From NCBI GenBank assembly GCA_015068495.1, contig SVKL01000006.1:40704-104703 (forward strand): 64,000 nt of DNA, in the 5' to 3' direction. Below the pieces are notes generated by a model. That model had not been told where the DNA came from. It was given only the letters and a program-made list of their open reading frames with translations, and made no database searches. The DNA comes from Oscillospiraceae bacterium. GTDB taxonomy: Bacteria > Bacillota > Clostridia > Oscillospirales > Oscillospiraceae. Both the position numbers and the translations under genes were made by a program. Positions 1 to 64,000 of this stretch are shown here, in pieces. Positions within the stretch are counted from its first letter, which is position 1. The number at the start of each line of letters is the position of its first letter.

Positions 1-729
1 TTCGAAGCAATCCTCCATAGTATCCCATGTCCAGTTGCCTTCCAAATAGTATTCCTTAGGTGACTTGGCACCGGCGTTTTCAAAAATTGTTCTGTTGTAG
101 TGGAACAGGCTGTTGCCGCCCCAAGGGATTTGGATTGCGTGGCTTTCGCCCTTATATTTCATCATATCCAGCCAAACAGGACCGGCAATCTTAGCCAGCT
201 GCTCGTATTCTGCTTCGGTAAAGGCTCTGGTGATACCATTGTTCGGCAAAATGGGGTATTCGTTGGAGCCCATCACAATGTCAGGCTTTTCGCCGCTGTT
301 GATTGCGCTGAGCATATCACTTACAATCGTGTCGCCTGCAAAGGTAACCTCAACTTGATTCAAGGTTGCCCACTCATCAATGGCTGCACGCATCATCCAA
401 ATATAGCTGCCTAAGCCCATATTTTCAATATCGTCAAAGACGATGCTGTCATAGCCGTAGATCTGCAGCTTCTTGCCGGCAAATTTCTCCGGGTTGATAT
501 AGGCATCATTGCTGTCTACATCATTGGTAGACAGAACCAATGTCTCTTCCTTAATGTCGGAGATATCTTCACGGATCGGAGTTGTCTCCTTGGGCTCGTC
601 GTCTTCAGTGTTGTTGTTGTTAGCACTGTTGCCGGTGGTGCCGCCAGCGGGATTCTCTGCAGTCTTTCCGCAAGCAATCAAGCCAACCACCATACACAAA
701 GCCAACAGCAATGCCAGTAGTTTTTTCAT
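1..729 (-). CDS. Extracellular solute-binding lipoprotein (SBP1), truncated by the window start
   Basis: Minus-strand reading frame open from ATG (727-729) to the window edge; translation begins MKKLLALLLALCMVVGLIACGK (signal peptide with LIAC lipobox) and closely matches the neighbouring SBP at 1086-2618. Confidence 0.85.
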   Translation of the reverse strand, partial: MKKLLALLLALCMVVGLIACGKTAENPAGGTTGNSANNNNTEDDEPKETTPIREDISDIKEETLVLSTNDVDSNDAYINPEKFAGKKLQIYGYDSIVFDDIENMGLGSYIWMMRAAIDEWATLNQVEVTFAGDTIVSDMLSAINSGEKPDIVMGSNEYPILPNNGITRAFTEAEYEQLAKIAGPVWLDMMKYKGESHAIQIPWGGNSLFHYNRTIFENAGAKSPKEYYLEGNWTWDTMEDCFE

Positions 730-795
730 AATAACGTACCTTCTTTCATTGTTTTTCAATTGCTGCAAAGAACATCAGTGCAACATTATGTCCTC

Positions 796-824
796 ATTAT
801 AGCAAAATAATCCAGTTGATTCAA
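796..824 (-). promoter_or_regulatory. Putative sigmaA promoter of SBP1 (TTGAAT-17-TATAAT)
   Basis: -35 TTGAAT (819-824), 17-bp spacer, -10 TATAAT (796-801), upstream of the SBP1 ATG. Confidence 0.6.
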
Positions 825-927
825 TATGGAATTTTGCCATTTTTACCGTTGTTTTTAAGATAAATACCAACACCGTTTTGTGCATTTTTTCATATATACG
901 GTTTTCAAAAAGGGATTATTTATTTCT

Positions 928-1003
928 GTAGGGGCGAACTGTGTTCGCCCGCCTTCCCCGCATCCGCCCCTGCGGGGCACCTTCCTCCCAAGGGGAAGGC
1001 TTA
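928..1003. repeat. Intergenic compound palindromic (REP-like) element
   Basis: Three consecutive GC-rich hairpins (gggcgaac-tgt-gttcgccc; gcccc-tgc-ggggc; ccttcc...ggaagg) in otherwise AT-rich intergenic DNA. Confidence 0.5.
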
Positions 1004-1021
1004 GCTTCTTTTATTATATAG

Positions 1022-1059
1022 AAAAGGGACGGTTGCCAAAGGGCAACCGTCCCAAAAAA
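1022..1059 (-). terminator. Rho-independent terminator of SBP2
   Basis: 12-bp stem gggacggttgcc/ggcaaccgtccc followed on the minus strand by a T-rich tract, just downstream of the SBP2 stop. Confidence 0.75.
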
Positions 1060-1085
1060 TTTACAGGATTTCAGCCAATATGCAA

Positions 1086-2618
1086 TTAGTTGGCGTACAG
1101 GCTGTTGTACTTAGCAATCCAGCCTTCCTGTGCTGCAGCCAGCAGAGGAATTGCGGATGCGGGAGGCATAGCGCTGGTATCGCCGGCTTCGGTGTTGTTA
1201 TCGCCGGGGTAACGTCTGCCGCCTCTGGCCTTTCTGGAGAAGATTTCCTTAACGGTCTTCTCGTAGCACTCCTGATCCCAGTCTTCGATTTCAGCAAAAG
1301 CTTCTCTTCTGTCTGCGCAGATGTCTGCGAAGTTTTCCTTCCAAGCCTTACTGTACTCGGAAGCGCCGCGCATACCCTCGTAGGTGCACTCGTACAGACC
1401 AACACTGAAGTCGGACATATAACGCATACCAACCTTCAGCATATAGGAGATCAGAGACATAACTGCCTCGGGCTCATCGCAGGAGGACATAATGGACATG
1501 AACTGGGTGGTGAAGCCGGTCGTAGCAGTCTCAGGGGAGAATGCAGGAACAGGAACAACTTCAATGATGTCGCCGTTGGCAATCTCTTCATACAGGTGCT
1601 CAAAGTTGTACCACTCGCAGTCGCCGGTATACATAGCGGGACGAGGTGTGGTAGCAATCTTACAGGTCTGGATGGTGTTGCCGGGGAGCACGGACAGAGT
1701 CTCATTTACGCCTCTGTATCTCATTTCCAAATATCTCTTGTACTGCTCGGAGGTGCCGATCATACCGGTCAGCTTACCGGTCTCGGGATCTTCCTCAACA
1801 CCGCAGCCTAAGCCGAAGTAAACAATGGAGCTGCAGCCATAGGTGTCTTCGCCGTCGATCTTACCGTTACCGTTCTTATCTTTGGTAACGCTCTCCATGC
1901 AGTCCTCGAAGGTATCCCAGTTCCAGTTGTCTTCCATAAAGTATTCCTTGGGAGACTTAGCACCGTAGTTCTCGAACATGGTTCTGTTGTAGTAGCAGAA
2001 GCTATTACCGGACCAAGGGAACATCATACCGTGGCACTCGCCCTTGTACTTCAGAACGTCCAGGTAGCGAGCACCGGCGATATCGGCCAGCTGCTTATAC
2101 TCATCCTCAGTGAAGCCTCTGGTGATGCCGGTGTAGAAGTACAGAGGAGCCTCCAGAACCTCCAGCATCAGGTCGGGCTTGTCGCCGGAGTTGATAGCTG
2201 CAAGAATGTCGTTGGTGTTCAGGCCGCCGTCGTAAGTAACTTCAACCTGATTGAGGGTTGCCCACTCATCAACTGCTGCACGCATCATCCACAGGAAGCT
2301 GCCCTTGCCCATATTCTCGATATCGTCGAATACGATACTGTCGCAGCCGTAAATCTGGATAGACTTACCTGCAAACTTCTCGGGGTTGATGAATTCATCG
2401 TTGCTGTCCGGAACCTTGGTTGTATCCAGACCAACGTCTGCGCCCATATCGGAAACGTCGTCACGAAGTGCGACAGTTTCTCTGGTTCCTTCTGTCTCAT
2501 CGTTTGCGTTAGCGCTGTTGCCGGTGGTGCCGCCAGCGGGATTCTCTGCAGGCTTGCCGCAAGCAATCAGGCCCACTACCATACACAGAACTAACAGTAA
2601 TGCCAGTAGTTTTTTCAT
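1086..2618 (-). CDS. Extracellular solute-binding lipoprotein (SBP2)
   Basis: 510-aa ORF, lipobox VVGLIACG, family-1-type SBP features; paralog of SBP1. Confidence 0.9.
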   Translation of the reverse strand: MKKLLALLLVLCMVVGLIACGKPAENPAGGTTGNSANANDETEGTRETVALRDDVSDMGADVGLDTTKVPDSNDEFINPEKFAGKSIQIYGCDSIVFDDIENMGKGSFLWMMRAAVDEWATLNQVEVTYDGGLNTNDILAAINSGDKPDLMLEVLEAPLYFYTGITRGFTEDEYKQLADIAGARYLDVLKYKGECHGMMFPWSGNSFCYYNRTMFENYGAKSPKEYFMEDNWNWDTFEDCMESVTKDKNGNGKIDGEDTYGCSSIVYFGLGCGVEEDPETGKLTGMIGTSEQYKRYLEMRYRGVNETLSVLPGNTIQTCKIATTPRPAMYTGDCEWYNFEHLYEEIANGDIIEVVPVPAFSPETATTGFTTQFMSIMSSCDEPEAVMSLISYMLKVGMRYMSDFSVGLYECTYEGMRGASEYSKAWKENFADICADRREAFAEIEDWDQECYEKTVKEIFSRKARGGRRYPGDNNTEAGDTSAMPPASAIPLLAAAQEGWIAKYNSLYAN

Positions 2619-2714
2619 CGCTTTTACTCCTTCTTATTATTTTATTTGAAAATTGCCAATTGCAGTGTGCTTTTGCACACTACAATTGTAGCAAATTTCA
2701 TATACAGTATGCAA

Positions 2715-2746
2715 TATCAAATTTATCACTTTTGTTAAATTTGATA
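2715..2746. promoter_or_regulatory. Inverted repeat abutting a putative SBP2 promoter
   Basis: TATCAAATTTA-10 nt-TAAATTTGATA, perfect 11-bp arms; adjacent minus-strand -35 TTGCAT (2709-2714) and 18-bp-spaced TACAAT. Confidence 0.45.
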
Positions 2747-2812
2747 ACCGAGGTTTTGGCGTGTATGTGCAAAGTGTACAATCGTCTCTGCCAATACACA
2801 GCATATTGCACA

Positions 2813-3769
2813 TTAGCCCTTGCTGCCGGAACGGTCCATACATTCCACAAAGAACTTCTGGCAGAAGATGAACACAGCAACCAACGGCAAAACAGCCAAC
2901 AGCAAAATGGAGTAGTACTCAACCTCCATCCGCATTGCAGAAAGCTGGTTAGCACCAACACGCAGGGCAATCAAGCTTTCCACCTCAACCATCAAGGGTC
3001 TGCCCATATTAAGGTTAGACATACCGGTAACCAAGGAATCGTTCCAGTAATAGATGGTAGACAGCAGAATAACCGTAACCAAAACAGGGATAATGTTGGG
3101 GAGCATAACCTTCCAGTAGATCTTAAAGGGGCTGCAGCCATCCAGCTTTGCAGCTTCCTCCAAGTCCTTGGACATACCGGCAAAGAACTGCCGGAACAGG
3201 AAGATGAAGATACCGGACTTCAAGCCTACGCCGAAAACAGCCGGAATCAGGAAGCTTCCCAAGTTGGGCAGCAGGTTTACAGTCAAATCCTTGCCGGTAA
3301 ACAAGCCCACCAGCTTACCGATGCCGAAGAAATCGAACCAACGGTAGTAATAGGTCAGAGGGATTTGTGCGGTCTGGATAGGCATAATGATGGTAAACAG
3401 CACAGCTGCATACACAAGGTTGCTGCCCTTAAACTTATATCTGCCCAAGCCATAGCCCACCAAGGAGCAAATGAACACGGAAACAATGGTGCTGGTAAAG
3501 GTAATCAAAATGGTCACCTTTGCCGGCTTCCAAAAGGGGAAATATGCTTGGCTGTTCTTAAAGTTTTCAAAGGTGGGTCTTGGAGGGACAAAGCCGGAGT
3601 TTCCTGCGAAGTAGTCCTCTGGCATTGTCAGAGAAGCGGACAGCATCTTGATGATGGGAAACAGCGCAACATAGCTGATACCCAAGAGCAAAATGTACCG
3701 GAACAGCTTATACAGGAAAGAGCCAATGGGGGAAAGCATATTTTTATTCAATAATGTATTCGGTGACAT
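2813..3769 (-). CDS. Carbohydrate ABC transporter permease (MalG/AraQ type)
   Basis: Multi-TM protein with EAAKLDGCSPFKIYWKVMLP EAA motif; start placed at MSPNTLL, preceded by a GGGAGGAG SD. Confidence 0.9.
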   Translation of the reverse strand: MSPNTLLNKNMLSPIGSFLYKLFRYILLLGISYVALFPIIKMLSASLTMPEDYFAGNSGFVPPRPTFENFKNSQAYFPFWKPAKVTILITFTSTIVSVFICSLVGYGLGRYKFKGSNLVYAAVLFTIIMPIQTAQIPLTYYYRWFDFFGIGKLVGLFTGKDLTVNLLPNLGSFLIPAVFGVGLKSGIFIFLFRQFFAGMSKDLEEAAKLDGCSPFKIYWKVMLPNIIPVLVTVILLSTIYYWNDSLVTGMSNLNMGRPLMVEVESLIALRVGANQLSAMRMEVEYYSILLLAVLPLVAVFIFCQKFFVECMDRSGSKG

Positions 3770-3788
3770 GAATATCCTCTCCTCCCTC

Positions 3789-4688
3789 TTAATCCAATGT
3801 AATAACTTTTCTGGAAACAATCGCATTGACAATCAATACCACCGCAAAAATCAACACTGCGTATGCCCAGCTTTGGGTACAGGCATAGTCCAAGCGGTTA
3901 ATCATATTCGTGTCAATCAGCTGAACAATGGGGTTGGTACTGGTGTTGAAGTAGTCGATAATCGAATAAATCAAGCACAGCAGGATGCTGGGGGTCAGCA
4001 GCGGGAAAGTGATTTTCCAGAAGGTCTCCCACTTGGTTGCACCCTCCATCTTTGCCACCTCATACAGCTGGCTGGGAATTGCCTGCAAGCCAATGATGAA
4101 AATGATAATCTGCAGCGCGGTGTTCCAAACTAAGTTAAACAACGTGCCCGCATAGACCGTGAATTTTTCTATCAGTGGCGTGAGCACACCGAAGCTTTGG
4201 ATGATGTCATTCACAAAGCCGGTCATTTCGCCGGACAGGGTGATAAATGCGTTGCCGCTTTCCTTCATTTCGGATGAGCCGCCAAGGCTGTTAAACGCAG
4301 CCATAATGGGTGCTGCACCGAAAATCATAGGCAGGAACAGGGATGTACGGAAGAACAGACGGCCGGGGAATTTATCAACCAGCAAAACTGCCAAGAAGAT
4401 ACTGATGAACATAATCACGAGGATTTGAACCAGCATCTCAGAGGACATAGTAATCAGCTTCTTGATGAATTCCGCATCATCGTTGGCCATATATCTCCAG
4501 TTTTCAAAGCCGATGGGTGTCAGAAGCAGGCCGTCGCTGCCAACGGTAACTCTGTGGAAGGTATAGTTCAAAGATTCCAGCAGAGGCTTCATAAACAGCC
4601 ATATGAAACCGATAATGAAGGGTAACACAAACAGCAGACCGGTCTTATCGGTAGGGGTCAATAATGTGCGTTTTTTTGTTTTCTTCAT
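3789..4688 (-). CDS. Sugar ABC transporter permease (MalF/UgpA type)
   Basis: Multi-TM, EVAKMEGATKWETFWKITFPLL EAA motif; overlaps the next gene by 4 nt. Confidence 0.9.
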   Translation of the reverse strand: MKKTKKRTLLTPTDKTGLLFVLPFIIGFIWLFMKPLLESLNYTFHRVTVGSDGLLLTPIGFENWRYMANDDAEFIKKLITMSSEMLVQILVIMFISIFLAVLLVDKFPGRLFFRTSLFLPMIFGAAPIMAAFNSLGGSSEMKESGNAFITLSGEMTGFVNDIIQSFGVLTPLIEKFTVYAGTLFNLVWNTALQIIIFIIGLQAIPSQLYEVAKMEGATKWETFWKITFPLLTPSILLCLIYSIIDYFNTSTNPIVQLIDTNMINRLDYACTQSWAYAVLIFAVVLIVNAIVSRKVITLD

Positions 4689-7021
4689 TTTGCACCTCCG
4701 GTAACGACCAGATAACTTCTTGCGGCTACTTCCTTACCGCCGTATGTGTAGGGATCTTCGCCATAGTTTACAATCACTTCACCGGATTCGTACGCTGTCA
4801 AGGTGACATCCTCTTCCAGATATTCGTGATTCAGAATCTCCTTGCCTGCAAACTGGCTTACTGCCTCTTGCATTGCAAGATACTCTTCAACAACTGTATT
4901 CTTCCAGTAATCGTAGGAATAAGAAACCATTGTATTATAATCTGTGCCAACCAGCTGGGAAACGTCGCCGTAAATCAGATTGAATTTCAGATTCGTACCG
5001 GTTTCCAAAGCCTTCAGGAAAGCGTACTCATAGTCCACAGTGGTGTTGATGCCGTTTGCAGTTACCAAGGAATTGCCTTGGAAGACCAGCTGATAGAAGG
5101 GAACGCTTTGGTCCTGCATATCAAAGCTACTGTTGCAATCGGACACATCCGTCATCACATCGGCATAAGCCATCGCGTAGGCATTGCCGCCGTGGAGCAT
5201 CAGATACTGGGTCTTCTCATCCACAGTCTTCAGAGTCTGTTTCCACAGATCCAAAACCTGTGTCTTGGTGATGAGGTTTTCGTCCTTGGAGTAGTCGGAG
5301 TACAAGATTTCACCCAATCTTGCCAAGGAAATCTGGTTTACGTTCCACTTTGCTGCAGAATCTGCAAACATAGCAGATACTTCAGAAGCCAACTGGGGAC
5401 GCAGCAGGTGCCAACGGCTGTCCTTAATTTGTGTGCCCAAGTCCAAATTGTACTTGTATTGGAAAGCATAGCCGTCAAAGAAGGTCTTGACGCTGTCGCC
5501 GTTTTCTGTGTAGCCGTTGCCGTTTTCATACAAGTCCACAGGGTTGGATTCCAAGAACAGCAGAACACCCTGCTCCTCCAGATAAGAAATCATATTCTTA
5601 AATTCTTTCTTGGAGCCCAAGACCGATTCGTTGGAAACCTCATTATAAATTTTATTGTTTAAGCCGCTGTCCAACGCGCCTGCGTAATTAATAATCAAAT
5701 TCTCAACACCTTGAGACTTTAATTCCTTAACAATTTCGCATACATCGTTGTAGGTGGTCAGCGCCGTAACCACAGGACGCTTCACGCCCATTACGTACTT
5801 CTTGATGCTGACTGCGCCAATCAGATCCAGAACCATATACTTCTTATCTGCCAGCTCGGAGTCCTTCAGCTGATCGGTCTCCTGCAGATATGTTCTGTAA
5901 CGGTTACTCATACCGGTGTAGTTAGCCTCATCGCCATTGAGGAAGAAGTAACGTACAGCATAATTCTTGCCGTGGGTCAAATCCTCACTGTAGTCAATAG
6001 TATAGCTGTCTACACGGGAAATGTGACTACCTTCCTTAAACAGGATGCTGTACTCACGCAGAACTGCGCTGGCGTACACGTGGTTATAGGAGCTATCCTT
6101 CTTGCTGGTGGAGGCAGCAATTGCGCTGCAGCCCTCACCGGAGGTAATTACGCCCAAAAACGCGTGGTCATTGGTCTTTGCGCCGAAGACGGGCAAAGTC
6201 ACTTTCTGCTGAACAGTCCCCTGCTCCTTCTTTTCCAAGGTAGGATTCTCGCCGTATACATCTGCGTAATAAGCTTGCTTGGTTTGCTTATTATTATTGT
6301 ACTCAATCAGAGCGCCGGAGCCATCGGGCACCAGCAGATAGCCCTCATCCTCAAGGCCGCCGGCACCAAAGTAAGGCAGCAGGGCAATTTCTTCAACCAT
6401 ATAGGGGTTGCTGCCCACACCCTTAATCTCACTGGTTACAATCTCCGCTTGGAAGCCGTCCTCAGTAAGGGTGTACTGCACAGGGATATACACATTGGCT
6501 GTGGGGAAGCCAAAGGTAAATTTAATGCCGTTGTCGATGAGCTCGTGGGTCATTCTGCCCTTTTTAATACTGCCGCCAAAGTTATCAAAATCAACGAAAA
6601 TACCCTTTTCCATATTGATAAACTTTACGATAATCTGGCTGTTCAGCTGGGACATCATCGTCACATATTTATCTTCGCTCCGGTCTTGGGGGTTGGAATA
6701 CCACTTCATACCGGAAGCTTTTTCCGTCACGCAAATTTCACCGGTGGTAAAATCTGCTTCCAGAATCAGATCAGAATTCTCAGCAACCTTATTAAAGCCG
6801 GCCTCGCCGTAGTTTGCCTTTTTGTTGCTGATTTTCTCGTCACTCTGTTCCTGATTGGCTGCCAGTGCCCGCGCCACATCGTCCCGATAGATATTGTAAG
6901 CAGCGTAGCCTACCACAGCTACCAGCGCCACTATCAGCGAAATGCTGATTACACGGGTAATCGTTTCTCTTCTTTTCCGGATTGCCCGCTTCCATTTCCA
7001 AAATACTTCTTTTATGTTCAT
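4685..7021 (-). CDS. DUF5696-like membrane-anchored protein (candidate glycoside-hydrolase-like fold)
   Basis: About 778 aa; one N-terminal TM helix, beta-rich N-terminal region, central alpha/beta repeat region, C-terminal beta region with VNYGEDPYTYGG. Start at MNIKEVF chosen from SD spacing; upstream ATGs also possible (up to 7042). Confidence 0.7.
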   Translation of the reverse strand: MNIKEVFWKWKRAIRKRRETITRVISISLIVALVAVVGYAAYNIYRDDVARALAANQEQSDEKISNKKANYGEAGFNKVAENSDLILEADFTTGEICVTEKASGMKWYSNPQDRSEDKYVTMMSQLNSQIIVKFINMEKGIFVDFDNFGGSIKKGRMTHELIDNGIKFTFGFPTANVYIPVQYTLTEDGFQAEIVTSEIKGVGSNPYMVEEIALLPYFGAGGLEDEGYLLVPDGSGALIEYNNNKQTKQAYYADVYGENPTLEKKEQGTVQQKVTLPVFGAKTNDHAFLGVITSGEGCSAIAASTSKKDSSYNHVYASAVLREYSILFKEGSHISRVDSYTIDYSEDLTHGKNYAVRYFFLNGDEANYTGMSNRYRTYLQETDQLKDSELADKKYMVLDLIGAVSIKKYVMGVKRPVVTALTTYNDVCEIVKELKSQGVENLIINYAGALDSGLNNKIYNEVSNESVLGSKKEFKNMISYLEEQGVLLFLESNPVDLYENGNGYTENGDSVKTFFDGYAFQYKYNLDLGTQIKDSRWHLLRPQLASEVSAMFADSAAKWNVNQISLARLGEILYSDYSKDENLITKTQVLDLWKQTLKTVDEKTQYLMLHGGNAYAMAYADVMTDVSDCNSSFDMQDQSVPFYQLVFQGNSLVTANGINTTVDYEYAFLKALETGTNLKFNLIYGDVSQLVGTDYNTMVSYSYDYWKNTVVEEYLAMQEAVSQFAGKEILNHEYLEEDVTLTAYESGEVIVNYGEDPYTYGGKEVAARSYLVVTGGAK

Positions 7022-7047
7022 TTTATTCTCCATTCCATGCAAATCGA

Positions 7048-7680
7048 TTAATATCTAAGCTCGAAAATAACTGTAACTACAAAGTAATACAGCTGCTCAA
7101 ACAAAATCAACAGCATTAATACAATAAAGAACATGATTATCAGGCAAACAATCGTCAAAGCAATGGCATATATGGTCTTCGCAAATGAATACTCGTGCAT
7201 TTCCTGCAGACCGCTGAAAGCAATAATTGCGCCCCAAATCTGGGAAACTGTTACTGCATAGGTCAGGAACACTTGCTCGTCACCTGCTAATACCAAGCTA
7301 AGCAATGTGGTTATAAACCGAACAATGATATAGGGAACCAAAGCATTGGCCGCAACCACACAGATATCCTTCAGCTTGCCCTTGCCTTCCATCAGTGTAC
7401 ACATACACCAGTTGGACAGACAAACCATCACGAACATCAAGACGGTAACCATAGCGGTACGCAGCAAGCTTGTGTCAGCTGCCTTAAACTGGTTCATATC
7501 ATAGTCTGTTGCCACACGGTAAAACAGCTCAACGAAAAGCCAGAGAATTACGGTGATCAGCACCACAGCAGTAGAGCCCTTCTTATTCGCTCTTAACTCC
7601 AAGAATCCGTCTCTCGGATGCTTGCAGATATAAAACGGATATGCGTAGGGGCTCATTGTATCAAATCCTGTACGTTTCAT
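7048..7680 (-). CDS. YIP1-like multi-TM membrane protein
   Basis: 210 aa with about 5 hydrophobic segments; YIP1-like arrangement; abuts flanking genes. Confidence 0.7.
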   Translation of the reverse strand: MKRTGFDTMSPYAYPFYICKHPRDGFLELRANKKGSTAVVLITVILWLFVELFYRVATDYDMNQFKAADTSLLRTAMVTVLMFVMVCLSNWCMCTLMEGKGKLKDICVVAANALVPYIIVRFITTLLSLVLAGDEQVFLTYAVTVSQIWGAIIAFSGLQEMHEYSFAKTIYAIALTIVCLIIMFFIVLMLLILFEQLYYFVVTVIFELRY

Positions 7681-9161
7681 TACTTATCACCCCTCCGTTT
7701 CTTTATGCTCCAAAATACATTTGCTGTAATATCGATTATCTTTTCATAGCCCAAAATGCCAATCAAAAGAATCACTACAACAGCTGCTACCAATGCAAAG
7801 TTCTTACGAACCTTCTCATCACGCAAGGCAGCCTTCGCTTCGCCGTAGCCAGCCTGGTCCTTGCCAAGCTCAAAGTACTCCATAGCCTTTTCATATTCGC
7901 CCATACTCATATAGGCCTTACCCAGACCTTTATAAGCTTGGGTGTAGTTAGCATTCATTCTGAGCACTTCCATCCAAGGCTCAATGGATTCCTGATACAA
8001 GCCCTGATTATACAGATAGTTTGCAGACCGAATCATCTTGCCGTAGAATGTTTGCTCCATCACTGTAACGGTATTTTTGCCGGAGTCCAGCACCAACAGG
8101 CTGTTGTTGCTGTCGGATTCCAAGGAAACAGGCTGGGAGAACAGGCCTTCCTGATAACCCATACCGCCAAAAACAGCCAGCAGATTACAACCCTCGTCAT
8201 ACTGGAACAGGTGACCGGATGTAATATCCACAATGGTAAAGGCGCCTTCGTTATCCACGGTGATATCCGTCAGAACCGTACCCTTAATCTTACGCTCCTT
8301 GGTAAGTGTAAACAAATCGACGCTTTGCGGGAAAACGTTGTTACCCAAAGCGTTCAGCTTGGAGATCGGGGTAGCTACAGATTCCACCAAGGGAGACACC
8401 GTATAAACGAATCTGTCCTCGGACCAGAACAAGTTATTAAATTCCACGGGCTGGAAGCTCACCTGCGACTGAGCATTTGCCGCATCAGACAAGATGCTAC
8501 GCCAGAAGTGCTCCATCTGCATTGCAGCTGTCATTTTCAGCTTGTTGGTACCGTAGAAGCCTAAGAAGTTATTTGCGCTGTCCACCAGCAATGCGCCGGT
8601 GTTGATATTACCGGATGTAATATACATAATGCCCATATTATCCACGATAATCTTCTTGGGCTTGTAGGGAACTGTGGGATCCAAAAGCTCGTCAACAGGC
8701 TTATCATAGATCTTTTTCACATTGCCTTCCAAGTCAGACACCAAAACACGGTTGTTTTCTGTGTCCGCAATGTACAGGCACTGGTTCTCTTCACGATAGA
8801 ACAGACCCTGTGCACCCGCTGCAAGAGTGGTGGGCTGACCTTCATAGGTAAAGTCCTTCAGTTCCTTGATACAATGATAGTCTTTATCCAGAACAAGCAC
8901 ACGGCAGTTGCCGGCATCCAAGATATAAGTCTGATCATTGTTATCCACAAAAATGTCTCTGGGGTCACTCATCGGTGTGACACCCATAAGGGTTTCATCA
9001 ATAACGACTTTCACCTGATACGCGTTTGTAGACGGTACCGGCTGATTTTCCTCGTACGTGTAAGTCCTGTCAGGCTGGGCAGCGCAAACCGCCATTGCTG
9101 AGGAAGTCAGTATGAGTATCACAGCCAATATCAGGCATCCTAATTTTTTTCTCATATACAC
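7680..9161 (-). CDS. Secreted NHL/beta-propeller plus TPR protein with C-terminal TM anchor
   Basis: Signal peptide; propeller-like blades (DPRDIFVDNNDQTYILDAGNCRVLVLD, CLYIADTENNRVLVSDLEGN); TPR (YTQAYKGLGKAYMSMGEYEKAMEYFELG); C-terminal TM and KKRR tail. Confidence 0.8.
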   Translation of the reverse strand: MYMRKKLGCLILAVILILTSSAMAVCAAQPDRTYTYEENQPVPSTNAYQVKVVIDETLMGVTPMSDPRDIFVDNNDQTYILDAGNCRVLVLDKDYHCIKELKDFTYEGQPTTLAAGAQGLFYREENQCLYIADTENNRVLVSDLEGNVKKIYDKPVDELLDPTVPYKPKKIIVDNMGIMYITSGNINTGALLVDSANNFLGFYGTNKLKMTAAMQMEHFWRSILSDAANAQSQVSFQPVEFNNLFWSEDRFVYTVSPLVESVATPISKLNALGNNVFPQSVDLFTLTKERKIKGTVLTDITVDNEGAFTIVDITSGHLFQYDEGCNLLAVFGGMGYQEGLFSQPVSLESDSNNSLLVLDSGKNTVTVMEQTFYGKMIRSANYLYNQGLYQESIEPWMEVLRMNANYTQAYKGLGKAYMSMGEYEKAMEYFELGKDQAGYGEAKAALRDEKVRKNFALVAAVVVILLIGILGYEKIIDITANVFWSIKKRRGDK

Positions 9162-9188
9162 ACCTCACTTCAATGTCATTCCGGTGTT

Positions 9189-10049
9189 TTAATCCTTAAT
9201 GCCAGAGTGAGCCATCGTCTGGAGCATCTTGCTCTGAGTCAGAATGAAGGACACAATGGGAGGGATCATCAAAAGCACACCGGCTGCGGCTGTTGCGCCG
9301 GTACGGGCGATACCGCCTGCGCTAATCTGGCTCAGTGCGGTGGGAAGCAGCTTCAGCTCTTCCTTAAAGACTACGCCTGCAGAGCCTGCATTCCAAACGC
9401 TGGTAAAGGAAAGCACCATAACCGTCATCCACGCGGGCTTTACGTTGGGCATAATCACATTCATAAAGATAACAAAGTCATTTGCGCCGTCCAGCTTTGC
9501 TGCATCCAACAGAGAATCCGGAATCTGCAGCATAAACTGACGCAGCAGGAACATATGCAGAGTGGATGCAAGGCTGGGCAGAATCAGAACCCAGTAGGTA
9601 TTGATGAGGCCAAGCTTTGCCTTCACGATGTAGGAAGGCAATGCTGTAACACCGCCGGAGAACAGCAGCGTCAGCATAATCAGTCTCCACAGCATATCCT
9701 TGCCGGGGAATTTCTTCTTTGCGAAGGGGTACGCAGCCATAGCGCCAATGAGAACGCCACAACCGGTACTGGTAATACTAACAAAGATACTGTTAAACAG
9801 GTATCTGGAGAAAGGAACCGTCAGGTCGGAAACCAACTGGAACAGTTGAGAATAGTTACCGAACGTGGGGTTTACTGCGTAAAAACGCGGCGGGAAGATA
9901 AACAGCTCTTCAACCGGCTTAATAGACTGAATGATGTTATAATACAGCGGCAAGCCCATAAAGATGCCAACCAGTACCAGCATAAGAAAGACTAAAAAGT
10001 TGCCGAAGTGAGAGCGATTCAATTGTTTGTGTATACGTATTATTTTCAT
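9189..10049 (-). CDS. Carbohydrate ABC transporter permease (AraQ/LplC type)
   Basis: DAAKLDGANDFVIFMNVIMPNVKPA EAA motif; SD aggagagag before ATG at 10049. Confidence 0.9.
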   Translation of the reverse strand: MKIIRIHKQLNRSHFGNFLVFLMLVLVGIFMGLPLYYNIIQSIKPVEELFIFPPRFYAVNPTFGNYSQLFQLVSDLTVPFSRYLFNSIFVSITSTGCGVLIGAMAAYPFAKKKFPGKDMLWRLIMLTLLFSGGVTALPSYIVKAKLGLINTYWVLILPSLASTLHMFLLRQFMLQIPDSLLDAAKLDGANDFVIFMNVIMPNVKPAWMTVMVLSFTSVWNAGSAGVVFKEELKLLPTALSQISAGGIARTGATAAAGVLLMIPPIVSFILTQSKMLQTMAHSGIKD

Positions 10050-10059
10050 AATCTCTCTC

Positions 10060-10974
10060 CTAATCTTCAACCAGTACCTTGTTGATAACCTTATTTACAA
10101 TCAGCATCACCAGCAGAAGCACGGTACTGATTGCACAGGCGTAACCCAGCTCATACCGAACTCCGCCGTAGTCATCAATGTGGTTGATAATCGTATGGGT
10201 AGCATAGTCAACAGAGGGGTTACCGCAAAGAGCAGCGGGAACTGCGCCGACTGCAAAGGAGCTGGAAATCTGCATAACAGCACCGAACAGCAGCTGCGGC
10301 TTCATCTGAGGCAGGGTCAGGAACCAAATTTCCTGGAATCTGTTGTGCACGCCGTCAATTGCGCCGGCTTCATACAGGGTGGTATCCACGGTCTTAAAGC
10401 CTGCCAGGAAGGACAGGAAGCTGGTACCCAAGCTCAGCCACAGCTGAACGATAATACAGCAAACCAGCATATAGTCTGTATCCTGCAGCCACAAAATGGG
10501 GGCATCGATAAAGCCCAGCTTCATCAGAAGACCGTTGAGCAAGCCGTAACGGTCAGCGCTGAGGATGTAGGTCCAAATAACGTAGACACTACCTGAAATA
10601 GAAGGCGCATAGAATATCAAGGTCATAACAGAACGGACCTTATTGGGCAATTCGTTAATAAACCATGCGAAGATAAAGCAAGCTATGTAGCCAACAGGAC
10701 CGGTGATAAACGCCATTATCATCGTATTTCTGACGGCGATAATAAACACGTCATCATTCAAAAACAGGGTTTTGTAGTTATCGAACCCGACAAAGTTGGG
10801 TGTTTGCAGCATATTGAAGTCAGTAAAGCTCAAAACAATTGCCGCAACAACGGGAATCACTGTAAAGATAAAAAACGCAATCAGGAATGGAGCAATCATA
10901 AAGTAGCTGGAGCGTTCCCTATACATACTCTTGACTGTCGTTTTTAGTCTGTAGGGTTTTTTCGTACGACTCAT
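10060..10974 (-). CDS. Sugar ABC transporter permease (LplB type)
   Basis: Multi-TM, EAGAIDGVHNRFQEIWFLTLPQ EAA motif; start at M1 (10983) or M4 (10974). Confidence 0.9.
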   Translation of the reverse strand: MSRTKKPYRLKTTVKSMYRERSSYFMIAPFLIAFFIFTVIPVVAAIVLSFTDFNMLQTPNFVGFDNYKTLFLNDDVFIIAVRNTMIMAFITGPVGYIACFIFAWFINELPNKVRSVMTLIFYAPSISGSVYVIWTYILSADRYGLLNGLLMKLGFIDAPILWLQDTDYMLVCCIIVQLWLSLGTSFLSFLAGFKTVDTTLYEAGAIDGVHNRFQEIWFLTLPQMKPQLLFGAVMQISSSFAVGAVPAALCGNPSVDYATHTIINHIDDYGGVRYELGYACAISTVLLLVMLIVNKVINKVLVED

Positions 10975-11022
10975 CACTTTCACCTTTCAAAATAATCTTA
11001 ATTATTTTTTAGAATTCATTCC

Positions 11023-13884
11023 TCAGTTATTCTTAAAGAACTCGTTTCTCTTTCTAAGGATTTCATCATTGATTTTGATTGTCCATTCTGTCAGCATCTC
11101 TCGTGCGTTAGCGCCGTCGTCAATAACACCACGAATGGAGTTGGTAAGACCTCTGGTCACGTAGTAGTTGCCGGGAACAATGGGGATAAACTCCAACCAG
11201 TCCAGCTGCTGTTCCAAAACAGACAGCTCCTTGTTGGTCCATCCCTGAGAACGCAAGGTTTGGATATTTGCTGTGGTATATCTTGCTGAAATACCCAGCG
11301 CTGCTTCCACGTCGTTTGCGTATCTGGTCTGTGCCTCTGCACGGGACCACCAATCGATAAATGCCCAAGCTGCATCCTTATCCTCTGCGCCGCTGAGCAT
11401 CACCGCACCGCTACCGGTATTATCCATCTGTGTACGGTCGATTGTGCCGTCTTCCTTCAGTGTACCGGGTGTCAGATAGATGTCCCACAAGCCACTGATT
11501 TCAGGTGCAGTATATTTTAAGGTAGTATAAACGCTGTAAGCAGCAATACCAATGGGCATTTCACCGGTTCTGAAACGGTTAGCCATATCAAATACCTGGG
11601 GGAAACCGTACTTTGTATAGAACTCTGTGTGCTGAATCAATGCTTCAACTGCTACGTCTTCGTCGAACTCAACTTCTGTCATATCCTCGTTGAAGTAGGA
11701 GCCGCCCTTCTGATACAGCAGGTTTGCAAAGGAAGCGGCAGTACCCAAGGACATATTGTATCTCTGGAGCACCTGCGCTACATCGTACATATCGTCCCAA
11801 GTCTGAGGAACCTCAAGGCCCATACTTTCGAAGATATCCGTTCTCACGAACATAACCGTACAGCCGTGGGTATTGGGCATACCGTAGTATCTGCCCTCCA
11901 GCATAAAGGGAATTTCGGAACCTTCTACGTACTCATCCAGAATTTCCCAGTAGGTATCAAAGGAAGACAGGTCAACTGCGGCGCCACGCAACGCCAGGTT
12001 CACAACCATATCGGAGGTCACACCAACCATAACATCCGGGCCGGTGCCTGCCGCCAAGGCGTTCACCAAGGAGCCTTGCGCCAACTCCAAATCCACGTGG
12101 ATACCGGTCTTGGGAGTGAACTCGTCAGTGATCATATTCTTCATAATCTCAAACTGATCAATACCGGAGTTGATCCACACGCGGATTGTTTTTGCCTCTT
12201 CATCCTTCTCATAATCCTTCTTTGCGAAGGAGGAGAAGAAGCTTCTTACCTGATATACGATCCATTCCCAAGCGTTCAAGTTTGTCTTGGGCAAAGACTG
12301 ATCGGCAGAAAGCAAAGCAATGAAGTCCAGATCCAAAGCCTGTTCCTGATATGTAGAAAGCTTTGCGCTCAAGCCGTTGATATCGTTTTTGAAGTTTGTA
12401 AGTCTTTCCTTATAGGTCAGGTCGGTAATGTTGTCTGCATAGCTCTGCAGGTTGTAGGCAACATCTTCAAAATAAGCATTTTCTGCACCCTTGGCGCCAA
12501 CGGTTTCCTCCAAGCGCTCAGCCTCTTGGAACAGGAGGTCTGCATTCTTGCGGAAATCCTCGGGCAGGTTGGGCAGAAGTCTATCCAGATAGTAGTCACG
12601 GTAGGGGTCCGGGCTGCTACTGGTAATCATAACGATGGACAGATAAATATCATTCAGGTTGGCAATTACCGCCTGCAGAACACCCATAGTGTCCGTCAGG
12701 TCACCAATTACGTTCTCCATCGTGATGATATGCTCACCCTTGGTCAGGTAAATGCTGTAAGGTCCGCTTTCACCGCCGAGAAGCAAATTCTTCCACTGGC
12801 TGGTGTAGTTAAAGCGCACAGCGCTCAGTTCTTCAAAGGGAACTACGCCGTCAATGTACACCTTACGGGAGCTGAACAAGCCGTCCAGATAACCCTGCTT
12901 ATACTTACAGCCAAGATTGTAGAAGCCGTCCTCCGGCACATCAATCTTCCAGCTGATCCACTGACCGGGCTGCTTCCACTGGCTGCCGCCGCCGTAGTTG
13001 ATCTTTACATTGCTGTATTCAAACGGCTGGGTCAGAGGGCTGCTCTTATCCGCATCCGGCCAAAGTGTGGAGCTGGATTGCTGATAATAGTTCTCTGCCT
13101 GGAACAATTCCAGCACACCCTCGGTTTCCTTGTAACCCTTTTGCTGATACAGGGAAATGTAATCCTGATAGGACATCAGATAGGGCTCCTGCTTGAAGGT
13201 CAATCCCTGCAGCAGCAGAGGTGTGCCGTCAAAGCGAAGTGCGATTTTATGCACGCCGGCTTCCATATAGAACTTCAGGTTGCCGTAAACACCGGTCTGG
13301 TCGTACAGGAACTGCTTTCTCCACTGAGGTGTCTGGCTGGACTGGGGACGCAAGTCATCGCCGCTTTCGTCCTCTCGGATGGGATCGTTCTTGTAAACAC
13401 GGGTCAGCACACAGCCGTTTGCCTCGGTGAAGGGAAGCTCTCCATCGATGTACAAACCGAACAGGTACTGGCTGCTGCTAACTGCCAGAGGGAAGTAATC
13501 CAATTCGATGCAGTACAGACCGCTCTCAGGAATTGTTACGGTAAATTCCACCTGCTCACCCTTGGCATCAATATAGACACCTTTCTCGGAGCCTTCCATA
13601 TTCTCATATGCCTTGGTACCGGAAGCTTCTGTGCTGCCCTCCGGCTCAATCACCTGAAAATCTGCAATGTCCACAGCCGCCTCGTGGTCGGGCTTAATTG
13701 CATTCTGGTGCTTCTCCATATAGTAGTAGTAGGTGTTTGTGTTGTTGCTGTTTTCGGTGTCGTAAACCCAGTCGTTATTCTGCGTTTCGCCCTCAGCTGC
13801 ATCAACCTGCACCATAGCCACAGGGGCACAGAGCAGGCTTGCAACCAGCAAGACAACAATCCATTTCTTCATCTTCTGCATCAT
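11023..13884 (-). CDS. Large extracellular solute-binding protein with N-terminal carbohydrate-binding-like modules
   Basis: 953 aa; signal peptide without clear lipobox; two beta-sandwich-like segments, helical linker, then family-1 SBP domain (KTIRVWINSGIDQFEIMKNMITDEFTPKTGIHVDLE). Confidence 0.85.
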   Translation of the reverse strand: MMQKMKKWIVVLLVASLLCAPVAMVQVDAAEGETQNNDWVYDTENSNNTNTYYYYMEKHQNAIKPDHEAAVDIADFQVIEPEGSTEASGTKAYENMEGSEKGVYIDAKGEQVEFTVTIPESGLYCIELDYFPLAVSSSQYLFGLYIDGELPFTEANGCVLTRVYKNDPIREDESGDDLRPQSSQTPQWRKQFLYDQTGVYGNLKFYMEAGVHKIALRFDGTPLLLQGLTFKQEPYLMSYQDYISLYQQKGYKETEGVLELFQAENYYQQSSSTLWPDADKSSPLTQPFEYSNVKINYGGGSQWKQPGQWISWKIDVPEDGFYNLGCKYKQGYLDGLFSSRKVYIDGVVPFEELSAVRFNYTSQWKNLLLGGESGPYSIYLTKGEHIITMENVIGDLTDTMGVLQAVIANLNDIYLSIVMITSSSPDPYRDYYLDRLLPNLPEDFRKNADLLFQEAERLEETVGAKGAENAYFEDVAYNLQSYADNITDLTYKERLTNFKNDINGLSAKLSTYQEQALDLDFIALLSADQSLPKTNLNAWEWIVYQVRSFFSSFAKKDYEKDEEAKTIRVWINSGIDQFEIMKNMITDEFTPKTGIHVDLELAQGSLVNALAAGTGPDVMVGVTSDMVVNLALRGAAVDLSSFDTYWEILDEYVEGSEIPFMLEGRYYGMPNTHGCTVMFVRTDIFESMGLEVPQTWDDMYDVAQVLQRYNMSLGTAASFANLLYQKGGSYFNEDMTEVEFDEDVAVEALIQHTEFYTKYGFPQVFDMANRFRTGEMPIGIAAYSVYTTLKYTAPEISGLWDIYLTPGTLKEDGTIDRTQMDNTGSGAVMLSGAEDKDAAWAFIDWWSRAEAQTRYANDVEAALGISARYTTANIQTLRSQGWTNKELSVLEQQLDWLEFIPIVPGNYYVTRGLTNSIRGVIDDGANAREMLTEWTIKINDEILRKRNEFFKNN

Positions 13885-15695
13885 TTCGTTTCTTCACTCC
13901 TATTAAAATTTCTGCACGGAAAAGTCAGTACAACACGAACACTGGCCTCGGTTTCCGTTTCGTTCTCCGGCCCGTTGCTATGAATGCTCACGCCATAATT
14001 CTTTCCATATATCAGTTTAATCCGTTCATTTACGTTACGCAGGCCAACCTTGTTTTCCTCAAAGCCTGCACCGGTTTTTAGCTTCTTGTTTAATGCATCT
14101 AAATCCTTTTGGTTTATGCTTTGCCCATCATCCTCCACGGAAATATACAGGCATTCCTCTTTATAATAAGCGGAAATCGTAATATTGCCCCGATAGTTCT
14201 TTGGTCTTAAGCCGTGCTGAATCGCGTTTTCCACAATCGGCTGCAAACACATTTTAATTAAGGTGCAATCATAAAGACTTTCGTCGATATTCCAATGGAA
14301 TGTAATAGAATCGCCGAAGCGTATACCAACAATTTCAATATAAAGCTTCAGGAATTCTATTTCTTCTTTTAAGGTGATGATTACATCGTCGTTTTCCAGT
14401 CCCATTCGATACAAACGGGCAACCTTTGTAAGCATCTTGCTGGTTTTATTGCCAAGCCCTATCTCTTCCACTGCATTCCACTTGATGGTTTCCAGTGTGT
14501 TATAGAGAAAATGGGGATCAATCTGAAACTGCAGGGCTCTGAACTGGGCCTGCCGCAGAGCTCGGATTCGTTCCTCCAGATTTTCGGGGGGTTCCTCATT
14601 CTCTGCTCTGTCAGCCAAAATATTGCTGGTGATATACAGCAGCTCATTAGACGGCTTTGAAGCCTCTGTCTCATCCCAATGCAGCTGCGGGTTTTGAATT
14701 ACGCTAATAATCTTCTTAACAGGGCGGTAAGTAAGAACTGTGATGAGGTATGCCACAATAATACTGGAAACCACACCCACAATCACACCGGACAGCAAGA
14801 AGCCGCGAACCACAGCGTTTTCCTCTTTGTAGTCCGGCATTTGCGTGACGTATGCGTAGCGCCAGCTCTTGTGGACAGATTCCATCACCGATACGATTCT
14901 ATTACCGTGCGCCTCAACAATCCGCGTCTGGCCGATTTCTGAGCCGGCTATATCGGATTCATATTCGCGGCAACGGGCTTCATCCCATTTCGCATAGTCC
15001 TGCTCGTTGCAATAAATCGTCTGACCGCTGATATCTGTTATGAAAAAGATACCGTGCTGAGAGGTATCCTGACTCTCAAGAAGGTCACGAAGCTTCTGAA
15101 GCTCCACATCCAATACAAGCAAGCCGGATCTCTGTCCTTTGGCAGACCAAATAGGCTGACAGACAAAAATGCTGTCTGTTTGATTCACCAAAATATACGG
15201 GTAAAACATTGGCTCGTGCTTATAAAGGTCGTACCACTTGCCTATCTCCCATACCTGATCGATATGCTGGGCGCCACTGCTGTCTATCAGCATATCGTTA
15301 ACATCGGAATAGATATAGGTAGAAGTAACAAAATTATTTGACATTGCGTGGGTCTCTATCAGTTTGACCACTTCCGCCACGGTTTTGTGGTACGCAGTAT
15401 CCGTTTCCAAGGTCTGCACAGCATCCACAACCGCTTCCTGCCGGGACATCTTGTCCAAGGTATCCAGCAGACCTTCTATGGTGTTATCGGTCACCACTGC
15501 GTTTTTTTGCAGCAGCTCCTCATTCGTATCCATAATCCGATTGTTAACCACGTTTTGAAACTTACTGTAGTTCAAGCTCAGCACCAGCAGCAATGGCAAG
15601 GTGACAAGTATGAACACATACGCAAAGTTTTTTAGAAACAACCGGTTGAACTTGTAGCCTTTAATATAGGGCCACGCTGTTTTTTGTCCATCCAT
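13881..15695 (-). CDS. yesM: Sensor histidine kinase, YesM family
   Basis: Extracellular sensor region between TMs, ALQFQIDPHFLYNTLETIKW (His_kinase motif), HATPase motif PIVENAIQHGL. Confidence 0.9.
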   Translation of the reverse strand: MDGQKTAWPYIKGYKFNRLFLKNFAYVFILVTLPLLLVLSLNYSKFQNVVNNRIMDTNEELLQKNAVVTDNTIEGLLDTLDKMSRQEAVVDAVQTLETDTAYHKTVAEVVKLIETHAMSNNFVTSTYIYSDVNDMLIDSSGAQHIDQVWEIGKWYDLYKHEPMFYPYILVNQTDSIFVCQPIWSAKGQRSGLLVLDVELQKLRDLLESQDTSQHGIFFITDISGQTIYCNEQDYAKWDEARCREYESDIAGSEIGQTRIVEAHGNRIVSVMESVHKSWRYAYVTQMPDYKEENAVVRGFLLSGVIVGVVSSIIVAYLITVLTYRPVKKIISVIQNPQLHWDETEASKPSNELLYITSNILADRAENEEPPENLEERIRALRQAQFRALQFQIDPHFLYNTLETIKWNAVEEIGLGNKTSKMLTKVARLYRMGLENDDVIITLKEEIEFLKLYIEIVGIRFGDSITFHWNIDESLYDCTLIKMCLQPIVENAIQHGLRPKNYRGNITISAYYKEECLYISVEDDGQSINQKDLDALNKKLKTGAGFEENKVGLRNVNERIKLIYGKNYGVSIHSNGPENETETEASVRVVLTFPCRNFNRSEETK

Positions 15696-17242
15696 TACAG
15701 CGATATCCTCTGGCAGTACTCTCTGGGAGAGTAGCCTGTGTATTTCTTAAACATAACAGAGAAATAGGAAGAGGAGCTGTAGCCTACCATTCCGGCAATT
15801 TCTCCTATCTTGTTCCGTCTTTCCTTCAGAAGCTGCGCCGCACGTTCAATTTTTATGCGGAACAGATATTCTGATAAGGTTTCGCCCATTTCCTGCTTGA
15901 AGAGTCTGCTTAAGTAACCGGGATGAATCCGGTATTTGGCAGCCAGAGCATCGTGGCCGATGTCCTCATCCAAATGGGCATCCAAATACTGCACAATTCG
16001 CTCAATTACGTTATGCTCGCTGTGATACTTTCTGCTTGCCAAACCGTCACACAGGGCAAAAAAGTCTTCTTTCAGGCAAGCGGCAACCGTTTCGGCATCC
16101 TTTGCCCGATACAGGTGGCTGAAGTTGAATTTACCGTCTGTGATGTTCCAGACATTCACCTTACGCTTTTTGTAATTCAGCTCAATTGCAGAATACAGGT
16201 TTTTGAATATAAACCGCATATCCTCCAGCGCAGTACCGTCCAAATCCTGTACCATACCGTTGAGGATATGTGCAAGTGTCTCTTTGCTACCCAAGTCCAA
16301 TTCCACAATCAGAAGCTTGTAGTCGGATACCACAGACTGGCACAGTGCTTCGTCCATCTGCTGCACGGTCACAGCCGTGTTTTTTGTGGGGGTCAGCAGG
16401 TCGGTAATGTGCATTACGCTATGGGTCAAGCGGAAGGTGAACTCATAGGGAAGCTCCTCGTTCAGCGACCCTACCAATAGGCGGATTTTCTCGTTGCAAT
16501 ACCTTCTGAATTCAGCACTGTCTGTCTGAGGCAATCCTACAAAAGCAACGTTCCACTGCTCCGGCCGCTCCTCGGCATAAAAAACCAAGGGCTCTTTGTC
16601 GGCGCCGGAAAGGCAGTCTCTGAGCATATCTTCCAAGGAGGCAACGTCAATTCCCTGCTGGTCTTGCGCAGGAGACCTTGCCTTGATTTCAAAGGCAATC
16701 AGTTGGGAATCCTGGGTTATGCGCTCCATTCCCAAAAGCTTTATGTAAGCGCTAAGCTCACCGTCGGATGCAACACAGCCTGACAGCAGATCCCGAACAA
16801 AGCTCTTCTGCAGGATTTGCTTCAGCTCGCGGGTATCAGACTCAGCCACAGTGTGCTCAGCCTGCTCGCAATCCAGCTGTTCCTTGATGCCCTTAAACAC
16901 ATCAATCAGCTCGTCCTCGTCCACAGGCTTTACCAGATAGTGGACGACTTGGTATTGAATTGCCTGCTGTGCGTAGGAAAAGGCGCTGTGTCCGCTTAGG
17001 ATGACTACCTTTATCTGCGGACGCGTTTCGTGGAGATTGCGAATCATTTCCAATCCGCTCATACGGCTCATCAAAATATCGGTGAGCACAGCGTCGCAGG
17101 GATTGTCCCGTAAATACGCAAGGGCATCCGAGCCATCGCTAAAAGTATTGACTACCTGAAAGCCGATTTTCTCCCACGGAATAAAGCACTCCAAACTATG
17201 TCTGATGTTATCCTCGTCTTCAACAATCACTAGCTTGTACAC
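15695..17242 (-). CDS. yesN: Response regulator with AraC-type HTH, YesN family
   Basis: REC domain (VEDEDNIRHSLE, VLTDILMSRMSGLEMI) and C-terminal AraC HTH; GTG start at 17242 with SD GGGGTGA preferred over the upstream ATG at 17272. Confidence 0.88.
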   Translation of the reverse strand: MYKLVIVEDEDNIRHSLECFIPWEKIGFQVVNTFSDGSDALAYLRDNPCDAVLTDILMSRMSGLEMIRNLHETRPQIKVVILSGHSAFSYAQQAIQYQVVHYLVKPVDEDELIDVFKGIKEQLDCEQAEHTVAESDTRELKQILQKSFVRDLLSGCVASDGELSAYIKLLGMERITQDSQLIAFEIKARSPAQDQQGIDVASLEDMLRDCLSGADKEPLVFYAEERPEQWNVAFVGLPQTDSAEFRRYCNEKIRLLVGSLNEELPYEFTFRLTHSVMHITDLLTPTKNTAVTVQQMDEALCQSVVSDYKLLIVELDLGSKETLAHILNGMVQDLDGTALEDMRFIFKNLYSAIELNYKKRKVNVWNITDGKFNFSHLYRAKDAETVAACLKEDFFALCDGLASRKYHSEHNVIERIVQYLDAHLDEDIGHDALAAKYRIHPGYLSRLFKQEMGETLSEYLFRIKIERAAQLLKERRNKIGEIAGMVGYSSSSYFSVMFKKYTGYSPREYCQRISL

Positions 17243-17345
17243 TGCTTCACCCCATCTATCTATCTTGAACAAAACAACGCAGATTTGCCCGGCTTCAGTT
17301 TGTCTGTTTTACATAGGTCCATACTCTGACCCAGTATACACATAG

Positions 17346-17374
17346 ATTATACGTCAAAAAGCAAAATAATACAA
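17346..17374 (-). promoter_or_regulatory. Putative sigmaA promoter of the yesN-led operon (TTGTAT-17-TATAAT)
   Basis: -35 17369-17374, -10 17346-17351. Confidence 0.5.
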
Positions 17375-17491
17375 GGTTACTCTCTTCACTTTTTTTAATT
17401 TTATGAACTTTTTTTTACTAAGACGCCTTAAAATTATTCGTCAATTTACACAAAACTGATTACAAAGAGAAACAAGTATCCGTTTTCTCTA

Positions 17492-19462
17492 CTAGAAAGG
17501 CACCTTGTCTGCAAATCCCATATGGGGAGGCCTTCCCTGTGGTGTTTCTTCCTGCTGGGTCAAATAGCGCTTGGACTGGGTGGTAAACAACGTATAATAT
17601 TTACCCTTTTGATTCATCAGTTCCTTATGGCTTCCCTTCTCAATCAGATTGCCGTCCTCAATGACGATAATCCGGTCGGCCACCGTCGCGCTGGAAAGCC
17701 GGTGGGATACAAACACCGTGGTCTTATTATTCCGCAGGCGGTCAAACTGGTTGAAGATTTCCTGTTCCGCCATAGGGTCAAGAGATGCTGTGGGCTCGTC
17801 CAAAATCATAATATCCGAATCCGCATAGAAGGCTCTGGCAACCGCAAGCTTCTGCCACTGTCCCACGGACAGCTCTGTGCCCTCCTGTTCGAAAATTCGC
17901 ATAAGGGGTGTATCGTAGCCGTGGGGCAGCTTTTTGATATAGTCCGCTGCGGTACTCTGCTGGGCAGCATACTCCACCAATTCTTCAGAGGGCTCTTTGT
18001 GAATGTCGCCTAAGCAAATGTTTTCTTCCACCCGCAAAGCATATTTGCCAAAATCCTGGAAGATGATGCCAAAGGTTTGATATAGGCTCTTCAGGTCATA
18101 ATCCCGCAAATCCTTGCCATCCAAAAGAATATATCCGGAGGTGGGGTCGTAAAGACGGGTCAGCAGCTTAATAAGGGTCGTCTTGCCGGCGCCGTTTAAG
18201 CCTACCAGCGCAATGGTTTCGCCGGGACAAATCGTCAAGTTAATATGCTTCAGCACATCCCGTTTTGTGCCGGGATAGCGGAAGCTGACATCTACAAATT
18301 CGATGGTGTGCTCTGCCCCGTGGGACACCTGCGCTGCTATTTGCTGTCTGGGGGTCACGGTCTGCTTTTCGTTAAGGAAGGCAATCAGATTGTCAATGAA
18401 CAACGTACCCTCATAGATTGTGCCGGTAGATGCAATCAGTGTGCTGACACAGGTGGCAACCGAAGCAATTGCGCCGGTGTAGAGGGTGTAGTCACCAATT
18501 TGAATTTCGCCGGTAAAAACCCGTATGGCTATGATGATGTAAAACGCCAGATTGGTAAGGCCGGTAAGGACAGAAAACACCACGTGCCAAACGCTTTCGC
18601 TGACAATCAGCTTCCTAAGCCCCTTGTAATAGACCTGAAAAGCAGCAAGGAAACGGGAGATAAAATTATCTGCCAAGTCATACAGGCGAATCTCCTTGAT
18701 CAAGTCCTTATCCACCAAGATGCTGGAAAAATAGCTCATTTGACGGCGTTCTTTGGAGCTGAAACGCATATACCGGAAATTCTTCCGGCGGTACACAAAA
18801 TTGATCACGGCCGAGGGAATAGATACCAGCAAAACCACAAAGGTAATCCAAGAAAGTCCCGGCACAGAAAGCAGCACAATCAAGAAGCTTATCAGCTCAA
18901 TCACAGAGCTGATAAAGCCCAGCGTTTCCGTGAGAATATGCAAAGGTCTGTGGCCGGCTTCCCGGTTGGCATTTTCCATTTTTTCGTAAAAAGCAGGGGT
19001 ATCAAAGGATGCCAAATCCACTTCCTTGGATTTTTCCATAATCTGCTTTTTAACTTCCATTACCACCTTTTCGCCGGCAATGCGGTTAAGCGCCTGATTG
19101 ATGTTATTGACCACCAGTATCAGAAGTCTGTAGGCAAACAGCGCAATCAGCAGATACAGAATACCGGAAGACCAAAACGCGCTTTCCGGCAACCCGCCTT
19201 GGGCAATGACATCCTGAAGACCGTTGAGGATATTTTGGGAGATGATAGAGCCGATGACCGGCGTTACGCCTCTGAAAAGCGCCACAAAGCTCAGTAGAAT
19301 CGGTATCCAGTGACCGGTATTCCACACCAGTTTCAGAATATAGAAAAACCGCCTAAAGAAGCCACCCAGCAGCTCCGATAAGTAGCGGGGCACGTCTTTT
19401 ACGGACTTTGGCGGGACGGGTCGCTGGTAATTGGATTTGGGTCTTCCTCCCATCGGCATCAT
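17492..19462 (-). CDS. ABC exporter, fused permease/ATP-binding protein
   Basis: TM domain plus Walker A (GLNGAGKTTL), signature-like region (ELSVGQWQKLAVARAF), Walker B (DIMILDEPTASLD). Confidence 0.92.
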   Translation of the reverse strand: MMPMGGRPKSNYQRPVPPKSVKDVPRYLSELLGGFFRRFFYILKLVWNTGHWIPILLSFVALFRGVTPVIGSIISQNILNGLQDVIAQGGLPESAFWSSGILYLLIALFAYRLLILVVNNINQALNRIAGEKVVMEVKKQIMEKSKEVDLASFDTPAFYEKMENANREAGHRPLHILTETLGFISSVIELISFLIVLLSVPGLSWITFVVLLVSIPSAVINFVYRRKNFRYMRFSSKERRQMSYFSSILVDKDLIKEIRLYDLADNFISRFLAAFQVYYKGLRKLIVSESVWHVVFSVLTGLTNLAFYIIIAIRVFTGEIQIGDYTLYTGAIASVATCVSTLIASTGTIYEGTLFIDNLIAFLNEKQTVTPRQQIAAQVSHGAEHTIEFVDVSFRYPGTKRDVLKHINLTICPGETIALVGLNGAGKTTLIKLLTRLYDPTSGYILLDGKDLRDYDLKSLYQTFGIIFQDFGKYALRVEENICLGDIHKEPSEELVEYAAQQSTAADYIKKLPHGYDTPLMRIFEQEGTELSVGQWQKLAVARAFYADSDIMILDEPTASLDPMAEQEIFNQFDRLRNNKTTVFVSHRLSSATVADRIIVIEDGNLIEKGSHKELMNQKGKYYTLFTTQSKRYLTQQEETPQGRPPHMGFADKVPF

Positions 19463-19511
19463 ATTGTTTCCTCCTTATATGGACTTGGACAGTCTTCTGC
19501 TTATTCTACGG

Positions 19512-19546
19512 CAAAAAGGGCGTTGCAAAAATGCACGCCCTTTCGG
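19512..19546 (-). terminator. Putative terminator downstream of the yesL-like gene
   Basis: Hairpin around gggcg-tgca-ttttt-gca-acgccc followed by a T tract on the minus strand. Confidence 0.55.
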
Positions 19547-20260
19547 TTATTCTGTTTCTGTTTTCTCTGCGTTTTCCTCTTGTGCGGCCTTTAAGAACGG
19601 GTCAAAAAGCTTTGCAAACAGCTTTGCATTCACGAATGCCACCACACCCGGGGCAAGCAGTACCCAAACAGGCGCTGTTCTCACCAGCACCTCAAGGGAG
19701 ATAAAGCCTAAAATCACAGGCAGCATATTCAAAACGAACACGATGACAGTGACTCCAAACTTCCGAGCAGACAGCAGTGCTGCATTGATAAGTGTCTGAC
19801 GAATGGTATTGAAAAACTGCGCCTGCATTGGATATGCGTAGAACATAATGCAAAGCATCCAAATCCCCATCACCAAAAACACCGTGCTGCTGAGATCGCC
19901 GCGGGAGGTGTTCATCGTTGCCATAATGAAGTAGTCTGCCAGCAGCACTGCGCCCACAACAAGAAACAGCAGGTTCATAATAACGCCCTGCTTAAAATTC
20001 TTTTTGAAGGCCTGAAAAAAGGCAGATGAAATTTTCACTTCCTCTTTCCTTGCCCATTTCAGCGCCACATAGTACATAGCAACCGTAGCCGGCCCGATGG
20101 TGAAAATCGGCAGGCAGCACACAAACCACAAAATGCTCAGAATCACCATATCTGTCATACGGGACAGCGCCGTCATAATGGGGCTATCCATATCAAACCA
20201 TTTGTTCATATTTCTTCCTCTGTTTTTTAGCAATATTCGGTAATATTGTACATCACCCAA
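19547..20260 (-). CDS. yesL: YesL family (DUF624) membrane protein
   Basis: 237 aa multi-TM; MDSPIMTALSRMTDMVILSILWFVCCLPIFTIGPATVAMYYVALK is typical of YesL. Confidence 0.8.
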   Translation of the reverse strand: MGDVQYYRILLKNRGRNMNKWFDMDSPIMTALSRMTDMVILSILWFVCCLPIFTIGPATVAMYYVALKWARKEEVKISSAFFQAFKKNFKQGVIMNLLFLVVGAVLLADYFIMATMNTSRGDLSSTVFLVMGIWMLCIMFYAYPMQAQFFNTIRQTLINAALLSARKFGVTVIVFVLNMLPVILGFISLEVLVRTAPVWVLLAPGVVAFVNAKLFAKLFDPFLKAAQEENAEKTETE

Positions 20261-20426
20261 TAGCAGAAATCAACAAAATTTTCTGTGAACAAAACAGCGC
20301 AGAGCCCTCGACAGAATTCCCTTGAATCCGTTCAGGCTCTGCGCTACTCTATCTTCAGGCGGACATTCTCCCCGAATGCGACAACCGCCACCCGCCGCTG
20401 TGCTTCTCCCACACAACGGCGGTTTT

Positions 20427-21932
20427 TTATTTTACGGGAATCAGCAAAACGCGGCTGTCCTCCGGCTCTGCATCCAAGTGGTTTGCTGACAAAATTGTTT
20501 CCACAGTAGAACTGTTTTCCTTCGCCACATCCCAAAGCCGGCGATTTCCTTTTCTGCACAAAATTAGACTGGGGCGGTTTGCATCCGGTTTTTCCGCTTC
20601 CCCTGCCTCAATGCCGGAAACTGTGGGTATTCCCTGTCCCGAGGTGACTACTGCAGCTGCGTTTATTTCCCCGCGAAGCTTTACTGTTCCCGGACCGGGA
20701 ACTGCCTGCGGTTTTCCCGCAAGGAATCTCTGGGGACTGACAATACTATCCTGAGAGGCTGCAATTATCCAGCTCCCCTCCCACGGCGTTTGCGTGCAGC
20801 AAAGCTCCCCTTCCGGATTGTAGTAGAGCATTTGAAAGTGACCGTGCATAGGCATTTCCACGCCGGTATCTGAGGGACGCGGCTGTACGTAGACCGGATA
20901 AAACGCCAAATCCACCACCTGCTGGGCATCTGCCTGCACAAATTGCTCAGCTTGAACATTTTGACCGATTTGGTCTAAAACAGACGGCAAGTATAAGGTT
21001 TCCTCCTGCAGAACAACGCTTCTGCAAGGGCTGTAGGCATCCTCTGCCACTGTCACCATTTCCCGGTCATAAAGCAGAAACTGTCCCAAAAGGCCGGCCT
21101 TTACCTGCAATGCGCCATTTTCATCCAGCAGCACATCCAAGCTTGTCACGCACAACCGGACACAGACGGATGCGTCTTGACTGTATTCGCCCTCCAAATC
21201 CACATACTGAGAGAAAGGCAAATCATAATCGCAGCTATAAAGTCTGTTATCATCCCCTCGGTAGAGGATGTGCAGACTTGCGTTTCCCCGAAACACCAGC
21301 TTCCCTGCCATCACCTTTTTTTCCATAATCTCCGGCTGCAGGCAGTAATACAGCAGCTTTTCCGGCTTTGCGCCGCCGGGGGCATTGAGCTGCTCCTCCA
21401 GCAAAAACGCCTTCTCCCCTGTTTCCTTTGGCAGCAGCATTGGATAGGTGGCGGTCAGGATTTCCATATCCTCCGGCAACTGACCGGGGGTAGCCACCTG
21501 CGCCTTATCCGACACCCACGCCTCACCGGATACGTCCAATGTGGCACGCACCATCAGCTTTCGGGCGGAGATACTGCGGGCATCCACACTTTTCAGCAGG
21601 CTCGACACCAGCATTTTTCCGTCGTAAAGGCTCTCCGGCAATTCCCATTTTACAGAGAACGGGATCCACGCCTCCACGCTGCGGACACCCTCCTCATTTT
21701 CCGGGGTATACAGTATCCACACCATCACGCCGCAGGACACTGCCATATGGTCGCCGTTCCATTCCTTACCCCGGACAATCACCTGCCCCCACGAGCCCAG
21801 CACACGTCCGATATCCGGCATACCCTCCGGCAGGCGCACCTCCAGTGTCTGCTCTTGTGTACGCAGACCGTCGGTCAGCTTCTGCAGGTATTCTACGGGG
21901 ATTTTATCAAACTGCATTTCCACGCAAATCAC
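20427..21932 (-). CDS. SPOCS (DUF3794) domain protein with C-terminal LysM
   Basis: Repeated SPOCS-like beta segments (ILTATYPMLLPKE; DAYSPCRSVVLQEETLYLP) and C-terminal LysM (KGNRRLWDVAKENSSTVETILSANHL). Confidence 0.8.
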   Translation of the reverse strand: MICVEMQFDKIPVEYLQKLTDGLRTQEQTLEVRLPEGMPDIGRVLGSWGQVIVRGKEWNGDHMAVSCGVMVWILYTPENEEGVRSVEAWIPFSVKWELPESLYDGKMLVSSLLKSVDARSISARKLMVRATLDVSGEAWVSDKAQVATPGQLPEDMEILTATYPMLLPKETGEKAFLLEEQLNAPGGAKPEKLLYYCLQPEIMEKKVMAGKLVFRGNASLHILYRGDDNRLYSCDYDLPFSQYVDLEGEYSQDASVCVRLCVTSLDVLLDENGALQVKAGLLGQFLLYDREMVTVAEDAYSPCRSVVLQEETLYLPSVLDQIGQNVQAEQFVQADAQQVVDLAFYPVYVQPRPSDTGVEMPMHGHFQMLYYNPEGELCCTQTPWEGSWIIAASQDSIVSPQRFLAGKPQAVPGPGTVKLRGEINAAAVVTSGQGIPTVSGIEAGEAEKPDANRPSLILCRKGNRRLWDVAKENSSTVETILSANHLDAEPEDSRVLLIPVK

Positions 21933-21987
21933 TCCTTATGGACTTCTGATACCAAAGCATATTCATCCACGGACAAGTTTATGCCAA

Positions 21988-22137
21988 TTATTTTCTGCGG
22001 CACACGGCAAAGCCCGAAAAGATTGCTAGAAGTCCCAGCAAGAGACAGAACAGACCGCTTTCCAGCCACGTTCCTACGATCACACCGAAGCCAAATGCCA
22101 GCAGGATACAGCCCCAAAGCTGATTACGTCGGCACAT
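21988..22137 (-). CDS. 49-aa membrane small protein
   Basis: ATG 22137 to TAA 21988 gives MCRRNQLWGCILLAFGFGVIVGTWLESGLFCLLLGLLAIFSGFAVCRRK: two TM segments flanked by CRR; SD-like AGGGGGTG 5 nt upstream. Too short for the supplied ORF track. Confidence 0.65.
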   Translation of the reverse strand: MCRRNQLWGCILLAFGFGVIVGTWLESGLFCLLLGLLAIFSGFAVCRRK

Positions 22138-22172
22138 AAAAACACCCCCTGCAAAAGTCTATGCAGGGGGTG
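22138..22172 (-). terminator. Hairpin + U5 after livF; possible SD-sequestering hairpin for the smORF
   Basis: Perfect 11-bp stem CACCCCCTGCA/TGCAGGGGGTG, 8-nt loop, then TTTTT immediately before ATG. Confidence 0.7.
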
Positions 22173-22179
22173 ACTGAAT

Positions 22180-22890
22180 TTAACCGCCAAGATATGCTTT
22201 GCGTACCGCATCGCTTTGGGCAAGCTCTGCGCCGGTACCGCTAAGCATAATGCTACCGGTTTCCAAGACATAGGCACGGTCTGCAATCTGCAGCGCCTTA
22301 TTGGCGTTTTGCTCAACAAGCAAAATGGTTGTGCCCGCCTTGTGCAATTCTTTGATAATGTCAAAAATCTGATCCACCAGAATGGGCGCAAGACCCATAG
22401 AGGGCTCGTCCAGCATCAGCAGCTTGGGGTTGCTCATCAGCGCACGGCTCATAGCCAGCATCTGCTGCTCACCGCCGGAAAGGGTGCCGGCAATCTGGTT
22501 GCGGCGCTCTTTTAATCTGGGAAACAGATCGAACATTTTGTCCAAATCGTCTTTGAACTGTTTCTGGTCGTTCTTGGTAAATGCGCCCATCATCAGATTC
22601 TCATAGACCGTCAGCTCCTGAAAAATTCGCCGGCCCTCGGGAACTTGGGTCATACCAAGCTTTACGATTTTATGACAGGGGGTCTTTGTAATGTCGGTGC
22701 CGTCAAAGGTGACAACGCCGCTCTTCTTGGGGATAATGCCCACAACGCTTTGCATCATGGTAGTCTTACCGGCTCCGTTGGCGCCAATCAATGCAACAAT
22801 TTCGCCTTCGTTGACTTGGAAGCTAATCCCCTTCAGCGCACAGATAACGCCGTAATACACTTCCAAATCCTTTACTTCTAACAATGCCAT
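22180..22890 (-). CDS. livF: Branched-chain amino acid ABC transporter ATP-binding protein
   Basis: Walker A GANGAGKTT, signature LSGGEQQML, Walker B LLMLDEPSMGLAP; LivF-type. Confidence 0.95.
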   Translation of the reverse strand: MALLEVKDLEVYYGVICALKGISFQVNEGEIVALIGANGAGKTTMMQSVVGIIPKKSGVVTFDGTDITKTPCHKIVKLGMTQVPEGRRIFQELTVYENLMMGAFTKNDQKQFKDDLDKMFDLFPRLKERRNQIAGTLSGGEQQMLAMSRALMSNPKLLMLDEPSMGLAPILVDQIFDIIKELHKAGTTILLVEQNANKALQIADRAYVLETGSIMLSGTGAELAQSDAVRKAYLGG

Positions 22891-22894
22891 AGGA

Positions 22895-23665
22895 TTATCC
22901 TCCGATATACGCTCTGATAACCTCGGGGTCCTGCAGAGCGGCCTTGGTTTCGCCTTGGGCCAGCACAGTACCGAAGTTCAGAACTGTGAGTTCATCGCAC
23001 AGACCCGAAACAAATTTCATATCGTGCTCAATCAGCAAAATCGTCACATTATATTGCTCGCGGATTGTGCGGATAATATCCATCAGCTCTTGTGTCTCCT
23101 GAGGATTCATACCGGCAGCAGGCTCATCCAAGCAAAGGAGCTTCGGGTTTGTTGCCAAAGCTCTTGCAATTTCCAGCTTACGCTGCTTGCCGTAAGGCAG
23201 ATTGCAGGCCAAATTGTTCCGATCCTCCAGCAAGCCAACCACGTCCAAAATTTCCTTGGCGCGCTGGCGCATTGCCTTTTCCACTTTGAAATGCCGGGGA
23301 AGGCGAAGCAGGCTGGTAAACAAACCGCATTTGTATTCCGGCTGGTTATGAAGACCAACCATAACATTCCGAATGACGGTCATATTATTGAACAGACGAA
23401 TGTTCTGGAAGGTACGGGCAACGCCCTTGTGATTGATCACTTCCTGGCTTTTACCGGTGAGATTCTCACCGCACAGATAGAACGAACCGGTGGTGGGCTT
23501 GTACACACCCGTAATCATATTGAACACCGTTGTTTTTCCTGCGCCGTTGGGGCCCACAAGACCGTATAGCTGCTTTTCATGAATCTCAAGATTCAGATTT
23601 TGCACAGCCTTCAGTCCGCCAAAGGAAATGCCCAAATTTTCAATTTTCAGTACAGGCTCTGCCAT
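22895..23665 (-). CDS. livG: Branched-chain amino acid ABC transporter ATP-binding protein
   Basis: GPNGAGKTTVFNMITGVYKP, ATNPKLLCLDEPAAGMNPQET; LivG-type. Confidence 0.95.
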   Translation of the reverse strand: MAEPVLKIENLGISFGGLKAVQNLNLEIHEKQLYGLVGPNGAGKTTVFNMITGVYKPTTGSFYLCGENLTGKSQEVINHKGVARTFQNIRLFNNMTVIRNVMVGLHNQPEYKCGLFTSLLRLPRHFKVEKAMRQRAKEILDVVGLLEDRNNLACNLPYGKQRKLEIARALATNPKLLCLDEPAAGMNPQETQELMDIIRTIREQYNVTILLIEHDMKFVSGLCDELTVLNFGTVLAQGETKAALQDPEVIRAYIGG

Positions 23666-24807
23666 TACGTATCCTCCTTCCACTGGGAATCGGGATCATA
23701 GGGAGACTTGGTCTGAACATCCACAGACAGCACCTCATCCACCATAATCTTGGTGGGCACACGATCCCATTTGGCTTCGTCATCGTGGATATGCGCCGGA
23801 TCATGCCGTCTGAGCTTGGCGAAGAGATTTTTTACACTCCATTTTTCCCGGAAGGCTTTCAGGCCGGGCGCATTTCTGTAAATCACCAGCAGAATCATCA
23901 CCAGCGCATACATCAGGCCGCGCAGCACAGCCAAATCGCCGGTAAGGATAATCTGCAATTCTTCGTTCAGATATGTAATCAGCACAGCAGAAATCAAGCT
24001 GCCGGGCAGACTGCCCATTCCGCCCAAAACCACCATAACCAGAATCTCAATAGAATAGTTATAGTCGAAGGTTGTGGGCTGGACCTTGCTTTGGGTAAAT
24101 GCGAACAGCACACCGGCAATACCGGCAAAGAATGCGGAAATGGTAAATACCATCAGTTTATACTTGGTAACGTTGATGCCGGTGGCGCGGGAAGCGATCT
24201 CACTGTCACGGATAGCAGTTACTGCGCGGCCGTGCTTGGAGCGAATCAGATTCTGAATCACCGCCAAAGTAATAATCACCAACACAAAACCTACAATAAA
24301 CAGGTAGTGCCGTTCAAAGCGAATGGCAGTCAAGCCAAGGCTGCCGCCGAACATCTCATCCGGCAGGTTTTCAAACAGGGAGCGGACAATCTCACCAAAG
24401 GCGAGGGTAACGATTGCCAGATAGTCGCCCCGCAAACGCAAGGCAGGCAGGCCGATGATGACGCCGCATACTGCAGCAGCAGCGCCACCCACCAGCAAGC
24501 AGATGAGCAGCACCAGCAGCTCATTGCCGGGGCCCATAGACGCTGTCAAGGCAACTGCTGCCTTTGCGCCCAAGAATGCGCCCACACACATAAAGCCTGC
24601 GTGGCCCAAGGACAATTCGCCCAAGAAGCCAACCACCAAATTCAGTGAAACTGCCAAAATCATTGCGATGGCAGCTTTTTCCAGCAAAATGGTGGTAATA
24701 CGGTTTAAGTTCTTTTGGAGTCCGAAGAAGCCGAAATAGCAGGTCACCGCAATCAGCACCACATAGATAAGGTAGTGCTTCCATTTAATATTCTTCAGTT
24801 TGCTCAT
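23665..24807 (-). CDS. livM: Branched-chain amino acid ABC transporter permease
   Basis: Multi-TM; LGGMGSLPGSLISAVLITYL; LivM-type. Confidence 0.93.
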   Translation of the reverse strand: MSKLKNIKWKHYLIYVVLIAVTCYFGFFGLQKNLNRITTILLEKAAIAMILAVSLNLVVGFLGELSLGHAGFMCVGAFLGAKAAVALTASMGPGNELLVLLICLLVGGAAAAVCGVIIGLPALRLRGDYLAIVTLAFGEIVRSLFENLPDEMFGGSLGLTAIRFERHYLFIVGFVLVIITLAVIQNLIRSKHGRAVTAIRDSEIASRATGINVTKYKLMVFTISAFFAGIAGVLFAFTQSKVQPTTFDYNYSIEILVMVVLGGMGSLPGSLISAVLITYLNEELQIILTGDLAVLRGLMYALVMILLVIYRNAPGLKAFREKWSVKNLFAKLRRHDPAHIHDDEAKWDRVPTKIMVDEVLSVDVQTKSPYDPDSQWKEDT

Positions 24808-25679
24808 ACCTTTTCCCTCCTCTTCTTACCCAAAATGCCGGAGGGACGTACCAACAAAATAACAATCAAAATAGAAAACTCAATGGCAACCGTAAAGGGT
24901 GCAATCACAGCATTTGTCTGAGCAACAGATTCTACAATGCCCATCAAGATACCGCCAAGCATTGCGCCAGGAATGGAGCCGATGCCGCCGATAACCGCAG
25001 CAGTAAAGGCCTTGATACCGGGCATTGCGCCTAAGGTGCTGTTCACAGGGGGAGATTTCAAAACCATAAAGAAGCCGGCAAAGGCTGCCAGCGCAGAGCC
25101 GATAGCAAAGGTAATTGTGATAATGAAATTCACATTGATACCCATCAGCTGCGCCGCATCCCGGTCCTCCGAAACGGCAATCATTGCCCGGCCGATGCGG
25201 GTGTACTTTACAAACAGGGTCAGCGCCGTCATAATCACTGCGGAGCATACCAGTGTTACAACGGTATAGGCAGAAATTTGGAAAGAGCCGATACTGATCT
25301 TGCCCAGCTCGAACAAGCGAACCATCCGGTCAGCAGAGCCGAAGATAATCTGAGCAACGCTCTGCAGCAGATAGCTCATACCGATTGCCGTAATCAGCAC
25401 CGCCAAAGGCGATGCGCCCCGCAAGGGCTTATACGCCAGCTTTTCAATGGTCACGCCAAGCACCGCGCAGCAGATAATTGCCATCAGCAGCGCCAGCAAG
25501 GGATTCCAGCCCATTGTAACAGCTGTAACATACAGCGTGTAGCCGCCCACCATAATGACATCACCGTGGGCAAAGTTCAGCATTTTCGCAATGCCATAAA
25601 CCATAGTATAGCCCAGCGCAATCATTGCATATGTACTGCCGGAGCTTAAACCATTCAATAATGTTTCTAAAAAATTCAT
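24804..25679 (-). CDS. livH: Branched-chain amino acid ABC transporter permease
   Basis: LLNGLSSGSTYAMIALGYTMVYGIAKMLNFAHGDVIMVGGY; LivH-type. Confidence 0.95.
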   Translation of the reverse strand: MNFLETLLNGLSSGSTYAMIALGYTMVYGIAKMLNFAHGDVIMVGGYTLYVTAVTMGWNPLLALLMAIICCAVLGVTIEKLAYKPLRGASPLAVLITAIGMSYLLQSVAQIIFGSADRMVRLFELGKISIGSFQISAYTVVTLVCSAVIMTALTLFVKYTRIGRAMIAVSEDRDAAQLMGINVNFIITITFAIGSALAAFAGFFMVLKSPPVNSTLGAMPGIKAFTAAVIGGIGSIPGAMLGGILMGIVESVAQTNAVIAPFTVAIEFSILIVILLVRPSGILGKKRREKV

Positions 25680-25739
25680 ATGACCAACCTTTTTACTACG
25701 TTACCGTAATTTACCCCGGACAACTTCCCGGGAACGGAC

Positions 25740-25770
25740 AATTTGCCGGCGATTCGCACGCCGGCAAATT
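25740..25770. promoter_or_regulatory. Strong intercistronic stem-loop between livJ and livH
   Basis: Perfect 12-bp stem AATTTGCCGGCG/CGCCGGCAAATT with 7-nt loop, no U-tract on the minus strand. Confidence 0.6.
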
Positions 25771-25780
25771 GAGAAATATT

Positions 25781-26923
25781 TTACTTCAGGTTGTACTTAA
25801 CAGCACCCTTATCAACAGTACCGTCAGCATTCCACTTAATGTCAGTACCGGTAGCGCCCTTTGCCAAGGTGTAACCGCCGGTGAACTTAGCCTTCAGCAT
25901 ATCGCACAGGTCGGAAGCGGAGGTCTCGGGAGTTACGTCCTTACCCTCGTCAGCCAGCTGCTTCAAAGCACCGTAGATTGCGTAGATGCAGTCATATGCG
26001 GAAGCGCCGAACTGATTCAGCGTGTCGGTGCCGAACTTCTCGGTGTACTTCTTAACGAAGTCAGCGGCAGCGCCCTCTGTGGCAGTTGCATCGAAGTGGC
26101 TCAGCATAGAAACTTCCTGAGGAATGGTAGCCAAATCCAGCTGACCGGCCAGACCGTCGAAACCGTCGCAGCCGTAGTATGTTGCATCAGCGGCAATCTC
26201 AGCCTTAGCCTGCTCCATAAACACAGCGGCGGGCTGGTAGTAGATGGGCATAAAGATGAACTTGCATTCCTTCAGCTTGCTGATCTGGGTGGAGAAGTCA
26301 GTAGAGGTTGCTTCGGTGAAGCTGGTCTCAACCACTTCGATAGAATCGTTCAAATTGTCCTTGAACTGCTTGTAGATACCGTCGGAGTAGCTATCGTCGG
26401 AACGGTAGAACACACCAATCTTGGTCAGGCCTGCATTGTTGACGTAGTCAGCAGCAACGGCGCCCTGGTTGCCGTCAGCAAAGCACATCTGGAAGCCATT
26501 GTCGAATTCGGGAATCTTGTCACCGGAGGCAGAGGGAGTCAGGAAGAAAACATTGTCTTCCTTAGCCAGAGTCTTGAACTCCTCGCCGGGAGCGGTGGTA
26601 ACAGTACCCAAAGAAACCTGCATACCCTCGTTCATCAGGTTTGCATAGTTGGTGGAAACCTTAGTGGCATCGTGCTGGTCATCGGTGGCAATCAGCTTGA
26701 AGTTGTAGCCGTTTAAGCCGCCTGCAGCGTTGATTTCATCAACTGCCATCTGTGCGGAATTCTTAACCGCAACACCGTAAACAGAAGCGCCGCCAGTCAG
26801 AGGGCCGGAGAAGCCGATTACAATCTCGGTGTTCTTGGTCTTGTTATCAGCCTTGTTGCCGCAGCCGGCAAACATTGCAGCTACCATCACAGCAGCCAAC
26901 AGAATTGCGAGAAACTTTTTCAT
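25781..26923 (-). CDS. livJ: Branched-chain amino acid ABC transporter substrate-binding protein
   Basis: Lipoprotein signal MKKFLAILLAAVMVAAMFAGCG; IGFSGPLTGGASVYG; LivJ/K type. Start at 26923. Confidence 0.93.
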   Translation of the reverse strand: MKKFLAILLAAVMVAAMFAGCGNKADNKTKNTEIVIGFSGPLTGGASVYGVAVKNSAQMAVDEINAAGGLNGYNFKLIATDDQHDATKVSTNYANLMNEGMQVSLGTVTTAPGEEFKTLAKEDNVFFLTPSASGDKIPEFDNGFQMCFADGNQGAVAADYVNNAGLTKIGVFYRSDDSYSDGIYKQFKDNLNDSIEVVETSFTEATSTDFSTQISKLKECKFIFMPIYYQPAAVFMEQAKAEIAADATYYGCDGFDGLAGQLDLATIPQEVSMLSHFDATATEGAAADFVKKYTEKFGTDTLNQFGASAYDCIYAIYGALKQLADEGKDVTPETSASDLCDMLKAKFTGGYTLAKGATGTDIKWNADGTVDKGAVKYNLK

Positions 26924-27020
26924 AAATATTACTCCTTTTCTTTTCGCTTTTATATAAAGAAGCGGAGGTGCGTAGCGCACACGTTTCCTCATAACGGAAC
27001 TGGATTTCCAATGTTCCTAC

Positions 27021-27049
27021 ATTGTATCCCATACGCGTACATTTGTCAA
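27021..27049 (-). promoter_or_regulatory. sigmaA promoter of liv operon (TTGACA-17-TACAAT)
   Basis: -35 27044-27049, -10 27021-27026. Confidence 0.7.
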
Positions 27050-27113
27050 CCCACAAAATACACTTTTTATGAGGAATCTCATTTTTTCTTTTTGTCTATT
27101 TTTCACAAAGCCG

Positions 27114-28478
27114 TCACTTCAGCGCCTGCTGCACCGCTGCGAGCACCTTGGCGGCAATGGGAACGCATACGGTTTTTCCGTAGCCGGCATCCTCCACGCA
27201 GACCATAAATGCCAACGGCAGCTCCTGACTGTCCACAAAGCCGGTGAACATTGCATTGGGCTTCTTGCCACCATCCACTTCGCCGGTTCCGGTTTTTGCA
27301 CCTACGGTAAGTCCCGGGAAGTTCTCCGCGCCATACTTGGTATCCACGTTATTCTGCAGATAATCCCGCAAAACGGCGGCGGTTTCCTTGGACATAATCC
27401 GCTGGCCTGCCTTAGGCTTAGCATCGTAGGTGCGATGACCGTCTACCGATATTTCCTCCACAAGGTAGGGCATTGTCACCTTGCCGTCATTGGCAACTGC
27501 CCCCATAAAGGTTAAAAATGCGCAGGGATTTACCAAATCCCGATGCTGTCCGATACTTGCCCAAGCCAGATTCAAGTCCGCTGCTGCTACAATTTCAAAA
27601 TTCCCCTTTGCGGTGGTAACGCCGTCAAAGGTAACCGCATCTGTAATCCCAAAGCGCTCCACATAGCGCGTCAGCGTGTCTGCGCCCAGCTGCAGAGCAA
27701 TCTCCGCAAAGGCGCAGTTGCAGGAATTACAAAAGGCCTGCTTCAGGGTTTGCTCCCAGTGTGCATCCTCACAGGTAATTTTTTCGTTACCAATTTTATA
27801 TTCCCCTGTACAGGCAAAGGTCTGATTCACAATTTCCGGATTGGTTTCCAGCGCAGCCGCCAGAGTCACAATCTTAAAAATAGAGCCGGGAATATAGCTG
27901 GATTGGGTAAACCGGTTCACATACAAGCCCTTATACTGCTCATCCTCTTCCGAAAAATCGGGCACATTGTCCGGGTCGTAGGTAGGGGTGGTCACGGCGC
28001 ATAAAAGCTGACCGGTTTTGTAGTTAAATACCGCCACCGTACCCTTATACTCCCCCATTGCCTCCAGCGCCGCCATCTGCACCTTGGCTGACAGGGTAAG
28101 CTCTGCCACGCCGCCGGTCTGTCCGTAGTTATACACGCCGTTTACCACATCAAAGCCTGCCATTTCGGCGGCATAATGGGACAGCGACGGCGCACTGATA
28201 CTGCCGTACCGATCGCCTACCCAATGGACCGTGGATTGCCGCAGGGGCAGCAGATTGGAATATTCCCGACCGTCGTTTAAGTCCAAAAGCAACGCGCCAT
28301 CTCTGTCGGTGACCACACCGCAGCCGATGTTGCCGCCGTTATACACGTGGGGTGAGCCGGGGAATATCGCCCAATCATCCGCTTTTATAAAGTATTCTGC
28401 CAAAAAGAACACAAAGCCGCCAAGCAAAACCAATACAAACAGGATCAGCGCCATTGTCCGAGATGCAATTCTATTCAT
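27114..28478 (-). CDS. Penicillin-binding protein, class B transpeptidase (PbpA/FtsI-like)
   Basis: SxxK motif SSYIPGSIFKIVT, SxN-type motif SCNCAF, KTG motif VGAKTGTGEVDGG. Confidence 0.88.
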   Translation of the reverse strand: MNRIASRTMALILFVLVLLGGFVFFLAEYFIKADDWAIFPGSPHVYNGGNIGCGVVTDRDGALLLDLNDGREYSNLLPLRQSTVHWVGDRYGSISAPSLSHYAAEMAGFDVVNGVYNYGQTGGVAELTLSAKVQMAALEAMGEYKGTVAVFNYKTGQLLCAVTTPTYDPDNVPDFSEEDEQYKGLYVNRFTQSSYIPGSIFKIVTLAAALETNPEIVNQTFACTGEYKIGNEKITCEDAHWEQTLKQAFCNSCNCAFAEIALQLGADTLTRYVERFGITDAVTFDGVTTAKGNFEIVAAADLNLAWASIGQHRDLVNPCAFLTFMGAVANDGKVTMPYLVEEISVDGHRTYDAKPKAGQRIMSKETAAVLRDYLQNNVDTKYGAENFPGLTVGAKTGTGEVDGGKKPNAMFTGFVDSQELPLAFMVCVEDAGYGKTVCVPIAAKVLAAVQQALK

Positions 28479-30192
28479 CTGCTGCACCTCCTGTCTTGTG
28501 CAAACGCACAGCAAAGCTGGCATTTTGTCTGGTGTCCGTGGCTTTGATAAAGGCAAGCAAGCCCCAAGCGCAAATCATACTGGAGCCGCCGTTGGACAAA
28601 AACGGAAAGGTAACGCCTGTCAGCGGCAGTACATCCACTGTGCCCAGCACATTCAGCGACACCTGCACCAGCATAATACCGGCGGCTGTACATCCGCCGA
28701 TGGTATAAAAGCTGCTGCGTCCCACTGCCGCTGAACGCACAACAAACAGCGCCAGTCCCACAATTGCCAAAAGCAGAAAAATTGCCATAACCAAGCCCCA
28801 TTCCTCTGTAATGGTGGCAAACACCACGTCAGAGTCGGAAGCAAACACATTCTTCATCCAGCCCTTCCCTGCTCCCAATCCAAAGAAGCCTCCGGAGACC
28901 ATACACATCAGCGCACGGGTCTGCTGATAGCCCCCATCCAGCGGCATTTCCCATATATGCCGCCACGAGGAAAATCTTCTCAGCGCGTGGGGCGCAATAC
29001 GCAGCGCCACAACGCCTGCAAACGCCAATGCGGTAATTGCCAAGGCAACGGTTCCGATACTGCCGGAACGCATATAAGCAATCACCAGAAAAGCGGCAAA
29101 GAAAATCAGCGCTGTGCCAAAGTCATTCATAAGGGCCAGACAGCCGCACAGAACAACTGAGTAGCCAATAAACAGAAACAGATTCCGTTTTTTCATCAAT
29201 CTATCCATGGTGGATGCCCCTACAAACACAAAGCAAACCTTGCTCAGTTCCGAGGGCTGCAACGAAAGCGGCCCGATTTCCAGCCAGTTCTTTGCGCCGT
29301 AATACTCCTTGCCAAACAGAAGTGTAATCAGCAAAAATCCAACACCGGCAATACCTGCCAAGTATCTTATCTTTTTTGCCCGCTCCAAATCCCGCAGAGA
29401 CATACCCACAAACAGGAACGTTGCAAGTCCTAAAGCCATAGCAATCAGCTGCTTAACGGCTTCCTTGGGCACCACCGCCGATATTGCCGCCATACCCATT
29501 GTACACAGGAAAAAGGCAATGGTTTCCACCTCAAAGGATGTTCTGTGAATACACACATAGAAAAGCAGCAGCAGCCACTGCATCACCGCAATTCCGGCAA
29601 AACCAATGAGTACGGACTGGGCTGTTTCTGCTGTGCCGTTCATCAAATAAGCAAAGCAGCACAGACCTTGCAGCAAGGTCAAAATCAGCACATTTACAAG
29701 GCCGGATACAAAGGAAGAGCCTTTGGTCCGAAGCTGGGCAAGCTTTTGCTCCTGCTTTTGGGAAATAGGCTCCAGCCGCATATCCACGCCGCCGATGGTG
29801 ATGATATCCTTGGGGGTAAGCGCCCTAATCTTCACACGTTTTCCGTTGACCAATACGCCGTTGGAGGAGTCGGAATCGGTGACCGTCCAGCTGCCGTCAT
29901 CGTAGCGGGTCAAAACGCCGTGGCTGCGGGATACCGTAGGTACATCGATGACGATATCGCTCCGCTTGCTGCGGCCAATCACGCTTTCCCAGTGGGTGAT
30001 GGGCAGCTTTGTGCCATCATCCAAGCACAGCCAAGCCCAAATTTCCGGCTCCCGACGGAAGGTCAGCAAGGGTTTCAGGCATCGCAAAAGCAATAGAAGT
30101 GCCAAAATCGGCGCGCCAAATCGCAAAATCCCTATCAGCACATTGGAATAGGTGTCCTGCGCCGTCTGTAAGCTGTAAAAGAATTGGTCCAT
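28471..30192 (-). CDS. FHA domain-FtsW/RodA/SpoVE fusion protein
   Basis: N-terminal TM, FHA motifs (GRSKRSDIVIDVPTVSRSHGVL ... SSNGVLVNGKRV), then a multi-TM SEDS domain (PLTGVTFPFLSNGGSSMI). Confidence 0.88.
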   Translation of the reverse strand: MDQFFYSLQTAQDTYSNVLIGILRFGAPILALLLLLRCLKPLLTFRREPEIWAWLCLDDGTKLPITHWESVIGRSKRSDIVIDVPTVSRSHGVLTRYDDGSWTVTDSDSSNGVLVNGKRVKIRALTPKDIITIGGVDMRLEPISQKQEQKLAQLRTKGSSFVSGLVNVLILTLLQGLCCFAYLMNGTAETAQSVLIGFAGIAVMQWLLLLFYVCIHRTSFEVETIAFFLCTMGMAAISAVVPKEAVKQLIAMALGLATFLFVGMSLRDLERAKKIRYLAGIAGVGFLLITLLFGKEYYGAKNWLEIGPLSLQPSELSKVCFVFVGASTMDRLMKKRNLFLFIGYSVVLCGCLALMNDFGTALIFFAAFLVIAYMRSGSIGTVALAITALAFAGVVALRIAPHALRRFSSWRHIWEMPLDGGYQQTRALMCMVSGGFFGLGAGKGWMKNVFASDSDVVFATITEEWGLVMAIFLLLAIVGLALFVVRSAAVGRSSFYTIGGCTAAGIMLVQVSLNVLGTVDVLPLTGVTFPFLSNGGSSMICAWGLLAFIKATDTRQNASFAVRLHKTGGAADE

Positions 30193-30222
30193 ATCGTCAC
30201 CTCCTTTGTAGATTTGTAATGG

Positions 30223-31047
30223 TTATTCCATACTCCGCAGCAGCGCAATTTCTTGAGCGTACTGAGGCAGTTCGTTAGGTGTTTCCAAAATCATAGGTTT
30301 TCCCTTTAATTTGGGATGGTTGATGATATTACAAAAAGTTGCAAGGCCAAGGCTGCCTCTGCCGATACATTCGTGCCGGTCTTTATGGCTGGTAAACGGA
30401 TTCTTGGAATCATTCAAATGCAGCGCCTGCAGCCTGTCAAGTCCGATAATCCGGTCAAATTCAGCCAAAACCCCGTCCAAGTCATTCACAATATCATACC
30501 CGGCATCATACACGTGGCAGGTATCCAAACAAACGCCAAGCTTTTCGCTGCCAACCCCATCGATAATAGCCTTGAGCTCTTCAAAACGGCTGCCAACCTC
30601 GCTGCCCTTGCCGGCCATAGTTTCCAGTAAAACGGTCACAGGATAGTCCGGCTCCAGCGCATACTTCAGCGCATCTACTATCTGAGCGATTCCCGTATCC
30701 ATCCCCTGCCCTACGTGGCTGCCCGGATGGAAATTATAAAAATTCCCCGGCAAATAACACATACGCTGCAGGTCATCCTTCAGAATATCCCACGCAAAAA
30801 GCCGGTCTTTTTCCCGCGCCGTACACAAATTCATTGTATAAGACCCGTGGGCAACCAATTTGCCGAAGCCTTTTTCCTTCAGAAGCGCCACTGCTTTTTC
30901 ACAGTCCGCGGGGTCTAGCTCCCTTGCCTTACTGCCTCTGGGATTGCGGGTGAAAAAGGCAAAGGTGTTTGCCCCCAAGCTCTCGGCAGTATGTATCATT
31001 GCTACGTTGCCGTTTGATGCAGATAAATGGCAGCCGATAAACAGCAT
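30223..31047 (-). CDS. nfo: Deoxyribonuclease IV (AP endonuclease)
   Basis: [49 protein letters not shown] motifs. Confidence 0.93.
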
Positions 31048-31160
31048 AAGTATTCACTCCTTTGTCCATTACAATACCACAAAACCGGCAAAAATGCAAA
31101 TTGCAGAATATCTCAGCCCGCAGTGGCTATTTTCAGGCGTGGGCAATGTAAAATTCCCTC

Positions 31161-31189
31161 TTGTATTTTGCGTATGCAGCGGTTATAAT
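31161..31189 (+). promoter_or_regulatory. Putative sigmaA promoter (TTGTAT-17-TATAAT) for the DUF1858 gene
   Basis: -35 31161-31166, -10 31184-31189. Confidence 0.6.
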
Positions 31190-31219
31190 AGGGCAAGAAA
31201 TGTAATAGGAGGTCATATT

Positions 31220-31456
31220 ATGGCTGTTAAAATTGAAAAGAATACCATTATCGGTGATGTTTTGGATTTGGCGCCCCACGCCGCACCTTTGTTCTTTGCA
31301 ATCGGTATGCATTGCTTGGGCTGCCCTTCCTCCCGCGGTGAGACCGTTGAGGAAGCCTGCGCCGTTCACGGCATTGATTGCGAGCCTTTCTTGGCGCAGC
31401 TGAATCACTTCCTGGAAGCCTATGAGGCTGACCAGGCAGAGAAAGCAGCACAGTAA
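31220..31456 (+). CDS. DUF1858 domain protein
   Basis: MAVKIEKNTIIGDVLDLAPHAAPLFFAIGMHCLGCPSSRGETVEEACAVHGID; SD taggagg upstream. Confidence 0.85.
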   Translation: MAVKIEKNTIIGDVLDLAPHAAPLFFAIGMHCLGCPSSRGETVEEACAVHGIDCEPFLAQLNHFLEAYEADQAEKAAQ

Positions 31457-31515
31457 ACCAAACCGGCTATGCCATCCCGTTTTGCCGGGATGGCATATTC
31501 TTTATGAGGTGTTCT

Positions 31516-32211
31516 ATGAAAATCCCTGTATCTCCCCGGCTGCTTGCCTGCTGTGACTTTATAAGCCCCGGTGACCGGGTGGCTGATATTGGCTGCGACC
31601 ACGGCTATTTGGGCATCTATCTGCTAAGCAAGGGCATCGCAAGCTCCGTCATTGCATCGGACATCCGCAACGAGCCTTTGCAATGTGCCGTCCGCAACAG
31701 CGCCAAATTCGGCGTGCAGGACAAAATTACCTTTCATCTTTCTGACGGCGTACAGAACATCCCCCGTGATTTTGATACGCTTGTATGCGCCGGTATGGGC
31801 GGCGATACGATGGTTTCCATCCTGTCCTCTGCCCCTTGGCTGAAGGACAAGCGGTATCGGCTGGTTTTGCAATGTCAGTCCAAAACCCCTATGCTGCGGA
31901 AGTATCTCCACGACAGCGGCTGGCGGATTCTGGAGGAGCGGGTTTTGCGGGACGGAAGATTCCTTTACACGGTTATGGAGGTGGTTCCCTACGGAGGCTA
32001 TCCCCTTACGCCGGGAGAATGTCATTTCCCCCCTGCTCTTTTGGAAAACCCCTCAGCAGAAGTTCCGGCATATTACCGCTGGGTTGTCGGCGGGTTAGAA
32101 ATAAGCATCCATAACCAAGGAAGAAATGCTGACCCTTGGAAAGCAAAAGCATTGGAAGAATTAAAGAATTTACCGCCGGAGCTCAGCTGGCTGAAGGAGG
32201 ATTCATTATGA
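31516..32211 (+). CDS. trmK: tRNA (adenine-N1)-methyltransferase, TrmK family
   Basis: RLLACCDFISPGDRVADIGCDHGYLGIYLLSKGIA; VCAGMGGDTM. Confidence 0.88.
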   Translation: MKIPVSPRLLACCDFISPGDRVADIGCDHGYLGIYLLSKGIASSVIASDIRNEPLQCAVRNSAKFGVQDKITFHLSDGVQNIPRDFDTLVCAGMGGDTMVSILSSAPWLKDKRYRLVLQCQSKTPMLRKYLHDSGWRILEERVLRDGRFLYTVMEVVPYGGYPLTPGECHFPPALLENPSAEVPAYYRWVVGGLEISIHNQGRNADPWKAKALEELKNLPPELSWLKEDSL

Positions 32212-32969
32212 CGACTGCTTCTGATATTTTACACTTTATAGAATCCATTGCTCCCACAGACCTGAAACTGGAATGGGACAATGTAGGTCTCCTGTGCGGA
32301 CGGGGCGACAAGGAGGTGCGCACGGTTCTGGTGGCGCTGGACCCTTTCACCCACGTGGCACACGAAGCTGCCGAGGTTGGCGCAGATCTGCTGGTGACCC
32401 ACCACCCTCTGATTTTCCACCCGCTGTCTTCCGTAACCGACCAAACAACTGTTGGACGGGCAATCACCGCCTTGATTTCCCACGATATCACCGCCGTCAA
32501 CGCCCACACCAACTTAGACTGTGCCAACGGCGGTGTGAACGATGTGCTGGCAGAGCTGCTCGGACTGACTGACGTTTCTGTAATCGGTCACGACCATCTT
32601 TTGCGGGCAGGATTTGTTGACAGCACTCTGCCGGAATTTTTGCAGCAGGTAAAAAACGCCCTTGGCTGCAATTGCCTGCGTTTTGTAGACAGCGGAAAGG
32701 CTGTGCATAAGGTGGCTGTGGGCGGCGGTGCCTGCGGCTCGGAGCTGGCAGATGTAATTGCTGCCGGTTGCGACACCTTTGTCACCGCAGATGTGAAGTA
32801 CAACCAATTTTGGGATGCAAAGGAACTGGGCGTCAATCTGATTGACGCCGGACATTTCCACACGGAAAATCCGGTATGCGCGGTATTGGCCCGAAAGATT
32901 CAATCGCAATTCCCGCAAATCCGCGTAATTTTATCGAAAAAGCATAACGATTGCGTGAAATTCTATTGA
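32208..32969 (+). CDS. Nif3-like dinuclear metal center protein
   Basis: KLEWDNVGLLCG, HHPLIFHP, NAHTNLD motifs; ATG at 32208 overlaps the trmK end. Confidence 0.9.
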   Translation: MTTASDILHFIESIAPTDLKLEWDNVGLLCGRGDKEVRTVLVALDPFTHVAHEAAEVGADLLVTHHPLIFHPLSSVTDQTTVGRAITALISHDITAVNAHTNLDCANGGVNDVLAELLGLTDVSVIGHDHLLRAGFVDSTLPEFLQQVKNALGCNCLRFVDSGKAVHKVAVGGGACGSELADVIAAGCDTFVTADVKYNQFWDAKELGVNLIDAGHFHTENPVCAVLARKIQSQFPQIRVILSKKHNDCVKFY

Positions 32970-32994
32970 TTTTCCCGTAGCGCTCTGCTAAAAT
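32966..32994 (+). promoter_or_regulatory. Putative sigmaA promoter of yebC (TTGATT-17-TAAAAT)
   Basis: -35 32966-32971, -10 32989-32994. Confidence 0.5.
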
Positions 32995-33033
32995 ATATGA
33001 GAAATTTTACAAGCAACAGGAAGGAAGATACTT

Positions 33034-33762
33034 ATGTCCGGACATTCCAAATGGCATAACATTCAAAAGACCAAAGGCGCACAGGATGCAAAGCGTGCTG
33101 CCGCTTTTACCAAAATCGCAAAGGAATTGATCGTTGCCGTGAAAGAAGGCGGCGGCATTACCGACCCTGCCAACAACTCCCGTTTGGCAACCATTATCAC
33201 CAAGGCAAAGGCCGCCAATATGCCCAACGACAATATCAAGCGTTGTCTTGAGAAGGCTGCCGGCGCAGGTGGCGGCGACAGCTACGAGTCCATTAACTAT
33301 GAGGGTTACGGCCCCGGCGGTGTGGCTGTGATTGTGGAAACAATGACCGACAACCGCAACCGTACCGCAGGCTCTATGCGCCACCATTTCGATAAATTTG
33401 GCGGCAATTTGGGCGCTTCCGGCTGCGTGGCTTGGAGCTTTGACCGCAAGGGTGTGCTGGTGATTGATAACGAAGACGGCGATTATGATGAAGAAGAAGT
33501 TATGATGGATGCAATGGATGCCGGCGCAGATGATTTTGAGGCCGAAGAAAACTGCTTCACCATCTACACCACCCCTGATGATTTCAACGAGGTGGTTGCA
33601 AAGCTGGAGAAGTACACCTTTGTTTCCGCACAGATTGAAATGGTTCCCCAGAACTATCAAAAACTGGAGACCGAGGAACAGGCCATTCAAATGCAGAAGC
33701 TCATCGACGCTATGGAAGACGACGATGACGTGCAGAACGTGTGGCACAACTGGGAAGAATAA
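33034..33762 (+). CDS. yebC: YebC/PmpR family transcriptional/translational regulator
   Basis: MSGHSKWHNIQKTKGAQDAKR; GYGPGGVAVIVE. Confidence 0.95.
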   Translation: MSGHSKWHNIQKTKGAQDAKRAAAFTKIAKELIVAVKEGGGITDPANNSRLATIITKAKAANMPNDNIKRCLEKAAGAGGGDSYESINYEGYGPGGVAVIVETMTDNRNRTAGSMRHHFDKFGGNLGASGCVAWSFDRKGVLVIDNEDGDYDEEEVMMDAMDAGADDFEAEENCFTIYTTPDDFNEVVAKLEKYTFVSAQIEMVPQNYQKLETEEQAIQMQKLIDAMEDDDDVQNVWHNWEE

Positions 33763-33768
33763 ACGGCA

Positions 33769-33802
33769 ACTCCCCTCCGTTACCCGGAGGGGAGTTTATT
33801 TT
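33769..33802 (+). terminator. Terminator of yebC
   Basis: aactcccctccg-ttac-ccggaggggagtttatttt. Confidence 0.85.
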
Positions 33803-33806
33803 ACAG

Positions 33807-33843
33807 AAAAGCAGGGTGTGTCATCAGACACACCCTGCTTTTG
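33807..33843 (-). terminator. Terminator of ldh
   Basis: agcagggtgtgtc-atca-gacacaccctgct, T tract on the minus strand. Confidence 0.85.
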
Positions 33844-33844
33844 A

Positions 33845-34789
33845 TTACAGATCGATTTGGGCAATAACTTCCTTCAGCTTGTTGGCGCTGGCTTGGAATT
33901 TCGCTACCTCTGCGTCGGTAAGCTTGTTCAAAATCTTGCCGCGAACACCGCTGCGGTCCACCAATGCCAAAGTAGACAGGCAGACATCATCCACACCGTA
34001 CTCGCCGTGCATCATAGTAGACACGGTCAGCGCAGTGCCTGCGCCGGCATAGATGCACTTGCAGATATGGCAGACGGACATCGCAACCGCATAGAAGGTT
34101 GCACCCTTATTCTCAATGACGATGCCACCGGATCTCTTCACAAAGGTCTCAACCTCTTCATAGTCCTGATTCCAGTGGATACGGTCCTTATCGGGAGAGT
34201 TTTCTTTATAGGCATCCACGTGGTTGTTGGCGATGGTAGCCAAGGACCAAGGCACGAAGGAGCTGTCGCCGTGCTCACCGTAAACGTGGGCGTGGACATT
34301 CTTGGGGCTGATATGGAACCGCTTTGCCAGCTCGGACTGCAGGCGGCTGGTATCCAGAATCGTACCGGAACCGATAATCTGATTCTCGGGCAGGCCGGAG
34401 ACCTTATGGAATACGTAAGTCAGCACGTCAACAGGATTGGAAACAATCACGTAGATTGCGTTGGGTGCGTGCTGCACCACACTCTTGGCAACATCCTTAA
34501 GAATGTTTACGTTGATTTGCGCCAAATCCAAACGGCTCATACCGGGCTTTCTTGCTACGCCACAGGTAATCACCACAATGTCAGAGCCCTCTGCGTCGGC
34601 ATAGTCGCCGGAACGGACAATGGCAGGAGAATGGAAAGGAGCTCCCTGATAGATATCCAGCGCCTCACCCATTGCTTTTTTTGTGTTGATATCAATCAAT
34701 ACAATCTCAGAAGCAACGCCTTGAACCATTAAATCATTCGCCACGGTTGCACCGACGCTACCTGCGCCGATTACGCTAATCTTACTCAT
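33845..34789 (-). CDS. ldh: L-lactate dehydrogenase
   Basis: GAGSVGATVANDLMVQG, VSNPVDVLTYV, GSGTILDTSRLQ, YGEHGDS motifs. Confidence 0.95.
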   Translation of the reverse strand: MSKISVIGAGSVGATVANDLMVQGVASEIVLIDINTKKAMGEALDIYQGAPFHSPAIVRSGDYADAEGSDIVVITCGVARKPGMSRLDLAQINVNILKDVAKSVVQHAPNAIYVIVSNPVDVLTYVFHKVSGLPENQIIGSGTILDTSRLQSELAKRFHISPKNVHAHVYGEHGDSSFVPWSLATIANNHVDAYKENSPDKDRIHWNQDYEEVETFVKRSGGIVIENKGATFYAVAMSVCHICKCIYAGAGTALTVSTMMHGEYGVDDVCLSTLALVDRSGVRGKILNKLTDAEVAKFQASANKLKEVIAQIDL

Positions 34790-34850
34790 AATTTTAGCTC
34801 CTTAAAATATAATGTTTTTTGTGCCATTCAGCACTTTTGTTATCGATATC

Positions 34851-34879
34851 ATTATACCGATAGTGCCTAATTCTGTCAA
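34851..34879 (-). promoter_or_regulatory. Consensus sigmaA promoter of ldh (TTGACA-17-TATAAT)
   Basis: Perfect -35 (34874-34879) and -10 (34851-34856). Confidence 0.85.
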
Positions 34880-34914
34880 GTAGCTTTCCCATTTTTTCCA
34901 ATAGAATATGTTAC

Positions 34915-34944
34915 AAAAAAGGCCTGCATATGCAGGCCTTTTTT
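34915..34944. terminator. Bidirectional palindromic terminator (serves pepT)
   Basis: Perfect 30-nt palindrome AAAAAAGGCCTGCATATGCAGGCCTTTTTT. Confidence 0.8.
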
Positions 34945-36149
34945 TACAAGGTTGTCAATATTTCCACCAACAGCTTAACGCACTGTTCCATATCCTCCAC
35001 CGGGATATATTCGTACCGTCCGTGGTAATTCTCACCGCCGGTGCACAGGTTCGGACACGGCAGCCCCATATAGGACAGTCTTGCGCCGTCAGTACCGCCG
35101 CGGATAGGAACGGTTTTTGCCGTCATTCCAACGGACTCCATTGCCTTCACTGCCCGCTCAACAATATACATACAGGGCTCGATTTTCTCCCGCATATTGT
35201 AATAGCTGTCGCTAACCGTCACCTCTACTGTGCCTGCGCCGTATTTTTTATTGATAAAATCGCCGGCAGATTCCAGCAGGGCTTTCTTCTGCAGAAACTT
35301 TTCCATATCGTGATCCCGGATAATATAGCGCAGGGTGGTTTGTTCCACCTCGCCTGCCATATCCGTCAGATGGATAAAGCCCTCGTAATGCTCGGTGTGC
35401 TCGGGACGCTGCTGGGCAGGCAGCAGGCTGTGGAACTCCATAGCGATCTGCTGGGAGTTGACCATTTTATTCTTAGCAGAGCCCGGGTGAATATTGCGTC
35501 CGTGGAAAACTGCCTTTGCGCCGGCTGCATTGAAGTTTTCGTACTCCATCTCCCCTACTGCGCCGCCGTCTACGGTATAGGCATAGTCAGCGCCAAAGCC
35601 CTTCACATCAAACAGGTCTGCCCCTCTGCCGATTTCCTCGTCGGGGGTGAAGCCGATTTTCAAGGTGGCGTGATTCATCTTGGTAGTCAGCAGAATTTCT
35701 GCGGCTGTGAGAATCTCTGCAACGCCGGCTTTGTTATCTGCGCCCAGCAGGGTCGTGCCGTCGGTGACAATCAAGCGCTTGCCGATGTGGTTTTTCAGGC
35801 TTTCAAATTCTGCTGCCAGCATTGTAATTCCCAGCTGGGGATTTAAGACGATATCCCCGCCGTTATACTCCACAACCTTAGCTTTTACATTTTCTCCGCT
35901 CATATCCGGAGAGGTATCCATATGGGCAATCAAGCCGATAGTGGGCAGCTTCGGGTCACCGGGGACAGTGCCGTACACATAGCCGTGTTCGTCCATATGG
36001 GCATCCTGAATGCCCATTGCCAGCATCTCCTCCACCAAGGCAGCTCCCAACACCTTTTGATTGGGTGTGGACGGGCAGGTCTCAGAGTTCTCATCAGATG
36101 TGGTATGATAGCTTACATAGCGCAAAAAACGGTCTAATACAGAAGTCAT
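34944..36149 (-). CDS. pepT: Peptidase T
   Basis: YVSYHTTSDENSETCPSTPNQ, IAHMDTSPD, GADNKAGVAEIL, FTPDEEIGRG motifs. Confidence 0.95.
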   Translation of the reverse strand: MTSVLDRFLRYVSYHTTSDENSETCPSTPNQKVLGAALVEEMLAMGIQDAHMDEHGYVYGTVPGDPKLPTIGLIAHMDTSPDMSGENVKAKVVEYNGGDIVLNPQLGITMLAAEFESLKNHIGKRLIVTDGTTLLGADNKAGVAEILTAAEILLTTKMNHATLKIGFTPDEEIGRGADLFDVKGFGADYAYTVDGGAVGEMEYENFNAAGAKAVFHGRNIHPGSAKNKMVNSQQIAMEFHSLLPAQQRPEHTEHYEGFIHLTDMAGEVEQTTLRYIIRDHDMEKFLQKKALLESAGDFINKKYGAGTVEVTVSDSYYNMREKIEPCMYIVERAVKAMESVGMTAKTVPIRGGTDGARLSYMGLPCPNLCTGGENYHGRYEYIPVEDMEQCVKLLVEILTTL

Positions 36150-36161
36150 AATTTTCCTCCA

Positions 36162-36190
36162 AAAAAAGAGGCGGAAGTCCGCCTCTTTTA
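36162..36190 (-). terminator. Terminator of ackA
   Basis: aaaaaagaggcgga-ag-tccgcctctttta. Confidence 0.8.
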
Positions 36191-36195
36191 TAGGT

Positions 36196-37386
36196 TTATT
36201 TTGCAGCGTTTACCAGCTCAGCGGTATCCTGTGCAATCATCAGTTCCTCGTTGGTGGGAACAACCCAAACTTCCACAGAGGAGTCGGGGGTGGAAATCTT
36301 CATTTCCTTGCCGCGCTTAGCATTCAGCTCGGGGTCAATCTTAACGCCCATAAAGCTCAAGTATTCGCAGACAGCTGCGCGAACATTCACGTCGTTCTCG
36401 CCAACACCGGCGGTGAAGGTCAGAACGTCGATGCCTTTGAGAGCAGCAGCGTATGCGCCTACATACTTGGCAACCTCGTAGCAGAACTTATCGCGAGCCA
36501 AAGCGCAGTTCTCGTCGCCATTCTTAGCGCCGTCTTCCAAATCACGGAAGTCGGAGGAAATGCCGCTCAGCGCCAGCATACCGGACTTCTTATTCAGCAT
36601 ATTCAGGCAATCGTCCACGCTCATAGAGTACTTGTTGCAGATGAACTGCACTACGCAGGCATCGATGTCACCGGAACGGGTACCCATAGGCACACCTGCC
36701 AAGGGGCTCAGACCCATAGTGGTATCCTGGCACTTGCCGTCCTTGATGGCAGCCATAGAAGAGCCGTTACCCAAGTGGCAGTTGACCATCTTGAATTCCT
36801 TCTTGCCTACCAGCTCAGCGGTACGCTTTGCAACGTACTTATGGGAAGTGCCGTGGAAGCCGTAACGGCGGATGGAGTCGTTCTCATAGTACTCAGTGGG
36901 AATGGCGTAACGGTATGCCTTGGGAGGCATAGTCATATGGAATGCGGTGTCGAACACAGCAACCTGAGGTGTCTTGGGCATAACTGCCTGACAAGCCTCG
37001 ATACCCATCAGGTTAGCAGGGTTGTGGAGAGGTCCGAGGGGGATGCACTTCTTGATAGCAGCGATTACTTCGTCGTCAATGATGCAGGATGCGAAGAATT
37101 CCATACCGCCGTGGAGCACGCGGTGACCCACAGCATCAATCTCGTCAACGCTCTTAATAACGCCGACCTCAGCGTCCTGCAGAATCTCCAAGGTAGCAGC
37201 AATCGCCTCGGAGTGGGTGGGCATAGGAATATCCTTAACCACCTTCTCCTCGCCAACCTTGTGGTTCAGACGGCCATCGATACCGATACGCTCGCACAGA
37301 CCCTTTGCGGAAACCTCACCGGTCTCGGGGTTCATCAGCTGATACTTCAAGCTGGAGCTACCGGCATTGATAATCAAAACGTTCAT
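36196..37386 (-). CDS. ackA: Acetate kinase
   Basis: MNVLIINAGSSSLKYQLMNPETGEV; RYGFHGTSHKYVA; CHLGNGSSMAA. Confidence 0.97.
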   Translation of the reverse strand: MNVLIINAGSSSLKYQLMNPETGEVSAKGLCERIGIDGRLNHKVGEEKVVKDIPMPTHSEAIAATLEILQDAEVGVIKSVDEIDAVGHRVLHGGMEFFASCIIDDEVIAAIKKCIPLGPLHNPANLMGIEACQAVMPKTPQVAVFDTAFHMTMPPKAYRYAIPTEYYENDSIRRYGFHGTSHKYVAKRTAELVGKKEFKMVNCHLGNGSSMAAIKDGKCQDTTMGLSPLAGVPMGTRSGDIDACVVQFICNKYSMSVDDCLNMLNKKSGMLALSGISSDFRDLEDGAKNGDENCALARDKFCYEVAKYVGAYAAALKGIDVLTFTAGVGENDVNVRAAVCEYLSFMGVKIDPELNAKRGKEMKISTPDSSVEVWVVPTNEELMIAQDTAELVNAAK

Positions 37387-37458
37387 TGAAAATTGCCTCC
37401 TAAAATAAAATCATTTTCTTTTCTTACAATTTGTGGTAATATAACCATAGCTGGTACT

Positions 37459-37487
37459 ATTCTATAATAAAACTACGGATTTCTCAA
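37459..37487 (-). promoter_or_regulatory. Putative sigmaA promoter of ackA (TTGAGA-17-TAGAAT)
   Basis: -35 37482-37487, -10 37459-37464. Confidence 0.55.
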
Positions 37488-37523
37488 GTGGTAAATGAAA
37501 TTTTTTTATAAAGGAGGGGTATT

Positions 37524-38666
37524 TTGGATACAATCGGCATTATTTGTGAGTATAACCCCTTGCACTTAGGGCATAAAAAGCAAATCGACACCGTGAAGGC
37601 CGCCTGCCCTGATAGCGGTATTGTGTGTCTGATGAGCGGCAATTATGTGCAGCGGGGCGCCCCTGCCATCATCGACAAGACCCTCCGCGGCCAAGCTGCC
37701 ATCCACTGCGGCGCAGATTTGGTGCTGGAGCTGCCGCTAACCGCTTCCCTATCCTCTGCCGAGGGCTTTGCCGGCGAAGGGGTACGGATTCTTGGCGGAT
37801 TCTGTAACCGGCTGTGCTTCGGCGCAGAAAGCGCTGCCAAGGATTCTCTTTTGGAAACTGCAAAAGCGCTTCTAAGCCCCGGATTTACCGAGCGCCTGCG
37901 TATAGAACTGGATAAGGGTGTATCCTTCCCTGCGGCGCGGCAAGCTGCCTTACAGGCGATGGGGCTGCAGGCAGACATTCTCACCCAACCCAACGATATT
38001 TTAGCCACAGAGTACTGCAAGGCGATTTTGGCGCAGAATCTAAAAATGGAGCCTATGCCGATTTTGCGGGAAGGCGGCTACCACGACACTGCCATTGACG
38101 AAGAAAACCCCTCTGCCACCGCCTTACGCAGGAGTATGGAAGCACAAAAAGATTGGACAAGGTACGTGCCGGAGGCAGCAAGGGCGGTTTTTGCAGGCGC
38201 AACACTGCACACGCTATCCGCCGGCGAACAGGCGATTTTGTACCGCCTGCGGACTATGGACGATGCAGAATTCGAAGCGCTGCCCTTTGGCAGTGAGGGG
38301 CTGTGGCGGAAGCTGATGCACAACGCAAGAAAATATACCACCTTAGAGGAGATTCTCACCGCCACCAAATCCAAGCGGTATACCCGCACACGGTTAGACC
38401 GGATGGTGATGTGCGCCTTTTTGGGACTCAGTCAAAGGGATTTGGAAACACCTGCTCCCTATGTTCGGGTACTGGCGCTGAACAGCAAAGGTCGGGAGAT
38501 TCTGAAGCTTGCCCGGCAAACAGGTAGCTTCCCCAACGCCGGAGAGTGGATGGATTCTCCCTATCGGCTTTTGGAGCAGCGAGCAGGCAGACTGTACAGC
38601 CTCTTTGCAAAGGGTGGAGAATTGCCTGCATCGGAGAAAGACCGGCGGGTTTTTTACAGGGATTAA
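37524..38666 (+). CDS. tmcAL: tRNA(Met) cytidine acetate ligase
   Basis: GIICEYNPLHLGHKKQI, MSGNYVQRGAPAI; TTG start with SD aaggagggg. Confidence 0.9.
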   Translation: MDTIGIICEYNPLHLGHKKQIDTVKAACPDSGIVCLMSGNYVQRGAPAIIDKTLRGQAAIHCGADLVLELPLTASLSSAEGFAGEGVRILGGFCNRLCFGAESAAKDSLLETAKALLSPGFTERLRIELDKGVSFPAARQAALQAMGLQADILTQPNDILATEYCKAILAQNLKMEPMPILREGGYHDTAIDEENPSATALRRSMEAQKDWTRYVPEAARAVFAGATLHTLSAGEQAILYRLRTMDDAEFEALPFGSEGLWRKLMHNARKYTTLEEILTATKSKRYTRTRLDRMVMCAFLGLSQRDLETPAPYVRVLALNSKGREILKLARQTGSFPNAGEWMDSPYRLLEQRAGRLYSLFAKGGELPASEKDRRVFYRD

Positions 38667-38683
38667 CGCCTTGGCTTTTTCTC

Positions 38684-38712
38684 TTGACATGGTTTATATC
38701 ATTGAGTATATT
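38684..38712 (+). promoter_or_regulatory. Putative sigmaA promoter (TTGACA-17-TATATT)
   Basis: -35 38684-38689, -10 38707-38712, upstream of the hypothetical gene at 38745. Confidence 0.6.
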
Positions 38713-38744
38713 GAAAACAATTATAACACATTGGAGTATTTACA

Positions 38745-39359
38745 ATGAAACACACTTGGATTAAAAAGGCCTTATGGGGGCTTTTGCTTCTGGTGCCTTT
38801 CCTTTTGGCCGTATGGGCGCTTTGCGAAACCACCGGCTCAGACAGCTATAATTATCAAGGCTACATCACCGCCATACGGAAAGCTGACGGCGGCACGGTG
38901 ATCACCACAGTCAGCGGAGACCAAACAGCGGAATTTACCATTAAGGGGTACACCCGGGAGAAATTCAACGGTGATTTGACCCAGTTGGAGGAAGGCGCTT
39001 TTATTCGTCTCAGCACCACCCGCAACAGCTCCACTAACGTCAAAAAGTTTTCCGCATACAGCGGTTTCTCTATGGAAGGCAAGATTGTCTTTATGGAGGG
39101 GCTCTCCTCCCCGTTTATTCTCACCATTGATAAATCTCTCAACTACTATATGCTGTATTCTCTGATTTCCTCTCAGGATATTCAATATCCCCTGCAAAAC
39201 GGCTCGCAGGTAAAGGTCTACTACCAGTATCCGCTGAACGCCAGCACGAAAACAATTGTGGTGGATGTAATTGAACCCACCTCCGATTTGCTGGATGAAA
39301 TCACCGAAAAGGAAATTGCTTATATTGGCCGGCAAGGATATACGGTTGCGAGCAAATAA
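38745..39359 (+). CDS. Hypothetical secreted or membrane-anchored protein
   Basis: 204 aa; N-terminal TM/signal, beta-rich extracellular part; own promoter and terminator. Confidence 0.75.
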   Translation: MKHTWIKKALWGLLLLVPFLLAVWALCETTGSDSYNYQGYITAIRKADGGTVITTVSGDQTAEFTIKGYTREKFNGDLTQLEEGAFIRLSTTRNSSTNVKKFSAYSGFSMEGKIVFMEGLSSPFILTIDKSLNYYMLYSLISSQDIQYPLQNGSQVKVYYQYPLNASTKTIVVDVIEPTSDLLDEITEKEIAYIGRQGYTVASK

Positions 39360-39393
39360 AAAATAGAGGTCTGTGAAAACAGACCTCTATTTT
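39359..39393. terminator. Bidirectional terminator between convergent genes
   Basis: aaatagaggtctgt-gaaa-acagacctctatttt. Confidence 0.85.
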
Positions 39394-40274
39394 AATTCCC
39401 AAAGCTTGATTTGGCTGGATTTTTCATACAGGCGCAAATAGCTTTCGTAGCGAGTTTTCTCGATTTCTCCGGCTTCTACCGCCTGACGGACTGCGCAGGA
39501 GGGCTCAGCCCGGTGGGAGCAATCGTGGAACTGGCATTTCCCCAAAAACGGGGCAAAATCCGGAAAAGCATACTGGAGGTTTTCCTTTAGAATCACGTCC
39601 ATCTGCTCCGTATCAAAGGAGGAAAAGCCGGGGGTATCGGCAACGTAGGTATCTTCTCCCAAGGGATACAGCTCCACGTGCCGCGTGGTATGCCGTCCTC
39701 TGCCTAATTTTTCAGAAACCGCACCGGTTGCCAAGGACAGCTCCGGACAGAGAGCATTGAGCATACTGCTCTTGCCCACGCCGGTATTGCCGGTAAAGGC
39801 GGTGAGTTTTCCCCGAATCAGCTTTCGTAATTCGTCCACACCCTCACCGGTAACGGCGCTGGCAGAAATCACAGGGAAGCCTGCGTGACGGTAGATTCGC
39901 ACAAGGTCAGTTGCCGGGTCTAAGTCGCATTTGTTTACGCAGATATACACCGGCACTTCCTGCTCACCGGCAATAGCCGCCACCCGGTCAATGAGGAACG
40001 GCTCGGTGATGGGGTTTACATTGGAAGCAAACACCACCAAAGCGTCAATGTTGGCAACTGCCGGGCGGATAAAGCGGTTTTTCCTTGGCAGAATTTTTTC
40101 TACCATTCCCTTCCCCTGCTCTACGGTAATCTCCACCATATCGCCGGTGAAGGGAATTTCCTGTCCCTTGCGCAGGTGTCCCCGCCCACGGCAGGTGACA
40201 ATCTCCTGCTGGGTCTGCACGTCATAAAAGCCGCTTAGCGACCGGACAATCCGTCCGGTTTTTCTATCAGCCAT
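39387..40274 (-). CDS. rsgA: Ribosome small-subunit-dependent GTPase A
   Basis: Circularly permuted GTPase: NKCDLD, GNTGVGKSSMLN, DTPGFSSF; C-terminal CxxxCxH-type Zn motif. Confidence 0.95.
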   Translation of the reverse strand: MADRKTGRIVRSLSGFYDVQTQQEIVTCRGRGHLRKGQEIPFTGDMVEITVEQGKGMVEKILPRKNRFIRPAVANIDALVVFASNVNPITEPFLIDRVAAIAGEQEVPVYICVNKCDLDPATDLVRIYRHAGFPVISASAVTGEGVDELRKLIRGKLTAFTGNTGVGKSSMLNALCPELSLATGAVSEKLGRGRHTTRHVELYPLGEDTYVADTPGFSSFDTEQMDVILKENLQYAFPDFAPFLGKCQFHDCSHRAEPSCAVRQAVEAGEIEKTRYESYLRLYEKSSQIKLWELK

Positions 40275-42459
40275 TGGTCGTAAATACCTCCGTCACATCC
40301 CAGCCGTCTGTCTCATTGATAATGATGGTGTAGGTAACGCTACCCACAGCGGTCTGGTTCGGCAGGGTCACAGACAGTGTTCCCTTAGGTACACGGCCCG
40401 AATAAAGGGTTGTGTTTCCTTGGTTAATTGTGATATGGCACTCACCGTTCAAGGCGCTGTTACGCAGGTCGATGGTTACGTCCTTGGTTGCCGGGGCTTT
40501 AGAGCCGTCGGAAACCTCCAGCACAATTTCAGAGGTGATTTCATGCTCCTTTTCCTTCTCCAAGGACTGGCTGATAACCGTGTCCTTGGGCTGATCGCTG
40601 GGAACGGAAACCGCGGTGGGAGATTTGAAGCCCAAGGCTGTCAGCATTCCCTTTGCGTTGCTGATTGTCATTCCCACCACATCGGGCATAATCTTCTTTT
40701 CGATGCCCTTGCTGACGGTCAGGGTTACGGTCTGTCCGGTCTTGATTTTTACACCGGCGCTGGGATCGGATTCCAGGACCGTTCCGGCCTTTGCCGTCAT
40801 ATGGTACACTTCGTTGATTACCACATTTAGGTCCATATCCTGCAGAAGCAGAACGCTTTTTGCATCATCCTTATCCTTGCCGACCACGTTGGGCATACCG
40901 GAAATCTGACTCTTTTTGCCCTCGCTGACATACAGCGTAACGGTTTGCCCTTGGGTTAAGGTAGTGCCTTCCTTGGGCTCGGTGCGAATCACGTGGTCTT
41001 TGGCAATCTCCTCGTGATACTCCCGCTTGATTACAACGTCCAGATTCAGCTTCTGTCCTTCCAAGAGGGATTCTGCCCGGTCAATTGTCCAGTCCTTCAT
41101 ATTCCCCATCGTGACGATGTTGGATGCCGGTCCTAGGCTCACATCTACCACCACGGTATAGTCCTTTTTAATCTCCGTGCCTGCCTCGGGTATTTGACTG
41201 ATGATGACACCTTCGGGCACAGAATCGTCATAGAGTTCGTTCTTCTTTATCTCCAAACCCTGATAATCCGGCAGTTCAGCGTACACTTCACCTACCAGCT
41301 CCGGCACCTTGACCATTTTTCCTTTGTTGCCCAATAAAAACCACAAAATAATCACAATTGCAACCAGCGCCACCGCAGAGCAGGCGATAATCGCAATCAA
41401 TGTAATTCGACTCCGTTTTTCTTCTTTAGGCGTTTTCGCCTGTTGCGCCTCCCGGCGGCGTCTTGCCTCCTCGCGGCGCTGCTCCGGCGTCATCGGAGGC
41501 TTTCTGCGAGGCGTTTGGGAATCTACCACTTTGCTTGCAATATCCGCAGGGGGCTGCATAACCACCGTATTGTTCTGCACCCGCATAGCGGCATCCAGCG
41601 GAAGGCCGGTATAATCAAACAGTGTAGTGGGGTCTTTTCTGAACTCATCCATATCCGCCAGCATACGGGTTGCGGAAGGGTATCTGTCAGATACGTTATG
41701 GGCCATCGCCTTCATAATAATCTGCTCCAGACCGCCGGGGATATTGGGATTCAGTACTGACGGCAGGGCTGCGCCGCCATTGATATGCTGAATGGCAACC
41801 GCAACAGGTGACTCTCCGTCATAGGGAGGACGGCCTGCCATCATCTCGTACATCACAACGCCAAGAGAATAGATATCGGAACGGTCGTCCACACGTCCGC
41901 CTCTTGCCTGCTCGGGAGATATGTAGTGCACAGAGCCCAGTGCTTCCTTGGTCAAGGTGTTTCCGTGGGAAATGAGCCTTGCAATACCAAAGTCCATGAC
42001 CTTGACAGAGCCGTTTTTCAGCACCATCACATTGTGAGGCTTAATATCCCGGTGGACAATGCCCTTGCTATGGGCATGCTCCAAGGCCTTGGCAATCTGC
42101 ATAGCAAAATGGAGGGTTTCCTTCCAGTTGAGAACACCCTTTTTCTCCATATACTGCTTCAGGGTAATGCCCTCAATCAGCTCCATAACGATGTAATCCG
42201 CCATCAGAGAGGTGGAAACATCGTACACAGATACAATATTGGGATGGCTGAGCATTGCAACCGCCTGACTTTCCGCGTGGAAGCGGCGGCGGAAATCCTC
42301 ATCCTCCAAATTATCATCCTTCAGAATTTTAACAGCCACCAAACGATTGAGCCGATGGCAACGGGCTTTATAAACCACTGCCATTCCGCCGGTTCCGATA
42401 ACCTCCAGAATTTCATAACGGTTATCCAGCAGTCGGCCTATGTATTTATCATTATCCAT
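40267..42459 (-). CDS. prkC: PASTA-domain Ser/Thr protein kinase
   Basis: Kinase motifs (GTGGMAVVYKA, HRDIKPHNVM, DFGIAR), TM, about 4 PASTA repeats and a C-terminal beta domain. Confidence 0.95.
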   Translation of the reverse strand: MDNDKYIGRLLDNRYEILEVIGTGGMAVVYKARCHRLNRLVAVKILKDDNLEDEDFRRRFHAESQAVAMLSHPNIVSVYDVSTSLMADYIVMELIEGITLKQYMEKKGVLNWKETLHFAMQIAKALEHAHSKGIVHRDIKPHNVMVLKNGSVKVMDFGIARLISHGNTLTKEALGSVHYISPEQARGGRVDDRSDIYSLGVVMYEMMAGRPPYDGESPVAVAIQHINGGAALPSVLNPNIPGGLEQIIMKAMAHNVSDRYPSATRMLADMDEFRKDPTTLFDYTGLPLDAAMRVQNNTVVMQPPADIASKVVDSQTPRRKPPMTPEQRREEARRRREAQQAKTPKEEKRSRITLIAIIACSAVALVAIVIILWFLLGNKGKMVKVPELVGEVYAELPDYQGLEIKKNELYDDSVPEGVIISQIPEAGTEIKKDYTVVVDVSLGPASNIVTMGNMKDWTIDRAESLLEGQKLNLDVVIKREYHEEIAKDHVIRTEPKEGTTLTQGQTVTLYVSEGKKSQISGMPNVVGKDKDDAKSVLLLQDMDLNVVINEVYHMTAKAGTVLESDPSAGVKIKTGQTVTLTVSKGIEKKIMPDVVGMTISNAKGMLTALGFKSPTAVSVPSDQPKDTVISQSLEKEKEHEITSEIVLEVSDGSKAPATKDVTIDLRNSALNGECHITINQGNTTLYSGRVPKGTLSVTLPNQTAVGSVTYTIIINETDGWDVTEVFTTNG

Positions 42460-42484
42460 AATAACACTCCTTATCTACACACAG

Positions 42485-43216
42485 TCAAACGGTCACAAGC
42501 ACGCTTGTGATATTGTCCGGCGCTCCCCGTTTCTTAACGATATCGAGCAGACGCTCACAGCAATGCTCTTTATCTTGGCCGTGGGCTATCTCGAACAAAA
42601 TCTCCTGATCGTCCATTAAATTGGACAGCCCGTCTGAACACAGCAGGAAGCTGGTACCCTTTTCTACTTTTCTATGATAGATGTCGCACATCACATGTGG
42701 CTCTGTGCCAATGGCGCGGGTAATGAGGTTTTTCCCGGGGTAACGTTTTGCTTTCTCCGGTGTCAGTTCTCCCCGTGCAATCATCATCTGCACCAATGAA
42801 TGGTCTGTGGTTATCTGCTTAATGCCGTCTTTATCCACCAGATATGCGCGGCTGTCGCCTACATTGACAACCGTTGCTTTTTTTCCTTGCAGAAGCAGCG
42901 CCACCAAGGTAGTGCCCATACCGCTGAAATCCTCGAACTGCTGCGCCTGATCGTAAACCGTGAAATTGGCCAGCTTGACTGCCCCTTCCAGCATTTGGTC
43001 CAAACGCTCCGGGTCCATATCCGGCGTCCAGCTCCGTTTTACCTCTTGGGTAAACACGTCAGCCGCCAAGGTGCTGGCCACATTGCCGGATTTTGCACCG
43101 CCCATACCGTCACACACCACACACAGCAAGGTGTTTTTGTCCAGAGATTCAATTTGGTAGGTATCCTGATTTTGATTTCGGACAACGCCCGGGTCTGTGG
43201 ATGCCCAATATTGCAT
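42485..43216 (-). CDS. prpC: PP2C-family Ser/Thr phosphatase
   Basis: VRNQNQDTYQ, VCDGMGGAKSGNVAS, GDSRAYL, LLCSDGLSN. Confidence 0.95.
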   Translation of the reverse strand: MQYWASTDPGVVRNQNQDTYQIESLDKNTLLCVVCDGMGGAKSGNVASTLAADVFTQEVKRSWTPDMDPERLDQMLEGAVKLANFTVYDQAQQFEDFSGMGTTLVALLLQGKKATVVNVGDSRAYLVDKDGIKQITTDHSLVQMMIARGELTPEKAKRYPGKNLITRAIGTEPHVMCDIYHRKVEKGTSFLLCSDGLSNLMDDQEILFEIAHGQDKEHCCERLLDIVKKRGAPDNITSVLVTV

Positions 43217-43222
43217 AAAGCT

Positions 43223-44278
43223 TCACTTCCTTTGTTCTTCGTCCGTGCCGACCTGCTGTCGGGTGTATTTCCGACGGAGCTGTCCGCAGGACGCATCGAT
43301 ATCACTGCCCAAGGTGCGACGCACAGTTGCTGTCACACCGCCATCCTCCAAAATGCTTTGGAAGGCAGCCACTGCAGCTTTGGAGCTGGGTTTCAAGGGG
43401 CTTTCCTCCACGTGATTCAGAGGAATCAAATTCACGTGGGCAGGCAAGCCCTTTAACAGCTGCAAAAGCTCCTTGGCGTTTTGCACACTGTCATTGACCC
43501 CGTCGATCATCGCATATTCAAAATGAATACGTCGGGAGGTCTTTTCATAATACCGCCGGCAGGCAGGCAGCAACTCCTCAATAGGGTATGCCTTATTCAC
43601 CGGCATAATGCGATTCCGGATGGCATTGTTGGAGCCGTGGAGGGAAATTGCCAAGCTGATTTGCAGCTTCTTATCTCCCAGCTCATCAATTTTCGGCACC
43701 AAGCCGCAGGTGGAAAGGCTGATATGCCGCATGGAGATGTTCATTCCCTCGGGGCTGTTCACCAGCTCCAAAAACCGCAGCACATTTTCCATATTGTCCA
43801 GCGGCTCACCGATGCCCATCAGCACAATATGAGAGATTGGCAGACCGGAATCCAGCTGGGTAAACAGCACTTGATTCAGCATTTCAAAGGGCTCCAGCTT
43901 CCGCACCAGGCCGCCTAAGGTGGATGCGCAGAAAGCGCAGCCCATCCGGCAACCCACCTCTGTGGAAATACACACCGAATTGCCGTAGTGATAGCGCATC
44001 AGCACCGTTTCCACACAGTTGCCATCGGAAAGCTTCCAGAGATATTTGATTGTACCGTCGGCTTTGGACACCTGCTTTCGCACCACCTCCGGTATATGGA
44101 GGGGAAAACGTTCTGCAAGCGTGTCACGCAGAGCTTTAGGAAGATTGGTCATCTCCTCATAGCTTTGCACGCCCTTATGTAGCCAAGCATAAACCTGCTT
44201 TGCCCGAAAGGCCGGCTGGTTCATTTCCTTGAGTACTTCGCCGATTTCCGGTATGGTCATAGATTGCAAATGTTTCAT
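43223..44278 (-). CDS. rlmN: 23S rRNA/tRNA adenine-C2 methyltransferase
   Basis: Radical SAM CRMGCAFCAS; MGIGEPLDN. Confidence 0.96.
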   Translation of the reverse strand: MKHLQSMTIPEIGEVLKEMNQPAFRAKQVYAWLHKGVQSYEEMTNLPKALRDTLAERFPLHIPEVVRKQVSKADGTIKYLWKLSDGNCVETVLMRYHYGNSVCISTEVGCRMGCAFCASTLGGLVRKLEPFEMLNQVLFTQLDSGLPISHIVLMGIGEPLDNMENVLRFLELVNSPEGMNISMRHISLSTCGLVPKIDELGDKKLQISLAISLHGSNNAIRNRIMPVNKAYPIEELLPACRRYYEKTSRRIHFEYAMIDGVNDSVQNAKELLQLLKGLPAHVNLIPLNHVEESPLKPSSKAAVAAFQSILEDGGVTATVRRTLGSDIDASCGQLRRKYTRQQVGTDEEQRK

Positions 44279-45588
44279 AGCTTTCTCCGCAGGCGGCAGA
44301 TAAAGAAGCCGTCTGTGTCATATTCCCCGGGCACCAAAGTCAGCATACCGCTTTCATTTTTGGGAAAGGGTGCCGGCAGCGGCAGGGGTTCTGTTGTAAA
44401 ATCGGGATGTGTTTGAAGAAATTCTTCCACCATTCCCTCGTTCTCCGCCTGCACCAAGGTACAGGTAGAGTACAGGAGCAGTCCGCCGGGTTTTACATAG
44501 CGGGACACATTCTCCAAAATCTTTTTTTGCAGGGCAGGCAGCGCTGCGATTTCCTGCAAGGCCTTATAGCGGATATCCGGCTTCTTCCGGATAATACCCA
44601 AGCCGGAGCAAGGCACATCCGCAATCACCGTATCCATTTTTTCTTCCCACGCAGGAACAAACTCCGTGGCATCCTGCTGTATAGCAGTGATATTGTCAAT
44701 ACCCAAACGCCGGGCATTTTTGTCAATTAAGGTAATTTTATGGGCGTGGACATCGCAGGAGCGGATACTCCCCTGCCCCTTCATAGCCATTGCTGCGGCA
44801 AAGCTCTTGCCCCCCGGCGCGGCACAGCAATCCAGCACCTGCTGCGCCGGCTGAATGCTTGCGCACAGAACACTTAATTTTGCCGCCGCATCCTGCACAT
44901 AGAACAGCCCCTCCTGAAAGCAGGACAGCTGCTCCAAATTTCCGGTACCGGACAGCACCAAGCAGTCCGCAAGCCACGGATGGGCTTCTGCAATTACGCC
45001 GCTGCGTTCCAGCTTCTTTTGCAGGTCCGCCGCGGTGGTCCGCAAGGTGTTCACCTGCACCGTTATGGGGGCAATGGCATTGTTTGCTTTCAGCATAGGC
45101 TCCAGCCGCTGCTTGCCCACGTAGGATTTCAGCAGATTGATCAGCTCACCGGGGTGACTGTATTTATCCTCCCAAGAGATTGGCTGCGTTAAGCTGTCAC
45201 GCTTACGGACCGCGTTGCGAAGCACAGCGTTAACAAGACCGGAGACATTCCCCTGTCTTCTGCCGTACCTTTTTGCCAGCTCCACAGATTCGTTTACCGC
45301 CGCCGACTGGGGTATCTTATCCATAAACAGCAGCTGATAAAGCCCCAGATGGAGAATATCCCGCACCACGGGATGCAGGTCCTTAATTTTCCCCGTAAGC
45401 AATTGCTGCAAGTAGAAATCCAGCAAATTCCGGTTTTGTATCACCCCGTAGCACAGTCTCGTTGCCAAGCCGCTGTCCCGACCGTCTAAGCGGTCACGGG
45501 CAATATACTCCTTCAAAACGCCATTGGACCAGCCGCCGTCTACACGGCAGGCAATCAACACGTTTAACGCCGTTTCTCTGGCACTCAT
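44275..45588 (-). CDS. rsmB: 16S rRNA m5C967 methyltransferase
   Basis: NusB-like N-terminus; CCAAPGGKSFAAAM; DVPCSGLG; start at MSARETALN (45588). Confidence 0.93.
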   Translation of the reverse strand: MSARETALNVLIACRVDGGWSNGVLKEYIARDRLDGRDSGLATRLCYGVIQNRNLLDFYLQQLLTGKIKDLHPVVRDILHLGLYQLLFMDKIPQSAAVNESVELAKRYGRRQGNVSGLVNAVLRNAVRKRDSLTQPISWEDKYSHPGELINLLKSYVGKQRLEPMLKANNAIAPITVQVNTLRTTAADLQKKLERSGVIAEAHPWLADCLVLSGTGNLEQLSCFQEGLFYVQDAAAKLSVLCASIQPAQQVLDCCAAPGGKSFAAAMAMKGQGSIRSCDVHAHKITLIDKNARRLGIDNITAIQQDATEFVPAWEEKMDTVIADVPCSGLGIIRKKPDIRYKALQEIAALPALQKKILENVSRYVKPGGLLLYSTCTLVQAENEGMVEEFLQTHPDFTTEPLPLPAPFPKNESGMLTLVPGEYDTDGFFICRLRRKL

Positions 45589-45589
45589 A

Positions 45590-46504
45590 TCAGGCCTCCA
45601 AGGGGTGACCCCGGAAATAGTCAGCAGCCGGCATACGCTTGCCGCCCTCTGCCTGCAGCACACGGATTTCCACAGCGTCCTCACCACAGGCAATTTGCAG
45701 GCCTGTTTTGGTCAGCCCCAAAACCGTGCCGGCAGGCATCTTTGCAGGGTTGTACACAATAGCAGTGGTATACACCTTAAAGGTCTTTTCCCCTATCTTT
45801 GCAGTTGCAACGGGCCACGGGTTCAAGCCACGGACCTGATTGTGCACCTGCTGTGCCGTCTTGGTAAAATCAATGGGGCACATCGTTTTATCCAGCATCG
45901 GCGCCATCGTCACCTTGGTTTCGTCCTGCTTCACCGGTACCAATGCGTGATTTTCATACTTTGTAAGGGTTTCAGACAGCAGTTCGGCGCCCAGCACCGC
46001 AAGCCTGTCCAGCAATTCGCCGGCAGTTTCGTCCGGACCAATGGGGGTTTTGGCTGCGCCAACCACGTCTCCGGCATCCATTTGCCGCGCCATATACTGG
46101 GCAGAGACACCGGTTTCCGTCAAGCCGTCCAGCACTGCCCACTGATAGGGTGCAGAGCCGCGGTACTGGGGCAGCAGGCTGGCGTGGATATTGATAAAGC
46201 CGTTTGGCACAATGTCCAGCACCTTTTGAGGCAGAATCCGTCCGTATGCCACTACCGCAACCACATCCGGCTGCAAGGCCCGCAGCTGCTCCACCGTTTC
46301 ATCCTCACGGAAATTCTCCGGCTGAAACACAGGGATATTATTTTCCAGCGCCACTTCCTTGACAGGAGGCGCCACCAGCTTCATTCCCCGCCCCTTGGGA
46401 CGGTCCGGCTGGGTATAGACACCGACTACGTGAAAGTTGTCGGCAAGAATCTTTTTCAGACAGGTAGCCGCAATGTCCGGCGTACCCATAAACACAACGC
46501 GCAT
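45590..46504 (-). CDS. fmt: Methionyl-tRNA formyltransferase
   Basis: MRVVFMGTPDIAATCLK; NIHASLLPQYRGSAPYQWAV. Confidence 0.96.
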   Translation of the reverse strand: MRVVFMGTPDIAATCLKKILADNFHVVGVYTQPDRPKGRGMKLVAPPVKEVALENNIPVFQPENFREDETVEQLRALQPDVVAVVAYGRILPQKVLDIVPNGFINIHASLLPQYRGSAPYQWAVLDGLTETGVSAQYMARQMDAGDVVGAAKTPIGPDETAGELLDRLAVLGAELLSETLTKYENHALVPVKQDETKVTMAPMLDKTMCPIDFTKTAQQVHNQVRGLNPWPVATAKIGEKTFKVYTTAIVYNPAKMPAGTVLGLTKTGLQIACGEDAVEIRVLQAEGGKRMPAADYFRGHPLEA

Positions 46505-46521
46505 AGGATGCCTCCTAAGTT

Positions 46522-46998
46522 TTATTCCGCCCAAGCATCCAGCTCTTCATCGGTGAGTAAACGCTCCATCACCTGTGTATAGAGGATGCCATCCAAATGA
46601 TCCAGCTCGTGGCAGAAGCAACGGGCTGTCAGCTCCTCACCCTCAGCCTCAAACCAATTTCCGGTTCTGTCCTGCGCGCGAACCTTTGCATAGTAAGGGC
46701 GTTTTACAAGGCCGTATTTGCCCTGCACGCTCAGGCAGCCCTCCGGGCCTTCCTGCTCACCGTCGGTTTCCAGCAATGTGGGATTCACCAGTTCCAGTAT
46801 TTCCTCTCCGGTGTCAACCAATACCACCCGACGCAAAATTCCCACTTGCGGCGCTGCCAAGCCCACACCGCCGGAGTCAAGCAAGGTTTCCCGCATATCG
46901 TCCAGAAGCCGCCACAGCTTACTGTCAAAGCTTTCTACAGGCTTGCAAACCTTGTGCAACGCCGGATTTTTGTCTGATAGAATTTTCCGCAATGCCAT
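46522..46998 (-). CDS. def: Peptide deformylase
   Basis: GVGLAAPQVG, EGCLSVQG, CHELDHLDGILY. Confidence 0.96.
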   Translation of the reverse strand: MALRKILSDKNPALHKVCKPVESFDSKLWRLLDDMRETLLDSGGVGLAAPQVGILRRVVLVDTGEEILELVNPTLLETDGEQEGPEGCLSVQGKYGLVKRPYYAKVRAQDRTGNWFEAEGEELTARCFCHELDHLDGILYTQVMERLLTDEELDAWAE

Positions 46999-47010
46999 AT
47001 TTTTTCCTCT

Positions 47011-49458
47011 CTAATCAAAGCCGTTTACGTCTATGAATGCCGACACGCCGCGGTTCTCCTTGTCCTGTGAGAATTGCCGCAGCAGGTGCGCCAGCAGCAG
47101 ACGCAGGGGTCTATTCATTTTGCACCGCAAGGTCAGGCGGTAACGGTAATTGTAGTTGATTTTCGGCACGGGACAGGGCGCTGGGCCCAGCACCGTGCAA
47201 TGTGTGTCCTTATATTCCGGCTGCTGCAGTAGCGTTTGCAGGCTTGCCTTTAATTTGGCGCTTCCGTGGAGGATTCTCGCCTCCTCCTGTCCGGTCAGGG
47301 TAATTACTGCCAAATCGCCAAAGGGCGGACTCTGCATTTTTCTGCGCAGACCGATTTCCAAATCATAAAAACCGTCGTAATCCTGCCGGGAAGCCAAGGT
47401 AATTACGCTGTGCTCCGGCACGTAGGTTTGAATCATCGCCTTGCCTGCCATATCGCCGCGGCCTGCCCGTCCCACCACTTGGGTGAGCATATTGAAGGTG
47501 GTTTCTGCGGCCCGGTAGCTGTCGTTATACAGGCTCAAATCCCCATCCAGCACGCCTACCAGCGTAACATCCGGCAGATTTAATCCCTTGGCAACCATTT
47601 GAGTGCCGAGGAGCACCGGAATATGTTCTTTTTGGAACCGCTGCAAAATCATCTCGTGGGTATTGGCAGCAGATACGGTATCTGCATCCATCCGCTCCAC
47701 CCTGATGTCCGAAAAACGCTCCTGCAGCTCCTGCTGCACCCTTTGGGTGCCAACACCCATCCGTTTCATCGGGCCGCCGCAAGCCGGACAACGCTCCGGC
47801 ACCGGCATAGAATGGCCGCAATAATGGCACATAAGGCGCTCATTTGCGCTATGGTAAGTAAGCCTTGCGCTGCAACGGGGACACTCGGGAGATTCCCGGC
47901 AATCCACACACACCAAGGCTCTGCTGTTCCCCCGGCGGTTGAGAAACAAAATGGTCTGCTTTCCCGCCTGCTGGGTATCCCGAATTGCATTTTGCAGCGG
48001 GTAGCTCAGAGAAAGGTCATTTCCCAGCTTCACTTCCTGCCGCATATCCACGATTTCCACAGCCGGAAGCGGACGTCCGCCGAAGCGGTTTTTCAGGCGA
48101 TACAGCTTGTAAATGCCCGATTTGGCGTAGAACATACTCTCTACGCTGGGGGTTGCCGAGCCCAAAAGCACCAGCGCCTTTTCCTTCAGACCTCTCCAAA
48201 GGGCAACCTCTCTGGCGTGGTATCTGGGGGTATTTTCCGATTTATAAGAGTGCTCCTGCTCCTCATCCAAGATGATGAGACCCAAATTATTACAGGGAGC
48301 AAACACCGCAGAACGGGTGCCAACCACCAGCTTGGCTTCACCGGAATGAATCCGCTTCCACTGGTCGTAGCGTTCTGTAGGCGGCAGGCTGCTGTGCAGC
48401 ACCGCAATGCTGTCGCCGAAATAGGCTGCCATCAATCCCAAAAGCTGGGGGGTCAGCGCAATTTCCGGCACCAACAGGATCGCCTGCCTGCCGCTGTCTA
48501 TGGTGTTTTGAATTAGTTTAATATACACAGAGGTTTTTCCCGAGCCGGTGACACCGTAAAGCAGCGCTGTACCGGGCACCTCGGAATGCATTTGGGCACT
48601 TAATCCCTGAAAAGCCTCTTGCTGTTCGTGATTTAGTGTCAGCGGTCCATTTAGTTCCGCGGGACGAATCTCCCTACACCGGAGAACTTCCTTTTCCGAC
48701 AGTTCAATATAGCCCAAGTCTGCCAAGCGGCGTACTGTAGCAGATTTCGCGCCGGTAAAATAGCAAATCTCCTTCACCGGCGCAGAGCCGATACCGCAAA
48801 GCAGCTCCAACACATTGCGCTGCATCGCTGCAGAACGGGGTCTGGTGGCTGCATAGGCCTGCGCTTCCTCTGCGGAAACCGCCAATGTCGCAATCAGCTG
48901 CTGCTTATCTGCTGTGCGGCGGGAGAATTTCCTTTGGGTGGTAATCCACTTTTTTCCAAGAAGATAGGAAACGGCTCTTTCAAACCTGTCCTCCTCTGCC
49001 ACCACCTGCTGCAAAACAGCACTGTCTGCCGTGCCGCCACAGTCCAGCAGGGTCTGCAAAAGCAGCTTGGCATCTGCTTGGCGAAAGGGCTTTTCCTGCC
49101 AGCTCCGGTCATCGGTCAGGCTGTAGGTATCCTTGCTTTGAAACCACAGTCCTGCCGGAAGCATCGCCCGGATGGCATCAAAGAAGGTACAAAAGCAGCG
49201 TTCCCGCAAAAAAGCGGCAAGGCGGAGCATATTTTCGGACAAAACCGGCGCATCGTCCAACAGACAAATCACAGGCTTTAATCCATCCGCCGCTCCTTCC
49301 TCTACAGACAGCACCACGCCCTCTGTGTGGCGGTTGCTGCGGCCGAAGGGCACCATCACCCGCATACCGGGCTTAGCTTGGATTTCCGCTCCGCAAAAGT
49401 AAGAATAGGGCTTATCGATGGCAAAACTTGCCACAGACACAGCAACTTTTGCAATCAA
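47011..49458 (-). CDS. priA: Primosomal protein N' (helicase)
   Basis: GVTGSGKTSVY, DEEQEHSYK, zinc-binding cysteine pairs, QVVGRAGRGD. Confidence 0.96.
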   Translation of the reverse strand: MIAKVAVSVASFAIDKPYSYFCGAEIQAKPGMRVMVPFGRSNRHTEGVVLSVEEGAADGLKPVICLLDDAPVLSENMLRLAAFLRERCFCTFFDAIRAMLPAGLWFQSKDTYSLTDDRSWQEKPFRQADAKLLLQTLLDCGGTADSAVLQQVVAEEDRFERAVSYLLGKKWITTQRKFSRRTADKQQLIATLAVSAEEAQAYAATRPRSAAMQRNVLELLCGIGSAPVKEICYFTGAKSATVRRLADLGYIELSEKEVLRCREIRPAELNGPLTLNHEQQEAFQGLSAQMHSEVPGTALLYGVTGSGKTSVYIKLIQNTIDSGRQAILLVPEIALTPQLLGLMAAYFGDSIAVLHSSLPPTERYDQWKRIHSGEAKLVVGTRSAVFAPCNNLGLIILDEEQEHSYKSENTPRYHAREVALWRGLKEKALVLLGSATPSVESMFYAKSGIYKLYRLKNRFGGRPLPAVEIVDMRQEVKLGNDLSLSYPLQNAIRDTQQAGKQTILFLNRRGNSRALVCVDCRESPECPRCSARLTYHSANERLMCHYCGHSMPVPERCPACGGPMKRMGVGTQRVQQELQERFSDIRVERMDADTVSAANTHEMILQRFQKEHIPVLLGTQMVAKGLNLPDVTLVGVLDGDLSLYNDSYRAAETTFNMLTQVVGRAGRGDMAGKAMIQTYVPEHSVITLASRQDYDGFYDLEIGLRRKMQSPPFGDLAVITLTGQEEARILHGSAKLKASLQTLLQQPEYKDTHCTVLGPAPCPVPKINYNYRYRLTLRCKMNRPLRLLLAHLLRQFSQDKENRGVSAFIDVNGFD

Positions 49459-49480
49459 TCTAACCCCTCCTTACCAAGCA

Positions 49481-49687
49481 TCAATGCATATACTCTTCTT
49501 TTAAGGTTGCAGATAATGTGCCTGCTGCTACCTCGCGGATTGCTAAGGTCACAGGCTTTTCTGTCAATTCTTCCTGCTGCTGCTCAGCCTCAGCGGCAAT
49601 CTCTCTTGCCCGTTGGGCAACAACATTTACCAGCAAATAACGGCTGTCTACGTGCTTCAACAAATCTGATACAGGGGGGTACAACAT
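49481..49687 (-). CDS. rpoZ: RNA polymerase omega subunit
   Basis: MLYPPVSDLLKHVDSRYLLVNVVAQRAREIA; start at 49687 with GGAGG. Confidence 0.9.
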   Translation of the reverse strand: MLYPPVSDLLKHVDSRYLLVNVVAQRAREIAAEAEQQQEELTEKPVTLAIREVAAGTLSATLKEEYMH

Positions 49688-49706
49688 TTTCCATTCCTCC
49701 AATAAT

Positions 49707-50258
49707 TCAATCCGCCTCACGGGCGATAATTTTTAATATTTCCTGTGCGCAGGTGTCCACACTGTCATTGATTACCACGTAATCGTAGTGCTTGCTCTGT
49801 TCCATTTCCCACGCCACTCTTGCCTGACGTACCTGTATTTGCTCTTCTGTGGTATCTCCACGGCTGCGCAACCGATTGGTCAGCTCCTCCAGAGAAGGCG
49901 GCGCGATGAAAATCAAAACCACATCTGCTTTTTCCTGCCGGACGTGAAATGCGCCGTTGGGCTCGATATCTAAAATAACGCTGCCCTTTCGGAGCTTTTC
50001 CTCCAGCTGCTGCCTGGGGGTGCCATAGAAGTTATTCATATGGGCATCGTATTCCAGAAATTCGTTGTTTTCAATCATTTCCCGGAACTTGTCCTTGGTG
50101 ACGAAATAGTAGTCCTGCCCATCTGTCTCTCCCGCACGGGGGCTGCGGGTGGTCGCCGACACAGAAAAGCGCAAATCACTTCTGCTTTTCATTACTTTTG
50201 CCAGCACAGTACTCTTTCCCACACCGGAAGCGCCGGAAATCACAAATAGTTTACCCAT
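49707..50258 (-). CDS. gmk: Guanylate kinase
   Basis: [39 protein letters not shown]. Confidence 0.96.
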
Positions 50259-50508
50259 TTTCCTGCACCTCCTGCTTGTCCTCCCAACGGGTTGCAAGCA
50301 CATCCGTGGTCAACGCCGAAAGAATCACGTGGTCTGTGTCCATCAAAAGAACAGCCTGTGTCTTACGGCCATAGGAAGCATCAATCAGCATACCTCTGTC
50401 CCGCGCTTCTTGGATGACCCGTTTAATAGGGGCTGAGTCCGGCGCTACAATGGCCAGCACACGCTGTGCGGCAACCATACTGCCAAAACCGATTCCAATT
50501 AATTTCAT
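50251..50508 (-). CDS. remA: DUF370/RemA-family regulator
   Basis: [53 protein letters not shown]. Confidence 0.9.
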
Positions 50509-50515
50509 AGCATCC

Positions 50516-51394
50516 TCACTCTATGTTTTGGGTTTGTTCGCGAATCTTTTCCAGCTCCGCTTTAATATCAACCACAATACGCGCCAAAGCTACATCTGTG
50601 CATTTAGAGCCGATGGTGTTGGCCTCCCGGTTCATTTCCTGAAGCAGGAAATCCAGCTTCCGTCCAACGGCGCCGCCACCGTCCAGCATCGTATTCATCT
50701 GCTGCAAATGGCTGCGCAAACGGACAGTTTCCTCATCCACAGCAACCTTGTCCGCAAAGATGGCTGCCTCTGTGAGAATACGGCTCTCATCAATGGCTGT
50801 ATTTTCCAGCACTTCCTTCAGCTTGTTTTCAAGCCGTGTGCGGTAATCCACCACGGTTTGGGCATTTCCCTGTTCCACTTGGGATACCAGACCCAAAATG
50901 GTCTCGCCCCGGCTACGCAAATCCCTGTCCAAAGCCTCACCCTCGGTGGTGCGCATTGCGTCATAGCCTTCCAATGCCTTTGTCAGAACGGACATCATAT
51001 CCGCTAGCAGCTGCTCTTCATCCACTTGGGGTTTTTCCAGTGAGAAGACCTCCGGCAGGCGGGATACCGACGAAACAGAAATGTCATCTGCTACGCCGTA
51101 CTGCTCCACCATTTGGCGCATAGCGGTCAGATAGCTTTCCAGCACAGCCGTGTTCAGGGTTACCTGCACTTCATCGCCGCTTTCACTGCGGACGGAAATA
51201 AACACATCCACCTTACCGCGGGACACTGCATTTTTCACTGCCTGCTTCACAGCTTCCTCACCAAAGGACAAAATTCTGGGCAGGCGGACAGAACAATCCA
51301 AATACCGGTTGTTTACAGACCGCAATTCTACGGTAAACTCTCTTCCGTTTACAGTTTCTACGGCCCGGCCGTAGCCGGTCATACTCTTTATCAA
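50516..51394 (-). CDS. yicC: YicC family endoribonuclease-like protein
   Basis: [39 protein letters not shown]. Confidence 0.94.
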
Positions 51395-51449
51395 AGCGCT
51401 TTCCTCTTTTCTTTACCCCGACGCTTCCGCGTCGGGTATTTTCTGACGT

Positions 51450-52673
51450 TTATCCGTTACGCAGATTTGCCGATACCGGATAGGTGCCCATAGCGCCCAC
51501 ATCCGCAAAACCGTCGGCTACAACCACTTCACCCTTCATCGTCACGGTGCCGGCTTGTGCCTCTGCAAGGTTGATAACCACAGACACATCCGTTTCCTTG
51601 ATATTCTTTATCTGCGCTTCAGGACCGCGTACTGTTATCTGCAGGGCTTTCGTAATGATTTCTACCTGCAGGTCTGCCGGAACATTGGCTGCCGTAATAT
51701 TCGTTACCTTTAAGATCTTTGTCTTCAATTTAGGCAGCTTGATTTCAACCGTAACCTGCTCCACGCCGGTCTGGTTTGTAACATCCTCAGGCAGGGTAAT
51801 GGGGAATGTCAATGTCTGATCTTCCTTGATTTCGCCCAAGTCAATTACGCCAACCGTAATGGAATCCAAGTCCTCCAGAAGCGCATCTCTGCCGGACACC
51901 TGAATCTGCTTGGTGTCCATAGTAATGGTTGTGTTCTGCTGCGTAGCGCCGCCACCGCTGATGATATCCAAAAGCAGGGCAACCTCTTTGACCTTTTGCA
52001 CCTTAATCATCAGATTCACTTTTTCCGCGTTGGCCGTGATCAGCTTTGCGTCCACAGGTTCACCCTGTGCGTTGCACAGCGCATACTGGTATTCTCCGGC
52101 CACGGTGTTGGTCTGACCTGTCAAATCCACTTGAATCTTCGCCTGTGTGATTTGGCTCACGGTGGATTCCGGGCCTGAAATTTCTATGGTTGTAAAATCC
52201 ATCTGGGCATTTTCCACATCGGAAATATAACCCTCCGGCACAGTTGTCTCCCCGTAGTCGATTACCACAGGCACAGGCTTACGGATCCGGTTTTCAACCT
52301 TCACTTCAATCAAATCCGTACTGCTGCTTTGCACGGAGACCTCGTTGTGCGGAATGTTGCCCGGATAGGAAATATCATAGGTCAAATTGTGAACACCGGG
52401 CTTTTCGATGTTTGCCAGATTGATCATCACATTGATATTGGACTCGTTCAAATCATTGAGAATTGTACGGTCACTCTTCAGCGCCAAGGTCACATTGGGC
52501 TCTTCGCTGACAATTATCAGTCCCCGTTCAGAGAGAATGTTTTTATTCTGCATCACAACAGGAATATCGTAGTAGGTTTTTTCCGATTCCGGACTTACCA
52601 CGGTGATTACATACATCCAAAGGCCAAAGGCTACCACCGCAGACATAAGAATTGCCAAAACTTTATTTTTCAT
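51450..52673 (-). CDS. cdaR: YbbR-domain protein (CdaR-like)
   Basis: N-terminal TM and repeated YbbR segments (PESEKTYYDIPVVMQNKN...); adjacent to cdaA. Confidence 0.88.
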   Translation of the reverse strand: MKNKVLAILMSAVVAFGLWMYVITVVSPESEKTYYDIPVVMQNKNILSERGLIIVSEEPNVTLALKSDRTILNDLNESNINVMINLANIEKPGVHNLTYDISYPGNIPHNEVSVQSSSTDLIEVKVENRIRKPVPVVIDYGETTVPEGYISDVENAQMDFTTIEISGPESTVSQITQAKIQVDLTGQTNTVAGEYQYALCNAQGEPVDAKLITANAEKVNLMIKVQKVKEVALLLDIISGGGATQQNTTITMDTKQIQVSGRDALLEDLDSITVGVIDLGEIKEDQTLTFPITLPEDVTNQTGVEQVTVEIKLPKLKTKILKVTNITAANVPADLQVEIITKALQITVRGPEAQIKNIKETDVSVVINLAEAQAGTVTMKGEVVVADGFADVGAMGTYPVSANLRNG

Positions 52674-53532
52674 CGGCAGATCCTCCTTTGCCCTTCTTTT
52701 GCAGCTTTTGGTACAGCTTTACAACCAGATTTTCCGGTTCGTCGGTTTCCTCGGGACACAGTTCGTTGCGAAGCAGCCGCTCCAAGGTTTGTGGCGCTAA
52801 ATGCCGTTTCAGCATACCGCCAACCGCAACGGAAATGGCGCCGGTTTCCTCAGAAACCACAACCACCACAGCGTCGGATACTTCGCTCATACCCACCGCA
52901 GCTCTGTGGCGGGTGCCCAAATCCAAGCTTAACCGGTCGCTTTCTGACAGAGGCAACACACAGCTGGCTGCTGTCACCAATCCGTCCCGGATAATCATAG
53001 CGCCGTCATGCAGGGCAGCCTTGGGGAAGAAAATATTGCGAATCAGCTGCTCAGAAACCTTGCCCTCAATCATCGTACCGGTCTTGAAATACTCATCCAG
53101 CCGATTGTCCCGGGCAAATACAATCAATGCGCCAATCCGTTCCCGGCTCATTGCCTCACAGGCACGGACAGTTTGGGCGATGACCGGAACCATCTCCTGC
53201 TGAGGCTTTTGCGTGCCAAGAAGATTCTTTAGATTGATGTTGCTCAAGTGGTCAATCATACGCCGCAGCTCCGGCTGGAACAAAACCACCAACGCCAACA
53301 ATCCTACCGCCAGCACTTGGGAGAGAATATAGCTCATTGCGTGTAAATCCAGCGCATCCGTAACCAAGGATGCCACAATGATCACACCCACAACCCAGGC
53401 AATCCGGACCGTGCCTGTAGAACGGAACAGAGGCAGCAGCTTATAAATCAAAAATGCAACCAGGATGATATCCAGATAATCTGTAAAATGCATCCCTTGT
53501 ATTTGTTGCCAAATTAACTCTAATCTTCCCAT
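52663..53532 (-). CDS. cdaA: Diadenylate cyclase
   Basis: DAC domain motifs LHDGAMII and GTRHRAAVG; TM N-terminus; start MGRLELIWQQ. Confidence 0.95.
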   Translation of the reverse strand: MGRLELIWQQIQGMHFTDYLDIILVAFLIYKLLPLFRSTGTVRIAWVVGVIIVASLVTDALDLHAMSYILSQVLAVGLLALVVLFQPELRRMIDHLSNINLKNLLGTQKPQQEMVPVIAQTVRACEAMSRERIGALIVFARDNRLDEYFKTGTMIEGKVSEQLIRNIFFPKAALHDGAMIIRDGLVTAASCVLPLSESDRLSLDLGTRHRAAVGMSEVSDAVVVVVSEETGAISVAVGGMLKRHLAPQTLERLLRNELCPEETDEPENLVVKLYQKLQKKGKGGSADEK

Positions 53533-53616
53533 AAATGCCCCTCTTTCTCCGCTTTTATCTATTCCCTTACACCGGCACATTTGTGCCATTGGCATAACTA
53601 GCCTATTATCTATCCT

Positions 53617-53645
53617 ATTATAGCGGATTGGGCTGCCGATAGCAA
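53617..53645 (-). promoter_or_regulatory. Putative sigmaA promoter of cdaA (TTGCTA-17-TATAAT)
   Basis: -35 53640-53645, -10 53617-53622. Confidence 0.55.
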
Positions 53646-53663
53646 GAGTTATTCAAAAAAATT

Positions 53664-54770
53664 TTACGATTGCCGCGCCAATTTCCCTGCTGCCAACAAC
53701 AGATTCCCTGTCTGCCACGACGCGGCATCGAAACCAAAACTGACACGTACCGTTCCGGTGTCGATTGTTCCCGCGCTTTCGTGGGCAAGGGGCGCACAAT
53801 GCAGGCCGGCACGGACGGCAATTTTGTTGTCTGCCAATATCTGCGCAGCCTCCTCGCAATCCATCGGTGGAATAAAGGACACCGTCCCACCCTGATTTTC
53901 CCCCATAAACACACGAAATCCTAACTTTTCCAGCGCCACTGCGCACCGCTTCGCCTCGTTTTGTTCCCGGGCAAAGATTTTCTCCAGGCCGTGACATTTC
54001 AGATATGCCAAGCCGGCAGAAAGTCCGGCAATCCCCGGCACATTTAATGTGCCGGCCTCGGAAACATCCGGTAGAAAATCCGGCATATCTTGCTGCAGCG
54101 ACAGGCTCCCGGTACCGCCCTGAATAAGAGATGCCGGCTCTCTTCTGCACAGCAGCAGACCAGTTCCCTGCGGGCCTAAAAGACCTTTGTGGCCGGGCAT
54201 TGCGATAAACTCCGCCCCCCACTTTTCCATATCAATGGGAAGCGACCCAGCCGACTGGGCTGCATCCACAACAAAAGGAACGCGGTATTGTCTGCAAAGC
54301 TGCGCCAGCTCCTCTACCGGCAGAATATAGCCGAACACATTGGACATATGGGTAAATACTGCCGCATCTGCGCCTTTCTGCAATGCGTTTTCAAAAGCCG
54401 TCAGCGTATCTTCCCAATCAAACAATTTTCTGCCTGCCACGGTAATCCGGGCGTTGCGGGCGTGGAGCGGACGGGTAACGGCGTTGTGCTCAAAGCCGGA
54501 TATCACCACCCGGGCTCCCGGTTTCACCAAGGTGTTGATGGCGATATTCAAGCCGTGGGTGCAGTTGTGGGTCATCACCACCTGTTCCGGCTGACAGCCG
54601 AACATACTTGATGCCTGCTGTCTGCACCGGAGGACCGTTTTGGCGGCAGTCATGGCGGCTGTGTAGCCGCCACGACCGGGGTTGGCGCAATTCTCCATTC
54701 CGCACTGCACCGCCCGGTATACTGCCTGTGGCTTGTGAAAGGAGGTTGCGCCGTGATCCAAATAGGTCAT
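53664..54770 (-). CDS. Cysteine desulfurase-like class V aminotransferase
   Basis: [42 protein letters not shown] (PLP lysine); ATGA overlap with the upstream gene. Confidence 0.92.
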
Positions 54771-55021
54771 AGCCGCAGCTCCTCCGGCACGCCGTCCTCT
54801 GTCAGGCTGTAGGCCTTCCGGAAGCTGATACCTGCTTTCCGCAACAGCATTGCAGCCGCCATCAAATCCCGGCAATCCATTCGCAGGCTGTAGCCACAGC
54901 CTTTTTCCTCCATCCATTTTGGTGTACGCTGTATGGTACAACGAACTCCCGCCCGGCGAAGAGTATCCTCTGCCCGTTGGGCAGGTGTCACCGACCGGAA
55001 GGTTATGATGCAATTTTTCAT
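54767..55021 (-). CDS. DUF3343 (putative Se/S carrier-like) protein
   Basis: [59 protein letters not shown] motif. Confidence 0.85.
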
Positions 55022-55074
55022 AAGAAAACCCTCCCGAACCAATTTATGTTCGGGAGGGTGATTTTGTGTAGAAT

Positions 55075-55548
55075 TCACAGGTTTTCCAGCAGACAAACCG
55101 CGTGGCAGGCCATACCGCTTCCTTCCCCTGTGAAGCCAAGCTTCTCTTCAGTGGTAGCTTTCACATTGACCTGTGAAAGGGACACCCCAAGGGCATTTGC
55201 GATGTTTTCCCGCATTTGGGGAATATAGGGCAGCAGCTTCGGCTTTTGGGCAATCATTGTTACGTCCACATTGCCCACGCAATAGCCTGCGGCGCGGACT
55301 TTTTCTGTCACGCAAGCCAGCAGCTTCATTGAGTCGGCATCCTTATAGGCTGGGTCGGTATCAGGAAAATGTCTTCCGATATCCCCCAAGCCTGCCGCGC
55401 CTAACAGGGCATCGGAAACCGCGTGAAGCAGGACGTCTGCATCGGAATGTCCCAGCAGCCCCTTTTCATAGGGAATCTTCACGCCGCCCAACATCAAATC
55501 CCGGCCTTCCACCAGCCGGTGAACATCATATCCGTGTCCGATTCTCAT
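55075..55548 (-). CDS. ispF: 2-C-methyl-D-erythritol 2,4-cyclodiphosphate synthase
   Basis: [43 protein letters not shown]. Confidence 0.97.
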
Positions 55549-56264
55549 TTCATTTCCTCCAGTAACAGCGCGGCAATTTTCAAATCCATAGGGGTGGTAA
55601 CCTTTATGTTTCCCTCGTCCCCTTCTACAATCTTTACCGGTACTCCCAGCCGTTCCACGGCAGAGCAGTCATCGGTGATAGCTGCACGGTCCTTACGGGC
55701 TTTTTCCAATGCCCGTTCCAGCAAATCCCGGGTAAATATCTGTGGGGTCTGAATGGCATACAAGCAGCTTCTGTCCGGCGTAGTCTGCACTGTGCCGCCC
55801 TGCACCGTCTTAATAGTATCTTTGACCGGTACACCCGGCGCAGCTGCGCCGCAGGCGTAGGCTGCGGCAGCGGTTCGGTCAATCACCTCTGCTGTAATAA
55901 GCGGTCTTGCTCCGTCCTGTACCGCCACCAGCTTTGCCTCAGGTGAAAGGGCGCTTAGTCCGTTTTGCACAGAATCCGGACGGTCTTTTCCTCCTGCCAC
56001 TACGGCCTTAACCTTGGAAAACCCCACGCAAAGTCCCGTGATTTTCTCGATTAAATCCTCGCGGGTAACCACCACAATTTCCCCAACAGCTTCACAATTC
56101 TGAAAGGCGCGGACCGTGCGGACAATCATCGGCTCACCGCCCAGCTGCGCCATCACCTTGTCGATACCTCCCATTCGGGATGCAGTTCCTGCCGCCACAA
56201 TCACAGCCCCGCAGCTGGCAGGCGGCGCAGTTTGCCGGGATATCGTCTTTTGGGCGTTTTCCAT
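55545..56264 (-). CDS. ispD: 2-C-methyl-D-erythritol 4-phosphate cytidylyltransferase
   Basis: [47 protein letters not shown]. Confidence 0.95.
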
Positions 56265-56265
56265 A

Positions 56266-57633
56266 TTACAGCTCCTTTACCAGCTTCTTAAAGTAGTTGC
56301 CGCGGACCATAAAATTCTTGAACTGATCAAAGGCAGCAGCTGCAGGGCTCATCAGCACCACATCACCGCTGACCGCATCGGCTGCTGCCCGGTGAACTGC
56401 CGTTGTAAAATCGCCGCAATCCACAATTTCCGGCTTGCCGGCTGTATATTCCGGCGCATTTTCCACTGCGGTGCGAATCAGCTGCGCCGTTGCGCCGTTC
56501 AAATACAGCCGTTTCACGTGCTTACAGATTACGGGTCCCAGTTCGTCATAGGGAATATGCTTGTCATAGCCGCCGGCAATCAGCAAGACCTTTTCATCAA
56601 AGCTGTTAAGGCCGGCTATGGTGCGGCTGGGGGAGGAGGCAATGGAATCGTTATAGAATTTCACGCCGTCTTTTACACGCACCAGCTCAATCCGGTGCTC
56701 CACGCCGCCAAATTCCCGTGCCACCTTGCGGATTGTTTCATCCTCTACAAGGCCCTCAACCGCCAAAATCGCCGCCATATAGTTTTCCACATTGTGCACG
56801 CCGGGAATGGCAATCTCACGGGTATCCAGCAGCGCCGTTGCGCCGCGGTAGATTGTCGTTCCGTCTACATAGACATCCGCCTTTTGCTTCCGGGAGAAGT
56901 AGGAGGTTGCGCCGTTTCCGGAAAAACCGGCTGTGATTGCGTTGTCCAGATTCAGCACCAGCACATCATCCGGTCTTTGATAACGGAAGAGATTCTTCTT
57001 TGCCTCTACATACTCCTGCATATCCTTATGCACATCCAAATGATTGGGCGCCAGATTGGTCACCACCGCCACGTGGGGGCTATGGCGCATATCCATCAGC
57101 TGGAAGGAGCTAAGCTCCACCACAGCAAAATCCGTCACCTTGATTTCGTCCACAATGGAAAGAAGAGGCGTACCGATATTGCCACCAAGCCAAACCGTCT
57201 TCCCTGCAGCTTTCAAAAACTCGGAAATCAGTGTGGTAGTGGTAGTCTTTCCATCTGAGCCAGTGACCGCCAATATTGTACAGGGGCACAGTTCAAAAAA
57301 CACTTCCATCTCGCTGGTGACCTGCGCACCGTTCTGTCGCAGCGCTTCCAAGGCGGGGTTACCCGGGTGCATTCCGGGCGTGCGGAATACCAAATCCGCA
57401 GTCAGTCCGTCTAAATACCCCTCCCCTGTCTGCAGCTTGCAGCCAAGACGCTCCAGCTCCAAAACCTCTGCATCCAGCTGATCGTATGGGGTTTTATCAC
57501 AGCCGGTCACCTTGCAGCCGTACCGAAGCAGCAAGCGCACCAAGGGGCGATTGCTCACACCCAAGCCAAGCACCGCAATATTCTTATCCTGCAAAGCAGT
57601 AAAGTAGGATTCCAGCAAGCTTATCATAGCCAT
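56266..57633 (-). CDS. murD: UDP-N-acetylmuramoyl-L-alanine:D-glutamate ligase
   Basis: VTGSDGKTTTTTLI; GGNIGTPL; ELSSFQL; LNSFDEKVLLIAGGYDK. Confidence 0.95.
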   Translation of the reverse strand: MAMISLLESYFTALQDKNIAVLGLGVSNRPLVRLLLRYGCKVTGCDKTPYDQLDAEVLELERLGCKLQTGEGYLDGLTADLVFRTPGMHPGNPALEALRQNGAQVTSEMEVFFELCPCTILAVTGSDGKTTTTTLISEFLKAAGKTVWLGGNIGTPLLSIVDEIKVTDFAVVELSSFQLMDMRHSPHVAVVTNLAPNHLDVHKDMQEYVEAKKNLFRYQRPDDVLVLNLDNAITAGFSGNGATSYFSRKQKADVYVDGTTIYRGATALLDTREIAIPGVHNVENYMAAILAVEGLVEDETIRKVAREFGGVEHRIELVRVKDGVKFYNDSIASSPSRTIAGLNSFDEKVLLIAGGYDKHIPYDELGPVICKHVKRLYLNGATAQLIRTAVENAPEYTAGKPEIVDCGDFTTAVHRAAADAVSGDVVLMSPAAAAFDQFKNFMVRGNYFKKLVKEL

Positions 57634-57656
57634 TCCTCAATTTCCTTTTTTACTAT

Positions 57657-57685
57657 AGTATAGCCTTTCTCACAAGAATTTGCAA
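57657..57685 (-). promoter_or_regulatory. Putative sigmaA promoter of murD (TTGCAA-17-TATACT)
   Basis: -35 57680-57685, -10 57657-57662. Confidence 0.55.
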
Positions 57686-57690
57686 GATGT

Positions 57691-57719
57691 TTGACATTCT
57701 GCCTCCTTTGGGGTACAAT
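57691..57719 (+). promoter_or_regulatory. sigmaA promoter of rnpB (TTGACA-17-TACAAT)
   Basis: -35 57691-57696, -10 57714-57719; about 8 nt before the predicted RNA 5' end. Confidence 0.75.
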
Positions 57720-57727
57720 AATCTCCG

Positions 57728-58184
57728 CGACCGGGTCGGACAGCCGCGGCTACAAGCTGAAAAGCTGTAGGTGAGGAAAGTCCGGGCTTCACAGGGCAAG
57801 GATAACGGGTAACGCCCGCCGGGGGTGACCCCAGGACAAGTGCAACAGAGATATACCGCTATCCCCAACAGGGTTCCCATCGAAGCCCAGCGCAAGCGGG
57901 TTCGATGGGAAAGAGGAGATTCCGCATATAGGGTGAGCTTTGCTGCTTGCAGCAAAGTGAGCGTTTATATGCGCGAATTGACGATAGTAAGGGTGAAAAG
58001 GTGGGGTAAGAGCCCACCCGGCCTATGGAGACATAGGTTTTACGCTGTAAACTCTATCCGAAGCAACGCCGTGGAGGAACATATGGTTTGCCCGACCGTT
58101 CCGGGGAGGTGGCTTGATTCCGTGAGCAATTGCGGAACTAGATAGATGGCTGTCAAAACAGAACCCGGCTTACAGACCCGGTCG
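57728..58184 (+). ncRNA. rnpB: RNase P RNA (class A-like)
   Basis: Closing helix cgaccgggtc (57728-57737)/gacccggtcg (58175-58184); conserved gaggaaagtccgggct, acagag, gtaagggtgaaaaggtggggtaagagcccacc, ttagatagatg-like 3' core. Confidence 0.95.
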
Positions 58185-58190
58185 CAATAA

Positions 58191-58217
58191 AAAACACTAC
58201 GCAAGTAGTGTTTTTTT
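58191..58217 (+). terminator. Terminator of rnpB
   Basis: aaaacactac-gcaa-gtagtgtttttttt-type hairpin. Confidence 0.85.
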
Positions 58218-58220
58218 ATT

Positions 58221-58238
58221 TCCTTTTTGCAAAAAGGA
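58221..58238. promoter_or_regulatory. 18-bp perfect palindrome over the -35/spacer of the alkaline phosphatase promoter
   Basis: TCCTTTTTGCAAAAAGGA followed by extended -10 TGTTATAAT (58239-58247). Confidence 0.5.
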
Positions 58239-58279
58239 TGTTATAATGCTTTTATCAAACGGAAAGGATGAGAGAATTT

Positions 58280-60727
58280 ATGAAAAACAGAAATATCCGT
58301 TTCATTCGCTTTATTGCCTTCCTCACAGTTTTGGTAATGCTTTTGTCCGCCTGCGGCTCCAAGAAGCCTGCAAGCACGCCAACCGACGGCATTTCCGCTA
58401 CTGTCAGCGGCTCTGTGCTGAAAAACTGTGAAAAAGCGTTAAAAGACTACACAGCAGAAGCCGGCAATGCCGATGGCGCAATCGTCTTTTCTGACGGCGC
58501 GTATTTTGCGGTTGTTAACAACAAGCTATATCAGGGGCAGAACATTCAGCCCTACACCTTTGACGGTGCCGGCGAAACCGTTGTGCCTGCCGTTGCCGCC
58601 TTTAGGGGCATTCCCTACATTGAAGACGGCGCCACCGCCAAGGCCTGCAACTACAGCTTCGAGGTAACTGTTGACGGCGCAAAGCATACCTTTGCTTTTT
58701 ACATAGATGGTACGGTGCAAGCGCCTAAGTTTGTTACGCTGTATAATAAAGACAACGTGCAGATTTCCAAGGGCGTTGCCGATGCTGCTGTTTCCGAAAC
58801 TGTCTCCGAATTCAAAATAAAGAACGTGATTTATATGATTGCAGACGGCGGTGGCTACGACAATTTCACTCTTGCTCACAAGGTAAAGCAGGAAATGATG
58901 AATCGCGGCACCAACAAATTGGCCGGTGCAAAAACCGAGGTAACCAACAATTTGTTGTCCCAGCTGGGCAAAAGCGCCGTCAACGGTCTGTATTTGAACG
59001 AATTGCTGGTAGGCTCTGCAAACACCCTTTTGCAAGTACCCCACGGAGCCGCAGACAATTACAAGAGTTATATTACCGACTCCTCTGCCGCCGGCACAGC
59101 CCTTTCCTCCGGATACAAGACCACCTACACCTATGCCGGTATCACCTCCGACAGAGTGCCCAGAGCATCCTTGCCGGAGCTTGCCAGAATGAACGGTATG
59201 TCCACCGGCGTGGTAACCACAAAATCCTTTGTGGATGCAACGCCTTTGGCTTTCTACACCGGACATTCCATTGACAGAGAAGAGAACATCGACAACAGCA
59301 TTCAGGCGCTGCTCAGCGGCGTGGATGTAGTAATCGGTGAGGGTACGGAATACGGCGATTTGAATTACATTGACGAATCTACCCATCCGGAAATCTCCGC
59401 TTCCAAGCTGGGCTATACCGTTGCAAGAACCAAAACAGAACTTTTATCAAAAGCTGCCGACGCTACAAAGCTGTGGGCTCCCATTCTGGGCGTTACACAC
59501 ACGCTGAAGGAGCTGAAGGATTACGACTGCGACACCACAACCGACCACATCACCTTTGATGTAGATGCGGCAGACTCTGCAGAGCAGCCCTCCCTTTTGG
59601 ATATGACAAAATCAGCCCTGCAGGTGCTGGGCACCAACATCAACAATCCCGAGGGCTTCTTCCTGATGATTGAAGGCGGCGCACTGGACAATGCCGCTGA
59701 GGGTGGATATTTGCGTCCCACAATCGGCGAATATCTGGCTTTTGACGAAGCATTCGGCTATTGTGTGGATTGGGCAGCCAAGCGTGGCGATACCATTGTG
59801 ATTGCTGTTCCGGACCACGATTCCGGCGGATTTTCCGGAATTGAAAGCTGTGAAAAAGCCCTGATTGACAGCCTCATTACGGGAAAAATCGGAGACGAAG
59901 ATTTCCACAGTATGGTCAGTTTCAGCGAAGCAGAACGTGCCCTTGCGGATATGGGTGAGGACACAAGCAAGATGGAGCTGCAGCGGGGTCACACCGATAT
60001 GCCCGTGCCCATCAGCCTGTATGCGCCGGAGGGCATCCGGGAAGAGCTGCTGAAAAACATGACCCTTCCCACCGCTGCCGGAGATGTTCGCACAGGTGAC
60101 AGCGAATATTATGTGGATAACACCGGCGGCACGCTCACTTGGTATGCATCTTCCGCTCTGAATCCGGATTATTTGATCGATAACACCAAAATTGCCCCTG
60201 CCATTGCCAAAACCTTGAATTTGGGTTCCTTGGATGATGCCACAAACGTTCTGTTTAACAAAGTGGACTCCAAAATCGGCAGCATTACCATTCACAATAC
60301 CCTGCTGGAAAACGGCTACGGCGCGTATAACGGCGTTACATTCACCACAAAGGACAAGACCCTTAGTGTCGACAGAAACACCGGAAACGTTACAGTAAAC
60401 GGGCAGAAACAGGACAACCCGAAAATCGGCAACCACGTCCCCAAATCTGTCTTTATTCTGGAAGAAAACGGTCAGCCGGACGTAGGCAGCTTCTATGTCC
60501 CCTATAGTGTACTGACTGACGCCAAGCTGGGCTGGGCTGTCACAATTGATTGTGAGGACTTCGGCTTTGGCAAGGTGCTTTATGCCGCAGGAACAGAAGC
60601 AATTACCCTGCCGGCTGCGCCGGAAGGCAAGCAAATCATTTACACCGACGGCACAGCGGTCTACAATGCCGGAGATACAATCTCTTACAGCGGCGCTAAC
60701 GTAGCCCTGAAAGCCTACACCAAATAA
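58280..60727 (+). CDS. Alkaline phosphatase, lipoprotein
   Basis: LLSACGSKKP lipobox; active-site ITDSSAAGTALSSGYKT; metal-binding PDHDSGG; C-terminal beta domains. Confidence 0.9.
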   Translation: MKNRNIRFIRFIAFLTVLVMLLSACGSKKPASTPTDGISATVSGSVLKNCEKALKDYTAEAGNADGAIVFSDGAYFAVVNNKLYQGQNIQPYTFDGAGETVVPAVAAFRGIPYIEDGATAKACNYSFEVTVDGAKHTFAFYIDGTVQAPKFVTLYNKDNVQISKGVADAAVSETVSEFKIKNVIYMIADGGGYDNFTLAHKVKQEMMNRGTNKLAGAKTEVTNNLLSQLGKSAVNGLYLNELLVGSANTLLQVPHGAADNYKSYITDSSAAGTALSSGYKTTYTYAGITSDRVPRASLPELARMNGMSTGVVTTKSFVDATPLAFYTGHSIDREENIDNSIQALLSGVDVVIGEGTEYGDLNYIDESTHPEISASKLGYTVARTKTELLSKAADATKLWAPILGVTHTLKELKDYDCDTTTDHITFDVDAADSAEQPSLLDMTKSALQVLGTNINNPEGFFLMIEGGALDNAAEGGYLRPTIGEYLAFDEAFGYCVDWAAKRGDTIVIAVPDHDSGGFSGIESCEKALIDSLITGKIGDEDFHSMVSFSEAERALADMGEDTSKMELQRGHTDMPVPISLYAPEGIREELLKNMTLPTAAGDVRTGDSEYYVDNTGGTLTWYASSALNPDYLIDNTKIAPAIAKTLNLGSLDDATNVLFNKVDSKIGSITIHNTLLENGYGAYNGVTFTTKDKTLSVDRNTGNVTVNGQKQDNPKIGNHVPKSVFILEENGQPDVGSFYVPYSVLTDAKLGWAVTIDCEDFGFGKVLYAAGTEAITLPAAPEGKQIIYTDGTAVYNAGDTISYSGANVALKAYTK

Positions 60728-60731
60728 GCAT

Positions 60732-60763
60732 AAAAACACCCGGAAACATTCCGGGTGTTTTTT
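60732..60763. terminator. Terminator between convergent alkaline phosphatase and PII-like genes
   Basis: aaaaacacccgga-aac-attccgggtgttttttt-type hairpin. Confidence 0.85.
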
Positions 60764-61098
60764 TATATATTTTCTTCTTCCGGCAGCTTTACCAAGCCTG
60801 CCACATCGGAGACCGGCAGACAAAACGCAATCCCCTGCGCCTTTTGACCCATACCCATACGGGTATAGAGGGCATTGAGCACGTTGTCGCGGATTTCTTT
60901 CTCTACTACCATCATCAGAATTTCCTTTTCTGCGTGGACGGTGATACCGAAAAAGGTAGCTTCCTTCTCCCGGGCAACACCACGGGCGTTGAGAATCGTG
61001 CCGCCCCGGACGCCCTGTTCACGGGCTACATCCATTGCTTCCTCTGCAAAGCCGGAATTTACAATTACAAAAATCACTTCGTGATTGTCTGTCTTCAT
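60763..61098 (-). CDS. PII-like protein A
   Basis: 111 aa; GGTILNARGVAREKEATFFGITVHAEKEILMMVVEKE resembles the PII core. Confidence 0.82.
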   Translation of the reverse strand: MKTDNHEVIFVIVNSGFAEEAMDVAREQGVRGGTILNARGVAREKEATFFGITVHAEKEILMMVVEKEIRDNVLNALYTRMGMGQKAQGIAFCLPVSDVAGLVKLPEEENI

Positions 61099-61113
61099 AG
61101 CAAGTCCTCCCTC

Positions 61114-61467
61114 TTACCGGTTATTGCTCAAAAACCGGTAGATATTCACACCGATCACGCTGGAAAGCGGAACGGCAAAACAGATTCCCTTTCCGTTCCG
61201 AATCGTCGAAAACTTCTCTTCCAGACATTTCATAACCGAATCCACCATATCCTCACGGACAGTGCTGATTATCACTGCCTTATGGATATTCAACCCCAGC
61301 ATATCTACCAGCTCTGAATTGGCAGTTCCCTTGCCGCCGGTAACCAATTGAAGGTTAATTTCAAACTGACTCAGAACATCCAAATAAAACTCTGCCTTGG
61401 GACGGTCCACCACGGTAAATAACAGCTTCAGCTTTTTGATTGCCGATTCGCTCACAGTATTTGCCAT
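61114..61467 (-). CDS. PII-like protein B
   Basis: 117 aa; LVTGGKGTANSELVDMLGLNIHKAVIISTVREDMVDSVMKCLEEKF; divergent PII-like. Confidence 0.75.
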   Translation of the reverse strand: MANTVSESAIKKLKLLFTVVDRPKAEFYLDVLSQFEINLQLVTGGKGTANSELVDMLGLNIHKAVIISTVREDMVDSVMKCLEEKFSTIRNGKGICFAVPLSSVIGVNIYRFLSNNR

Positions 61468-61479
61468 ATCCGTACCTCC

Positions 61480-63012
61480 CTATACAAAGTTGATGATCTG
61501 CTGATCATCCGCATCCAGAATCCGCTTCATTGCCCGCTTGTGCTGAACGTGGTTATGAATCACAGCCCGGAAGCCCAGCATCTGGATAGTAATCAGCGGC
61601 GCCATAGCAACCAACGCCACAACACCGAAAGCATCCTGCAGAACTGCGCCTTCTCCCTGAATACCCATACAAACGCCAATGGCAAAGGGCAGGATAAAAC
61701 CGGAGGTCATAGGGCCGCTTGCCACACCGCCGGAGTCGAAGGCAATGGCAGTATACACCGGAGGCACAAACAGCGACAGCGCCAAGGATATGAAGTAACC
61801 GGGAACGATATAGTGTGCCAAAGAAAAGTCATAGACGATTCGCACCATAGACAGGGCAATCGCTCCGCCAACGCCGATGCACAGACCAATCAGCATAGAC
61901 CGCTTGGTGATATAGCCGCCGGTAACCTCCTCCACCTGACCGTTCAGCACGTGAATGGCCGGCTCGGCAAGCACCACCAAAACGCCCATAACAAGGCCCA
62001 AGCCCACAACAAGGTAGGAATTCATTTCCGCCAGTGAAACGCCCAGCTTATAGCCGATGGGCATAAAACCCACATTGACACCGGTTAGGAACATCACAAG
62101 ACCCACATAGGTAAGAATAACGCCCATACCGATTCGCAGTAATTGCCGCTTCGGCAGCTTCAGGAACAGAAGCTGACAGGCTAGGAAGAACACCACAATC
62201 ATTCCCAGCGCCAAGCCCACCTCTTTGCAGGTATGCAGCGCCGTGTGCAGAAATGCATCAGCAATGTTGTTACTGACGCTGAAATCCGGCACCTGATAAG
62301 AAAGCTCTGAGGTTGAGAACACACCCAGCAGCAGCACTGCAAGTATGGGGCCGACAGAACACAGCGCTACCATACCGAAGCTGTTTTCCTGAGAATGACG
62401 GTCGCCCAAAATCTTTGAAATGCCAACGCATAGCGCCATAATAAAAGGAACCGTGATAGGACCTGTGGTCACACCGCCGGAATCAAACGCCATTGGCATC
62501 AGCGGCAGATTGCCGTTGACTGCCAGCAGAAGCGCCAAGGCAAACAGCAGCATATAGCACAGCATCAGTATCATCGCCAGCCGGCGCCGAAATACGATGC
62601 GCAGAATTGCAACAATCAAAAACAAGCCTACGCCAATACCCACTGTAAAAATCAGCACAGTACCGTTCAGCACGGAGCTTACCTGTTTTGCCAGCACCTG
62701 CAGATCCGGCTCTGCTACGGTAATCAGAAGCCCCATCACAAAGCAAACAATCAAGAGCAGCTTCAGATTCCGCTGTCTGGAAAGGCCGGAGCCCACGTGG
62801 GTACCCATAGGCGTCATAGCGAGGTCTGCACCCATATTAAACAGACCGATGCCCAAAATCAGCAGCACCGCGCCAACCGTAAAGGAAATCAGCTCTTCCG
62901 GTGAGAAGTTAAACCAAGGTAGCAAGGAAATCAAATATACAATCAGCGTGATAGGCAGTGCAGAAATCAGCGCCTCCCAAATCTTACTGCGGAGCTCTCT
63001 CACATATATCAC
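61480..63012 (-). CDS. DUF1538 polytopic membrane protein
   Basis: 510 aa, multi-TM, internal duplication with AFDSGGVxxGPxT in both halves. Confidence 0.85.
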   Translation of the reverse strand: MIYVRELRSKIWEALISALPITLIVYLISLLPWFNFSPEELISFTVGAVLLILGIGLFNMGADLAMTPMGTHVGSGLSRQRNLKLLLIVCFVMGLLITVAEPDLQVLAKQVSSVLNGTVLIFTVGIGVGLFLIVAILRIVFRRRLAMILMLCYMLLFALALLLAVNGNLPLMPMAFDSGGVTTGPITVPFIMALCVGISKILGDRHSQENSFGMVALCSVGPILAVLLLGVFSTSELSYQVPDFSVSNNIADAFLHTALHTCKEVGLALGMIVVFFLACQLLFLKLPKRQLLRIGMGVILTYVGLVMFLTGVNVGFMPIGYKLGVSLAEMNSYLVVGLGLVMGVLVVLAEPAIHVLNGQVEEVTGGYITKRSMLIGLCIGVGGAIALSMVRIVYDFSLAHYIVPGYFISLALSLFVPPVYTAIAFDSGGVASGPMTSGFILPFAIGVCMGIQGEGAVLQDAFGVVALVAMAPLITIQMLGFRAVIHNHVQHKRAMKRILDADDQQIINFV

Positions 63013-63035
63013 ACTCCTTGAATTTCATTTGATTT

Positions 63036-63064
63036 AGTATACCATAAAACGGTTTCCCCGTAAA
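63036..63064 (-). promoter_or_regulatory. Putative promoter of the DUF1538-PII operon (TTTACG-17-TGGTATACT)
   Basis: -35 63059-63064, -10 63036-63041 with extended TG. Confidence 0.6.
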
Positions 63065-63096
63065 GAAAAAAATCCCCCGGTCAAAGACCGGGGGAT
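63065..63096 (-). terminator. Terminator of tuf
   Basis: atcccccggtc-aaa-gaccgggggat with T-rich tract on the minus strand. Confidence 0.85.
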
Positions 63097-63118
63097 CTGT
63101 TCATCTAAGAATCAAGAA

Positions 63119-64000
63119 TTACTCGTAGATCTCGGTAACAACGCCGGAACCAACGGTACGGCCGCCTTCACGGATAGCGAAACGCAGGCCCTTCTCGATA
63201 GCGATGGGGGTGATCAGCTCAACGTTCATAACAACGTTATCGCCGGGCATACACATCTCAGTGCCCTCGGGCAGGTTGATGATGCCGGTAACGTCGGTGG
63301 TACGGAAGTAGAACTGAGGACGGTAGTTGTTGAAGAAAGGAGTATGACGGCCGCCTTCTTCCTTGGACAGGACGTAAACCTGGCCAGCGAACTTGGTCAG
63401 AGGCTTGATGGAGCCGGGCTTGCAGAGAACCTGGCCTCTCTCAATTTCCTTCTTGTCAACACCACGCAGCAGAGCGCCGATGTTATCGCCAGCTTCTGCG
63501 TAGTCCAGCAGCTTGTGGAACATTTCGATGTCGGTACATACGGTTTCCTTCTTCTCTTCGCGCAGACCAACGATCTCAACCTTGTCGTTCTTGTTGATAA
63601 CGCCACGCTCAACACGACCGGTAGCAACAGTACCACGGCCGGAGATGGTGAAGACGTCCTCAACGGGCATCAGGAAGGGCATATCAGCCTTACGGTCGGG
63701 AGTGGGGATATAGTTGTCAACAGCATCCATCAGTTCCTTGATGCAAGCGAACTCGGGAGCGTCCTTGTCGTTGGACTCGGAGATCAGAGCATTCAGAGCG
63801 GAACCCTTAATGATGGGCACATCGTCGCCGGGGAACTCGTAGAAGGACAGAGTCTCACGGATCTCCATCTCAACCAGCTCCAGCAGCTCTTCGTCGTCAA
63901 CCAGGTCAGCCTTGTTCATGAAAACAACGATAGCGGGCACGCCAACCTGACGAGCCAGCAGCAGGTGCTCCTTGGTCTGAGCCATGGGGCCGTCGGTAGA
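63119..64000 (-). CDS. tuf: Elongation factor Tu, 5' end beyond window
   Basis: [43 protein letters not shown]...; frame open to the window edge. Confidence 0.97.

Follow-up and report, generated by a model that had tools for sequence, protein, structure and literature searches.

A minus-strand cluster of twelve genes

The DNA that we analyzed (the window) is a stretch of 64,000 nucleotides from an Oscillospiraceae bacterium. Its minus strand, which carries all of the features described here, contains twelve tightly spaced genes in the order yesN-yesM-SBP953-lplB-araQ-propeller/TPR-YIP1-DUF5696-malF-malG-SBP2-SBP1. A first-pass annotation had proposed this cluster, and we confirmed that all of its open reading frames are present and have Pfam matches. 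Several neighbors overlap (YesN/YesM, YesM/SBP953, LplB/AraQ, PROP/YIP1, DUF5696/MalF, and MalF/MalG, where PROP is the propeller/TPR protein), and there are gaps of 5-39 bp at SBP953/LplB, AraQ/PROP, and YIP1/DUF5696.

The cluster begins with a YesN-type response regulator (15695..17272), with a receiver domain and an AraC HTH (Response_reg, 1e-24; HTH_18, 2e-20), and a YesM-type sensor histidine kinase (13881..15695), with dCache, His_kinase (2e-22) and HATPase domains. The dCache_1 match of YesM (E = 5e-9) is under its curated cut-off in Pfam.

SBP953 (11023..13884) has 953 amino acids and contains a signal or anchor segment, two putative CBM35-like beta-sandwiches, a helical bundle, and a CUT1 solute-binding domain (SBP_bac_1, 2e-22). 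Its AF2 model (pLDDT 88) matches oligosaccharide-binding SBPs in Foldseek. The two CBM35-like modules, which we describe here for the first time, are predicted to span residues 69-392 (12709..13680), as judged from the secondary structure of the AF2 model, a profile match to 5x7g that falls in its CBM35 region (E = 2.4e-9), and homologs. CBM_35 was found in 8 of 48 homologs of SBP953, while SBP953 from the window has no Pfam CBM match. Most of the SBP953 proteins lack a lipobox.

Two pairs of CUT1 permeases follow SBP953, and all four proteins have an EAA loop. The LplB-type permease (10060..10983; BPD_transp_1, 5e-8) and the AraQ/YtcP-type permease (9189..10070; BPD_transp_1, 3e-12) are adjacent, and the loop is present in 68/68 of their LplB homologs and 64/65 of their AraQ homologs. 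The other pair is of the MalF type (3789..4688; BPD_transp_1, 2e-5; EAA loop EVAKMEGATKWETFWKITFP) and the MalG type (2813..3832; BPD_transp_1, 3e-15; EAA loop EAAKLDGCSPFKIYWKVMLP). The Pfam score of MalF is just below the cut-off, with the loop kept.

Between the two pairs are three membrane-attached proteins. PROP (7680..9161) is an exported protein with an NHL beta-propeller (1e-8) and TPRs (TPR_1, 2e-7). Its profile matches NHL propellers and TPRs in PDB, and a scan for transmembrane segments places a C-terminal helix at about residues 450-480. YIP1 (7048..7680; Pfam Yip1, 9e-15) is a Yip1-domain protein with five transmembrane segments, and it scores 55.4 bits against PF04893, whose cut-off is 28.6. 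The third protein is DUF5696 (4685..7042), which is considered below.

The cluster continues with SBP2 (1086..2618; SBP_bac_8, 9e-8), a solute-binding lipoprotein, and its paralog SBP1 (1..768; SBP_bac_1, 4e-6), which is cut by the edge of the window. Full-length SBP1, on contig C18 of the same genome, has 526 amino acids and is very similar to SBP2 (phmmer, E = 2.5e-221). An SBP2 homolog lies downstream of MalG in many relatives, and we infer that SBP2 serves the MalF-MalG pair. The closest solved SBP structure to SBP2 was uninformative about the substrate. On contig C18, SBP1 is followed by CobW-, MgsA- and SpoIIGA-like genes, which marks SBP1 as the last gene of the cluster. A strong terminator-like hairpin between SBP2 and SBP1 (1026..1053; a 12 bp stem with 9 G-C pairs and a T-rich tail) and a promoter-like site ahead of SBP1 (824-796), both of which are consensus matches only, suggest that SBP1 may be partly uncoupled from the rest of the cluster. 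We found no Rfam elements in positions 1-20000 of the window and no hydrolase genes adjoining the cluster.

Overall, we found the components of CUT1 importers: SBP_bac_1/8-type solute-binding proteins (SBP953, SBP2, and SBP1), paired BPD_transp_1 permeases with the EAA loop, and a MalK/MsmX-type ATPase in the genome. The annotation was correct that the cluster itself contains no ATPase gene. Its expectation that the ATPase is encoded elsewhere was also supported: the end of contig C3 from the same genome holds a fragment of a MalK/MsmX-type ATPase gene, comprising its final ~177 codons (OB_MalK, 54 bits), and in P. cellulosilyticus, ugpC is directly upstream of the cassette. CUT1 oligosaccharide importers that share an MsmX/UgpC/MsmK ATPase, such as Athe_0595-0598 with MsmK (PMC12838199), similarly have an SBP, two permeases with EAA loops, and an ATPase encoded elsewhere. 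In contrast, the cassette has two importers per operon, obligate propeller, YIP1, and GH129-fold partners, and one SBP with two apparent CBM35-like modules.

The fold and catalytic positions of DUF5696

DUF5696 is extracytoplasmic and is anchored by an N-terminal transmembrane segment. It is a clear member of PF18952 (1e-159; 533 bits versus a gathering cut-off of 25.6). In the open-licence literature, we found no papers on DUF5696, nor on YIP1 together with NHL and an ABC transporter. The AF2 model of DUF5696 (pLDDT 88.9) matches 5opq (E = 3.1e-31) and 5wzn (E = 8.6e-26) in Foldseek. These are DagB, a 3,6-anhydro-D-galactosidase, and NagBb, a GH129 alpha-N-acetylgalactosaminidase; like DUF5696, both combine a beta-sandwich, a TIM barrel, and a C-terminal beta domain. 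The relationship is also seen in the sequences: hhalign of DUF5696 against GH129 gave a probability of 100%, and the similarity to NagBb and DagB had E = 2.5e-15 and 5.7e-10, respectively. Glyco_hydro_129 (PF11308) was not among the Pfam matches of the window's DUF5696 up to E = 1. Unlike NagBb and DagB, DUF5696 proteins are membrane-anchored, signal-peptide-bearing, or lipoproteins, and they are linked to ABC importers.

DUF5696 also differs from NagBb at the catalytic residues. The Asp/Glu pair (D435 and E478 in NagBb) is conserved in 16/16 GH129 relatives. Among 93 non-duplicate DUF5696 proteins, both of the aligned columns are acidic in none, or in 18 if a tolerant window is used. The nucleophile column is acidic in 36/93, in a region where the alignment is only moderately certain (there is a gap nearby), and the acid/base window has an acid in 33/93, which is the background level (43rd percentile). 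The conserved acids of DUF5696 are D240, D266, and E680. E680, the only near-invariant acid in the barrel, sits where a helix ends, probably on the side opposite the expected active site. The region around D266 aligns loosely with Asp202 of DagB, which is an essential residue that is supplied by the other subunit (PMC5698469).

These results support the view, new here, that DUF5696 has a GH129-type fold without the GH129 catalytic pair. The annotation had stated that the cluster contains no known glycosidase and had suggested that the hydrolytic role might sit in DUF5696. The first statement has to be qualified: DUF5696 turns out to be a relative of GH129. A hydrolytic role for it is not supported, and we rejected it as the missing hydrolase because the catalytic pair is not conserved.

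The missing pair leaves room for other chemistry. DUF5696 could be an active membrane-anchored glycosidase, or another glycan-converting enzyme, that uses different residues than GH129 and trims oligosaccharides before import. This would fit with the three-domain fold, with the conservation of D240 and D266, with the 18 members in which acids might lie close to each of the catalytic positions, and with the name GH129 that is used in the xylan operon of C. bescii (PMC8579813). Also, the GH129-like DagB uses four acids, one of which comes from a partner subunit (PMC5698469). Given the loss of a pair that is invariant in GH129, the background frequency of acids in the acid/base window, and the expected location of E680, we consider an active enzyme to be unlikely. 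Furthermore, a single glycosidase is unlikely to suit xylan, mannan, glucan, galactan, and rhamnan loci. We favor a non-hydrolytic role for DUF5696 in glycan capture.

Conservation and gene neighborhoods in Bacillota

The exact order SBP953-lplB-araQ-propeller-YIP1-DUF5696-malF-malG is found in 59 of 74 DUF5696 loci from Bacillota (Clostridia and Bacilli), and we rejected chance clustering on this basis. Neither of the findings that the annotation had named as evidence against a joint system, loss of synteny in relatives and independent transcription or regulation, was seen. Most of the other 15 loci either have the blocks [SBP953-LplB-AraQ] and [PROP-YIP1-DUF5696-MalF-MalG] in swapped order or are fragments or run into a contig end. 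PROP-YIP1-DUF5696-MalF-MalG is intact in nearly all 74 loci; the exceptions are L079, with MalF-MalG on the upstream side, and L073, which lies close to the end of its contig. SBP953-LplB-AraQ were not found in the stretches fetched for seven loci (L113, L115, L116, L141, and L143-L145), so they may be dispensable there or encoded elsewhere. The median gap between DUF5696 and MalF across loci is -4 bp, and PROP and YIP1 are fused into one protein in 38/74 loci. In a sample of 118 genomes, strong or full-length matches to PROP occurred only in genomes with DUF5696 (25/25). A scan of genome contigs with a single protein gave only two relatives.

The proteins also diverge in step. Pairwise-distance correlations were 0.91 for PROP-DUF5696, 0.88 for DUF5696-MalF, and 0.79 for DUF5696-SBP953, versus permutation maxima of 0.13-0.21. 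Correlations were 0.86-0.91 within the PROP-YIP1-DUF5696-MalF-MalG block and lower for LplB-AraQ against PROP, DUF5696, MalF, or MalG (0.53-0.64; DUF5696-LplB, 0.54). Together, the synteny, the fusion, the co-occurrence, and the correlated divergence indicate that the genes form one conserved unit, as the annotation had proposed.

The looser coupling of LplB-AraQ, and the swapping or separation of the two blocks among loci, would fit with two ordinary CUT1 importers that are merely co-regulated, while propeller-YIP1 and DUF5696 have a separate role in the envelope and do not contact the transporters. A complex with the transporters is indeed our inference. But these proteins stay with MalF-MalG in nearly all loci, they diverge with them, and we saw no genome with a strong PROP match that lacks DUF5696. 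We think that separate roles are quite improbable, and we prefer a joint glycan-capture system.

The link to glycan uptake was borne out by plant-polysaccharide hydrolases in the flanking genes and by a xylan locus from Caldicellulosiruptor. The genes that flank 87 of the proteins include GH10, GH3, GH5, GH9, GH26, GH130, GH30, GH35, GH43-CBM6, GH106, and SOGP, which is beta-1,2-oligoglucan phosphorylase-like. Since the cassette's neighbors elsewhere are enzymes of the mannan, cellulose, beta-1,2-glucan, or galactan type, the cassette looks generic across polysaccharides.

Genomes G572 and G473 carry the cassette. In G572, it is followed by GH43, 2xCBM-GH10 (699 aa), GH39, GH10, an esterase, GH39, and GH10, which matches the hydrolase order of the XDL in C. 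bescii and C. saccharolyticus (PMC8579813, PMC5658599). From the gene content and this order, G572 appears to be Caldicellulosiruptor. Upstream of the loci that we fetched, we did not find the XynR operator known from the C. bescii XDL, so the identity of G572 rests on the hydrolase order. In Caldicellulosiruptor/Anaerocellum bescii, the XDL (Athe_0174-0185) reads xloEFG-X-GH129-axoFGE-xynF... (PMC8579813, PMC12285236). Its 14 genes have a single operator for XynR, a LacI-type regulator (PMC12285236), and genes of the XynR regulon rise on xylan (PMC8579813). Like the window, the XDL has the order SBP-permease-permease-X-GH129-permease-permease-SBP, two CUT1 transporters, and no local ATPase. 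Unlike the XDL, the window's copy lacks adjacent hydrolases and has its own YesMN. The XDL cassette is almost certainly the same cassette, and the published work on it shows xylan-induced expression as a single regulon. In the passages of the XDL papers that treat these genes, X is not characterized and the GH129 gene is taken as a glycosidase (PMC8579813). As a counterpart of the cassette, we rejected the cello-oligosaccharide locus Athe_0595-0598, as the passages that describe it mention no GH129 or X genes (PMC12838199).

The annotation had also proposed control by YesMN. These genes are present at the window's locus, but in most of the mapped loci the cassette has no homologs of them as neighbors. 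YesN is a local regulator and lies outside the conserved cassette. In other systems, binding proteins can act as sensors. CuaD is discussed in connection with sensing by binding proteins (PMC12838199). It seems very improbable that propeller-YIP1-DUF5696 acts as a glycan sensor, signaling the state of the transporter or ligand to YesM-type kinases: although YesM and YesN are encoded by genes that overlap the window's operon, most loci lack such neighbors, and the regulator in Caldicellulosiruptor, XynR, is a LacI-type cytoplasmic repressor (PMC12285236).

A proposed surface platform for glycan uptake

We propose, with moderate confidence, that two CUT1 importers with a shared MsmX-type ATPase are served by an assembly of DUF5696 and propeller-YIP1, which would be anchored in the membrane and capture glycans without hydrolyzing them. 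The synteny, the co-regulation, and the lost catalytic residues are supported. The window's cluster would be one copy of a conserved glycan-import cassette of Bacillota. LplB-AraQ with SBP953, and MalF-MalG with SBP2 or SBP1, would import oligosaccharides using a common MsmX/UgpC-type ATPase that is encoded elsewhere. The operon would also make three membrane-attached partners: the propeller-TPR protein, joined to the five-TM YIP1 domain, and anchored DUF5696. By docking on MalF-MalG, these proteins would form a physical complex, a surface platform in which DUF5696 binds glycans. The platform would hold long chains, or oligosaccharides released by separate secreted hydrolases; it would retain SBP953 with its putative CBMs; and it would hand substrate to both binding-protein/permease systems. 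We rejected export because binding proteins and CUT1 permeases indicate import.

In Bacteroidota, SusCD and SGBPs couple non-catalytic binding of glycans at the surface to import, and the enzymes are encoded alongside. The proposed logic of the cassette is similar, but this is only an analogy. The cassette has ABC importers in the cytoplasmic membrane instead of a TonB-dependent transporter, and it has no SusD fold; no homologs of SusC or SusD were found among the annotated genes of the cluster. More tentatively, the cassette might be a dedicated machine for glycan uptake at the surface of Bacillota, in which two ABC importers are stably bound to a GH129-fold protein without catalytic activity and to a membrane scaffold of propeller-TPR-YIP1. 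Such a machine might be the monoderm equivalent, so far largely undescribed, of Sus-type capture-and-import systems, and it might be combined with one set of hydrolases or another to take up many polysaccharides.

How those Bacillota that have no outer membrane retain partly degraded polysaccharides until import is poorly understood. The cassette, which is found in many genera of Clostridia, in Bacilli, and apparently in Caldicellulosiruptor, has three unstudied and obligate parts, and it offers a concrete, testable candidate for a machine that retains and imports polysaccharides. Our results also bear on the "GH129" label in the Caldicellulosiruptor xylan operon, which calls for correction. 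This protein is probably not a hydrolase with the GH129 mechanism, so substrate predictions for DUF5696 that are based on GH129 (mucin GalNAc) would mislead.

Gene content and conservation of the cassette

All twelve genes of the minus-strand cluster (1-17272) that the first-pass annotation described are present, and they belong to the families that it named. Most of the junctions between them overlap or abut. Between the regulatory genes yesN and yesM and the paralogous solute-binding proteins SBP2 and SBP1 lies a cassette with the order SBP953-LplB-AraQ-PROP-YIP1-DUF5696-MalF-MalG, where SBP953 is a 953-aa solute-binding protein, PROP is an NHL propeller/TPR protein, and YIP1 is a Yip1-domain membrane protein. 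An MsbA-like exporter (17492-19462) is upstream of yesN. SBP1 extends beyond the window's edge, and on contig C18, which is part of a 1.77-Mb draft genome (93% complete), the genes beyond it are unrelated to the cluster (CobW-like, MgsA, SpoIIGA, a sigma factor, and Rex-like genes), so the cluster ends there. Between SBP2 and SBP1 there is a strong terminator-like hairpin (1053-1026, minus strand) and then a promoter-like site (796-824, minus strand); judging by these features, the duplicate gene SBP1 may be expressed apart from SBP2. Elsewhere in the window, an 819-aa protein with an alkaline phosphatase domain (58268-60727, plus strand) is encoded in a mostly minus-strand region.

Matches to DUF5696 (PF18952; E <= 0.001) were found in 23 of 60 relatives, 89 of 293 class-level genomes, and 38 of 300 phylum-level genomes; GH129-like proteins and others are among the weak matches, and the Pfam cut-off was exceeded in 20, 75, and 34 genomes, respectively. 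We mapped loci in stretches of up to 20 kb surrounding DUF5696 genes and added named loci from Butyrivibrio, Gracilibacillus, B. fibrisolvens, and Paenibacillus cellulosilyticus. The first-pass annotation had proposed a joint system, which a lack of synteny in relatives would contradict. Instead, the exact order of the cassette is found in 59 of the 74 mapped loci. Most of the others either have two blocks rearranged, one made up of SBP953-LplB-AraQ and the other of PROP-YIP1-DUF5696-MalF-MalG, or are close to a contig end. In 38/74 loci, PROP and YIP1 are a single polypeptide. Also, in a sample of 118 genomes, all 25 with a strong match to PROP had a strong match to DUF5696. Pairwise distances among PROP, DUF5696, MalF, and MalG are highly correlated (0.86-0.91), and their correlations with LplB or AraQ are lower (0.53-0.64). 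Genetically, MalF-MalG are almost inseparable from PROP-YIP1 and DUF5696. Genomics thus strongly supports the idea of a joint system, and we propose that the cassette proteins form a physical complex.

Two genomes carry a damaged cassette (L095, on G223:C1, with several fragmented ORFs; L088, on G090:C1, with a split DUF5696) and intact copies as well. Two other loci (L110 and L114) have four to five tandem SBP2-like genes after MalG, which is a local expansion of binding proteins.

DUF5696 and the GH129 active site

The first-pass annotation suggested that the hydrolytic role might lie in DUF5696 or elsewhere. Its AlphaFold2 model (pLDDT 88.9) is most similar to GH129-type structures (DagB, 5OPQ, E = 3e-31; NagBb, 5WZN, E = 9e-26), followed by GH101 and GH36, and a profile-to-sequence search also found the GH129 relationship, as did hhalign (probability 100%). 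The GH129 catalytic pair, D435 and E478 (NagBb numbering), is invariant in 16 GH129 sequences. D435 is equivalent to Asp486 of DagB (PMC5698469). However, none of 93 non-redundant DUF5696 proteins has acids at both aligned catalytic columns, and only 18/93 do with a tolerant window. The nucleophile column, which a gap close by makes harder to align with confidence, is acidic in 36/93; the acidity of the acid/base window is at the background level (43rd percentile). The window's DUF5696 has A574-R575 and H617-G618 at these positions, so neither acid is present. We conclude that DUF5696 is probably not a hydrolase with the GH129 mechanism; it could have other chemistry. The suggestion that it is the hydrolase is not supported.

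Clostridial GH129-like proteins of 561-619 aa (L129-L138) match DUF5696 weakly and retain both catalytic acids. They are probably active relatives and would be useful as a control.

A putative glycan platform

Most DUF5696 proteins have a hydrophobic segment at the N terminus, and some have a lipobox, which places the barrel outside the membrane. PROP comprises an NHL propeller, TPRs, and a C-terminal transmembrane helix, and the five-TM YIP1 domain follows it or is fused to it. The AlphaFold2 model of SBP953 shows a helical bundle besides two beta-sandwiches (residues ~69-231 and 258-392). Its CUT1 binding domain is similar to oligosaccharide-binding proteins, including the beta-1,2-glucooligosaccharide protein Lin1841. 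In a profile search, the second of the sandwiches hit the CBM35 region of 5x7g, and CBM_35 was recognized in 8/48 homologs of SBP953; a lipobox-like motif is present in only 6/72.

We propose that PROP-YIP1 and DUF5696 together make up an anchored glycan platform with no hydrolytic activity. SBP953 would add CBM-type binding and deliver to LplB-AraQ, SBP2 and SBP1 would deliver to MalF-MalG, and hydrolysis would be left to separate secreted enzymes. Both CUT1 importers would be powered by a common MsmX-type ATPase. All four permeases retain the EAA loop, which is needed for coupling to the ATPase. As the first-pass annotation noted, the cluster itself encodes no ATPase; contig C3 of the same genome ends with a gene fragment for the C-terminal portion of a MalK/MsmX-type ATPase.

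Neighboring enzymes and the Caldicellulosiruptor xylan locus

The xylan degradation locus (XDL) of Caldicellulosiruptor (Anaerocellum) bescii, Athe_0174-0185, has the order xloEFG-X-GH129-axoFGE-xynF-xynE-xynD-xyn10A-xynX-xynB; besides "X" and "GH129", it encodes two CUT1 transporters (PMC8579813). Fourteen XDL genes share an operator for XynR, which binds it in vitro (PMC12285236), and xylan induces the XynR regulon (PMC8579813). In genome G572, the genes that come after the cassette encode GH43, a 699-aa CBM-CBM-GH10 protein, GH39, GH10, an esterase, GH39, and GH10. These match XynF, XynE (700 aa, 2xCBM22-GH10), and the remaining enzymes of the XDL (PMC5658599). From this gene content, we infer that "X" is a PROP-YIP1 fusion and that "GH129" is DUF5696.

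Elsewhere, the cassette is flanked by GH10, GH3, GH5, GH9, GH26, GH130, GH35, GH30, alpha-L-fucosidase, or rhamnosidase genes; by GH43-CBM6, GH106, or a beta-1,2-oligoglucan phosphorylase-like SOGP; or by GH42 and GH35. Given this variety, the cassette is not bound to a single polymer. The copy in the window has no hydrolase gene next to it. At L126 (G563:C3, 12920-17091), it adjoins Omp85/POTRA genes, so it is present in a diderm lineage of Bacillota as well. In Paenibacillus cellulosilyticus, the cassette is on a plasmid (L128; NZ_CP054609.1, 6987-28610), with a ugpC ATPase gene directly upstream and LLM flavin oxidoreductases and extra solute-binding proteins downstream, which suggests a non-typical substrate.
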